From positions 88,803-152,802 of the forward strand of contig JABSSW010000076.1 of the NCBI GenBank assembly GCA_018902385.1: DNA of 64,000 nt, given 5' to 3'. Both the position numbers and the translations under genes were made by a program. Within the stretch, counting starts at the first letter, position 1. Every line of letters starts with the position of its first letter. Source of the stretch: Physcia stellaris (taxonomy: Eukaryota; Ascomycota; Lecanoromycetes; Caliciales; Physciaceae). This document shows positions 1-64,000 of the stretch, one piece after another. The notes beneath the pieces are model-generated. The model was given only the letters and a program-made list of their open reading frames with translations, made no database searches and was not told where the DNA came from.

Positions 1-935
1 AATCGAGAGCCTCTGAGGATTCGAGCCGAATATACAGTCGTCCAGTAGTGGTAGTCCGTGAAGCTTGAGTTCGTGGAGGATGGGGAATGAGGTTAGAGCA
101 TAGATCAGGGTTGAGGGCTCGATTGCCAGCTGGGATAGCTCCAATATTTCAAGGTTTTGCCAAAGTCGTGTTTGAGACAGCTTTGCAAAGCTACGTTCGG
201 CACCACTGCCATACTTCATCTGACGTAAATCAGGGCATCGAGATTGCAATTCAGCTTTAAGCGTGCTTGAGCCCGGTTGGTCGGCAAAAAGGCCCTCAGG
301 AAGATCAACGTAACGCAGATTCGCTAAGGCGGAGACGGCACGCGCGAGGTCTGCTTTGTTGGACTCTCTTGTCATATATGGCAGTTTGAAGAAATGGACC
401 TGGGCAGCCAGATATTGGTTCTCTCGGACCGTTCTGGATAATAGCTTCAGGCGCTCCGTTGGCGCATCTTTCGGTTCGCCATTGCGGTTTAGGAATGACT
501 TCCTCTTCCTCTTCTCTGCCAAGTCTATCTCGCGCTGGCAAAAGTGTACGGGATCGATTCGGACGCTGTGGTATCTGCGAATTGTTATCGTCCGTGGAGA
601 AGCAAGAGCAACACAGTTGCCCCGGACTTACAAGAGCTTCTGGCCAGTCTCCCCCATTGACGATTCACCAAGATACACTGCGCTAAGTCGCGCAAGTCGC
701 AAAGCATACAATCGCCATCTTGCATAGAGTCCTCCAGCTTGAGGTAGGTGTGGTCGCGAACATGCGGACAGACGTGGGCGAATATGTTTTCTAGGACATT
801 GCTCGGGAGTTTCGATGCCAGGCTTCTACCGCCAGAGCGCGCGGTTGACAGGGGATTCTGGAAGGCATCGAGGCCTGCCTCTGGTGTCTCATTTTTGAGC
901 TTTGATTTGGACCGGATGTGGTTGAGGAATTTCAT
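1..935 (-). CDS. F-box protein, 3' part cut by window edge; apparent 1-base frameshift
   Basis: The N-terminus (MKFLNHIRSKSK) is followed by an F-box-like segment, LPSNVLENIFAHVCPHVRD, and a Cys-rich stretch CMLCDLRDLAQC, as in fungal F-box/leucine-rich proteins that act as SCF ubiquitin-ligase substrate adaptors. After an intron at 575-631 (GTAAGT...CGCAG) the frame reads YHSVRIDPVHFC and then leucine-rich segments such as NLEILELSQLAIEP up to position 1. Exon 1 (632-935) is one base too short to join exon 2 in this frame. The lost base lies in or near 636-655, where a run of five G and an AGAAG stretch occur. I start at the second Met (935); a Met at 956 is also in frame. The substrate is unknown. 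The frameshift may be a sequencing error or a real lesion. Confidence 0.72.
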
Positions 936-1658
936 GATGAAAGGGGGAGCCGGCATAGGAGAAGCTTAATAATGGGCAGTGGGGGTGTTCCAAGGTCAGT
1001 AAAGACGCGGGGCTGTCTTGGCGCTGCAGGGTTTCAGGGGCTTTTGCGGGCTTGAGGTCGCCGGATGTTGTTGGGTTCAGGCCAGCGAGCACACCAGTGT
1101 TCCAGTTCTTCCTCAGTCCAAGGTCGTCTGGGAGAGTCGGTTCTGGGGGAAGATGTGGGCTTTTGAGCGGATTCTCAATAAAGGTAGAGACACCGGGTGC
1201 TTACCGTCATCCGTCTTTGATTCATGTGTGACCTGTGCAACGAATTCTCAGCATCTTCACCATGGATATATTATACAGACCGGAACACGTCATAACCAGC
1301 GCTCTCCCGTCACTTCGCTGGCCCTGATGTCTTGTGTCGGGTACCTACTCGTCGCGCTGAACCATGAATCATGGACGTCTTTGTCGGCAAAGCAGAGGAA
1401 GCGTTTGTGTGGGGTCTGTAGGATAAGAATTGCAACTTTTGATCCAGCCCTCTAGCATTTCCGTGTGGACCGGTTTGAGTTCATGGCAGAATCAGGGTTT
1501 TGGCGATACAGCTAGATTGCTGTCTCGTGGAAACTGTCTGTCCAGGATGGAAAATTCCTAATTTATAATCCCGAACCCCAAAAGACCTCAGTAAGTCCCG
1601 GTATCGGTTTCAGTACAGATAGGCCTTTAATCGCCTGCTGGAGATAGCTTTTTGCATC
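936..1658. other. intergenic, no gene seen
   Basis: This stretch lies upstream of the F-box gene and downstream of the RmlD-like gene. An open frame on + (1018-1455) has no ATG at its head, no recognisable domain and no plausible exon partners, so it is not called. Confidence 0.5.
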
Positions 1659-2852
1659 TCACTTGCGGTAGGCTCTGACCTGCCATCTCCTAGGGGTTGA
1701 TTAGCTGCAGAAACGAATTATTGGTATTCTTTGGGGGTGCCGTGTCAGCTTACCACCATGCCGTAAAATCCACAGTCTTCGTGCTAATGCCCAGATCTTT
1801 GAGGCTTTGATTGCTGAGATGCGTATCAAATGGTCTTTGGATCCCTCCGCTTTGTCCAACAGGCTCTTTACTCGCTACCATCCCTTGCAGTGGGAGACCC
1901 ATGATATCCGCAAGGGTCTCGCAAATCTGGTATTTCGTCATGCGATCGTCAGAGGAGAATTGTAAGATCTTTGGCAGATTCGCCCTCTCTGCACCCGCGT
2001 CCAGGTACTTCGTAGCTATATCCACGCACACCCTTGCTACGTCCTCGGTATTGGTAGGGTAGCGTTGTGCCCAGTCATCCATGATTACCTCGGCGTCTTT
2101 ATTCTGAGCCTTCCACACCGCATCCATGAGCACGTTGACAGCCGACTCTTTGCTACCTATGCTGTCATCGACAGTCCCGTAGAGGACTGGTACTCGAAGA
2201 ATGACGCCAAGGCATTGCTTTTCGGTGATCTCTAGGACTACCCTTTCGCCGTCAAGCTTTGTCTGCCCGTAGAGGTTCGGTGGTTTAGGCGTAGAGGTGA
2301 CTTCGTAGGGAGCTTCGCCCGGTAAGCCTGAGAAGACATAGTCTGTGGAAATGTAGAAGAGCTGGATGGAGCGAGAGGAGGTTGCTATGGCAAGTAGCCG
2401 AGTTGCTGCGACATTGAGTTCACGGGCAGCGGATGGGTTGGCGTCGCACTGCTCTGGGAGACGATTGGCAGCACCTACATGGAGTTATCGACATTGAAAG
2501 GCCAAATTGGTGGGTTGGTGTGCCGGAAGGAGCAGGAAGTCTTACAGTGGATCACAACATGCGGCCTTGATATTGTACAGCGTTAGCCGACCTAACTCTG
2601 GTTGTTTGTAATCTTAGAGGACTGAAGAGAGGTAGAGTATGCGTATTGGGACGAAGGAGCGTACTGAGTGTGGTCTAGAACGTCGTTGACAGCACTTTGG
2701 TCTGTCAGATCAACCTTGAGGATCGAGGGCGGATTCGATCTGCTAAAGCCTGTGCCTACGACGTTCCAGCCTGCCTGGTCGAAAGCCTTGATTAGCTGAC
2801 GGCCCAGCAAGCCGGTGGCACCAGTAATGAGCGCGACACGTTGATCAGTCAT
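1659..2852 (-). CDS. RmlD/MAT2B-like NAD(P)-binding protein (SDR extended family)
   Basis: The spliced model has four exons (2665-2852, 2546-2565, 1754-2474, 1659-1689) and encodes 319 aa with all phases closing. The start at 2852 gives MTDQRVALITGATGLLGRQL, a Rossmann nucleotide-binding motif. Exon 2 is only 20 nt (PHVVIH). Later come HCAANRLPEQC, YISTDYVFSG and YGQTKLDGE (the YxxxK pair). The last exon adds RWQVRAYRK after the Trp-Trp that otherwise precedes an in-frame TAA at 1750. The family includes dTDP-4-dehydrorhamnose reductases and the regulatory beta subunit of methionine adenosyltransferase; fungal proteins of this length and motif set are usually of the MAT2B-like branch. Catalysis is not certain and a regulatory role in S-adenosylmethionine synthesis is inferred from homology only. 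A model that stops at 1750 is possible but less likely. Confidence 0.88.
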
Positions 2853-3754
2853 TCTGCCAGGGGTGTAGTATGTATGCAATTGGAACGGCGCGATGCTTTT
2901 ACATTCATGGGTGGACCTGACAAAAGACAGATGTCATGTTGCCAACTACATGCAGTCATCATGCTGAATTCACGTGCTCACTCTTCTCTACAGCCAACCT
3001 CAAGGGATAGCTTGCAATGAAAAGGTTTCCAAAAATTACTCACCGATCCGAAGACCAGTGAGATCAGTCAATATAGTTGTAGTTTTCAACTAGCAAAAAC
3101 GCGATCTCGGACGAATCCTCACTGATACGCGTAAAGCCCTTGCACTCGGTTAAGGGAAAAAAGTTAGAGATTTGAGGGGGTGGTAGAGCAATAAGTACAT
3201 AGAGCGCCATGCCGGGTAATCGAGAGTGAAGTAGGTTTCGCGCTAACGGACTTCGATATTTTCCTCACGAGCCACTCCGAGTCCTAACTGAACTCATGGG
3301 CAGACTCCCTCCTCATTCATCAGCCACAATCTTCATGGACTGTGAACGGAAACTGGGGATTTACTTTGCAACTCTCAAAACGGGAGAAAGGAAGAAGACG
3401 ATGAAGAAAGCGGGCAACGAATGTTCAGCGCTCAGTGCCGCGAACTCAAGGGAAAAGGTCGCTTCAAGCATCAAAAGAGCATCACATGTGGAGTCAAAGA
3501 AGCCCACTCGACCGTGTGGGCTGGGAGATTACAGATAAAGCTCCCTTCTATGAGAGTCAGAGAGCTAGTCTCCAGTCTCTGGCCATCCTCTTAGCCCTCA
3601 TACAATGTAAGTCAACAAAGCCAGTCACACCTGGGCTTGGCCTTGCGACCTTTCGTTGTCCATGATATCGGTGGGAGTATAGCAGGCACTTACAGCCAAT
3701 CTTTCCAATGCAGTGACGCCTTCGGAGGGGCTCGATCAAACACTCATGGACTGA
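2853..3754. other. intergenic, no gene seen
   Basis: Promoter side of the RmlD-like gene and 3' side of the monooxygenase gene. Small overlapping frames at 3296-3739 have no domain and no good splice partners. Confidence 0.5.
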
Positions 3755-5530
3755 CTAGGCATCGTTGCATGCCCACTTTGCATAATCAAAGTCCAATTCC
3801 TCCATGGTCATGACCTCTCTTCTCCCCTCACCTCTCTCCGCGAATGCTCTCTTGATGGCCGGAAAGCGTGCACGCGCCCAGTAATCCGCGTCACTCCATC
3901 GTTTTGGCAGTTTACCAATCTCATTTTGTTTGGCCTTTTCGGCCCATCCAACCATATAATTATGGTAATCTAAGTCCTCCAGGTTCGACATCTCGTGAAA
4001 CTTCCTTCCACTACCTCTCTCAGCAACCCTGGCTTCCTCCCATCTATCCATTACTTCGATGGAGGGTAAGCATAATCGACCGCTCCATATGCGAGCAATG
4101 ACTGCGGCCTGGCCCTCACAGGTTCGGAAAGGGAGAATCTTGGATGGCACACCTGAGTGATATTCGGAGTCAGCACTACCTGTTCGAAGTTGATTCTTGC
4201 CAATGTAGGACGTGTTTAGGAACACGTTTTCCTCAATTTGCTCCATGATCTAGTATACAACTAGAGTAGGGGAAAAATTGGCAGAGATGTACTGACCTAC
4301 AAAGGCCAGCGTGGGGTTATCTGTATAGAAAACATGTTCATAGAGGCGATGCACTCGTTCTCCAGTAGTGATGAGCGGTGGCTGCAGAGATGAAAGAAAA
4401 GGATACGAGTGATGATAGCCAGTACAGAATAGAATAGCATCGACGTTCTGCTCAACACGGCCATCAGCAAAGCGGACAGCTCGTTCAGGGCTGCTTGGAC
4501 GAGGACATAGAAATTCAACGATCTGGGGCATGACAACTTTGTCGTTCGAAGTATGACCAGCCGAAAGCGGCGATATTGAGCGCTGGGATATGATTAGAGG
4601 AGAAACACAGCAAGGGCTAATTTGAGTAGAGATGTCAAGGCCAGAGGCGGAATTGCCGACTATGATCGTCTTCTTGGCTGCGAACTCCTCGGGCCGTCGG
4701 TAGAATTTTGAATGTGATATCCGCCCTGGGTACGCTTCGTTCCACTGCTTGATGCCTTTAACGTCAGGGATATAGGGAACTGCATAGTGTCCGCTGGCAA
4801 CGGCAACAGCATCATACGACCCAGTGGAGCTCTTATCTGAGAGCAAATTACAGCTTGTAACTTGCCAAATGTTCCGGTCTCGGCGTACTTCGGTCACCTG
4901 GGTTTGATATCGAATGAGATGTTTTACGTCGTCTGCATATTCCTTCAGGTAGCGCAACACGGATTCACGACTTGGAAAAAGCTGATCATTTGCAAGAGAA
5001 CGATTGTCGGAGTAGGCCATCAGGGTATGAGGTATGTTAGTCTCCAACTGGTCGTACATTGGCGATACGAACCTGTCTCTCTTCCGAGGCTTGTGGCATG
5101 TTCCCCTTTTTATCTCATCATCTTGCCATACAGGTCCTTCAAGTGGTGCGTTTGGGTCAGTTTGAGGGATATCAGTTTTAGCATCAGACGTGTTGTGAGT
5201 GTAATTCCAACAACCGCCGCAGAGTGCTTGCTGCTCGTATATGTCTATTTCGGAAAAATGCTTTTCCGCAAGGAGATACCTGCTCAGTGGTCAATATGAG
5301 AGCTCGACAGTATTCGATATAGAGCAGAAGACTGCCAGATTAGCCCAGAAGTTTGATTCGCTTCTGAATCTACGAATCCCCAAGCCAATGATTTGACGAT
5401 TTGCTCGATTCCATCCCAGCCGATCACAACAATCCTTGTGTATCTCTCATAGTAGATTCTCTACGCACTTTGCGCAGGCAGTCCCTCCCGGACCCCCGCC
5501 GATGATTGCAACTCTCCTGATGTGATCCAT
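3755..5530 (-). CDS. FAD/NADPH-dependent flavin-containing monooxygenase (FMO type)
   Basis: The model has exons 5469-5530, 4297-5279 and 3755-4152, encodes 480 aa, and its phases close. Exon 1 carries the FAD-binding fingerprint AIIGGGPGG near the N-terminus. The middle has the FMO-type stretch GRISHSKFYRRPEEF and a second Rossmann motif, IIVGNSASGLD, for NADPH. Further on is FCTGYHHSYPF, equivalent to the ATGY motif of class B monooxygenases. The family oxygenates soft nucleophiles (N or S) with O2 and NADPH; the substrate here is unknown. The C-terminal exon (KILPFRTCEGQAAV to the end) matches fungal FMO tails. The 3' intron (4153-4296, about 144 bp) is longer than the others and its donor (GTCAGT) was chosen because it joins FVG to VPSKILPF. 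The gene is divergent from the telomere-protein gene and shares a 0.5-kb upstream region with it. Confidence 0.9.
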
Positions 5531-6032
5531 GCCAAGACACTTCAATAAGGATTTCCAGTCAGATCCGAAACAGATCTTCGAGGACTACTTGCTCTGACAA
5601 CCGTGTGACCTTTGGCTGCAGAATGAAAATTCAATATGCAGATGTTTTCGGGAGGGAGTTCATCTCCATTCCTAGTCTGATCGTAGGTCAGGACCTGCAC
5701 TGGAAGTCGTTCGCATGGCGTCCCGCCGATATATACATAATGGAGTGGTCAAGAATCATGATTACAATCGTATAGGTACGATTGATGGGTCTGGTGGATG
5801 GTTCTGACGGCCCGCTAGCCCGTAGACAGCTCCGAGGTCTTGGCCAAAGACTCGATCTTCTTGGCGCGTTGCGTTACCTTAACTACAGTACGTTACGAAC
5901 AAAGACTCTCAGGTACATCGACGAATGCGCCCTGCGATCTGATGACATGGGAATCTTTAGAATGCGAAGATTCATACGCTATCTTCTATACCCAAAGTCT
6001 CGCACCCTCAATCGGAAGGGGACATTCTGCTG
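5531..6032. promoter_or_regulatory. divergent upstream region of FMO and telomere-protein genes
   Basis: These 502 bp separate two divergently transcribed start codons and so must hold both promoters. I see no individual element that I can assign with confidence. Confidence 0.45.
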
Positions 6033-9000
6033 ATGACAATGCCTCCCTCGGATCAATCGCTGAGCGACGACCGACTCCCGATTGCTCTGCTTCAACCTTC
6101 TCAAGGATACGAGGGCAAGACAACTTCCGGCATAGTTACACTGATATGGCCGTACTCTGTCTCCCAGAGCTCCTTTAGTATCTTGCTTGTAGAACCCGAC
6201 TTTCGTTTGCGACGACAGAGGGGACAAATCAGAGTGCATCTCACAGGCTCAAGCGCCATAGCTTTGGCGAGGCTGGGGGTGCAAAGTGGCGATTCTATTC
6301 TCCTTAGCTTAGAGGGCGTCGTATGGGCGAAAGATGAATTAAATGGGAAAACCCCAGGGAGAGGTATAGAATGGGAGCTACGATATGGAGAGCGAATAGT
6401 GTTACAGGTAAAAGAATATTTTGGAGACAACGCTCAAGACTACAGCTAATTCACAATTGTCTAAAGCTTCAGCGAGACGGGCAAGACCCAATTCTTCTAA
6501 ACATAGATCATCCTACGGCCCCTCCTGAATCACAATTCTCGTTGCCCACACCGCTTGACTCGCCTCGATCTCCGGATGTCGTTCTTTCAATGAGATCAAC
6601 GCACCTCTTGAATCGGGAGAATCATGATCCGCAGGCATGGGTATCTCCGGCTTTTCTCAAGCGTAAAGAACTGTCATCAACATCCATACTGAATTCCATA
6701 TATGATCCAATGAAATATGGAGATGACTATCGAGAGACAAGTCCCAGTAAAAGAACCAAATTTGGCAGGAGAAGTGGGGGGTGGAGATATGCGCCTCAGT
6801 CATCAAGCCCGATTGAGGAGGTTGACACTGCTCTTGACGAGGAGTATGGAGTACTGCAGGAAGCTGAAGATAAAGACGCAACCGTTCAGGAGTCTGGTGC
6901 TGGTTTTGAGGCGCCTGCTAGCGTCTCGACTGAGGATCGTCTTGAGACCTGCCTACTCGTAGAACAAGATGAAAAGGCATTGGATGCTCTTGTTCCTTCC
7001 AATGTCGTTGCTACTGATAGCAAACTTACTTTCGAAAGAAACGAGGATCTTTCGAGAGACGCTCATGACGAAGAAACCCTCGTCCAGGATGCAACCTGCA
7101 GGGACTCATCAATTCAAGTTCCATCGCCACGTGCAGCAGATGTCAATTCTGAGCTCATGCGGCCTAAGACACCTATCCAAGATACCTATGATAGCGATAC
7201 GTTGTCAACGTCAAAGTCGTTAGCTAATCCCAGCGAGAAGGCCGCGGCAGATGCACTGTACAGCGAAGACCACGTGAACATCCACAATGTGTCTTCAGCG
7301 GGACAAAGTCCAGTCTCATCACCAGCGCAAGTCTTGTCCAGTCCCAACAGGTTGTCAAGACCGAATAGCTCGTTGTCAAACCGAAGTGAACCCTCTGAGA
7401 ACGGCTCTTCCATGCTTCGTAGCCACCTTGATGGAGAAGACATAGTAAACGAGCCTCATGGCGAGGAACCTTTCTCCAAGCGTTCATATATCGCATCCGA
7501 AAGTAGTGGCAGGAGTGATATGGAATCAGAGGACAGTGGCCTGATTGTAAAAGTGCGAGACGGTTCAGGTGATGACGAGCGACACGACAGACCGATCCGC
7601 GACAATCAACAGGATATGGCACCTCCGTTTGACTCTCCACCATCGTCGCCCCAAGCGTTCGATCACGGATATGACGGCTCGGTTTTCTCCCGGCCACGAT
7701 CTCCTGCAGTATCCCTTCCGAGCGCTGACGAACAAGCTGACGACCTATCGACCGTTACGAATTTACAGGCAGAGACCCTTTCGAAAGGGGCAACGAGCGA
7801 AAGAGATACCGTTGAGACTGAATACGAACAAGCGCTCAATTATCCAACATTCGCGCAGGATACACCGTATCATAAGCAAGAGTCCAGACTTCAACTGAGG
7901 ACTACATTGCCTTCTGGTCACGAGCCTGAAAGCAGCCCAAAAACAGATGATAATGATATCACCCAAAATTTGCAGCATGGAGACCCAGATTCTGAGCGAA
8001 TGAATGACTCATTCCATCGAAAAGACCAAGGCTCTACCAGATTCGACGACAGCTCTGGAGGAAGCAAGGCTATCCTCAAGACCTACAATGGAACTATAGA
8101 AAGTGACACAGAGAGCGTGGACATAGATCATCAAGCAATTTTAAGTGGTGGTCATCGTGCTTTGAGCCAGCCGGCGAGAACAGCCACAATTATCGAAGTA
8201 GGAAGTTTTCCCAATGAGGACAATGTGCACAACGCTCAAGACGAAGATGATTCTGATGGCGAAAGCCATCCTATGGCAAATGCGCGATCAGTATCCTTTA
8301 GTAACGGATCTCATTCCCAACCCATCGAGATCATTGATGTAGACGAATATGAAGCCGTCGGATCTCGTATGGGAAAGGAAGATTCAGCCCAGTCTGAGGA
8401 ATGCCACTACTGGAGCGATGAAGTTATTCAAGACCCAGAAAGGGCTGGACTCGAATCCATAGACGATGATGATCTGAGTGAGGAGCAAGAAATTGTCGCA
8501 GCCGAAGAAGATTATGAGGAAAACTACGAACAAGAATATGAAGAGGAGTATGAGGAAGACTATGAGGAAGTCAATGAGGGAGACATAGAGGATGACATAG
8601 AGGACGAAGAGATCTCGCCTGACGCCCTCGAACAATCAGGTCAGGGCCAGGCCCCTGGGCCAGACGCGAAGACTTGCCACGTAGAAATTATCGATCTGGA
8701 AAGCGATGATGAAGTGGAGCCTCCGAGAACGTCCACCGTGCATGTCGAGGGTCCTCAGGTCTCAAATCCTGTCCCAGATGTGAAAAGTGCATTGACCGAG
8801 GAGTCTGGCCTTACGTTAGATCGAGAGGCACCTGGTGAAGCCTCAGAGCCTCCACAAAAAGAGCTGAGGCAAGAGCCCAATATTGAGATCGAACAGGACG
8901 CTTCACAGCAGGTCCCAACTTTTGCCGAGTCGCCTACTGAAGCGAAAGCTGAAGTACGAGATACCTACTCCGAAGACGATGCCTTCTCAGACACAGAAGC

Positions 9001-10543
9001 TTCTGAAGCAATTCTGGCAGTGATACCAGAAGAGAGACCAAAGCCCCAGTTAGGGTTTACAAGACACTCCGTAGATCTTACAACCACTACCCAGGAAGCA
9101 GTACTATCCCCGGCTTTGAGTAATAGTGCGGATACACATGCATGGAAAGACGGGGATCGAATTGAACCAGGCGTGAATGCTATCACAAGCTCTCCTGTAA
9201 GTCATGGACCAGTAGCTGCTTTGCTCAATATTGCTGCCGACACAACGAGCGTTCAGTACTCTATTGATGAAGAAGCACATCATACGCGAACTGCTTTAAA
9301 GAACATCGCCATGGCACGGGACGAAGCAATACCTCATCAGAGTGGCGAAGACTCCAACGAGCAAGAAACGAAAGAGCGCTCAATGCAGGACCTCCGCGAT
9401 GAACTCACCCAGCGAAGCCAGCTTCTCACACCGAATGATACTCAGACGTCAAAGATTGTGCGTGAACCATCAGATCTTTCTAGATTATCCCAGGACGAAC
9501 AAGATACACTACCGACACCAAGCTTGACGCAAAAGACGTCCGAATTCTTGCTGCCGATTACGCCTCTAACTCGAAAACCGTCTCTGATTGAGCAATTAAA
9601 GGAATTGAGGAGTGACTCGGGACGAAAAAGACGATCAGGCCTCAGTAATCAACTACCAATTGCTGCGAGTCCGTGGTTTGGAACAAGCAGGTCAAGTCAG
9701 GTGGGTCATTCCAGCGACCAGGAAAGCATACCTGGAGCGGAGGAGGAGACTGGTCGAGATGGCGACGTCAGCAGTGAATCGGAACAAAGTGAGCTTGAAC
9801 CAGAGCCATCGCTACCGAGGCGTCGTGCTGTTTCGCCACCACTGAGTTCGGTATTTGCTCGATTACCTTCTTCATCCCCACCGCCACGTCCTGAGCCAGA
9901 CTCCGGCTTCCGTACCTCGCTCGCATACTTCGCCCCTCTTTCAACGCTTCGTTCCCATTACAACTCGACGACTTCCGTGCTAGCACTCGTGATTGCATCT
10001 GCGCCAATTACTCGTGCCACTGCAGGACCCAAGGATTATCATAAGACGCTTTACATAACCGACCCATCTTCTGCTTCTCCGCCCTCGGTGACGTCGGCGC
10101 GCATCTTTCGCCCTTCAAGATTCCCATTCCCCGACGTGCAGCAAGGCGATGCAATTCTTCTGCGAAACTTCCGCGTCGTCAGCTACAAAAAGCAGCTGGG
10201 ATTGCTGAGTACTGACAGTAGCGCTTGGGCTGTATTTCGCCGCGGCGAAGAACCACAGATCAGAGGTCCACCCGTCGAATTTGGTGCCGAAGAAAGAGGC
10301 TTTGCCAGGGGTCACTGGGACTGGTGGGCCACGGTTGAGCAGGAGAAGTATGCAGATGCTGTTCCAGAGGATAAGGCAGAGAGTCCAAAAGGAAAACGAG
10401 GACACAAAAGCGGGAACAGTAGATCGAGCATTGTAAGGCATGAGCTGAGGGACGGTACGACGTATGTCGACAGGCCGAAGGTTGAGAACACCGAGATGCA
10501 CGAGTTGAGAGATGGAACCCAGTGGTCGGACAGCAAGCTCTGA
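6033..10543 (+). CDS. large disordered telomeric POT1/CDC13-type OB-fold protein
   Basis: Exon 1 (6033-6407) ends at a GTAAAA donor. Three in-phase acceptors are possible (exon 2 from 6446, 6467 or 6473); 6467 leaves a normal 59-nt intron and gives about 1,483 aa. The N-terminal ~110 residues (SGIVTLIWPYSVS... RGQIRVHLTG... GDSILLSLEG) and the C-terminal ~220 residues (LALVIASAPITRA... DAILLRNFRVVSY... ARGHWDWW) look like the OB-type telomeric single-strand DNA binding domains of the POT1/CDC13 class. The tail has two copies of HELRDGT. Between them lie about 1,100 low-complexity, Ser/Glu/Asp-rich residues, including a Glu/Tyr tract at 8505-8610. Two SUMO-interaction-like cores occur: PIEIIDVDE (near 8325) and VEIIDLESDDE (near 8680). 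A role in telomere end protection is inferred from the domains only. Confidence 0.82.
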
Positions 10544-11133
10544 TGCCCTATTCCCACATTTACATGCAGCCTATGCCACAATTTTCGGCTTCTTCAGTAT
10601 TTTATGCCCTAGCTCCTCGTCGTGCAGCTGCACTTATTGCATGGTTTGGGTGAGTTGTCGCAAGGATGATAACCTGATACAGTCTCCTGGCGGGTAATAC
10701 CGCTGGTGTACAATATCGACATATCGAGCATGGCAAAAGGTGTTTGGCTTGGGTCATACATGGCTGTATACTTACATGAACAGGAGGAGATACTGTACAG
10801 CTTTACTTGGAAAAAAAGGGATCAGACTTGCTTTTTGTTGGGTGTTCACCAAATTCCCTGATTAGAGAGCCAGGCTTCTGTCCCACGAGAGGAAGAGTTG
10901 GGAGGCCAAGCTGGTAGTGTAGACCTCGTCAGCGAAAGGCCTCGAAGAACTCGATTGGTTCAGAAGCTATCATGCCATGAATTATTTACTTGTTCGCGCG
11001 GTGCATCATGCACTTTTATCACATCTCATTTGTTGGTTGACCTTTGTATCTTTCAACCATCTGTTCTGTCCATTCTCAAGAGCAAACCAAGGTCACGAGT
11101 AGTCGGAGAAGTAACTCACCAACCCACCAACAT
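10544..11133. other. convergent intergenic region
   Basis: 3' flanks of the telomere-protein gene (+) and the dehydrogenase gene (-). No further gene is seen. Confidence 0.5.
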
Positions 11134-13275
<2,142 letters not shown>

Positions 13276-15903
13276 TTACTTCTCCTTCGCATCGTCGCGC
13301 GGTTGGTAATCCCAGCTCTCAAACCTCCCGCGCGTAAGAGCGGACCAGCACAGCCGTCGTGCTCGCTGACTTCTCAATACCTCGGCGTGAATGCTCTTAA
13401 AGTCCCAACGCTGCTCGGCTTCTTCCATGAAATGGTCAAGCATAGCCTTGTCGGCATCATTCGAGGGATTTATAGCTAGATTGACCAGTTCCTTCGGATC
13501 TGCAAAGAGATCGAACAGTTGAGGCGGGTCCACTGGACACGTAATGAACTTCCATTGACCTCGTCGGATCATCATATAAGGAGCTATCGTCCCTTCACCA
13601 GCATATTCCCCAATGACAGTATTTGGCTCTTCCGAGGTTTCGCTTCCATACAAGTATGGCAGGAGCGATTTACCATCCAATGGTAGACGCTCGTCCAAAG
13701 ATGAACCTATAAGCTCTACAAGGGTAGGAAGGAGGTCCATGCTCGATACGTTCTCTTTGATAATTCTGGGCTCAATGCGTTGAGGGTAGGATATCAGCAG
13801 GGGTACTCGAGCGGAAGCCTCAAACCAAGACATCTTATACCTTGAATTAGAACAGATCAGTACGATTCGATTGGCGTAAAGACAGGCTTTTGAAAGGGGG
13901 TACTACTCGCTTGAGACATCTAGGGCCGCTTACCACAAGCCTCGTTCTCCCAACATGTCTCTGTCGATAATTCAAGAATCAGCATTCGCATTTCTCTGTA
14001 GGCTCTGCATTGCAAGAAAGCTTTTCCGCACGGCCACTCCACCACAGGTCACATAGTTGCAATAGAGATCTTGGGCAGGGGAGGAAGGGCAGCGAGAAGA
14101 CATACCCATGATCCGAAGAAAATATGACAATTGTATCTTCGTCCATGCTACACTCCTTCAATACCTCCAGAAGCTTGCCTATTGGAACTGTCAGAACTCG
14201 CTTCTCTTACCATAGCTTGTGGTTGAACATTGCTTCCTGTGACTCGATCGAACGACTAGGGAAACACGCACCAACGTTGTCGTCAACATAACTAACAGCT
14301 CCAAAATACGCGCGCCTAGCACGTTTCACGGCCTCATCAGGTAAATCGGTATTCCACAAATCGCAAACGCGTAGTAGACGCTTGCTATGTGGATCTTGCT
14401 CTTCCTGAGCAATCTCTACATCTGGCAGAGGGATGTTAGCTCCCTCATAGCGGTCCCAATACTTGTTATGTATTGTATATGGATCGTGTGGGCTGTTGAT
14501 AGAATCAGAGTCAGCGAATCCAACTCAGGGCACCGTCGAGCTAGGAGCACGTTCTCTATCAGACTGCTTCTACACCAGCCTTGAATCACAAAAGAGACCT
14601 TGTATTGGAACAACGGCTTCGAAAAGACCTACTGGGTTAAGGAGACTGTCAAACACCATGGCCGAGAAGCTGGAGGACGGCGAGCTGCGGCATAAAGGTA
14701 ACGGGTCGACTCTGTTGATATAGATAACATTAGCATGTTCTATCCTTGGGGCACGCAAAGACGTGTCTTCCTCATAACTCGTTCCCACAGATGCACATGA
14801 TTGTCTTGATAAAGAACATTCAATTTTGGTCGGGAATAATAAGTAAATTCAAAAGCCTTACTGTACATAACCTCCTCGTCAAAGTCCAGCTGATTGGAGC
14901 GGACGCAAGGACCTGCCAGCGCTCAATATACGCATCATCTTCTAGGTGTACGCCTCTTACCTGCCTGAAGGATAGACGAAGAGGAGTGATACCATTCGAG
15001 GCGACGGTCAGGATCATCCCAGTTCACGGACCTGGGATTGAGCGATTGATTTAGCGCAATTATTTTTTACAGCTTTGGTACAGATTTCATAGACTCAAAT
15101 CCGAGCATGTCTGTAAGAGCAGCTTTAATTGCATTCCTCGAACTTCAGGCCATGGGCCTTACTTTCTTTCAAACGTACCATCCAAAATCTCCCGGATAAA
15201 TGTCGGTGGTGAGTCTCTCCTCGAAGCCATGAAGCTGCTCTCCAACGAAGTGCATTTTTCCAGCCAGAACGGTCTCGTAACCTTCCTTCCGAAGGTAGTG
15301 GGCATATGTAGGCACATCGCAGGCTAAAGACGAAGCGTTGTCCCAAGCGGCGATTCGACTAGGAAGCTGTCCTGTGACCAGGGACGACTATTAACCGTCT
15401 TAAAGTCAGTCTTGCCCTTTCGATAGGCGTCGATCTACACGAGAGGTCTCTCCAGCTGGTCTCACTTGGGACAAGCCTTGCGAGCCTCGAACATCCAGAA
15501 GATAGTTCAAAACCGAAAAGTTGGGGAGTACATACCCGTGCTGGCGCGCACAGAGGAGCGGCACAATAAGCCGACGAGAAGACGGCGGATTTTGCGGCCA
15601 AAGCATCGATGTGAGGTGTCTGGATAGGAGACGATCTGTTATGAATGTGAAGTAGAGGAGCAGATACTTGGTCGCTGTTGGTAGGATCAAAGTCAGTAGG
15701 CGTCACTCGACTACATGTAACTCTGAAGAAAGCATTGACCATGTGTCTTCGGTCTTTGACGGAGATGCGGCAATGGAGGAGCATCAGTCGGACAAGACAT
15801 ACCCAAGAATCAGGAGTATGTTTGGCTTCCTGGTGATACTACATTCGGACTGCGTCGAGGAGCTAGGCGGTGTTTGGAGAGGAGGCGACTCAGAAATGTA
15901 CAT
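13276..15903 (-). CDS. choline sulfatase (type I sulfatase), ten exons
   Basis: Ten exons were assembled by eye: 15803-15903, 15536-15674, 15179-15387, 14961-15031, 14862-14912, 14633-14711, 14272-14492, 14106-14178, 13934-13960 and 13276-13840. All nine junctions keep phase and give 511 aa. The start is RKPNILLILGDQVSAPLL (first metal-binding Asp). The CAPAR pentapeptide provides the Cys that is converted to formylglycine. Then come GKMHFVGEQLHGFEERLTTD, LTVSLTQPHDPY, IVIFSSDHGDMLGE (metal-binding DH) and WYKMSWFEASARVPLL, all as in choline-O-sulfatases. The enzyme hydrolyses choline-O-sulfate to choline and sulfate, releasing stored sulfur and a glycine-betaine precursor. Exon 9 is only 27 nt. 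The Met at 15903 is the first after an in-frame stop. No transporter or betaine dehydrogenase gene adjoins it. Confidence 0.93.
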
Positions 15904-16927
15904 TAAGGCTCAGTGGAAAGTATTGAAGGGTGTAGTGGAGAGGGTTCTAGATTGGTAGATTGTATTAGGAGATAGCACCTAGGTAGCTGGGAGGCTGGCT
16001 GGTGATGGCGGAGGTCGTCGGTCGAAGGGGGAGTGGAAGTAGGGAAAAGACAAGATGGCCTTCTGATTACAGGATTTATAGGATTAGTTAGTGTCGTCTG
16101 TCCGAGCTTCATATACATTATTAATATTGATATTTTGCAACATGTGACCGGAGCACCTCAACCACTAGGGTTTTCGCGTCATCCAAGTCTAAGGTCAGGT
16201 ACTTGATGTAAGTACTACTTAGTGCTTCTAGTGCTGTGTCCTCACCGCCAAACTCTTTGGAGGCAAATGCTCCCCTAAGGTACCCTATTCCCCTCGCTCG
16301 AATGTCAAATCTGTCCGGTCATTGGGTCGCGTGATGACTTGCTCGTTAAGTCCATGTGCTTGATGTATGGGAAGCGCTGCATCATATCCATGTCCTGTAC
16401 CCGACTGCAACAGCATACCTACATGTACTCGGACAGAGAAGCGGTCCCTCAGACGAGTTTCACGCAGTCATAGCTAACACGTTGACTCGCCCATTCTCCT
16501 CGAGTCAACACTACAGACCATCATACTACTCTGTACTCGGACAAATCTCCGAGCTCAGCCTTCTATAGTCCTGACCATGTTGGATCCAGTTCGTAAGGAC
16601 CCACCTAGGTCCAAACCGCCATCAGCGCAGGGAATGTGCACACAAAGGGGGTTTGGGCACGGACGCTGTTGATGCGAATCCGGTCCCGAATCCCAATGGC
16701 TGGGAAACTCGTATTACATGGCCAGAGTGCCCTTTTCTGCAGGGGCAACATGCCGGAATAAGACGTCATTCGTCGCTAGTTCAAAGATAACCAACATGCC
16801 TAATGTACACGGGGCCACGGTCATAGCCAACAATGCCAGAGAAAGTGCAGCGTCGCCAATGCCATATATGCAAGCGCTTCCGAAATCGTGAGTGGTCGTA
16901 CAGCCAAAAGATGCTTCCCTCCTCCAG
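15904..16927. other. intergenic upstream of sulfatase, no gene seen
   Basis: Contains two copies of the palindrome ACCTAGGT (15977-15984 and 16603-16610) and no convincing gene. Confidence 0.45.
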
Positions 16928-18144
16928 TCATGACCCTGCGCTGTTCGCTTGGTCCACGTTAGACTCTTCACTTAATGCGTGGAAGGTATCGCGGCGTTTG
17001 CTGGGGAAATGATGATGCTGAGTGGCGCTAGCACTCTTGTCTTGCCGGGCCTGATCCAGGGCCGAGCGTTGTGCTATGCTGTCGCTGTGTTTTCGGAAGA
17101 CGATTTCCGTATCGGGAGGAAAGGCGAGAAGCCGTTTGATAGTCTCCCTAATGCCGTTCTGGTTAGCAAAGCAGATTTATCGGTTGCAAGGCTCTGGGTA
17201 ATGGCAATTGCAGATGTTCTGGCTTACCGAATCTTAATATTGCGTCCTCCATCAATTCTCGTCCAGACACTCAGAACGTCCTCGCTACTTCTGACACTCA
17301 GCACCGCGCCGCAGACTTCTTCACCGGCTTCTGCAAACTGGTCTCCTACAATAGCGAGCAGCAAGTCTTCCCAATAGCGATCGGCAACGCCTTTCTTCAA
17401 CCGAACGATCCATTTGCCACCCCTTTTGTTCTCTTCATCCTCCCACACTGGCCTTATGCCTTTCTTGAAAATGTGATAATCAGACACTGAAGGCAGAGCA
17501 GATGGTCGCTTGAGATGACAATATACCGTCCAAAAAGACTCGACGGTAGAAAAAGTGGCCAGCGCTATCGTAGACTTCTCATAATCAGAGTATTTCGATG
17601 TTGGTGGCCTATACCATACAATCCAAGTTGCTTTCAGAGAGTGCTCCGGACTTGTGCTGGAGGATAGGCTGGTCAGTGAGGATGTGGAAGCCTTAGCTTT
17701 GACGTCTGCGTTTGTCCCATCTCTTTCGCGCTTTTCGCTGCTGGCCAAGGTTGGGGTATTGAAGCTGCCAAGATCTAGGGATGTTCCCGGGGTCCTTGGT
17801 GTTTTCGCAGTAGTTCCGAAGGACGCAAAAGCACCAGAGCCAAGCCCGAAGGCAGAGGATGCGCCGGTCGTTGGGGTAGAAACGCCTGTCGTAGCCAAAG
17901 GGGTTATGCCGTTCAATGGATTGGCTTTCCCTCCAGTACCACCACCCTCAGTCCCAAAGCGCTTCGCAGCAGAGTATGTTCGGGAGGTATCGGGTCTAGT
18001 AATTTCCTTGCTATTGCTGTTCGTATTCGAGGTGGATAGAGATAGTCTGCTGGAGCTTTGGTAGGAAAGCGTGCTTAGCTATAGTACTAAAGATTCAAGA
18101 TCGGCATTAACTTACTTCGAGCGCCTCTGCCAAAGGTTGTCCAT
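16928..18144 (-). CDS. eIF4E-family cap-binding protein (class II / 4EHP-like)
   Basis: Exons 18116-18144, 17228-18055 and 16928-17147 encode 358 aa in closed phase. The start MDNLWQRRS lies in a 29-nt first exon. A Ser/Thr/Gly-rich N-terminal half (NTPTLASSEKRERDG etc.) leads into the eIF4E fold: ATWIVWYRPP, YSDYEKSTIALATFSTVESFW, DYHIFKKGIRPVWEDEENK, GGKWIVRLKKG, then ETIKRLLAFPPDTEIVF after the last intron (branch TGCTAAC). The Trp residues of VWYRPP and PVWEDE correspond to the pair that stacks on the m7G cap. The WYRPP form with a Tyr next to the first aromatic is typical of class II members, which bind cap and often repress or specialise translation and do not drive bulk initiation. The C-terminal ~40 residues are Ser/His-rich and poorly conserved. 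Confidence 0.9.
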
Positions 18145-20049
18145 AAATGATTGGTTATCGAGCTATTCAGCAGGACGATAATGCACTGCGGGTCTCCTAT
18201 AGACTGAGCAAGTAGCTGTAAGGGATGTGGGGGAAATCAAAGTGCTTTGTGTGTTCTAATGGTCTTCCAATGCCACCATTGGATGCTCAACGACCTTTCG
18301 TAACAGACGTTCGAGCACAAGCGTATATTCGAAGATTTCTCTGTGAGTGATAAATATCTTTGGAAGTCAATGAGGATTTCACTGTGGGCACAAATTCATG
18401 GAGTAATAATAATTTAACGTCAAGGTTATTCGACAAATAGTCGTCAATAGGGAAATAATATTCGACCTACCCAGCTCGCTAGGTACTAGCAGAAGCGGCG
18501 TCTTGGCGGACATGGTGGAAAGCCAACCACCAGGCTTTCCATCTTCACTTTTTTTCCTTCCCCAACAACGACCTCCAACTCAAATCAATGCCAGCCCGAC
18601 TTGATCGTCCTACTCGGCTGGCATTTCTGATGGACAGGTCGAGATCAACTATGCCGCTTTGAAAACCATCACCATGAGGGCCAACAACACTGAGCTTCCA
18701 TGACACGGCGATGACCTGAATGTCGGAACAGGCTTTTAGGGTGTAAATCGTTGTCGGTTAGTTCCAGGTTGCACTGACCTTTCCTCTCTCCCGGTACCTC
18801 ATGAAGATAGACTCAGTTCTGGTAATCCGACAGTTCAGCCGCGTATACACTCTTGCCTGGTGCTTGGCGCTGGTTGAGCATGATGTCTCAAGGCAAAGTC
18901 TGAATAATATGTCATTATTGAATATTGCATGACTGTTACACTGTTATAATTGAGAGATTACTGACCTGTCTCTTCATGCTTAGGTTTTCAATCGAACCTC
19001 ACCTCTCCTCATGCAGCATTTCACGCGCTCGAATCTTTTCTCGAGAACTGTACATGACCACATCAAACTGGGTTTAGGACTGTATGAATTCCTCATAGTC
19101 TCAAACCCCCTTATATCAATGTTATCTTCAACTGTGCCCGGATAATTTCAATAAAGTATTTAATGTGGCTGTTCAATGAGCGGCCATCCAATTTGACGAC
19201 TATCTCGCAACCCTAGCGGCTACCGCGATCATTCTGTTGGCGCATGATCAAACAATAATCTCACTGACCCAGCCCGCGAGAACCGTGTTCTGGAATCATC
19301 AGCACTGTAAGGCAGATGAGATAGAGAGTGCTAAATAATCACGATCGTATTCCTAATTACAATCAAGGTACTGGCAGAGTGGCAATCCCTGATATAAATT
19401 TTCAACATATCACATTTTGACACAAAGTTTATCGAGTGACAGCTTCAACGGTCTACCTAGGTCTAGTCTCACTAGTCCAACTTGATCTCAAAGCGCTAAT
19501 CGCGCTTGCTTATTCCGCTTCATCTCGGGCCGCCATACGTCACAATATATGTAATTTGAGCCAATGTGTAATATATGAATGAAATGCGGATAAACCAGTC
19601 CATAATACTAAAACCCACTGAACTCTCCTCTTGTCCAATGGAAAGTACTTCCAGCATCAGATTCAATTTTATTTTCAGCATAGCAATATGCGACGCCCGG
19701 GTCTGACAGTTTAATATACGTGAATGGAGCTCATTCTGCGGCCCACGGCGTTTCCCAACTCCAGTGAAGCAGGGGGCCAGTACAAGAGAATGTATGCCAA
19801 ATCAGAAGATGAACGAAGGCTGCTTGGTGATTACGGGTATTCTTATCACATTCAATGAACATATGATCATTACTGATCCTCCATCGTAGTGATTCACGGC
19901 ACAGTCTATCAGCGGTGTCAATCCCCCCGCCAGGGCAAGCTCCGTCATTAAAGATTATGAAAGTAAGATCATCCATTCAGAGGTAGTTTATAGGTAGCTG
20001 ATGCTAGGCCTTGTTCTTTGTCCAGAGGATACCAGCGGGAGTCCGGCCA
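18145..20049. other. 1.9-kb gene-free divergent region
   Basis: Lies between the divergent eIF4E-like and SUMO-protease genes and is the longest gene-free stretch in the normal-GC part. I found no open frame with a domain, no tRNA-like B box and no repeat. One ACCTAGGT palindrome is at 19455-19462. A non-coding RNA or an unusually long 5' leader cannot be excluded. Confidence 0.45.
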
Positions 20050-23000
20050 ATGAACACGTTGACAAAGACCAATCACTCGAGGCCGCAGCATGACAAAAAG
20101 CTAAGACCCCCAACGGTTCCAGAGAATGGCAAAAGCCAAGTCTTACACCTCGAAACAATCAGAGGTAGTAACGTTCGGCAGCCTCCTCTAGCCACCAGTG
20201 AGGATGAGATCAGTGAAGTACCACCAGCAAAAAGGCGGAAAACGGAGTCAAAAGGCAGCAAGCTTGATAACTCCTCAACAAGTAGTGATGCTCTAGATGG
20301 CGTTGATCCATACATTGTAGGCGAAGAACCGGTCATATTACTTTCACGCGACAGCCAAAGGCCAAGTCGGACAAGATCTTGCCATGGCCAAGGCCAATTG
20401 ATCAGTCATCCAGGTTCTGGTGTCAATGGCCACGTAAAGGAATTCCAGAAGGTGGAAGCAAGGATGAGGAGTGACCCTCTAAAATCAAATAAGATGGCGC
20501 GTGAGAGTGGTCATGCTCGGGGCGAACGTTCGAGTCACTCCAAGTCTGCAATGTTACCGATCGCAGGTCCTCCTACCATACCGGATCTCATAGACCTCTG
20601 TGATGATGAAAGCCATGAGAAGACGCATCACGACATATCATTGAAACGAAGAGAACAAAGTATCAAGAACCGCTCTGACCCGATGCGCAAGGAAACGGGT
20701 CCAGGAGAATTACCACAGTTGCGGCCGCAAAGCACGGCGACACAATCTCGCCATTTTGCAAAGACCAATTCCATAGAACGAGCTAAGAGCACACCTCATA
20801 GGCCGCGACTATCATCTACGACATCGCCCAAAATCCAGAAAGAGGAACGGAGACTCAGTGACCAGTTTAGGGCGACGGACGGCAAGAGGCGGAATACAGA
20901 GTATAGTTCAAGTCCAGACGAGCTTGCTGGCGATCCCGCTCCAAAGTTGGACCAAGCTTCGCTTCTACCCAAAGTATTACTCGGAGGGACCAATTGCCGA
21001 AGCGCTAGCCCAACAAAGTCATCATCGTCGACTCGCAAGGGATCTCCAATAGGAGAAAGTACCGGGGGCTTGGCCCCAAGCAACGTTCCAATATCAACAT
21101 TCAGTCGCTCATCAGTGAACAAAGCACTTCCCAGAACCTCAAACCGTAGAGGCAGAAACAACGTGGAGTCTGAGCCATCGTGGGGGGCCCCTTTAGTAAT
21201 GGTCAATGTGGGGGGCAGCATGCTCAGTTCAGCAGGCTTAGGCTTGCAACTAAATCCCAAAACTGAGTCGTATGAAATTATTAAAAGTGGTCGTAAGATC
21301 GTGAACGACGATGTCACTCTGCAAATTCAGCCTCAAAAGCTGCTGAAAGTGACATGGTCAAGGTCTAAGCCGCAAGTCCGCTTCTCGTCATCGAAAAGCA
21401 ACAACTGCGATCACATATTAGACCTCGAGTTGTGCAGTGCAAAAGATTGCCAAGACCTACTGAGCAGATTGCAAAATGAGTGTTCGCACGACCTGCAAGT
21501 GGAGAGTAAGGATGGGCAAGTCGGACCTCGAGAAGACCGTTTGGGTTAATCGCTGACGTTCTCTAGGGATTACCTTGAAAAGCTGTTTCAAAAAAGATTC
21601 CAGGAACAAATGAAGAGCCAATCATTCCGCAGTAGCCGTGCTGTCGATGAAGGTGAAGATCTTGATCTCGCTGCTCGTAACAAAGCGAATAGGCGTACCA
21701 GCAACAGTGTACCGGACTTTGTGAAACAAACAAGCACCAAGAGAAGGCGCGTAGGCCGAAATGTTGACCAGATGAAGATCGGTAAAGAGGAAGTCGAACC
21801 TTCTCATTCGGCATTGTTCAGTCGAAGTAGCTCCCCGAACGCCCCAAAGGATCAAAGCGTCCTAGAGTATGGAGTAAGCCCATCAAGGATACCCGAGATC
21901 ACCCGGAGCCTGCAGCCTAAGAAGCACAGTACTTACTCAACAAGGTCACATGTGACAAACGAGCTTGGAGCAAGTAGTGTGTGTTCGCCTCTCCAAGATA
22001 GTATGTCTATTCATAAGATGTCTCAAGTTCATGACCTTGGCGAGCCATGGCGCAAACCATTAGTCTATCCAAAGAACGGAAAGAAGAAATCTACAGTCGA
22101 GTGGCTGGATCTTGAGCGTCTGAATGAAGGCGAGTTCTTCAATGATACGTTGATCAGCTTTTACCTGCGGTTTTTGGAGCAGAAACTTGAAGAGCGGAAT
22201 CCCGAGATGGCTAAAAGGATCTACTTCTTCAACTCGTTCTTCTATGCTAGTTTGACAAAGACTCAGAGAGGCAAAAAGGGTATCAATTACGAAGCGGTAC
22301 AAAAGTGGACGAGAGGCGTGGATATCTTTAACTGTGACTTTGTTGTTGTACCCATCAATGAGTCACTTCACTGGTACTTCGCAGTGATATGCAATCTACC
22401 TTCGCTCAACCGCGGCTTTAGTCTTGATGACACTGCTACTCCGCCACCCCTTCCCAGTACGGATCCTGTACCAAAAGAAGATCAAGCAACCAGCACGAGC
22501 TACCCAATAAGTGGATCCTCCGAATTACTCACTCGTGCGGCAGCTATCCAGGGTACGATTGCAGATCAGACCTTTATACCGCCCACCGAAGAAGATGCGA
22601 GATCATCTCTCGCAGAGTTGAGTTTGGACAACGAGGAACAACCTGACGAACAGGGCATATTAGATGCACAAATTAAGGGCGAAGAGGCAGAGGCTTCCAA
22701 CCATCTTTCAAAGCAAGAAGCGCAGAGTCAGGCATCTCCTCGCAAACATGAGGCTGCTGTTGGTTCTTCGGTTGAATCCGAAAGCCCTTTAGCTGTCTCG
22801 TCTTGTAAAAAGAGGAAGAGAAAATCGTTTGCGACAGGAAAGAAGCTTGATCCTACAGAGCCGGCCATTGTCACCTTTGATTCACTCGCTGTGGCCCATT
22901 CTCCAACAGTGCGGATACTGAAGGATTATCTCAAAGCAGAAGCGCACGAAAAACGCAGCATGACATTTGATGATAGTCAGATTAAGGGTATGACGGCTGT

Positions 23001-23859
23001 GGGAATACCCAAGCAAGACAACTATTGCGATTGCGGACCGTATCTGCTTGGGTACATGGATAGATTTCTTGAAGATCCAAAAGAATTCATAGAAAAGACT
23101 ATGCGAAAACAGCTAAACCCGGAAAAGGATTGGCCACGACTCGACCCAAGCAACCTTCGCTCGGGCATGCGTGATCTTGTACTTGATCTTCATAAGGAAC
23201 AGGAGGACGAGCGAAAAGCAAACACGAAGAAGTCAAGCAAAGTTCAACACTCCCAAAAGCCGACTTCCAGTCTGTTACAAGATCATCCGCATGAGACGAA
23301 GAGGGATGGGCTTGCACTCGTAGCTGAGACATCAGGGAAAGCCCCATCGGCTTCCCAAGGCGGACCGAAGCCTGCCAGCATTTGTAAGACAAAGGATCAA
23401 ACTTTACAGCACAGTCTCCGGGTCGATGACGATGCAGAACGGGCTAAAATCTCGTTTTCAAGGGGCAGGTCAGGGGAGGGTGCCAAAGCTAGTATTTCCG
23501 CTTCAGAAGAATCACATCCAGTAGTGATCGTAGATAGCCAGCCAGCCGAAAGCCAGTCACCTCGCCAGCCCGCGGCTGTTGCTCCCATCAGCGCCCTTCA
23601 GGCGGAAGAATCCCCGGTCGCGTTGCCGTCTACGATACAAGATTCTCAACCACAGGAGACGTTTCAGTCCTTGGAGGATTCTCAGCATGGAATACGAACT
23701 CCGACTCCGCATCCGGGTCCGGTCTCTCCAGGGCCAGCCCCTACAAGTCCTGTCCGGACTGGACCAGTCTATTTGCAGCCCAGGAGTGAGGAATTGAGGT
23801 GGCAGGATCCACAGCAGCCCAAAACCAGCCCAAAATTCCATCTCCGGGTCGAGATCTAA
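20050..23859 (+). CDS. Ulp2-type SUMO protease (C48 family)
   Basis: Exon 1 runs to 21479 and exon 2 starts at 21567, joining LQNE to DYLEKLF in phase with a GCTGACG branch site in the intron; the total is about 1,240 aa. The protease domain begins near WLDLERLNEGEFFNDTLISF. The His of NESLHWYFAV, the Asp of VTFDSL and the Cys of NYCDCGPYLL (with Gln in PKQDN) form the C48 catalytic set. About 170 charged residues are inserted between His and Asp, as in the Ulp2/SENP6/SENP7 branch, which trims poly-SUMO chains in the nucleus. Both flanks are long, basic and Ser-rich, and the C-terminus contains short acidic and Pro-rich tracts. An open frame upstream of the ATG at 20050 and a strong acceptor at 20025 (TTTGTCCAG) suggest that a short 5' exon may exist, for example ending at ATGAAA near 19960. 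The 5' end is therefore provisional. The donor at 21480 (GTGTTC) is weak. Confidence 0.88.
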
Positions 23860-24257
23860 CGAAGATGGCGTCACGTGGTCGTCTCTAAGTCTCGATATAT
23901 ATGGTGCAATCTAGACAATGGGTCCAGGTCCTGATGAGGTTTGGTAGCAAAGTGGCAGGCGCTGGACGACATATCAAGGGCAAGCAGATGGTTCCCAAAT
24001 AGCATGGCTTAGGAGCTTGGAAGATATTAGAGGTCGTCCTAACAGCTGCGACTGGCATCGCCTGTAGAGTAAGGTAACGAAGACATGAAGCTCACCACGA
24101 TATCAGCCTTTGGAACTGGACTCCACATCGAACATCGAAATCTACTTTACATGCATAGTATATGGCATAGACCTATAAGCCGCTCTAGAGAGCCTCCTGG
24201 CATGGCTGACGCAGAGATATCACAAATTAGTGTAAGACACTTGTATCTTGATGACCC
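23860..24257. other. convergent intergenic region
   Basis: 3' flanks of the SUMO-protease and glucosidase II genes; no other gene seen. Confidence 0.5.
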
Positions 24258-27200
24258 TCAGAAATCGATTTTCCACCCCTTCCCAACGCCCACACCTGGA
24301 TCTCTCACCACAGCCCAGGCCGCCTTGCCACCTTCTCCTTTCCAATACCTCAGTCCTGCGGATTTTTCGCCCTTCCCCTCCTCGGAGACACGAACGCTCG
24401 TACGTCCTTCCCATTGCGACGGCGCGTTGATCACAACGATTTTCTCGATCCTTACTTTTTCCATTGACTGTGAATAGGCCTTGGCCTTCTTACTTTCCTT
24501 ACCCGGCGGCGTTAAAGGTTCTGACCTCAAATTACCCAAGTGCGTGTCCGAATTGGTCCCAGAAGCAAAGATAAATTTCCGATGGATGAAAGCGCCTTCT
24601 TGATAATCGAACGTCTCGCCGTCATCCACATACAGCTCGCCTTCAGCTCGCAGCTCGTCTGCCCCACCAAGAACGACAACAAGCGTGTAGGGGTCCCATT
24701 TCATCAGCCCACTACTTTTACGAGCGCGTTCTTTTCGAGGAAAGATATTGCCGCCTTGCATAAGCAAAGGGATTTTGTCTAATGGTGCGTAGAACGGGAC
24801 AGCCTTGCCGGCGCCTTTATAAACAGTGTAGTCAAAGTAGTCATAGTAAGTCTCCCTCGCAGGAAGGTAGATATCAACACTCTCTGCTCCTTCGCTCACG
24901 ACTGGCTTGACAAGCAAACCAGTACTGCCAATGTAGAACTGATCATCAACATCAAAGGCTGCTTCGTCACTGGGATGGACATAGTAGTGCGGGCGTATGA
25001 TGGGTGAGCCGTCGACTGAAGCTTGGTGGAAGGCGGTATACCACATTGGTAGCAGCTGGTACCGAAGTCGTATTGCACGAGTAATAATCCCGGTATACGG
25101 TTCCCCCGGAATGTATGGCTCTCTTCTTCTGGTATCGATGTGCGCATGGGCACGGAAGAAGGGGTAGAAAATGCCAGCTTGGTACCAGCGTGTCAGAAGG
25201 TCCTTCTCTGGGTTTCCGAAAAATCCGCCAACGTCTGCTCCCGAGAAGGGAAATCCAGCTATGTTGTTAGCCAAAGTCATCGGAATGGAAGCGGCGAGAT
25301 GGGACCATGAGGCTTGGTTATCACCCGTCCACATAGCGCCCATGCGCTGAGAGCCGGAAAAGAACGAACGGGTAAGAACGAAAGGTCGCTTTGGTGTTTT
25401 CGGATCGCGCTGCAGAAGAGCATTATAGGTGGCATTTACAAAAGTAAGGCCGTTAATGTTGTGCAAGTCCCGGTGCTCCCAGTTCCCGTAATGAAGGTTA
25501 TCCTTCGGCATGGTAGTTTCAGGCCCGTTGAAAACGGACGGCTCGTTCATATCGTTCCAGATGAACAGATTAGGCGCAGTGCCTTGGAACGCCTTGTATT
25601 GGAACAGAGATGCCCACCATTTCTGGGCCTCTGGTGAGAAGCAATCAATCCAATGTGCAGAGCCCGGCCAACACCAACCTTCGTAGATGTCGTTGTCTTT
25701 GTTCTTGACAGCAAAAGATTTAGACTTCAAATCGTCGACCACCGCATAATCGTGAGTGTTTTTAATGTGGGGATCAATCAACACTACCAGCTTGCGCAAA
25801 TGGGAATCGAGCTGAGCTTGCATGCCCAGTGGATCAGGGAACGTATGGGGGTCCCACTGAAAATATTTCTTCTCGTTGGTATACTCTAGATCGAGCCAGA
25901 TGATATCATATGGAATATGATGTTTATCAAACTTGCGGTCAACTTCCCGCACATCATCATCGGAGATGTAATTCCACCTACATTGATGATAGGCTATGGC
26001 GAATTGCTGTGGAAGCTGGGTGTAGCCAGTAAGGTCACTATAAGAATGCACAACGTCCTTAGGGGTCGGGCCGAGGAAGACGAAGACGTCCAGAAGGCCA
26101 GCTTCTGAGAACCAATGTGTCTGCGTTTCTGTTCTGCCTCCAATGCCGAGACTCAAAGGGTTACTGGAAACCTTGGACTTGACAATATCTATCCAGGTTT
26201 CGGCTGCATTCAGCCAGAACACTCCAACGGTCGAGTCCTTGCGATGCGCTTGCATAAAAGGGATTGCGCCATAGAGTGTCATGGGACTATCCATTTCATA
26301 TTCGAAAACATCGCTGTTGTAAAGCCTGTACGGTTGCTCAAAGTTACCCGAACCGCCACTTTGATGCATTAGCTTGTAGACTCTCATGGGATCCTGGAAA
26401 TCGTACTGACCGAGTCTGCTTGAGTGAGAGAGGGCCTGTATGCTGCGGAATGCCAAAAACGTGCTCATAACCCGGGAACGCAATGTCGAGTCCTACACTC
26501 TCGGGCCCCTTGGGCTTTGAGTCGGTATTACCGCCGAAGGACTCTTCCCACCAAGTGCTCTCATCTTCACCGGCGTCGGTGCTCTCTTGCTGTGACTCCG
26601 CTTTGGGCTCCTCGCCCTCTTTGGCTTCCTTGACCTCCTCGGCGGGCTTTTCAATTTTAGGCCGCCAATGCTCCATATTGAGAAAACCCTTGCCATTAAC
26701 GCTAACATGAATCTCACCATCACGCCAGAAGTCAATAGCAAAGGGCGAATGTTTTATTGCAGCCTTGTAACTCTTTCCTGGTCCGTAGGTAACCGTAGTC
26801 GCTTCGGGGGCCATCGATGGTGAAGCACGCTTGTCCGCGTTCAACGCCCCAACGATGGCCCATTTGGAGGCTTCATTGTATCTTTCTTTACGAGCGACAC
26901 TGCCGTGCCGTAGCTCGATATCCCCCTTTTGTCGCTTCTCCTCATCAATTGAAACCCGGGCAACGCCTGACTCGAGGAAAGCAATAGTCAAAGGAAAAGC
27001 TACAGGCCCGTAGCCTTCTCCCAGCGATTTGGAGACTATCCCCTTCAAGACGCCATTCTGTACATTAATGGTCGCGGGATCTAACATGTATGGACTGGCC
27101 CACTGATCACCTCTGGAGGTTGCTTCATCGGCAATGGCTCGATTCCGCTTGCAGAAGCCCGATTGGTCGCATCGCTTGAAGTTTTCGTGTTTTACGGCAG

Positions 27201-27324
27201 CTGCAATGCCTATCGTTAGCAAGAAGCCTTCCAGGGAGCTTTCGGACTTACCGGTCGGTGTCGCCGAGTAGAGTAGCTGGACAATGAGGATAACGAAGCC
27301 TGTCCACCGACCGATTGGAGGCAT
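24258..27324 (-). CDS. ROT2: glucosidase II catalytic alpha subunit (GH31)
   Basis: Exons 27252-27324, 26411-27200 and 24258-26358 encode 987 aa with closed phases. The first 25 residues (GFVILIVQLLYSA) form a signal peptide, followed by VKHENFKRCDQSGFCKRNR, the hallmark of the ER enzyme. The GH31 domain includes YRLYNSDVFEYE, WCWPGSAHWIDCFSPEA, LFIWNDMNEPSVFNG (nucleophile Asp, near residue 555), WTGDNQASW (acid/base Asp) and GADVGGFFGNPE. The enzyme removes the two inner glucoses from N-glycans in the ER and controls the calnexin cycle. A Glu/Lys-rich insert (PAEEVKEAKEGEEPKAE) precedes the catalytic domain, as in other fungal members. The N-terminal intron falls just after the signal peptide. 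The gene is divergent from NDK. Confidence 0.96.
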
Positions 27325-27778
27325 TTTGAACCGTCTGGCTTGTTGGACTACGATGGTTGATTTTGACTTGACGGATCAGGACCCGAGAAAGGAGTTCTCC
27401 GTAGAAGTACTGAGTACTGCCAGGGCAAGTGCCAACAAGCTGGTGATTATCTGAAACAGCCACTCGGCCACACAAAATTACCACCAACTACTCAATAAGG
27501 TAAGTTTACTTTCGCTCCCACGTACGGATACAGGGGGATAAATTACCGACAATCGATACCGGGAGACCTGCATTAGCCTAATCTCTCCAACGCCTAATGG
27601 AGAAAAGCCCCCACTTCCACTTCGAGTGCACCCGAATTTCATGGATCCTCCTTTTCCTTCTCCTCCTTCTTCTTCTTCCACCCCGGATCCCCCAATCTTC
27701 AAGCATCTGAATCCAAAGACTCAAGGTCTTCTTCGTCAAACGATCAAGGCGAGAGAAGCTCACGAGAAAAACACCGAT
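27325..27778. promoter_or_regulatory. divergent promoter region of glucosidase II and NDK
   Basis: 454 bp between the two starts. A pyrimidine-rich tract at 27647-27685 (TTTTCC, TTCTCC, CTTCTTCTTC) precedes the chosen NDK start, as is common in strongly expressed fungal genes. Confidence 0.5.
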
Positions 27779-28595
27779 ATGTCTGCATCGGAGCAAACGT
27801 GGGTTTCCTTCTACGGTCACTGTTCCCGAGACTGCCGCTGATCGCTGCGTGTAGATTTATTGCCATCAAGCCTGATGGAGTCCAGGTATGTGACCTACAA
27901 CAGTCACTTCGACGTCAAAAAGGATCCGGAAGGCTCATCATTCGAGTAGAGAGGGCTCGTTGGCGATATCATCTCAAGATTCGAAAAGCGGGGGTATGTC
28001 TTGCACTATCGCTCCCCGTTTTTCTCGGCTGCAGTGTTTGACCGCTCTATCTTGTTTTAGCTACAAGCTTGTAGCGATGAAGCTCGTCACTCCCTCCAAG
28101 GAGCACCTTGAAAAGCACTACGAGGACCTCTCCGATAAGCCTTTTTATAAAGGCCTTGTCACATGTGAGCTAATGCTCCCTTGCTTCGTTCAGGGTAGTA
28201 TTGAAATGTAGGAAGACATGCTCAGCGGGCCAATTTGCGCCATGGTCTGGGAAGGACGCTCGGCGGTGAAAACTGGACGCGGTATATGCACCCCAATAGT
28301 ACCACTACTCAGTCCGCATTTCAAGACGCTAACGTGTCAACAGACATCCTAGGCGCTACGAACCCACTGGCTTCGGCCCCAGGTACTATTCGTGGCGATT
28401 ACGCCATTGTACGGTGCTCCTTGCGTTCATTGATCACTCGGCGGACTGATGAGTATGTAGGACGTCGGGCGTAATGTCTGCCACGGTTCTGATAGTGTCG
28501 ACAATGCCAAGAAGGAGATAGATCTATGGTTTGAGAAGGGCGAGGTCCTCCAGTACAAGAACGCCCAATTCGATTGGATCTACGAGAAGCCGTAG
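27779..28595 (+). CDS. ndk1: nucleoside diphosphate kinase
   Basis: Seven exons (27779-27798, 27855-27885, 27950-27993, 28061-28164, 28216-28281, 28344-28408, 28461-28595) encode 154 aa, the standard size. The order is [85 protein letters not shown], and [16 protein letters not shown] with the catalytic His. It transfers the gamma phosphate between NTPs and NDPs and keeps NTP/dNTP pools balanced. The frame is open upstream to an ATG at 27641, which would add 46 residues (Pro/Ser-rich, then helical). I prefer 27779 because it matches the family N-terminus. Six introns in under 500 coding bases are many. The dTMP kinase gene, acting in the same nucleotide pathway, is 9 kb away. Confidence 0.95.
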
Positions 28596-29383
28596 ATTAG
28601 TCACGGCATAATGCCATGCGACGCCGTCTAAGATGACGTACCTCAAGCGTTGGCGTCTCTGAAAGATTGCATAATCAGCATAGATGATACGGATGATGAT
28701 ACCTACATACTTTTCTCATGATATCTGTCGTTGGTGATTGCAAAATGTGGCTCGACTATGGGTTACAATAGTGAACTTCCTCATACAGTCGCCCCCTGGT
28801 CAATCCTACCCAGGTCGGTACGAAGAAGATGCTAACCCCCTTTAACCCGGAGCTCCAAAACTTTAATGCAGACTCTTAACCCTTTGAGCAGGGTTTTCCG
28901 AGTACAGCGAGCAGCCAGCCGAACACGGTCGAGTAAACCCTACCTAGGTAGACATCTTCAGAACCAACCTAGGGAATCGCGAAATTAACATTAGTCGAGC
29001 CCCTTTTTTATTGGCTGGAAAAAGTGTATCTAGCAGGTGCCATTATCATCGGTTCTACAGAGCAGCTTCTATGTTACAAGATTTTCAGAGCATGTATTTG
29101 ACATCAACCTAGGTTGACAATCCTTGGTTGACATCCCTTGCACGCAAAGCCAAGCTCCCTTGGGCAGCACACGTCGACTTACAGTACATACCTCCACTCT
29201 GTTAGTACATTGAGATCATCAAGAAAGTTGTCGTGCTCCTTGCTCCGTGGATGCCTTCATTGCAAGGATGATGGTTTGTACAAAGTTGCATGGGTCGTCA
29301 AATGGCATGTTCGGATGTGAGCTTCATGTCATTCGTGGAATGAGGCCGTTTGCGGCAATCGCAACAGGGTACTTCGCACTCGG
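28596..29383. other. convergent intergenic region with CCTAGG palindromes
   Basis: No gene seen. ACCTAGGT occurs at 28942-28949 and 29107-29114, with a related CCTAGG at 28968-28973. Confidence 0.45.
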
Positions 29384-32300
29384 TCATGGGGCTTGGTTCA
29401 GGTAGTCGTCAATAAATCTCCCCGTCTCTCCTTCGTCGTCTTCTTGTCTCCCGTCCTCCAGTTGCTCGACCACCTCGTTCCTTGGCCCTACGTCATCAGA
29501 AGGATCTGTCACGAACTCTGCAAAGACCTGATCCATGCCATTTGAGGCATTATTAGCGTGGTGGGCAGGACTGTAGAAATGCCCATGCTCATGAGGTCCG
29601 TCTCGCATTGCCGCAGCAAAATGACTGTTTTGTGGGCTATACAAGCTCGGATCAGCCGAAGGGCCAGAGGCGTGACCCATCGGCGAACGTGGAGAGAAGT
29701 CAGGCGAGCCGAGAAGTCCAGGGTGGTGGTTGCGAGGGTGTGAATTATGAAAATACGGGCCAGAAGCAAAAGCCGGGGAGTTAGGATGGGAATGTCTCTG
29801 AGAGTGGCCTTGTGGCATATAAGGCGTGTATGTAGGATCGGCGTGGTTGGTAATGATGGCTGTTGGCAGCCGGTGCGTGTTAGAATGAGGCTCTCCCCCA
29901 GTACCGGTGGAGGATGAGTGCGGAGTGTCGGATCGATTGCGACGCTGTGGAGCTGGTTGCAGGGGTTGATGACTCTTGTTCGACTGAGCATCACTAGACT
30001 TGCGGGGTTGTTTGGGAAAGGTATGCTGTTTTGTACGGAATTGAGGAGGGAGATCGGCGGGATCAGTCACGCCGTGCTCAGCCATCAGCTTCTGCTGCTT
30101 GGTTGGACGGGCCTTGCGAGTAGAGAGAGATTTTTCAAGAACAGGAGGGGCTGTTGGGGCCACAGGAGCCCATTTGTGAAGTTCCTGACGGAAGAAATTC
30201 GTTTCGTAGGACAGAAGGACCTCAGCACCTTCGATCTTGCGAAGGTAAAACCGCTGGGTTGTGACTTCTTCAGGAGTCGTCATGACCGGATTGATGTATG
30301 GCCGCATGAAATCACGGAATGTTTGCGCCGTGTTGATAATATCATCAAGGATATCTTCTTCTTCGGGCTGGAACGGCAGGAAAGGAATCTCAGCCTGCCA
30401 CTCTTGTAAATCCTCGAGCTTTGGGCGAGCAGCGTCTCGAGGTATCTTAACGCGCCAGTCACAGATGGGGCAAGTAAACCTATCGTCTTCCTTGATCTTG
30501 CCGCGCGCAATCTTCAGGCAGCGACTATGATACCTATACAGGCTATCAGTAAACCTATTTCACGAATACGAAGCAGATACTTCTACCGACCATTCGTGAC
30601 ACAGCTCGCACTCAATCATTTGCCCAGCTTCTGTTTGTCGGCACATGCAGAAGGTCTCCTTGGTCGATTTCTCCTCGCCGGCTTGCTCGTCTTCCGGAGT
30701 ATTACTTCGGGAGGCAGGCTCTACAGGCATTCGTGGTTTGTCTGACAATTCGAAACAAGCCTCGTTATGTTGCTTAACATAGGTCATGTGAACTTGTAAA
30801 ATGTGCAGAGGTGCATTAGCCTTCCCAAAAAGTTTTTTTCCCTTTCGCATCCAATCTTCGTGGCGCTTCAATTCTTTCTCAAGATCAATCGTACCAGCCG
30901 GCTTACTGTTGAGTTCGGACAGCGACTCAAGGACTTCGCGGACGTCTTTGTATTTAGGGCGATTTCGGAATTCGGGGTCCTTGCACCTCTCATACATAGA
31001 CACGATCTGTCTGTGCGCTTCTCTTTGCTTGGTCAAGATCGCGTCAACCGCAGCTAGAGTCTCGTGCGTCACAGGTAATGAACTTGCTCGAGCAGACAAG
31101 GCCTCGAGCTGCTGATAGTGTACACTCTCAGCTGCCATCAGCTCTTTGGCCTTAGACTCCCAGAGTTCGCCTTGCGTCTGCTGTTCCCTAAGGTGAAGCA
31201 GAAGCTCACTGTGTTCCGGCATACCTACTTCGGAGCCCCGCCGGATGAGATCAGTGACTTCTTCAAGGGTTTGGGATTGTTTCCGTTTATCACGAGCTTC
31301 GTCGTTCCACTTCATTTGCTGGGCCACTTTGTCCAGTCTCTCGACTTCAGGTATGTCAACGTTGAAGCCCTTACCCAACTCCACAAGATCTTCGATCTCT
31401 GCGGTTGATCGTAGACCGGGGCTCGAGAGGGCGCTCTTAGCGTTACGCTGAAAATCTGCAATGGCTTCAGAGCGTTCTGAGAGGGTGGTGATTTCGGGGC
31501 AGTCGAAGGAGATTTCCTCAGCAGCTTTGAGGAGCCGGTGAATATTATCAATCTTCCTCAGCTCGCGCTCGCGCTCCTCCTGCTCAGCGACCTTGTTGAA
31601 ATTGCTCTTCCGCCATAGCCGATCGTTTTTTCGTCGGTTTTGCTGCTTGCGGGTTATGTAGTTGGTTGCCTCATCGACCCATTCGTTGCAGCGGGCTACA
31701 AAATTCTTCAAATCAGGGAGACCTGGAAGGTCCCACGGTATGCGCTCTCCTTCATTTACTAATCCCCGCAGCACTTTAAGGGAAGGCCGAGGCTCGTCTT
31801 CCAGCGCCTTGTTCAGTTTCTCTTGCCATGCTTCAGGCGCATTCGCTCGATCGACGACTTTTTGTACTGCACCTCGCAGAGTATTATCAGCGAGTCGATA
31901 CAGAAGAGTGTGATCCGGACCACGGAGTCGTTGCTCTTCAGAGCCCTCACAACACTCGTAGCTCCCGGCGTGCAACAAGCACATTACTTTTGAGCTTTTT
32001 AAGCAACGAAACCGTGAAAGATAGCTATACGCTTTGCAGTAAGTGCACTGGTACTCGACTTCTGGAACATCTTTGTCTTCGATCTCGAAACCAAGCTTGC
32101 AGGTGACTTCAGACCCTGTTCGGGAGCCATCCATTTGACATCGATGATCACTGATATCTTGGTGTCGCTTCACAAGCATTGACCGCTGTTCCAGCTCACG
32201 GTCACTCATGCGTTGCAGGGCGGGACCCAGCCATTTCGCAGTTTTGATACTGGTGTCTCGACCTGCCGCTGTCATCAGAAGCTCGTCATGCGAGAAGCAT

Positions 32301-34892
32301 GGCTGCTTCCGAAAGTCTTGAAGTCTTTGCACCCCCGCCGCACCAAATGGCTCCCAATCCGCGGGAGCGAAGTTGACTGCTTCATTGAAGTTGAAACCAT
32401 GGTTGAAGCCCGCATGGTACGCTTGCGGAAACGTTATCACAAATTGACCCGCGCGCTGATCTAGGGCATAAACATCCACGCCAGCCTTTTTGAGCTGATC
32501 CGGGGGCAGGAGGGTGACTAGCTGAAACAATAGATCAGGCTGAGATTCAAATAATTCAGGCACAGCTGCCTTCATTGCTTGCTCGAATCGCTCGGCATCG
32601 GCTGCCGGGATGCAGTACCACGTCTTTGTGGCGCCGAAATGCTGGTAGTTCGCTGAGTAACTATAATGATCCTCGTTATGCCAACAGAAGGTTGAGAAGC
32701 ACATGCCAACGTAGAGCCACGGGACAGTCATGCCTGAGATGTCCGACTTGATATGTCGAAACAATGACTCTGGATGAAGTGGCAGGAGATTCAGATTCCA
32801 CAAATCAGTAGAATACGGATTCAGTGCGTTCTTCTCCATGGTAGGGAACCCGCTCCCGTGAGTAGTAGAGTGAATGTCGGCACCGTACTCGACCTCCACA
32901 ACTTCAGTAACACTCTCCACCAAGCGCCAGAATTCTCTTTCGACATCGTCTTCTGTGACTACACGTTTGCAGTTCAGGACCGGATCAAATTGCATTTTCG
33001 GTGCAAAATAGCTATCTTTGAACACCTTTGCCTTCTCCTGGAATTGGCGTAGCGAATAAATGCCGCCCTCCTCGAATCCGAACTCACCTGTACCGACAAG
33101 ACACCTCGGACAGTGCCAGTCGTGCATGATGGGAATTTTGACGGGAGGATCCACGCAATACCTGTGATAACCGTAGTCGCAGCCTTCGCAAATAAGTATT
33201 GACTGGCGATCCTCGCTTTTGCCGCATGCTTCACACATCTATTTTGTACAGTCAGCAGTCTCAATCAATGCAATGGGGGTCGCATCCTACCTCTCCTGGT
33301 TTTAGGTTACCACGCTCAGTGGCTGTTCTAGGTGTCAATGGCCGAAGTGTACTCATATGCGAGCCAACAACGGTGGGAGGCGCTGGATAATATCAGCAAA
33401 GGGCCATATCATACGTCAAGCCATGTGGGGGCTGGGAGAGTCACCTTTCTTTAGTCGCTTACTCCGACGACCGTTTTCGTCTTCTCCATCAGCGCCAAGA
33501 GCAGTGTCGATCAACGGAGGTCCATTAGGGCTATCGTCGCTGGCTGGTCGCTTCAGCGGAGTCTGATTTGGGCAGTTCAACTGTCCCGAGAGAATAGCAC
33601 CTTGACTTGATCGTCCACTAATATCTTGTGATTGGAGAAAAGTTGATCCTGAAAGGAGCGCCATACTGGTCGATGCTGTGTCATCGTTGTCGCGTTTGGT
33701 TAGTGGAACCGGGGACTTTACGGCCTGGAACGAGGCTGGAGTCATGTTGACAGCTGTAAAGCCACCAGAGTTCACTGCAGTAAAGCCTGACAATGCAATT
33801 GGTGGTGACTGTATCGATGGAGGGGATGCAACAGCGGAAGAGATGTCCAGTGGCGGACCCTTGCTAGGCTGCTCAGAAGCTTGAATTGATACATTGAGGG
33901 CAGCTGAGGCGCGAATCGCTGGCGACTCATCTCGGAGACTTGACGGAGTGTCCTGGTAGGATCGTTTCATAGGCGAGCTGGCGGACGAAGGGGTAAAAGG
34001 TCCACCGTATTCAAACTCTAACTGTTGCTGTACCGCCGGTTTGGCAATGCGCAGATACTCTTCATAGGGAAATAACCACTTTTGGAACGAGTTCTTGAGG
34101 GATGTTGACAACGACGACATGATCTTGCCACTGTACCCAAGATCACGCCCAATTTCTGCCCATTTTTTACCTTTGCATACCTTCTCGAAACCACCTCGAG
34201 TCTCTACTGCCTTTTTCAATTTGTACAAATCTAGGGGACGTTTGTCGACACTTGGAAAGCGGTTCAGATTCACACCATGTTGTTTATGGAATTTTTGCAA
34301 TTGGTCCATGTAGTTGAGATTTGTGCGAGTTCCTGGCTCAAGTCAGCTTCCCGTCGCTGCGCGGGTAAACACTTCTCGGCGGGAGACTGACCTCCTTCAA
34401 CAGAATTCAGCTCTTGGCGTCGAGTGCGAAAGTGAAATTTCTGTATACAAATTAGATATTCCAAGCCGTGCAGGCTACCACCGTTTGACTCGGAAGATAC
34501 CTCGGTGTCAACCGCGAAATCTGGCTTCCAGCTATCTGGGGTATTATCTTGACCGCTCCGTACTTCTGTCCCTCGCTGGCGATTTTCATGATATAGCGAT
34601 GAGGATCCGCGAACTCCTCTTCACTTGGTCTGAATGTTGGCGCATCTTGTAAGCCATGAGGTCTTATCCTCTTTCGCGTTTCTCGAGCAGCTAGCGGTTG
34701 TCCTTTCCTTTCAACTGTGGACATATCCAAGGGCGGAGCCCGTCGAGCGCTGAGGGGAATGTGGGGCGCATATACCGGGTAGATGCCATTGTTGGTCGAC
34801 GTGGCGAGATTGATTTGGAAGCTGCCTGTTGAAGGTATCGTCTGGGTCAGGGTGGTTGAAGCACTCGCTCCAAGGGTGGGAGGGACCACCAT
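29384..34892 (-). CDS. KDM5/Lid2-type histone H3K4 demethylase; one apparent 1-base deletion
   Basis: Exons are 34501-34892, 34392-34440, 33445-34332, 33291-33382, 30591-33238 and 29384-30533, about 1,739 aa. The domain order is that of KDM5: JmjN (APTFRPSEEEFADPHRYI), ARID (MDQLQKFHKQHGVNLNRFP ... GRDLGYS), PHD1 (CEACGKSEDRQSILICEGC), JmjC with Fe ligands in CWHNEDH and HAGFNHGFN, a C5HC2 zinc finger (CTYCKAYSYLSRFRC), a PLU-1-like helical region, and PHD2 (CMCRQTEAGQMIECELCHEW, completed by YHSRCLK in the last exon). It removes methyl groups from H3K4me3/me2 in the nucleus using 2-oxoglutarate and O2. The C-terminus is Pro/His/Ser-rich. Exon 1 is one base short: in JmjN near 34540 a run of four C breaks the frame, and one more base would restore both JmjN and the junction phase. 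All other joins are exact, so a sequence error is likely. Confidence 0.93.
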
Positions 34893-35750
34893 CTTGTTAA
34901 AGACGGTGGGCCAAAGTGTAGTCCTTGGCGACTCTGATGCCCGGCCTCGACCTCATATATCCACAGGCCAGGCGGCAAGCAGACCGATCACCGAAAGATG
35001 CAAACGAGAGAGCGATCTGGGTCGACGGTGTAACTGTAGTGTGGAATGAATGGCCCGCTACTCGCATGCAAGTGGGATGCTTGGCATAATCGACAGTGAA
35101 TGAGTGAACGGGGCAACACTTTCTTCAGTGCGACCACATGGACAGTCGTCAAGTTGCAGAATGAAACATAGAGGGAGTGTGAGACGGTAGTCGAGTTGTG
35201 GGAGAGAATGTGGAAATGGTCGGGTGAGGGAAGGTACGGATCGCAGGAAGGGTCGTAGCGGGCAAGAACCTGAGGTGAGATACCTTAGGTAGAACTATCA
35301 AAGACCGGAGTTTTGAGGCTACTTTAGCCTTAGCTGCTACACAAGATGCGCCAAGTTTCGTTTCGATACTTACCTTACCAAAACCTTGTCATTGGCGTGG
35401 TAAAATAAGTAAATTACAGCAGCTCGGTAATTCAATTGAATCACGCTCGAGTACGTATGTACCTACCTACCTTAGTACGTATCTCGTAGCACATCCCCGG
35501 TGCAAAGCAACACATCCTGCAGCCTGCTTGACAAGATCACTGGAATTTCGACACGGAATTGAACACATGTGTTTCACTTCGGTATTACATCCAGTGAACT
35601 CGGCACGATCTGCGTAAATTCCCCGGCAACAGCCCAGCTGACATATATCAAAGGCCTACTCTGCATGTGAGAGCCTTTGAACGACAAATTGCAAGTCACT
35701 CAATGACTCGCTGCCCCAATGGTATAGCAAGATTGCACAACAACGCCGTC
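34893..35750. promoter_or_regulatory. divergent region between KDM5 and SLX1
   Basis: 858 bp separating two divergent starts. It includes a TACCTACC-type repeat near 35460-35475. No gene is seen. Confidence 0.45.
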
Positions 35751-37151
35751 ATGGAGTGTAAGCCCATTCCAGCATTCTACTGCTGCTACCTGCTTCGCTC
35801 GACAAAATCTTCTTCATCTCTTTACGTTGGTTCGACGCCCAATCCCCGACGTCGACTCGCTCAGCACAATGGCGACGTCAAAGGAGGTGCAGTAAGAACT
35901 TCCAAGCCTCACTTGCGACCGTGGGAGATGGCCGTCATAGTTACAGACTTCCCGTCAAGCATTGCAGCTCTGCAATTCGAGTAGGTATCATTTCATCCAA
36001 GCAACCAGAGAGGCCCTGTTGACTTAGATTACTTTGAGCTCTCTCTTCATTACATCACATGTTCTGCATGAAATTCAACTGTCACGCCGCTTGGTGTTTT
36101 AGCCAGTACTGAAACATGCATGTCCAGGTGGGCGTGGCACAACACGCATATTACCAAGAAAATCTCTGACGACCAGCGCATTACCCTAAGGGAAACTAAG
36201 AGCCGTTCTTCCAAGTCAGGTCGCACTCGACGCCGCCCGCTGCGACCTCGAGCGTCCATGACTGACAAGATCTCAAATCTACATTTGCTCCTGCGTGTCC
36301 CCAGCTTCGCAAGGTGGCCGCTGCGAGTCCGTTTTTTTCGTGAGGATGTTCACCAGGTATGGCGAATTTGGTGCGAGAGAGCTGATGGTGAATTACGAGA
36401 TGACCTTGACGTTATTCTTGACTGGGAGCAACCATTGGAGCCACTGGTAGAAACCACGAGTCCTGGAACCGTCCAAGCGAAACCCTTGTTGGATCGTCCA
36501 TCAACAGGCAATAACGGCGTTCCAAACTTAGATATCGGCTACGGTAAGCTGAAAAGCCAAATCGAGAAAGGTTGGATGCTTACCGAGGACGGGGACCAAA
36601 GTTGCGTCGTGTGCTCGAAGCAGCTGCTAGATCCAGCATCGACAGCCCTAATATGTACTGGAATAGGGTGCACTGCCACCTCGCACATGGCGTGCCTTGC
36701 GAGACATTTCTGTAAAGGTACTGCGGAGTTTTTAGTCCCAGTATCTGGAACCTGCCCTTCGTGTCAGACTAAACTCGAATGGGTCGATATGGTCAGAGAA
36801 CTGTCTTTGCGGACACGAGGCGGGAAAGAAATAGGCCTGCTTATGAAGAAGCCACGAGTACGTAAGGGTAAGGGGGAGATTCTTGTGAAGCCTGGTTCCG
36901 CCTTTGAAGGCGATCTGTTAGAGCCAAACCAAGAAGTCGATTCGTTACCGGTCGAGGGCTATAATGAGGATGACTTACCAGATGACTGGCTTGAACAGTG
37001 TGGCGATGATAGCATCTCAATTGCGAGTACGGACTCCGGGCTATCGGGTACCTCTGAAGTTCACATTCGGGCTCAAACAAGCGCAAGAGGGGCACAACTG
37101 GAGAGCGTCGTTGAGGACAGTGACTGGGATAATGCAGAGGTCTTGGAATGA
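35751..37151 (+). CDS. SLX1: structure-specific endonuclease subunit SLX1
   Basis: Two exons (35751-35980 and 36128-37151) encode 417 aa, with the join inside QFEWAW (GA|G). The N-terminal GIY-YIG nuclease domain shows FYCCYLLRS and [18 protein letters not shown] (catalytic Arg) and the metal-binding Glu at the exon junction. A C-terminal RING/PHD-like zinc module runs CVVCSKQL ... CTGIGC ... [10 protein letters not shown] ... [10 protein letters not shown]. With SLX4, the enzyme cuts branched DNA such as Holliday junctions and 5' flaps. The tail after the zinc module is acidic. I start at the Met just before the nuclease domain; a Met at 35703 is also in frame. The stop codon is only 69 bp from that of the convergent dTMP kinase gene, so their 3' UTRs must overlap. 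Confidence 0.94.
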
Positions 37152-37220
37152 GACTCCATGCCTCTTAGAAGGTCTTCAAAAACAACATCGACACGATGAG
37201 CTTCTTGATGTGAATTCATT

Positions 37221-37939
37221 CTAAGTCGTTATAGACCATCGCGACAGCGTTCGGAGCGGTTGTCTCATGTTCTGGTCTCTGAATGTTTTGATGATGACTG
37301 CCTGCATGTGCAGCTGGACTTCGCTCAATGAGCGGTTTGCATCAACTGAGACTATATCTTCTCCTTCTGGTTGAGTCATGAGCTGGACGAAGAGCTCTCG
37401 CACCCTTGCTTGAATTCTGCTTGTTTCGTATTTCTCCGAACCATATCCCCCTCTCTGGGCAGCCACATCAGGAGCAACGTCGAGAAATATGCAAACGTCA
37501 GGCCTAGGTAAGCCTACATCTGGTTCCCTCGCCCACTGTAGTGTCAGGTCCGGTTTGTCTTTGGCGGCTGAATACACTACGCCCGAGTAGTAGTAACGAT
37601 CAACCACAATGGTGATTCCCGCCTCTATGTCGGTCCTTATTTGCTCGGCGGCTTCCCACCGGTTGGCGGAAAACAGTAGATGAATCGCGTGATCTTCATG
37701 ATATATATCGCCTTTCAGATAAGCATTGATTGATTCGCCGATAGCAGTAGATCTGTCTGATGAACTCAGTTCTGATTATAGGTCATTTTGATGATACGAA
37801 GCATACTGGGGAATCTCAGCCTTTTGACATTGTGGCCTTGACCCTCGAGATATTGGGATAAGCGCTCGCATTGTGTGGACTTTCCGGCTCGATCCAATCC
37901 CTCAATAACAATGAAAGCCCCACGACGGGACGACTGCAT
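37221..37939 (-). CDS. CDC8: thymidylate (dTMP) kinase
   Basis: Exons 37807-37939 and 37221-37756 encode 222 aa, joining RFP to NRSTAIG in phase. The P-loop is FIVIEGLDRAGKSTQ. The DRYYYSGVVYSAAK segment carries the DRY motif of dTMP binding, and the lid region is QRGGYGSEKYE. It phosphorylates dTMP to dTDP, an essential step of dTTP synthesis. The start is the only ATG before the P-loop; the frame stays open upstream but without an ATG. The start codon lies about 155 bp from the edge of the AT-rich repeat desert, so its promoter must be very short or reach into mutated DNA. Confidence 0.95.
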
Positions 37940-38094
37940 AATTGCAGATGATTGTGTTAGAAAAAGATGACAGTCTCGAGACAAACTGAGCTGAATGATA
38001 GTTCTATGAAGCAAATTAGCTGAAGATCAAGACTCTTCTGCGCTAACGCTTGAAGAGATTCATCTCAAAGAAATAATCGTCTCAAAAAGCCAAA

Positions 38095-40395
38095 ACGTCG
38101 AAATTTCGATTTTTTTTTTCGAATTGCAAGATTTCGCGTTCACGCGAAATTCTAAACGCAATTTTTTTTACGTTGTCAATATGTTGTGACGCAAAATCAA
38201 ATTAAATAATATAAATTTACAAATAAATTCGAAATTTTTTTTAAAAAAAACTTTGTCGAGAATTTTTAAAATTAAAATCAAATTTGATAAAATTACGAAA
38301 TTTTCGCATCGAAATCAAAATTTCTTGCGATTTTATCGATTTCGCATCTTAATAATTTTTTAATTGAATAAATAAATTATACATTCGAAAATTTGTTTTG
38401 AAACACGAAATGAACATTATTCAAAAAATCAAAAATATCAAAAATCGAACGAATGCGCATTGAATTACAATAAATATAATATTGTTGTTTCGCAAACGTT
38501 GTTGCGAAATTGTTTTACAAACACATTTTTTAACAGAATTTTTCAAATTTCAAAATTATTGCGATAATAAATCGATTTTTGTTATTTTACAACATTGAAT
38601 TGCGTTCATTCTGTTTTACAATTGTGATTAAATAAATGAAAATTATATTTGATTGTTAATTGATGTGCAAATTACAAATCAATTGCAACAACAAATTACA
38701 TTTTTGATAATTGATCGTCAAATAGATTTTGCGTTAAATAAATCGAAAAAAATGTCGCAAATTTGAAATTCATAATTGAAAAATTCAATAACAAACATGA
38801 TAGTCGAAAAAAATATTCGATTGATTTTAACGTTTGAAATTCGTTTCGAATTGTTTAATTAAATAATCAAAATCATTGTTTTTTATTGTTTCAAATCAAC
38901 AACGTTTCGTCAAAAACGAATTTCAAATAATTGAAATTCGTTTCAAATCGTTCATTGTTAATTCAAAATTTACATTTGAAACATTAAATTGTTTTAAAAT
39001 ATTTCAAAACGCATCAAATAAATTCATTTTTTTCGTATAATTTTTGATTGATTATTTTTTTGTTTTGTTGATTGTTGTTCGTGCGCATCATGCATTTAAA
39101 AATCATTAATTTTTTTGAAATTTTTTCTCATTTATTTCGTTTTTTTTTTTTTTTGAATATTCAAATCGTTTTTTACATATCAAAATTATTGATAATTTGT
39201 ATTGTTTTTGTCGTATCAAATATTTTTTATTTTTTTATTTCGCGTATATTTTGAAATTTTTGTTTTAAAATAATTCTTAACGTCATTTTTATTATTGAAT
39301 TTATCGATTCGTGTTAAATTATTAATTAAATTTTGATTGATTGTTTTTATTAAACACGAAATGCAAAATTTGTATTCAATATATATTAAATCGTTTTCGT
39401 AATTATATTTTTGTATCGTTATTGATTTTTCGAAACGTTTTTTATAATTTATTTGCAATTTTTTTCATTAAATTGTAATTTTCATTCGTTTTGATAAATC
39501 AAAATTTTCGATACAAAATATTTTCAAATATTTTTTCGTTTTGTACATTTATTTTTTTACATTATGTTTGTCAATTTAAATCGTACGTGAATATTCATTT
39601 TTGATCGTTTTTTTGTTCAATAAAATTCGAATCTGAAAAAATAATAATCATATTGTGTATAACAATTACTGCGAATACATTTCATAACAAGACAATTTTC
39701 GAATTCAAACAACATTATTTCGCTGCTTAAAATAACAATAATCTATTCAAAACAACAGAATTTTCATAAATCAAAAGTATATAAAGTTTTTTTAACATCA
39801 AACAAATTTATCGAAATACACGATTGATTTGATATCGAAACAGCGACGATCAATCTTTATATTTGTTATTTTTTTTTATTACAGTTTGTTTCTATTTTAT
39901 ATCAACGTTCGTGTACTTTCAATTCATCTTTTTCGTCAAGTTTTTTTTCACAACATAATTACAAAACAATTTGAAACGTTGCATTTATTTGCGTTTTTCG
40001 CAATTCAAAATCAAAATTCAAAATCGTTTTGTTTTCGCTTTTCAACGAATTCGTTTTTTCGAAAATTTTGAAAATTGTTCGTGTTTGTTTCAATTCATGA
40101 CGTTTGATTTTGTCGCGTTGCAATTTCGATTGTTTCGATTTCGAACATTCAAACAAAATGATAATTATTATAATCAAAATTTTGTATTGTTGTTTGAAAT
40201 TTGATTGAACGAATTGTTTCATTTCGCAACGAACAACAATTTGATCGTAAACATCGCGATTTCGATTATACATTGCGTCGAAATTCAAAATTTGAATTAA
40301 AAACGACAACGCATCGATCGTTTGTTAAAACGTCATGTTTATTGTTGTGAATTTTTTGATCAAAAAATGTTAACGATGTCACAAAAATTCATATT
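38095..40395. repeat. AT-rich, RIP-like mutated DNA (left of chromovirus)
   Basis: Composition switches abruptly near 38,095. In 38,221-38,400 the 17 cytosines are 9 CpG, 5 CpA, 3 CpT and 0 CpC by hand count. All long frames here are low-complexity Phe/Ile/Asn/Lys strings without domains. No gene is supported; the original sequence is unrecognisable. Confidence 0.75.
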
Positions 40396-40400
40396 ACAAT
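40396..40400. repeat. target-site duplication, left copy
   Basis: ACAAT directly before the left LTR; the same five bases follow the right LTR at 46815-46819. Confidence 0.88.
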
Positions 40401-40699
40401 TGTAAGATACGGAGTGTGGCACCAGAGATGTATAGTTTTATTCTGATTGATAGTTAGACTAATTTCTAAAGAACCAGAAATTCTAGTCACTATCCTCTCG
40501 CTATATACAAATGTACGAATAAAGAGAATAAAGAACTCCAATTGCAAGCCACTCGGCTTGCTGCTTGTTGTGGTACAAGGAGGTGCAAACAGCATTCCTC
40601 CTGATCTGGTGTTTGCTCTGCATGTGGCCATGGTGCATACCTCGGCCCTACCGGGGTTCGGCCATACCTTATGCCGACCTGGACCCTGAGTGCCTTACA
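40401..40699 (-). repeat. 3' LTR of the chromovirus (left LTR)
   Basis: 299 bp, starts TGTAAGATACGG and ends GTGCCTTACA. It is nearly identical to the right LTR. Differences include TTTTATTCTG against CCCCCTG near 40436-40445, and point changes near 40568-40610. Confidence 0.93.
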
Positions 40700-40789
40700 T
40701 GCGTCTCCTCCTTAGCACCGAAGTCCCTTGAGGTGACCAGAACCCTTCCATCTGTTCTGTAGCAGGGGTTCCTAGATCTGTATATACCT

Positions 40790-40875
40790 TTGGCTTGGAG
40801 GGCCACTGTCGCCGTGACTTTCGTACCGAAAACCGTTGGTTTGGGGGATCACTGTGGTCGTGACCCCGCATCGAA
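40790..40875. repeat. imperfect 41-bp tandem duplication in the element's 3' non-coding region
   Basis: TTGGCTTGGAGGGCCACTGT (40790-) and TTGGTTTGGGGGATCACTGT (40836-) begin two similar units that each end in CGAA. The unit lies between the chromodomain stop and the 3' LTR. Confidence 0.6.
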
Positions 40876-41225
40876 TATTCTTCGCAATCCACAGCCAGCC
40901 TGCGTTAAAAAACTGAGAGAACACCTTCTTGGGTGACCCAGGAAAAGCATGGTCTGATGGCTCTACTGCCTGCTGCTTCCAGTATCGAGAGCCTGATTTC
41001 GTATAATCCACAGCCCCCGATAAGGTGACTGACAGCTGACTTGTTGACAGCGAGACCCGGGTCGAATCCTTCCTGACTTCCTTATCCTCCTGCTCCCGTA
41101 TACCAGGGTCGAAATGTTATTGCAAGGCTGTTGGGCGAGATAGGCGCGAATAGTCGCGACCGCAGTTGGTATACCAGGCTTCGAAAACCTCATCTTGCAC
41201 CCAACAACATACCTTACATCCATAC

Positions 41226-41783
41226 TCAACGCCCAACTAGACCGGGCAGCAGCCTCTGGAGGTGTTTCTGGCAGGGTTCAGCTCTCCATGCGTCGTAAGT
41301 CCTAGGCAGTAAGTAGCAACGTCTTGTCAGCGGTTCCACTGTGAGGATCACACCAACCTGACGTCGAACTCGTGGACGATTCGTAAGCTTGCTGGCATCG
41401 TCCTTTTTCGGATTCTTCATATGGAACTCCCTGAGCATACCCCTGAGGTGCTTGACCACTACAATGGGTTCCCAGGTACGTTCCTCGTAGTCCTCCCATT
41501 GAACGATATAATAGTGCCCTGGCTCACTGTATGGCTTATCCGGGACCTGACTTTCTTTGTAGATCTTGCTGTCCAGAATAGCTTCGATCCAATACTCTTC
41601 ATTGGTGAGTTCTTCGTCCTCCTCGATGTCGATGTCACCCGGCTGATATGTGGGTTCTAGCGGAGCTTTCTCCCCCATTTTAGGTATGACCCCTTCGAGC
41701 AACCAGACTTGAAAGACATTGTGGATTCGCCAACGTTTGGGTATATCGATGCGATATGCTTGATCCCCTACCGTATCCAGCAC
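41226..41783 (-). pseudogene. integrase C-terminus with chromodomain
   Basis: After an integrase-tail segment (YRIDIPKRWRIHNVFQVWLL) comes a chromodomain-like module: EYWIEAILDSKIYKES, then HYYIVQWEDYEERTWEP and HLRGMLREFH. Chromodomains of this kind steer integration towards methylated-histone chromatin, which fits the location in a heterochromatin-like region. The frame is separated from the integrase core by a frameshift around 41,790-41,930. Confidence 0.85.
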
Positions 41784-41933
41784 CTTGAACGGTCGGAAGA
41801 AGTTCCATTCCAGTTTCTTGTTGCGTTTGGTGCGGATATTTTTGGCGTTAACGTTGACCTAACTACCCACGTCGAAGGTTCTTCAGCTTTGTCCTTGCAT
41901 CCTTGTACTTGGCCTGCTGTTCCTGAGGGTAAG

Positions 41934-43032
41934 CTAAGTTGGGTTTAGTACTTTCATCAGTTCGGCCAGCTCTTCGGCATGCTCCTTGGCAGATTTTGAC
42001 TTAGCTTTGAAGTTTGCAGGATGCTCGAAGGACATCCTTGGTGTGTACCCCAGCATGGCTTCGAAAGGTGACATCTGCGTGGACGCATGCTTACTATTGT
42101 TATAAGCAAGCTCAGCCATCGGCAGTAGCTCCACCCAGTCGTTCTGCTCGAGGTATTGCTCCATGGTTGAGTTCTGGCCATCTGTCTGCGGATGGTAAGC
42201 CGTGGATAGCTTAAGTTTTATCTTAAGAGCATAACACATTGTGTCGTGATATTTTGCGGTAAAGACCGAGCTCCTGTCTGTTGTTATGGACGATGGGAGG
42301 CCATGAAGTCTAATGATCTCCCGAATCAGTATTTCGGCGAGATCTTCTGCGGTCGCCGTTTTCGTAACTGGGATGTAGTGTGCCATCTTGGTCAGACGGT
42401 CTACCTCGACGAGTTTTGCATCATACGTTGCCCCATCCCATGCTCTGCTTTCTGGAAGACCTGTAACGAAGTCCATTGTAAGGTCAGCCCATTTGAATTC
42501 CGGTATAGGAAGGGACGAGAGCTTTCCATATGGCTTGTGACGAGGTGCCTTGCTCCTTTTGCAAATTGCACATGTTTCGCAGTACTCCTTTACCTGTGCC
42601 CGCATGCTCGGGTCGTGCTCGGCGTCTCCCTCGAGACTACCTCGCTCTTGATTAGGCCAATAATACTTCCTTCGTATCAGTTCAAGGGTACGCTTTACCC
42701 CAAAATGGCCGGCAAGGGGGTTGTCATGATTCGCCGATGACATTTTCTCTCAGACTTGGCGGAACGTATAGGCAGCCATCGTGTCACAGTACCCCTTTTT
42801 CGTCTTGCCAATGCGGGTGTGACATATCAGGAGTAGCTAATTCCTGTCTCACTTGAACCGCACAAGAGTCTTTCTTTAGCAGCGCACGGACCAACTCGGC
42901 AAGAGTGCCAGTGATTTTATCGTCGTATGCCGCATCATGTTCATGGATATGCTTCCGCGCAGCCACCTTGTCGGCCGACTCGGGAATCGTTGCACTACCC
43001 AGTACTAATGTCTTCCACTCGTCGGTGACCAC
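41934..43032 (-). pseudogene. retrotransposon integrase
   Basis: The zinc-binding part shows HDNPLAGHFGVKRTL and YCETCAIC. The catalytic core shows LTMDFVTGLPES (first Asp) and SITTDRSSVFTAKYHD (second Asp). The segment that should hold the third acidic residue reads HPQTDGQNSTMEQYLEQ: the usual residues directly after DGQ are missing, so no Glu stands 35 residues after the second Asp. The frame is also broken near 42,745-42,785. Confidence 0.88.
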
Positions 43033-44793
43033 GTCTGATGCACATCCTTGAGGGTCAGGAGATCACCCGCAGGCCTGTCTTCTTCATTATCATCGGGCTT
43101 GGGCATCGTTGTTTTTACTTCGCTCACGCAGGCCTGGAACTCGTCCGAGGACGACTGCAGAGACTGTCGCAGACGCGCCAGGATCTGACGGTTGTTCTCA
43201 ACCTTTTTCTCAGTTGTGGTCATATGATCAGGCCGCCGGGACAAGCCGTTCGCTGGATTTTTGCTGCCGGGACGGTAATCGATGACAAAGTTGTAGCGTG
43301 ACAGCTCTTGTGCCCATCGTACTTGCCGGGGTGATAACTTCGTTGTAGTCATGAAGCGGCTGAGGTTTCGGTGATCCGTCAGAACGAGGACTTGCTCCCT
43401 CGCTCCCTCCAGGTAATGACGCCGTTGTTTGAACGCGAAGACTATGGCCAGAAGCTCCTTATCGTGGACCTATAGTTGCACTCCGCGGGAATCATCTTTC
43501 TTGAAAAGTAGGCTACCGGATGCCAATGACCTTTATCGTCTGGTTGGCAAAGTATCCCCCCTATTGCTTTAATCGAGGCGTCGGTCTCCACACGAATGGG
43601 CCTAGCCGGGTCGAAATGTTGCAAGATAGGTGTTTTCAGGAATGCATCTCGTAGGCGTTTGAAAGCTTCGTAGGTCTCGGGAGTCAGGAAGTCATTCGGC
43701 AGTCGTTCTTTGTTGTGATTTTTGCTTCGACTTTTGTTCGGGCTACGCTTTCGCTTGGTTTTTTTTTTATGGAGCTCTGCTGACTCTTTTAGCATTGAGG
43801 TTAAAGGTAATGTCAGCTTACTGAAGTTTTTGATGAACCGCCTATAGAAATTGCATAATCCCAGAAACCCCAGGATTTCTGACACGTTCTTGGGTGTCGG
43901 TCACTTCTGTATGGCATCGATTTTATCTTCTTGCATCTGTATTTTTTGGAGATACAACGAAGTCTAGGAAGTCAATGCTGTTTTTGAAGAACTTACACTT
44001 TTTCATGTTGATGAAGAGCTTGTGTTTTCGCAAACGGTCTAGGATTCATTTGACGTTTTCGATGTGCTGCTTTTCGTTCATGGAGTATATGACTATATCA
44101 TTCAGATAGACTATGACAGTGAGATCGAGTCGTTCGGTCAGAATTTTATTGACGAAGCTCTGGAACGTCGCAGGTGCATTAGTTAGACCGAAAGGCAGAA
44201 CGGTATATTCAAAATGCTCATATCGTGTTGAACGTCGTCTTCCACTCATCATCTTCCCTGATACGTAGCCTATTATATGCTGCTATCATATCAAGATTTG
44301 TATAGATGCGAGCCTTGCTCAGACGGTTTAGACTTTCACCGATTAGCGGCAGGGGATATTTATTTTTAATCGTCAAGAGATTCAAGCCTCTGTAATTCAC
44401 ACACAATCTCAGGGTTCCGTTCTTCTTCTTGACGAACAGAATTGGTGCTCCGGCTGAGGAGGTGGAGGGTTTGATGAAACCGTTCTTGAGGTGTTTATCT
44501 AGATAAGCTCGCAATATTTTGAGCTCGTCCTCTGACAGTGAGTAGATGGGATCATAGGGAGGCTTCTTGCCTGGCTCCAGATCAATGGCATGATCGTCTG
44601 GTTCATGATCAGGTAGTTCGTATGTTTTGTTCTCATCTGTCAGGTCAGCGAATTCCTTCAAGACTTCGGGTATGGTGGCTTTGATATTTGGCTTATTTTT
44701 CATTTTCGCGAGGGCCGAACCAATTTGTGCCCGTCGTTCGATGTGTACGTTATTCATGTTCGTTTTCTCGTCACGGAGGATTCGTACGAACAT
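43005..44793 (-). pseudogene. reverse transcriptase and RNase H
   Basis: RT blocks are visible in order: [56 protein letters not shown] and VYLNDIVIYS, then LGFLGLCNFYRRFI. The catalytic pair that is normally Asp-Asp is Asn-Asp (YLND). RNase H blocks follow: VETDASIKAIGGILCQ, HWHPVAYFSRKM, VLTDHRNLSRFM and YNFVIDYRPGSKN. The frame is broken around 44,220, 43,890 and 43,470, and stops occur. Confidence 0.92.
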
Positions 44794-44952
44794 GACGAAG
44801 CCCTGTTCCTTGTCATCGACGACAGCGCTGGCTAGTTCTTCTGGCTCGATTTCCTCGATACGGTTTACGGTGGAGAGGATTGATTTTACAGTCAGTGGCC
44901 ACGGCCCGATTTTATCGGTGTTTCAATCTACTTTTGCGTCTGATAATTGCAT

Positions 44953-45399
44953 TCATGGCAGGCTTAACGTCATATCCCAGGTCAGGTCCGTTTCTATGAA
45001 GCTATCATTGAAGAAACGATTCACATCGTTTTCGTCCTGCACTTCGAACTGCACGAAGTAGACGTCATAGGTCTTGAGGGGGTGATTATCGATAGTCATT
45101 GCTTCGCAGTTAGGCACGTTGGATGGCTCTAATCCGAGTTGTTTAGCAAGGGTATTACTTATCAGACTGATTTCTGTTCCTGGATCCATGACTGCTTCGA
45201 ACTTTAGCTTGTCTTTCTCGCCTGGTCTTTTATTTACCTTGACCATTGTCTTCTTGCATTTAGCCATACGGAGCTTCCTTCGACGGCGTTTGGCGCTTTT
45301 GGTCTCGGTATCGGTCGTGGACGACTCATCAAGGCTAGAATCAGTTTCGTCACTCAGTATAGGGTCTTCCATTGTGCCAGCTTGATTGGAGGTTATCAA
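44953..45399 (-). pseudogene. aspartic protease region of pol
   Basis: A Lys/Arg/Asp-rich leader precedes KFEAVMDPGTEISLISNTLA, aligned with the retropepsin motif D-S/T-G-A; here it reads DPGTE. Stops separate it from the RT upstream frame at about 44,930-44,950. Confidence 0.7.
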
Positions 45400-45419
45400 G
45401 CCGACTATTTTTTTTGATC

Positions 45420-46453
45420 CCGAGCCGAATGCTACCTCCTATGTATGTTTTCCGGCTTTTTATCCTTACAGTCCTTGAAAGTACAGTCTGGCTTACCGCA
45501 GTTTCTGCACTTGTTGTTGTCGACTATATTCTTGAACTCGTCCTTGGTCCAACGTCATAGCTTCTTGGGTTTGACTGGTTCTTGGTTAGGATTATCAGTT
45601 CTGGGTTTCTTATCGCCCTTTCCTTTTCGGTTCCTGTTGGGCCGAGACTGATTGTTGTCTTTTTTTTTTTATCGGAGTCTTCCTCGCCTTTCTTGCGTTT
45701 GTTATAGCTGTTTTTAGGCTTATTCTTGCCTGCACTGCGCTGCTTCTTGCGCTCGTTATTCTCTCGGCATTTGAGACGCTTCAAGATCTCCTCCTTGTTG
45801 TCCTCGATACCTTGCTCTGCGAGGAAGTCCTGATTATCCTGGGTGAGATTCAAGATGAAGTCCTGTAGTTCTATTGCAGGTGAGGGTTTCATGGTCGGGT
45901 GCAGGTCCGCAACGAGGGCAATACGATGGGCATCGTAGTTTCTTACTGATTGGTTGGCTCGTTGTGTGTAATCTTTATATTTCTGGAAGTTGTCCTCTTT
46001 CCTGGTTGAGGCTTTCTGGGTGTTTTCCTTGAGGAAGTCAACATATTTCTTCCATGTATACTCTTTACCTGGGTTGTTTTTGGCTTTAGCATTCCACAAC
46101 AGCTGAGCACTAGATCCCCTCTTCAGAAAGGTGACAGCAAAGGAGAGCTTGACCTTGTCAGGATTCTTAGCGGAGTCGTCCACTTGGTTCATGTCGAATT
46201 GATTCTCCATTTCCCATATGTATTGAGTCCATTCTTTATAGCTATCCCCAGCGAATAGGCCTGGTTTGTTCCCCAATACCTTGATGTAGAACGGCTTCCC
46301 CTTGGAGACTGGCGGAGTGGCTCGATTGCGTAGTACTTCATACCGGGCAGCCTGTTGTTGAATGTATGCTCGATACTCCTGCGGAGTGGCGTCTGGTCCT
46401 GGAGGGTCAAGGACCGGCTCATTGATGTCCGTGAGAGAAGAGGAAGCAGACAT
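45420..46453 (-). pseudogene. gag with zinc knuckle, frameshifted
   Basis: The start codon at 46453 (MSASSSLTD) lies 65 bp inside the 5' LTR boundary. The capsid-like part includes YIKVLGNKPGLFAGDSYKEW and YTWKKYVDFLKE. The frame is lost in an 11-base A run (45660-45670 on +). In the neighbouring frame the sequence continues with basic NRNRKGKGDKKP, a stop, and CRNCGKPDCTFKDC at about 45,480-45,525, a C-x2-C-x4-C-x4-C variant of the CCHC knuckle. Confidence 0.85.
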
Positions 46454-46518
46454 GCTGTTGACTTGGTGTGCTGTATACACGAGTGGTGCTAACCTGATGG
46501 TTATGGTAGAAATTAGAA

Positions 46519-46814
46519 TGTAAGATACGGAGTGTGGCACCAGAGATGTATAGCCCCCTGATTGATAGTTAGACTAATTTCTAAAGAACCAGAAATTCTA
46601 GTCACTATCCTCTCGCTATATACAAATGTACGAATAAAGAGAATAAAGAACTCCAATTGCAAGCCACTCGGCTTGCTGCTTGTTGTTGTATAAAGAGGTG
46701 CAAACAGCATTCCTCCGGATCCGGTGTTTGCTCTGCATGTGGCCATGGTGCATACCTCGGCCCTACCGGGGTTCGGCCATACCTTATGCCGACCTGGACC
46801 CTGAGTGCCTTACA
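46519..46814 (-). repeat. 5' LTR of the chromovirus (right LTR)
   Basis: 296 bp, TGTAAG...CTTACA, nearly identical to the left LTR. Being upstream of gag on the minus strand, it is the promoter copy; it contains a TATATAC stretch near 46,618. Confidence 0.93.
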
Positions 46815-46819
46815 ACAAT
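46815..46819. repeat. target-site duplication, right copy
   Basis: ACAAT, identical to 40396-40400. Confidence 0.88.
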
Positions 46820-49800
46820 TCACGTTGTGATTTTGAAAATGTTTTGTCAAACGATAATCGAAATTTCGAAATTTGAAATTGTGATAAAAAAAATCGTTAT
46901 ATATAAATTATGAATATTCGTCGAAAATCGAATCATTGCGATGTGTGATTCAATCAAAATCTAATTCGACGTAAAAATTCTGTTGAAATTTTGTGATTTG
47001 AAAAACGATAAATTAATTTTTTATTGTGTAAAAACATGATTTGTGTATATAAAATTTAATCACGTAATTTGCGTTTAGACATTATCTCGTCAACGTTTTG
47101 ATTTTTACATAATTGTTGTCAATAAAATAATAAATTTGATTTTTTTCGACGATTCGATTTTAAAATTTGCGTTTTTATATTTTGTTATTTATGATTGAAC
47201 AATAAACACATTGACATCGCATGTATAAATTCGATTTATTAATTTTTCGACACGTTTTTTAATTGTTTCGTTTTTATTGAATTCGTTTTTTTTTTTTTAT
47301 TTTTCGATTTTTTTCAATAAATCGACATTCGAATTTTCGATTATTGACGCGACGCGATCATTGTTTGTAAAAAATTTAAAAACGAAAAAACATTTCGAAA
47401 TCGCGTCAATTTTTTTTTTCAAAAAACATGATATGATATTGTTATAATTGATATTAACATTTCGATTAACGAATTTATCGATTATATTCGAATTATTAAT
47501 ATCAATTTGAAAATTGTTTGATATAAAAATGCGTGAAACAATTTTTTTGTTGTTTCGCAAAATTTTGATCGTTTCGTTCGAATAATCATATTTCAATAAA
47601 ATAATTTTTGAAATTTCATTGTTTTTTACGTTGATTGTGATTCGATTTTTAATTTTATTTTGAAAATATTTGCAAATTTCGTTTTGAACACGAAAATTCA
47701 AATTTTTTCAAATTAATATATAAAATTCGTAATTTTTTGTTGTATGTTAATAATGTAAAAAATCGAAATAACACGTAATATATTTTTCATTATTAAAATT
47801 TCGAATATCATGTTTGTTTTTTGATCATTCGCGAAATATTTTTTAATTGTATGATGTATGATTGTAATTACAAAAAATATTATAACAAAACGAAATTTAT
47901 TAAATATATTTTTGATATACATTTGAAAATCGAAATTATTTTTGAAATTTTTGAAAAATATGTCGTAAATCGCGATATTTATAATATTGACAATAAATGA
48001 AATAAATTATACAACATTTGTTAATTTTTATTGTAATAATTGACACGCATTTATTTATTTCGATTCAAAATTTTCGTAATTAAAACGAATGAAAACATAA
48101 TTGTATAACAATTTCGCAATCAATTGATAAAAATTGACAATAATTTCGAATTGATAATACGAAATCATTATGTTTTTGATTTTATAAATTGTATTAAATC
48201 GAAAATGTCAATTGAATCGTACATTTCTGTTGACGTTAATGTATTTGCATATTTTTTATGTAAATAATTTTACGATTCGCATTTCGAAATTTTGTGATAT
48301 ATTTATAATTTTCGAATATCGTTTTATGTTGCGTTTAAACATTTGTTTGCATTTTTTTTATATTTTCAAAATAAAATCGTTGATCGTATCGAAATTGATT
48401 TTGTTCAAATATTTAATTTAATTTTGATACATTTATTGAATATTAATGTTTGAAAATAAAAAAATTCGTTTCATCAAATAAACATGTTTATCATTAAAAA
48501 AATTGTTTTTGCGTTGTTTAATGATTTTTTAACATTATCGTGTAATCGATATTTTTTCGAACGTTCATGTAACAAAAAATTTTGTCGAAAAAAATATCGA
48601 TTTATATTATATCGATATTTTCGATTGTTCGTTTTTGATAAAAAAATAAAATCGTTTAATTTGTTTCGATTTAATATCGATTGTTTTTTTACAATTGATA
48701 TAAAAATGTTGAAAATATTAATTGATATCGAAATTTTAAATTATTAATAATTCAATACGTTGTTGAATCATTCACGAATAATTTAATTAACAATAATTGT
48801 TAAACGTCGTTTTGATATAATATTCATGTTTTGTTTTTGAATTTTTATTGTTATTGTTTTTTTTTGTATCGATTTCGTCATTCGATATATTTTTGAAATT
48901 ATTCGAAATAATTTTGCGTTTTTGAATGATTTTTGTACGTTTTTTTTGTTGTTGTATTTAAATGTATTTTGTTATGTGCGTGCAAATAATGAATTTGTTT
49001 TTAAATTAACAATATTATTTGATTGAACAATTTAATTCGTGAACAATTAATTGCAATATTAATTATCGCAAAAAAAACAATTTCGAATATTTATTGTGAA
49101 TGTTGTACGTGAAATTTCATATTGTCGATTTTTGCGTTTTTGATTCGATTTAATTTGTTTGAAATTATTGAATTAATCAATCGAATAAATCGTAAATCGA
49201 AAACATTATGTTGAATTTTGATATAAAAACACAAAAATTGAAAAATAAATATATTACAATCAACGCGACATCAAATATGTATCAAAAATAAAAACAAAAA
49301 AAAACAATACAATTTAACGAAAAACGTTTTTAATTGTGATTAACGAAATTGATTAAACAAAATTTTTGTCGTCGATTAAAACAACAATTGTTTGTTTTAA
49401 TCGTTAAATTATTTTGTTGTTTAACGTATTTCGCGAAAATTTAAATTTATTTAATTTTTAACGTGTTTTATCAAATATACGAACGTATTGTTTATTTTTC
49501 GTTTAATTATTTGTATTTTGCTAAATTGTGCGATTGAAATCAAATCAATTATTAAAACAATTTCAAATGTATTAAATTATTATTTATATCAAACATGATA
49601 TTTTTGTAATCGAAATATTTGATTGAAACGATTCACAACGAAAAAAAAAATAAAATATCGTTTTTCGTTAAATTGATATTCATTTTTTTAATACAATTTT
49701 TTTTTTCAAATTTCGAATTCAAAATTTTTAATAAACGATGAATAAAACGACGTCAATAAATGAAACGACGTCAATGATATTTATCGTAATCGTTATTGTT

Positions 49801-52800
49801 TATAATTTATATTTTGCGATATTTTTCGAAATAATCAAAATTAAAAATATAATTGCGAAAATTGACAGATCGTCACAATCATTTAATCGCGACAATTCAA
49901 ATTTTTCGCAATATAATTATTTTTGATGTTAAATTGAAATTCGAAATATAACAAAATATTCGAAATAAAATCAAATTAATTAACGTCGTATTTCGATTGC
50001 ATTTGAATCGATTTGAATATTTGTAAATTATTTTCGATCGTGTTCAATGATTTCAACAACAATTAAATGATATCAAAAATGAATATTGACAATATTTAAA
50101 TACGATTTATGAATCGTACGATCGCGAAAGTTTTCAACATTTCGATACAATTTGCGAAATTTTTACAATTAACGTAATTGCAAAAAATTATATATTGTTT
50201 AACATCGAATCAAATTTGTATTAAATTTAATTTGTTTTCAATCATATTTTTATTTTTTGTCAATTTTTGATTTTATTTAAATATATTTTTTATTGCAATT
50301 TTCGTTTTCGATTTTTATAAATCGAAAAAAACAAAACAAATCGTAAAAAAAAAAATGAACAATAAAAAAAACAAAAAAATCAATTGAAAAATATTTCGAA
50401 TACGAAAAATGAATTGAAAATAAAAAATGAATTATTAACAAAAAATAAATTGAAAACGAATAATAAAAAATAAATAAAAAACGAAATAAAAACAAAAAAT
50501 GAAAAATAAATGAAAAATAAATTGAAAACGAAAAAATTAAACAAATAAAAAATTGTCGTTGTTGCGACGATTCGTACAACGATATTAACGTTAATACAAT
50601 TGATATTTTGAATCGAATTAATAGCAAAATATCGATTTTTTGAAAAATTGTACGTTGATCGTTTTTATAATTCGTTACGTTAATTTTTAATACAAATCAT
50701 TAAATCAAAATGTTTTTTTATTTGTATTAATAATTTATTTTGATTTAATTTAATAAAAAATTGCAAATAATAAAATTCATAAAAATACATTTCGATTATC
50801 GCGATTTTTCAAAAATTGTTAAAACATTGAATCAAAACATTGACAGAAATTTTTGTTTGTTGATCAATCATTGATCGATGTTTGTCAATTGAAATTGATT
50901 ATCGTATGTAAATTAATGTTTTTTGCTTATAAACAAATTTCGTTTCATAAAATTAATACAATTTTTTACATTTTTTTTGTTTTTAGCAATATGATAACAT
51001 TATCGTTACAATCAATCGTCATTTTGCATCATTGATTGCATCGTGACAATCAACATACAAAACATTTTGTCGATTTAATTTTTAATTTGTTTGTTTTTGT
51101 TTTATCAAAATCTTTGTGTTTTCGTCGTTTTGTTATTTTATTCGATGATTTTATCATTTCATTTTTCGAAAATTTTTCGATCGATTTTCATCAATTGACA
51201 TTGTTTAAATATTTTTTTTTGTTTGTTTTTTTCGATTACGTTTGTTAATCTGTTTGTGAAAACTTTTCAAAAAATTTTTCACATTTTGCTTATCGACTAT
51301 TCGATTCGTATTGAAAAATCTTTTACATTTTGTTTGTCAACAAATTTTCGACAAACAATTTCAATTTGACGTTTTCGAATTTTGTTTTGTTATCAAAACT
51401 TTTCAACATTGTTTTTCAATTTGACGTTTTTCGTAAAATCGATCATCGATACGCTACAATTATTTCAAACGAATTACGATTCATTTTTGACGTTATCGTT
51501 TTTACAAATTTTCGATCAATTGTGATACGTCGACAAATTCGTGACAATAAAACATTTTTTGTCAAATTATTTGTTTATTTTTCGAAATGAATTACAATCA
51601 AATCAAATTTTCGAATTGTTGCGAAAATTTTTTACAATCAAATTGTTGAATATCGTCAAATTCAAATTTATCGCAACTTTTTACATTTCAAAATTGATGA
51701 AATTAATTCGACGTTCAATAATAACATCGATAACACGTCAAAACGAAAATCATTTATTATTTCAAATGTTTTACGTATATCACGTCGATATCAAAACGTT
51801 AACGATACATTTATCATTCGTCAACGTTTTAAATTTGACGAAACAATGTTCATATTTAACGTATTATCGTTGACAAATTCAAAAACATCGATCAACGTTA
51901 ACAACAATTTTGTTGACATCGATTTCGATGTCATTGATTCGATTGATATTCGACAAACGTTTAATTCACAAAAATCGTCAATTACAATTGAAAAAATAAT
52001 AAAAAACGATTTCAACATGTTTGATCAATTCGTATTTTGAAATCAATAACGTATCGAATTAAAAAAATGATTATTTTTGTCGTCACGTTTGTTATACGTG
52101 AAATTGTCACGTCAACATTCAATGATAATGACGTTGTCAATAATAATGATAACGAAAAAACGATGATTTAATTTCAATTGATGTCAACTTTTCACAATTT
52201 GACAATGTTAACGATTGAAAATCGAAAAATATGAATTTTTTGATTCGAAATATGAAAATTTAATTTACATCGACGATTCAATCGTTAATGTTAATCGTCA
52301 CGTATTTTATCGAGATATTTATGTTTTTATCGACAAATTAAAAAATATGACATCGTTACGTAAAAAAAAAAAAAATAAATTACGCATCGTTATTTCGCAA
52401 TGTTTACGTGACATTGTTTTGATATAACATTTTGCGAAATTGTCAAATTTCGAAAAAAATTGTTTCGAAATCGTGTTACGTTGATTAATTAATACGATGT
52501 TTTGATTGTCAAATTTAAAAACAAACGTCAAAAATTGTCGAAAAATTACAACGTTTTCGTTACATCATGTTTGTCGCACGAAATGCACGCAATTCGCGTT
52601 TTTATATTTAAAAAAAAAATTTCGACATGTTAAATCGATTGAATTAAATTCAATTTTCAATCAATTCATCATGACGTGAAATAATTCCGATTGAAAATTT
52701 CGTCAACATGTGTCAAAATCAAATTTTGATGTCATTATACGTCAATTTCTCGAAAAATTGAATAAAAAAATCGAAATATAATATGACATGATTAAATATT

Positions 52801-52889
52801 GCGATCGAAATCAATTTCGAAATCAATTTTTCGATAATAATAATAATCGAAAATCAAATTCAGATAGAATTTTTCTATAATAAAATATT
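46820..52889. repeat. AT-rich, RIP-like mutated DNA (right of chromovirus)
   Basis: Continuation of the desert split by the chromovirus. In 47,041-47,340 a hand count gives 32 C: 18 CpG, 13 CpA, 1 CpT, 0 CpC. Two stretches, 51330-51873 and 52215-52427 on +, read as longer protein-like frames and may derive from a gag-type polyprotein, but no domain can be named. Confidence 0.7.
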
Positions 52890-52989
52890 TCTTAAAATCG
52901 CTTAACGCGAATGATCGACCGAAAAGAATTCTGATCAATTCTGCGTTCGTATTTGTTAAAGTCGATAACTCTCATCAATTGAAAATTCA

Positions 52990-53440
52990 AGTTCTCAATC
53001 GAGACATACGTCAAGATCACCTTCAAACGCTTCAATAATTTGCAATTATTTCGCATTTTGCACATCAAGCAACAATCACATATGATTTTCATGTATTCAG
53101 TCAAAGTTGTAGAACAGAATCAGCGCATTTCAACGTTGCAAAAATAATAAAAATCGACTCATTATCGCAATAGTTTTGACGTTTCGAAAACTTCGTCGTT
53201 GTCAAATCGTCAATTGAGATGTTTGCGAAAATGTTTTCGCTCAATTCTTCGAAATCTGTACAGTTACTTCGCATCTTGCATTTCAATCAACAATCTCATA
53301 TGATTTTCGCGTATCTAGTCAAGATTATAAAACAGAATAAGCGCATTTCAACGCTTCAAAAATTGTACAAATCGATTCATTGTCGCAATAGTTTTGAGAA
53401 TTCGAAGATTACGTCGTTGTCAAATTTGTGTCTGCTGAAA
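52990..53440. repeat. two tandem ~219-bp repeats in a less mutated island
   Basis: TTCGCATTTTGCAC at 53050 and TTCGCATCTTGCAT at 53269 head two similar units that share CATATGATTTTC, GCGCATTTCAACG and ATAGTTTTGA at the same spacing. Similarity extends upstream to about 52,990. CT, CC, AG and GG dinucleotides are frequent here, unlike the surroundings (island about 52,890-53,720). On the minus strand both units encode a short Cys-rich string (CKMRNNC, CKMRSNC). No gene is assigned. Confidence 0.65.
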
Positions 53441-53799
53441 TGTGTTGCGTTCGATTCTCGGCGATGTCTGCAGCGTTTCAATGCGATTTCGATCATAACT
53501 CAATGCGCACTCGATGAATATTCGATATTATTGATTATTTGAATAGAGCTCATAATGAGCTTCAAAATGAGTTTTCGTTTGTATATTTTACTTATTGAGT
53601 GTAAATGTTATTAAGATGCGAAGTCGTTGACATCGCAAAGCAATTGCGAAATGTCGATTTTCGCAATCTTATCAGATTCAAATCTAATTCTGAAGTTCTG
53701 CATGGAATTTTTTTGAAAAAATTCACGAGCAGCCTTGTAACAATAATAATAAACAAAATTCTAAAAATGATCGTGTCGATAATCGAATTAATAATTATT

Positions 53800-54378
53800 A
53801 TATTTATCAATCGACGTTTCAACAATTTCGTTTCGACAATTTTTCATATCAAAATCGAATTTATCAAAATAATCAACAATCAAACGATCGTCAATCACAA
53901 CGCGTTTTGTCATTCGAAAAACAATTATTTCAAATTATCGACGAAAACGTGTCAAATTCGCGAAAAAAATTTTCACGAAACGTTCAATCATTTGTTGATA
54001 ACAATCGATCAAATAATAACAACAATATTCGTCAAAAAACAAAATTTACGTTTTTGATGAAAAAAACGAAAATGAAATTATTGAAAAGTTTGTTGAAAAT
54101 TTCAACAATAATCAGAACGTTTTCTATTCGCAAAATTTCAATTATTATGATTCGAATTACGAATTTGACGATTTTGAAAACGACGTTTTCGCAATTTATT
54201 TCGTGATTTTTACGTTTGCAATTGAATGTCGTCGATATTACAAAACATTCGAATTCAATAATCAATTACACGTTCATTTACACATCGATTGTCAAAGTGA
54301 ATTGCGAAAAATTTTCACAATTTTAATCGTCGAAATTTCGTTTATTGTTGTCATCAAAATTTTTAACATGTGAATCGT
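53800..54378 (+). pseudogene. degenerate gag-like retroelement remnant
   Basis: An Asn/Gln-rich string is followed by a frame with NQNVFYSQNFNYYDSNYEF and then ECRRYYKTFEFNNQLHVHL, which resembles the C2H2-like finger often found between gag and protease in fungal gypsy polyproteins. It ends where LTR A begins, so it may be a separate, older element truncated by insertion of A. Confidence 0.45.
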
Positions 54379-54605
54379 TGTTACGAACATGTCTGACAGA
54401 TAAATTTGACAAATAAATAGTTAATATGATATGTGATCGAGTAACGAATTATGTTTTAATTTTACGTCGGAATTCACGTGATTGAAAATTTGACGTCGCA
54501 TATTGTTTGCAATTTCAACATTTTATATTTATTTGTTTTTGCAAATTTACTGTTTTCGTTTAATTAATCAATCAATACAATCATACAAACACGATTCATG
54601 ATATT
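54379..54605 (+). repeat. 5' LTR of element A
   Basis: Begins TGTTACGAACATGTCTGAC and ends around CACGATTCATGATA. It aligns over its whole length with 60019-60243 and, inverted, with 60329-60564. The exact 3' border is uncertain by several bases. Confidence 0.82.
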
Positions 54606-57403
54606 ACAATAAATTTTTAATTTTTATCGTTCGTCGTGATACGCGAACGTTCAAAAATAAAATTTCAAATCGATCAAATTTTTCGTGCGAAACAAACGAC
54701 GAAAAGTTTTTTTGACGAAACAAACAACAAAAATCGTATAATTACAAATCGAATTTATACGCAAACGACGAAATTTTCGACGATAAAAACGACAAAAACG
54801 ACGACGATTTTTTTTATTTTTTTTATTTCTCGAAATGATTCGAAATCATTATGATATAATTCAATTCAATTTTTTGCGTCAGAATTTGAATATCGACAAA
54901 ATGCAACAAAACATTGAACATATGTTGACGAATTTTCAGAAAATCGACGAAAAATTCACGATTCGTTACAAATTTCGTCAATTTTTTTTACGTTAAACGT
55001 TGTGTCGAATCAAAACGACGATATTACATATTTTTTGAATATAAAAATCGTTCGTCAATTGAAATATTGAATTCAACATTATTTCAACGATTTTTTGAAC
55101 GTATTCAACGATTTACGTTTCGATCGAAACAAATACGTGATCGTTTTAAAAAAATTCATCAATTCGTCAAAATTTACAAAATTCAAAAACAAAATTTATT
55201 CGAAATCGACAACGTTTTCGAAAAAATGCACGACAAATTTAAAACGTCAAGAAATGAAAAAAAAAAAACGAATTATAATTCAATCGAAAAAATTTGACAA
55301 ACGTGTCGAATATGACGATTTGATAAAATCGAATGAAATTCGTCGTTTCGAACGCGTTTTTAATTTCGATTTAAATGAAAATTCAAACAATATCGACGAT
55401 GACGAGAAAAATTTGTTGATGACGATTCGATCGTTACAAATTTTATTAAATTTTCGAAAAAAAAAAACGCACGAACAAATATTTCAATTTCGAAAAATTC
55501 ACGAACGATGTGAATTTTGATTGATTCACGTAAAAAATTAACGTTTACGATAAATTCACGATCAACAACGATTGATACGAAATTGTTCGATTTATGATCA
55601 CGACAATAATTGATTGAATTGAAAAAAAAAACGAAATATATTCAATTTTGTCGATACAACAATTTGAATTATTTCGAAAATAAAATAATGATAATCAATT
55701 TTCTCGAAAACATTTATGAAAATTCAAATCATCAACGCAACGTACGTTGAAAATATCGAAATTTGATCATGTTTGACATTCAAATTTTTCAATTTTTTTA
55801 TTCGAATTTTTATCGTTTGAATATTCAAATCAATTTTGATCAATTTACATTTAAAAAATTTGATGAACAAATTTATCATGTCGTTGAAACAAACTTTGAA
55901 CAATTTGTTTCGTCATCATTTCATTTTGCTCGCGTAAAAATGACATTTAACAAATGTATAACGATTTGATCAATATTCGAAAAAAAAATTCGCATTCGAA
56001 TTCAAAAATCAATTTTCGTAATTTTCAAATCGACGTTTGTTGTTTCAATTGCAATTTCGTTTGTCAAATCAATCACATCGACGTTTTTCGTTAAATTCAA
56101 AAACGATCATAAACATGATTCGATTATCGATCAATTGATTGTCACGAACAAATATTTCACGTATGAAAAATTCGATCACAATTGAAAATTTTGTTTCAAC
56201 GTCAACAAATTTCAAAAACGTCAATGACATAAATTACAAATACATCAATTGAATTTTGATATCGATTCGAGCGAATTTGATTCGAAAAATTGACAATTCA
56301 CGTCAAAAACGCGATTGATGAATGTTTAAAAAAAAATTTTATTCACGATGATAATATGTTTGATTTTTTCATTAAACGATTTTTAATCATTATTTGTACG
56401 TTATCATTCAACGATAATAAACATAAATTAAAAATTTTAATAAACATTGATGCAATCGATTATGCGTTGAAATTGATAAAAAAATCGCGCAATTTGTATG
56501 CAACATGTTGAATATAAAATTCGTATTTTTATTGAAATCGAAATCATTGATTGAATTCGACGATTATCATGTTTTTTTTATAATTTACGCGATATATTTC
56601 AAATTGACGATAAAATTACATTTCGAATTGATTGTTTTTTTGTTAATTATTGATTTCGATAATTTTTCGATAATTTTAAAAAAAATCGTGAATGAACAAA
56701 CATGAAATCATATTGAACATGATTTACGATAAATTGATTTTCAAATCGTTCAAATGTAATTATCACGACAACATATTCAATCAAACGATTTAAATTCGTC
56801 GTTTGAAAATTTTCAAATCAAATCGTCGATAAAATGTATCTAATTGACGTCGCGACGTTGTATTATTTCAAAAAAACAATATTGAACACATAACGACGAT
56901 GATGTTTCGATATATCATTTTACAACGATTCAAAATTAAATTTTTATTTTTTATTGTTGAAAATGAATCAAATGCATTCGATTCGAAATGTTTCGAATAT
57001 TCAATTCATTCAAAAATCGATGACGACGACGAATCATCAACAATTGAATCAAATAATTCAAAAATTGATATTACGATTGTTACGAAAACGACATTCGTCA
57101 AAAAAAAAATTGAAAAATCAACGCAATAAACGATGAAAAACGAAAAAACAACAATTCGAATTTTCGTCATTTTCAAAATTGAATTTTGACGATTCGATAA
57201 ATATCGTTATGATTGATGAAAATTTTTTTTTTGTTGATCGAAATCAAAAATCGAAAACAAAAAATTCAATGTTTTTCAATTACGATCAATCAAATCGATT
57301 TCGCATTCAAAACAATGCAAACGAATTTTGAATCGTTGAAAATCGCGATCATAATTAAAAAATTTTAAAACATGAACAAATCAAATCAATATTCGAACGC
57401 ATA

Positions 57404-57844
57404 ATGAAAAAAATATCAAAATATTTTCGACATTTATCAAAAATATTCGATTTTCAAAAAATTATCAAATTGTTTTTTCATAAATCGTACGATCACAAAA
57501 TTGAATTTTTGAACGATAACAATTTTTTATTTCGCAATCGAATGTATTTTTTATTCGAATTCAAATTTAAAAAATTCAAAAAATATTTGAAAAAAAATTT
57601 GCAAAAAAAATTTATCGTATTTAATCAAACGACATATGTTTCATTTGTTTTATTTGCGATCAAATTCAATAATCAATTACGTTTGTGTGTGAATTATCGT
57701 CGATTCAATTATATCACGAAACGTAATCGATATTTTATTTTTTTGATCGAAAAAATTTTGATCAAAATTCAAAATTGCAAATATTTGATCAAACTGAATA
57801 TCATATCAATTTTCAATAAATTTCGAATGAATGAAAAAAAATGA
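57404..57844 (+). pseudogene. reverse transcriptase remnant of element A
   Basis: Readable RT landmarks: SYDHKIEFLND, then [32 protein letters not shown] and CKYLIKLNIISIFNKFRM. Expected Pro positions are Phe, and the Asp of the conserved L-D-I block is Asn. These are G-to-A or C-to-T outcomes. Confidence 0.85.
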
Positions 57845-58371
57845 AAAATTTATCACGTTCGTCATTTTTATGAAATCGTATAAATATCGAATATTATTTT
57901 TTGAATTAATCAACGATTTTGCAAATTAACAACATTACATGAATGATTTTTTGTTCAATTTTTTGAACGAGTTCTGTCAAATTTATTTGAATAACATATT
58001 CGTTTACAACAAATTAAAAAAAAAAAACATATCGTGCACGTTCGAACAATATTGAAAAAATTCAAAAAAATCGATTTACAAATGAATATTGAGAAATGCG
58101 AATTTTTAAAAAAAAAATAATTTTTTTAAACGTTATATTTTCGATGAATGATTTTCGCATGAATTCAAAAAAAAAATACAAATCATAATTGATTGAACAC
58201 GATTTACAAATTTCAAGAAAATAAAAATTTTCGTGAATTTCGTTAATTTATATCGACGTTTCATTCGTGATTTTTCGAAAAAAATTAAAATTTTCATTCG
58301 AATGATCAAAAAATTCGTAAAATTCGAATGAATTACGAAAACAAAAAATTTTCAATTTATTCAAAAAAACG

Positions 58372-58593
58372 ATGATCGAAATTTTTATATTTCGTCATTA
58401 CGATAAAATCAAACAAATCATTTTAAAAATCGATTTTTTAAATTACGTCAATGCGAAAATGTTATCGCAATACGATGACGAAAAAATTTTACATTTCGTT
58501 GTTTTTTACAATCGAAACATGATTTCAATCGAATACAATTACGAAATTTATAACAAAAAAATATTGATCATTATTCGTTGTTTGAAACATTGA
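58372..58593 (+). pseudogene. RNase H remnant of element A
   Basis: Reads FRHYDKIKQIILKIDFLNYV, then LSQYDDEKILHFVVFYNR, NYEIYNKKILIIIRCLKH, which follows the gypsy RNase H pattern (bait segment, catalytic strand, YDKELLAI block) with Glu-to-Lys and Pro-to-Phe changes. Confidence 0.82.
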
Positions 58594-59114
58594 CGTTCGA
58601 AATTCGAAAACATTGAAAAATTCATTAAAATTTTCATTGATTACAAAAATTTGAAAATTTTCATAATTTCGAAAAAATTAATTTTTCGTCAAATTCGTTG
58701 AATCGAAATTTTATCGAAATTCAACATCGTCATTCAATTTCAATTTGAAATTCAAAACGTCAAAATCGACATTTTGATTCGTATGTCGAATTCAAAATTC
58801 AAAAACGATAATGACGAACGACATCAATATAAAAAACAAATATTGTTTATTTCGAAACGATTCGAAATTCATGTCGTCGAATTTGACGAATCAATTTACG
58901 AACGAATTTTCGTCGTCAACAAAACAAACGACGATTGCAAAACATATCGTGAAATATTCAATCAAAATTTCATTTTCGTATGAATTTTTCGTCGAATTTT
59001 ATTTCGTATGTCATTTAAAAAGCAATTTTTGATCGTTAAAACGAAAAATATCACGAACACAATGCAAAACATTTTCGATTATATACGAGTTCACGTCGAA
59101 ATAATTCAAAAAAA

Positions 59115-59327
59115 ATGACGACGCAAATCAACAAACATCGCAAAATCGTGAAATACGTCGAAAAAAAACGTTTTTTTTTGAATCGACGAAACATCAAAAT
59201 CGTTAAATTATTCGACAAATTCGATGACAAAAAATTGAATTCATTCAAAATGTTACAACGTCGAAACAATTTTTTCAATTTGAATTATCTGAAACAATGC
59301 GAATTTACGATGTTTTTTCATTGTTGA
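59115..59327 (+). pseudogene. integrase C-terminal tail remnant of element A
   Basis: INKHRKIVKYVEKKRFFLNR followed by KLFDKFDDKKLNSF corresponds to the integrase tail after the catalytic core. The same stretch occurs inverted at 61395-61583 in copy B. Confidence 0.78.
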
Positions 59328-60018
59328 TTTTTTCGCAAAAATTTTTGCGATTTTTCGAAAATCAAATCAACAAATTATTCGATTCTGTTATAGTCAACGA
59401 GAATATCGAATAAAAAATGAACGATGTTTTAAAATTTCGATATCATTACGATCGTTTTTAATATCGCGTCAATTGATCGAATTGATCGCATAATCGAATT
59501 TAATATTACGTCGATAACGATGAATTCGATAACGTTCGTGACGTAATAAATAATTATTATCGAAATCATTTTATCGTCGCAAATTCGAAATCATTCAAAA
59601 TTACAATTTTTTTCAAATTGAATTCAAGATTCATTTGCGAATCGTCGTCGTTTTCGAAAAAATCGTCGTTTTGATTTTTATTGAAATTACATTCGATTAA
59701 AATTTGAAAATTTCGAATTCGATACATTCATTTGAATTTTTATTGTTTCGATTTTCAAAATTTTCAAATTTTTTATTATCGTTTCGATGTTGTTTACAAT
59801 CAGAATTTATATCACATAAAAAGTTGAATCGTGTCAAAAACATTTTCAAAAATTGTTGTCAAATTTTATCGAACGTTGAAACAATAACAAAACATCAAAA
59901 AATAAAATTTGATGATCGTGAAATTTCTGAATTTTGCAAACATTCAAATCAATTCATAAAATTTTTAAAATTTCGAAACAACAACAAATCGTCGAGACGA
60001 CGTTTGCGAAAAAAAAAA

Positions 60019-60243
60019 TGTTATGAAAATATTTGACAAATAGATTTGACAAATAGATAATTAATATGATATGTGATCGAAACGAATTATGTTTTAATTT
60101 TACGTCGAAATTAACGTGATTGAAAATTTGACGTCGCATATTGTTTGCAATTTCAACATTTTATATTTATTTGTTTTTGCAAATTTATTGTTTTCGTCTA
60201 ATTAATCAATCAATACAATAATACAAACACGATTCATGATAAT
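60019..60243 (+). repeat. 3' LTR of element A
   Basis: TGTTATGAAAATATTTGAC... CACGATTCATGATA; similar to 54379-54605 throughout. It is preceded by an A-rich tract (60008-60018) that fits a mutated polypurine tract. Confidence 0.82.
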
Positions 60244-60328
60244 CGTGATCGAAATTTTTCGAATTGATTTCTTGTCGAAAATTTCAATTTTTTTGAAAAA
60301 ATCGAAATCAACAAATTTAATCAAAACT
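60244..60328. other. 85-bp spacer between the facing 3' LTRs
   Basis: AT-rich sequence between copy A's 3' LTR and copy B's inverted 3' LTR; no feature recognised. Confidence 0.5.
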
Positions 60329-60564
60329 ATCATGAATCGTGTTTGAGTAAACGTAATATTAATTAACTAAACAAAAACAATAAATTTGCAAAAACAAATA
60401 TGTACAAAATGATAAAATTGTAAACAATGTGCGAACGTCAAGTTTCAAATCACGTTAATTTCGTCAAAAAATTAAAACATAATTCGATTCAAACATATTT
60501 GTTTAATCATTTATCATATCAATTATTTATTTGTCAAATTTATTTGTCAAACATGTTCGTAACA
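60329..60564 (-). repeat. 3' LTR of element B
   Basis: Reverse complement of the A LTRs: reads on the minus strand TGTTACGAACATGTTTGAC... AACACGATTCATGATA. Confidence 0.82.
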
Positions 60565-61394
60565 TTATTTTTTTTTTCGCGAACGTCGTCTCGACGATTC
60601 GTTGTTGTTGCGAAATTTGAAAATTTTGTTGAAAATTTTGTTGAATCAAATTGTATAATTGCAAAATTCAAAAATTTCACGATCATCATTTTTCATTTTT
60701 TAATATTTTAATGTCATTTCAACGTTCGATAAAATTTAACGACAATTTTGAAAATGTGTTTTTGACACGATTCAATTTTTCATGCGATGTAAATTTTGAC
60801 TGTAAATAACATCGAAAAATAATAAAAATTGAATTGTTGAATAAAAATCGTAAAATCAAAAACAAATGAATGAAAATTGAATTCGTGATTTTCAAATGTT
60901 AATCGAAAATAATTTCGATTAATGTTAACATGACGATTTTTTTCGAAAACGACGACGATTCGTTGAAAAATCTGATTCGTTAATCGCGATTTGAAATATT
61001 GAAATCAACGTTTTGAACGATTTTGAATTTGTTGTCGTGAAATGAATACGATGAAAATCGTTCATCACGTCGCGAACATTATCGAATTTTTCGTTATCGA
61101 CATAATATCACGTTCGATCATGAAATCAATTCGATCAATTAATACGATATTGAAAACGATTGTAATAATATCGAAATTTCAAAATATCGTTCATTTCTCA
61201 TTCGAAATTCTCGTTGACTATAACGAAATCGAAAAATTCGTTAATTTGATTTTCGAAAAATCACGAAAATTTTTGCGAAAAAATCAACAATGAAACACAT
61301 CGTAAATTCGCATGATTTTTGATAATTCGAATCGATAAAAATTGTTCATACGTTTTAATATTTTGTACGATTTTAATTTTTGTCATCAAATTTG

Positions 61395-62099
61395 TTAAAA
61401 CGATTTGATCGTTTTGATGTTTCGTCGATTCAAAAAAACGAAATTTTTTTCGACGTATTTCACGATTTTTCGATATTTGTTGATTTGAACGATTATACGT
61501 TTTTGAATCATTTTTGCATGATTTCGTACGTAATTGAAAATATTTTGTATTGTATCGATGATATTTTTTGTTTTAACGATCAAAAATCACTTTTTCGTTG
61601 TAACATACGAAATAAAATTTGATAAAAAATTCATACGAAAATGAAAATTTTTATTGATAAAAAATGATAATAATTTTGTTGTTGCAAATATCGCGTTATT
61701 GTTTGCAAATTCGATCATGAATAATCAAACGTTTCAATCGTTTTGCATGTAATTGCAATATTGTCGCAATTGTTTTTCGATATTTTGATTGATTTTTTCG
61801 ATTTGTTTATCGATTTTTGAATGAAAAACGATAAAAAATTTACATTTGATGTCGAAAATTTTGCAAAATGTTTGTCAAACGAATGATATAAATTGAAATT
61901 TTCGATTTAACGTTATAAAAAAAAATAATTCATGCGTACGAAACACGTAATTGATAAATATTTTGATCGTGATTTTCGCATTTGTATTTTCATCGTCGAC
62001 GATGCAAAACACGTAATAACGTTTTTTATTAAATTTGTCAATTATCGTGCAAATGACGTTGTGATCGTAAACGTCGAACAATTCGATAATGAAATTCAT
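61395..62099 (-). pseudogene. integrase core and tail remnant of element B
   Basis: The core reads MNFIIELFDVYDHNVICTII, then KKRYYVFCIVDDENTNAKI and FRTHELFFFITLNRKFQFISF, which follows the gypsy integrase order (first Asp region, second region before PQF). Both Asp positions appear as Asn (MNF and LNR), as G-to-A change would give. The tail INKYRKIVKYVEKNFVFLNR follows at 61,583. Confidence 0.75.
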
Positions 62100-62350
62100 A
62101 AATATGTCGATTCAACGTTGCAAAAAAATAATCAAAAAATGAATAAATTTTTTTTTTCGATTTCGAAAAATTTTCGTACGTTGATATTCATAACAATTGC
62201 GTACGTATCGACGAACGAATTTGCGCATGTTGAATCAATAATAATCGTAACGTATAAAATTTTTCATACGATTGAAATTTGAATGTTTTGAAATCGAAAA
62301 TTAATGAATTTTTTTGAAAAATTAACGAATAAAAAAACGTCGACAAGCAT

Positions 62351-63614
62351 TCATAGTCGATCATTTCGATATAAAATATCGTTTTTTTTATTGCAATTTC
62401 GTAAATCGATTTCGTTCATTGATATGAAATTTTGTTCGATAATTTCACGATATATCGTGCAATTATCGTCAATTTTATTGACAATCAAAATTCGTTCGTA
62501 AATAAATTCGTCAAATTTTATCGCGTGAATTTCGAATCGTTTTGAAATAAACAATATTTGTTTTCGATATTGATGTCGTTCATCAATTTCGTTTTTGAAT
62601 CGAAAATCAAACATACGAATCAAAACATTTGTTTTAACGTTTTGAATTTCGAATTGAAACTGAATGACAATGTTGAATTTCGAAAAAATTTTCGTTCAAC
62701 GAATTTGACGAAAAATGAGTTTTTTAAACGTCATGAAAATTTTCAGTTTTTTGTGATCGATGAAAATTTTGATCGATTTTTCGATATTTTCGAATTCAAA
62801 ACGTCAATGTTTTAAACAGCGAATGATAATTAATAATTTTTTGTTATAAATTTCGTAATTGCATTTCGATTGAAATCATGTTGCGATTATAAAAAACAAC
62901 GAAATGCAACACTTTTTCGTCGTTATATTGAAATAATATTTTTGCGTTGACGTAATCAAAAAAATCGATTTTCAAAATGATTTGTTTTGTTCGATCGTAA
63001 TGTCGTAATATGAAAATTTTCGTCATTGTTTTTTTTGAAAAATTGAAAATTTTTCGATTTTTACAATTCATTCGAAATTTACAAGTTTTTTGATTATTCG
63101 AATGAAAATTCGAATTTTTTCGAAAAATCACGAATGAATCGTCTGTAAAAATTGACGAAATTCACGAAAATTTGTATTTTTTCAGATTTGTAAAACGTTT
63201 TCAATTAACAATGATTTTTATTTTTTTCGAATTCATGCGAAAATTATTTATCGATAATATGACGTTCAAAAATGTCATTTTTTTTTGAAAAATTCGCATT
63301 TTTCAATATTCATTTGCAATTCGATTTTTTGAATTTTTTCAATATTTTACGAACGTGAACGATGTGTTTTTTCTTGAATTTGTTGTAAATGAAAATATCA
63401 TTTCAATAAATTTGACAAAAATCGTTCAAAAATTGAATAACAAATCGTTTATGTAATGTTGTCGATTCGCGAATTCGTTGATCAATTCGAAAAATAATAT
63501 TCGATATTTGTATGATTTCATGAAAATAACGAACGTAATAAATTTTTCATTTTTTTCATTCATTCGAAATTTGTTGAAAATCGATATGATATTGATTTGA
63601 TCAAATATTTGCAA
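62351..63614 (-). pseudogene. reverse transcriptase and RNase H remnants of element B
   Basis: INIISIFNKFRMNEKNEKF (63,600 region) matches the end of the RT frame of A. FILRHYDRTKQIILKIDFFD and FQYNDEKVLHFVVFYNR match RNase H of A. DERHQYRKQILFISKRFEIH matches the linker at 58,774 of A. Confidence 0.82.
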
Positions 63615-64000
63615 TTTTTGTATTTTAATTAAAATTTTTGATCAAAAAAATGAAATATCGATTGCGTTTCGTGATATGATTGAATCGTCGATAATTCACA
63701 CACAAACGTAATTGATCATTTGATTTGATTGCAAATAAAACGAACGAAACGTAAATCGTTTGATTGAATACAATAAAATTTTTTTGAAAATTATTTTTCA
63801 AATATTTTTGAATTTTGAAATTTGAATTCGAACAATGAATATATTTTGTTTCCGAAACAATGTATTGTTATCGTTTAAAAATTCGATTTTGTGATCGTAA
63901 AATCGATGCGATAACAATTGATTGTTTTGAAAATCGAATATTTTGACAAATGTTTGAAATATTTCGATATTTTTCATTATACGTTCAAAATCGATTTGAC

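Follow-up and report, generated by a model that had tools for sequence, protein, structure and literature searches.

What kind of process empties CpY (CpC and CpT) sites, and from which DNA? The question is raised by a 64,000-nucleotide stretch of Physcia stellaris contig JABSSW010000076.1, referred to here as the window, in which AT-rich blocks lie beside DNA of ordinary composition. A preliminary description, made from the sequence of the window, had proposed RIP-like hypermutation with a preference for CpY. The analysis reported here indicates that the blocks are very probably repeats hypermutated by a RIP-type defence with a 3′-pyrimidine rule, in the order CpC > CpT >> CpA > CpG.

Layout of the window and loss of CpY

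Positions 1–38,000, recognized as gene-bearing from their ORFs, have a GC fraction of 0.50 and no CpY depletion, and serve as an internal control. Depletion begins between the 100-bp steps 38,001–38,100 and 38,101–38,200. A mutated repeat block at 38,101–40,442 (GC 0.23), defined by dinucleotide counts, copies elsewhere and a border scan, is followed by a CpY-unmutated chromovirus (a Ty3/gypsy LTR element) on the reverse strand at 40,443–46,814, identified from its LTRs, open frames and counts. The LTRs (40,443–40,699 and 46,558–46,814) have 5 differences over 257 bases, and the coding sequence is broken into several separate open frames. Beyond it lie the most mutated block of all by the counts (46,815–52,866; GC 0.22), a less mutated island (52,867–53,738), and a mutated repeat block at 53,739–64,000 (GC 0.25) that contains a large inverted repeat, one arm of which is at 57,572–60,019 on the forward strand and its partner at 60,567–63,816.

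Dinucleotides were summed over both strands and compared with the expectation from base composition. In the pooled mutated blocks, CpC/GpG was seen 6 times versus ~519 expected and CpT/ApG 122 times versus ~1,678, with CpA and CpG retained. By block, from left to right, seen/expected values were 3/60, 1/142 and 2/317 for CC+GG; 34/205, 25/514 and 63/959 for CT+AG; 274/205, 663/514 and 1166/959 for CA+TG; and 218/60, 622/142 and 1320/317 for CpG (both strands). CC+GG and CT+AG stood at 4434/4737 and 5157/4750 in the control at 1–38,000, and at 728/738 and 845/795 in the control chromovirus.

The hand counts first reported for this DNA were reproduced at 47,041–47,340 (CpA 13, CpG 18, CpT 1, CpC 0), at 38,221–38,400 (5, 9, 3 and 0) and at 57,241–57,540 (CpA 26, CpG 17, and no CpT, CpC, ApG or GpG), apart from the total of G in the last interval, which is 26 with 9 TpG rather than 25 with 8. 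The accompanying view that CpY change is saturated is correct for CpC but not quite for CpT, and the rule is therefore graded. Likewise, the small island described as lying outside the depletion has kept most of its CT+AG (68/98) but has lost its CC+GG (5/50), a half-way stage. Since the island is missing from the copy on contig C6, it is probably a nested or low-copy insert.

The target rule in aligned chromovirus copies

Scoring C-to-T changes by their 3′ neighbour in aligned repeat copies had been proposed as a check, and the chromovirus permits it. The un-mutated element of the window was used as the reference, standing in for the ancestor, and was aligned on both strands to AT-rich genomic copies. 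Forty chromovirus matches were obtained from 219 first-look candidates, of which 32 were scored. These gave 29 loci other than the window itself (L005), plus one extra short fragment, and leaving out one un-mutated locus (L032) reduced the set to 28.

Both strands of the 28 copies show transitions from C:G to T:A, which is a criterion of RIP. Of 63,091 aligned reference-C positions, 29,780 are T, 1,737 A, 696 G and 30,878 still C. When the table of NCN contexts is summed, the changes to T number 12,718 of 13,928 at CpC and 13,055 of 16,643 at CpT, versus 2,566 of 16,700 at CpA and 1,441 of 13,387 at CpG. Thus, the preference for CpA, a usual but non-defining trait of RIP, is missing, and CpA-type RIP is ruled out by these alignments. 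The CpG figure is a base line, with 5–18% of CpG sites already differing because the window copy only stands in for the ancestor; together with the roughly fourfold excess of CpG over expectation in the blocks, it also eliminates CpG-type decay of methylated DNA.

The base at +1 of the target cytosine carries 0.4165 bit of information across the 28 copies. A context effect was also sought at −3, −2, −1, +2 and +3 in the same copies, and each of these positions carried ≤0.006 bit (0.0006 at −1). Between 0 and 13 CpC are left over per copy, compared with 18–244 CpT, implying a CpC/CpT rate ratio of 2.0–5.2, with the value a minimum for the 12 copies without remaining CpC. The most mutated copy, L028, is changed at 269 of 275 CpC and 352 of 372 CpT, with transversions at only 0.8%. 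In this copy, CpA is also changed to a small extent, behind CpC and CpT (102/372, versus 13/267 for CpG), and is therefore not absolutely spared. Near-saturation is observed in copies with little other divergence, and the target order, CpC > CpT >> CpA > CpG, is nearly that of Neurospora reversed. Six of the 28 copies are mutated unequally on their two strands (p < 0.05/28), in both directions.

Damage to the open frames of the element is concentrated in one codon. Among aligned codons, TGG became a stop in 345 of 370 cases, compared with 10/297 for CAA, 7/419 for CAG and 3/278 for CGA. The 15 codons with the most gained stops also include TCG (23), a difference at that site that falls outside the CpY rule.

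RIP has a length threshold, and short duplications escape it. All 28 mutated chromovirus matches are at least 1,092 bp long. In the un-mutated fragments, the main match measures 826 bp and 523 bp, although only two such short pieces are involved and both belong to one end of the element.

The signature elsewhere in the genome

The same pattern occurs in a decayed rDNA unit, where C-to-T changes affect 17/19 CpC, 12/27 CpU, 0/18 CpA and 0/24 CpG, counted at upper-case Rfam consensus columns (strongly conserved rRNA). A single 5.8S match, itself mutated, was found among the 39 scored of 2,644 first-look candidates. An 18S motif had no exact match, a result of little weight. Around the chromovirus copies, 47 of 57 readable flanks are AT-rich and CpY-depleted; the 3′ flank of L008, mostly N (1,235/1,400), was excluded.

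CpY depletion in unique DNA would have spoken against a mutator of repeats. Positions 1–38,000 of the window are normal, as are 17 of 20 arbitrary 2-kb samples of the genome; the remaining three are all AT-rich and CpY-depleted. As far as sampled, the process is present in repeats and appears absent from unique DNA, which, with the 28 aligned copies, supports the earlier proposal of a RIP-like, CpY-specific repeat mutator.

Most of the mutated DNA in the window has many copies elsewhere. Within the block 38,101–40,442, copies match positions 38,181 to 40,401, and 47,113–50,815 has many copies among the scored places. One other copy each was found among the scored places for 50,816–52,866 and 53,738–54,328, and none for 46,815–47,112; these are lower bounds, and the window's own place is absent from the list. 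The segments 60,020–60,566 and 63,817–64,000 were outside the search. The inverted-repeat arm at 57,572–60,019 gave 77 matches at the 40 scored of 694 candidate places. The two arms show 270 C/T-type differences (90 before A, 62 before G, 23 before T and 95 adjoining another difference or gap), which say little about the rule because both arms are saturated at CpY.

Candidate enzymes, rival explanations and known systems

A search for methyltransferases of the RID/DIM-2 type, suggested at the outset, yielded three PF00145 genes: two RID-like (RID-A and RID-B) and one DIM-2-like. The RID/Masc1 class has EQT as motif VI; RID-B has EQT and RID-A has EET, and the two are 40% identical across 307 residues of the catalytic part. 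This part spans ~295 residues in both, versus ~390 in the DIM-2-like protein, as in the RID/Masc1 class (Dnmt1 class I), whose PF00145 catalytic domain is described as shorter than that of class II in the cited part of PMC4352252. The DIM-2-like protein, assigned to the DIM-2 group (Dnmt1 class IIB), matches a fungal "DNA (cytosine-5-)-methyltransferase" of solved structure (9bap/9baq) at E 2e-181, with DNMT1 the next-best group at E 1e-34; from its length and name, we infer structure 9bap to be DIM-2. A mating-type alpha-box gene is also present. A chromo-shadow domain profile for HP1 found no match here and none in the control genomes either, a result that counts neither way.

It is plausible, judging from these sequences, that a methyltransferase with a different context rule is at work, with the three genes as candidates. 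RIP as a process precedes meiosis and depends on RID. The mutator here would act on duplications that pair during the sexual cycle, reading the nucleotide on the 3′ side of the target cytosine and changing the cytosine where that nucleotide is a pyrimidine. A RID/DIM-2-type C5-methyltransferase would both mutate and set the rule. A RID-like enzyme is the likely agent of both; the DIM-2-like enzyme is an unlikely one, and something other than either is slightly less likely again.

Several rivals can be weighed against the same data. Damage of the UV type would fit in that CpT and CpC are dipyrimidines; however, TCA (799/5001) and TCG (586/4848) stay at base line, unlike TCT (3634/4601) and TCC (3755/4093), so that cytosines in the second position of a dipyrimidine are not affected. 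With no excess at TpC before a purine in the aligned copies, UV-type change was rejected, and an artefact of assembly or sequencing is at odds with the sharp borders and the un-mutated element within the block; either origin is extremely improbable. A single-strand cytosine deaminase, AID/APOBEC-like or of another kind, would fit the copies with unequal strands, but AID/APOBEC-like deaminases read the 5′ neighbour, and the near-zero information at −1 led to rejection of a deaminase context, which makes this source very improbable. An APOBEC_N profile search was uninformative, with no match here or in the controls.

Slow decay, in which the DIM-2-like enzyme methylates CpY of the repeats in vegetative cells and the resulting 5-methylcytosine is lost by deamination on an evolutionary time scale, with no dedicated mutation step, draws on the presence of that gene and on a review that assigns a CpT preference to Neurospora DIM-2 (PMC13297926, in the part cited). 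However, a table in the cited part of the same review lists every CpN context for DIM-2, while CpG in these copies is at base line. Moreover, the nearly complete CpC and 95% CpT change in L028 at so few transversions is difficult to reconcile with gradual change, and the copies with unequal strands also count against this scenario, which is improbable. A further possibility falls within the RIP-type explanation itself, namely that one RID-like paralogue targets CpC and the other CpT. The two divergent RID-like genes, the differing extent of change at CpC and CpT, and the island without CpC yet with most CpT kept are consistent with such a division, but the same numbers follow from one enzyme that prefers CpC several-fold, so that it is a doubtful refinement.

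Returning to a RIP-type defence, the system can be compared with those already described. MIP in Ascobolus only methylates repeats and leaves their bases unchanged, whereas bases are changed here; the likeness would lie in a Masc1/RID-class enzyme acting on repeats, as proposed above. Neurospora crassa RIP, which depends on RID and DIM-2, is alike in its C:G to T:A changes on both repeat strands, AT-rich relics and RID-like and DIM-2-like genes, and rDNA relics are mutated there too (PMC5555474, cited part). Its order, however, is given as CpA>CpT>CpG>CpC in the cited part of PMC5496416, and its products are TpA-rich, whereas those seen here are TpA-poor and CpG-rich, with stops mainly at TGG. 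Trichoderma reesei shares repeat-directed C-to-T change in an order unlike that of Neurospora, but CpC, first here, is its least used context in the cited part of the same paper. Departure from CpA is also seen in the CpG-type signatures of basidiomycetes (Microbotryum and others; PMC4352252, cited part), although CpG is unmutated here and the 3′ rule is a pyrimidine. A further parallel is offered by RIP signatures rich in CpT, known from Botrytis cinerea, Sclerotinia sclerotiorum and Magnaporthe oryzae (Amselem et al. 2015, PMC4352252, cited part), where CpT is a main target and predominates in two genomes. There, CpT is mutated beside CpA, whereas in the present genome CpC ranks first and CpA is nearly spared; the term "CpC" is absent from the text of that paper. 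The earlier statement that no described CpY process was known thus needs qualification for CpT, but the targeting of CpC and the near loss of CpA are unusual.

The standard composite RIP index is negative in 19/19 mutated windows, and mutation of this type therefore escapes the usual surveys, a blind spot that CpY-type RIP exposes. A CpY index, (CpT+ApG+CpC+GpG)/(CpA+TpG+2CpG) in 1-kb windows, averages 0.04 in the 19 mutated windows versus 1.03 in 38 unique windows. One survey, spanning 1,239 species of fungi, concluded in the part cited that RIP-like defences "share a preference for CpA" (PMC12543289). Purified RID protein had no detectable methyltransferase activity according to the cited part of a review (PMC13297926); for the question of how RID-class enzymes pick their cytosines, an enzyme set with a near-reverse preference offers a direct handle. 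The relics of the window are TpA-poor. They bear on the idea that TpA-rich DNA marks RIP relics for heterochromatin. On balance, it seems somewhat likely that an ascomycete lineage runs a CpY form of RIP with TpA-poor, CpG-rich products, that standard indices miss this form and it has been overlooked in other genomes, and that a change in how one RID-class enzyme recognizes the 3′ base is enough to produce it.

Loss of CpY and its target order

The preliminary description attributed to window positions 38,095-64,000 a hypermutation resembling repeat-induced point mutation (RIP) but directed at cytosines before pyrimidines (CpY, i.e., CpC and CpT, or GpG and ApG on the mirror strand), and a recount agrees nearly exactly with its dinucleotide numbers. 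The CpY depletion is real. Summed over the three mutated blocks (38,101-40,442, 46,815-52,866, and 53,739-64,000), dinucleotide counts yield 6 CpC/GpG against ~519 expected from base composition and 122 CpT/ApG against ~1,678, with CpA/TpG above expectation and CpG far above it. Counts are normal in the gene-bearing positions 1-38,000, where a U4 spliceosomal RNA gene lies on the minus strand (2998-3151). They are also normal in the chromovirus, a Ty3/gypsy LTR element on the minus strand at 40,443-46,814. The border on the gene side is sharp, as CpY-type dinucleotides drop from 18 in 38,001-38,100 to 2 in 38,101-38,200, and similarity to other genomic copies starts near it, at 38,181.

The window's un-mutated chromovirus served as the reference for aligning its relatives. 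There were 40 genomic matches and 29 other loci were aligned; one of these, the un-mutated L032, was set aside to leave 28 copies. When C-to-T changes on both strands were scored by 3′ neighbor, they fell mainly at CpC (12,718/13,928) and CpT (13,055/16,643), as proposed, with little at CpA (2,566/16,700) and CpG (1,441/13,387). Change at CpA and CpG is mostly ordinary divergence, because the reverse class (C in the copy, T in the reference) amounts to 3-15% at the same contexts. The 3′ neighbor carries 0.4165 bit of information on the outcome, and the five other positions tested carry ≤0.006 bit. In ten of 11 low-divergence copies the hazard at CpA amounts to 0-3% of that at CpT; it is 9% in the eleventh and most mutated, L028. 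Residual CpC numbers 0-13 per copy and residual CpT 18-244, from which the CpC rate works out at 2.0-5.2 times the CpT rate (a lower bound for the 12 copies with zero CpC left). Leftover counts and context rates thus give the target order CpC > CpT >> CpA > CpG.

Extent beyond the chromovirus

Evidence for the rule that is independent of any transposon comes from a decayed rDNA unit on contig C41 (40500-50000), which holds the single 5.8S match that emerged when 39 of 2,644 first-look candidates across the assembly were scored. All ten windows of the 9.5 kb read are CpC-poor. Because conservation of rRNA reveals the ancestral base, changes were scored at those Rfam consensus columns that are given in upper case (strongly conserved), covering 5.8S and six of eight 28S blocks and leaving out SSU and the two 28S blocks over positions 454-635. 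Changes were found at 17/19 CpC, 12/27 CpU, 0/18 CpA, and 0/24 CpG; across all columns the figures are 79/100, 46/72, 9/66, and 18/76, respectively. A shallow search, in which one 18S motif had no exact match, revealed no intact rDNA, and the functional array was probably not assembled.

The assembly comprises 43.97 Mb in 147 contigs, and the window belongs to contig C76. Arbitrary 2-kb samples, 20 in all and drawn from 16 contigs, comprised 17 normal and three AT-rich ones (GC 0.26-0.28), all three being of the CpY type (CC 0.00-0.01, CT 0.12-0.15, CG 3.4-3.7). Flanks of element copies are likewise AT-rich and CpY-depleted in 47 of 57 cases (58 in total, less one that is mostly N), with ten mixed or normal.

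Within the window, 47,113-50,815, 54,378-57,571, and 57,572-60,019 are each represented elsewhere by between ten and dozens of copies, generally 80-96% alike; the greater part of 38,181-40,401 also occurs in many genomic copies. Among the scored places, 50,816-52,866 and 53,738-54,328 have at least one other copy (on contig C6) and 46,815-47,112 has none. These stretches count against a strict "repeats only" rule, copy numbers here being minimum values (scoring took in 37 of 900 candidates, the list lacks the window itself, and 60,020-60,566 and 63,817-64,000 lay outside the search). Positions 57572-63816 form an inverted repeat with arms of ~2.5 and 3.2 kb, 79-85% alike in two aligned pieces, and with 77 matches at 40 scored genomic places.

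Some pieces are less mutated. The island at 52,867-53,738 is absent from the C6 copy, has short matches only elsewhere, and retains 5 CpC against 50 expected and 68 CpT against 98; it looks like a low-copy insert, perhaps caught early in this mutation, when CpC was being lost ahead of CpT. Two short chromovirus pieces, L032 (contig C8) and L058 (contig C22), are un-mutated and GC-normal, with main matches of 826 and 523 bp from the same end of the element, and may reflect either a minimum length for mutation or host sequence that the element retained. The un-mutated chromovirus itself (40443-46814) is embedded in saturated DNA, and its LTRs differ at 5/257 positions. It may be a recent insertion still untouched by a sexual cycle, or else it hints that the mutation has become infrequent.

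Tempo and candidate enzymes

Slow decay of the repeats fits less well than bouts of enzymatic mutation. L028 shows 0.8% transversions relative to the reference, yet has changed 269/275 CpC and 352/372 CpT, and the two strands are unequally mutated in six of 28 copies (p < 0.05/28), five toward one strand and one (L007) toward the other. With regard to the enzyme behind such bouts, AID/APOBEC deaminases read the base 5′ of their target, whereas the rule here concerns the 3′ base, which is consistent with a methyltransferase. The suggested search for RID/DIM-2-type methyltransferases returned four PF00145 matches in three genes, two of the matches being exons of one gene. One gene is DIM-2-like (L002), with E 2e-181 to 9bap, a solved fungal DNA (cytosine-5-)-methyltransferase that is presumably DIM-2 given its length and name; the next group, DNMT1, follows at 1e-34. 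The others are RID/Masc1-like, namely RID-A (L001; 513 residues, with two introns positioned by visual inspection) and RID-B (L035; ~934 residues, with one intron positioned likewise). Their catalytic parts are 40% identical across 307 residues, and both have intact PPCQ and GNAVPP motifs. Motif VI, in which EQT is a hallmark of RID/Masc1-like methyltransferases, reads EQT in RID-B and EET in RID-A. As the odd one of the pair, RID-A would be our guess for first suspect. A mating-type alpha-box gene is also present in the assembly and, together with the RID-like and DIM-2-like genes, points to a filamentous ascomycete.

Relation to known RIP

The usual test for RIP calls this DNA un-RIPped, since the product index (TpA/ApT, mean 0.48) minus the substrate index (mean 1.35) is negative in 19/19 mutated 1-kb windows (mean -0.87, versus -0.58 in 38 unique windows). 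CAA and CAG are the codons that canonical CpA RIP would hit; here TGG is the main casualty, with 345/370 aligned TGG codons in the chromovirus open frames turned into stops, versus 10/297 CAA, 7/419 CAG, and 3/278 CGA.

CpA, CpT, and CpG signatures have been reported, CpT alongside CpA in the same species, and "CpC" does not occur in the text of that paper (Amselem et al. 2015, PMC4352252). CpT-to-TpT change dominated control alignments of Van Wyk et al. 2021 (PMC7882544), CpT change is high in Stagonospora and N. crassa Tad1 (RIPCAL, PMC2621366), and Anisogramma combines CpA with CpT (PMC10998396). In Monilinia, CpA change is accompanied by double changes from CpC to TpT (PMC8959702). The T. 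reesei genome paper gives the N. crassa order as CpA > CpT > CpG > CpC and also places CpC last in T. reesei (PMC5496416), whereas here CpC comes first. RIP-like defenses across 1,239 species share a CpA preference, according to Badet and Croll 2025 (PMC12543289), and the accessible parts of PMC5555474, PMC6300479, PMC8254937, PMC3516569, PMC8759822, and PMC10515909 contain no CpC-first rule. The preliminary statement that no CpY process had been described therefore stands for a CpC-first, CpA-sparing rule, none having been found in the open-licence literature (Clutterbuck 2011, the main ascomycete survey, could hold an earlier description), but not for CpT, known beside CpA, or for CpC change, which has been mentioned. 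Transposon copies, the rDNA relic, and the arbitrary samples all support a real process, and on this sequence evidence CpY mutation in P. stellaris is best interpreted as a form of RIP that follows a new target rule.
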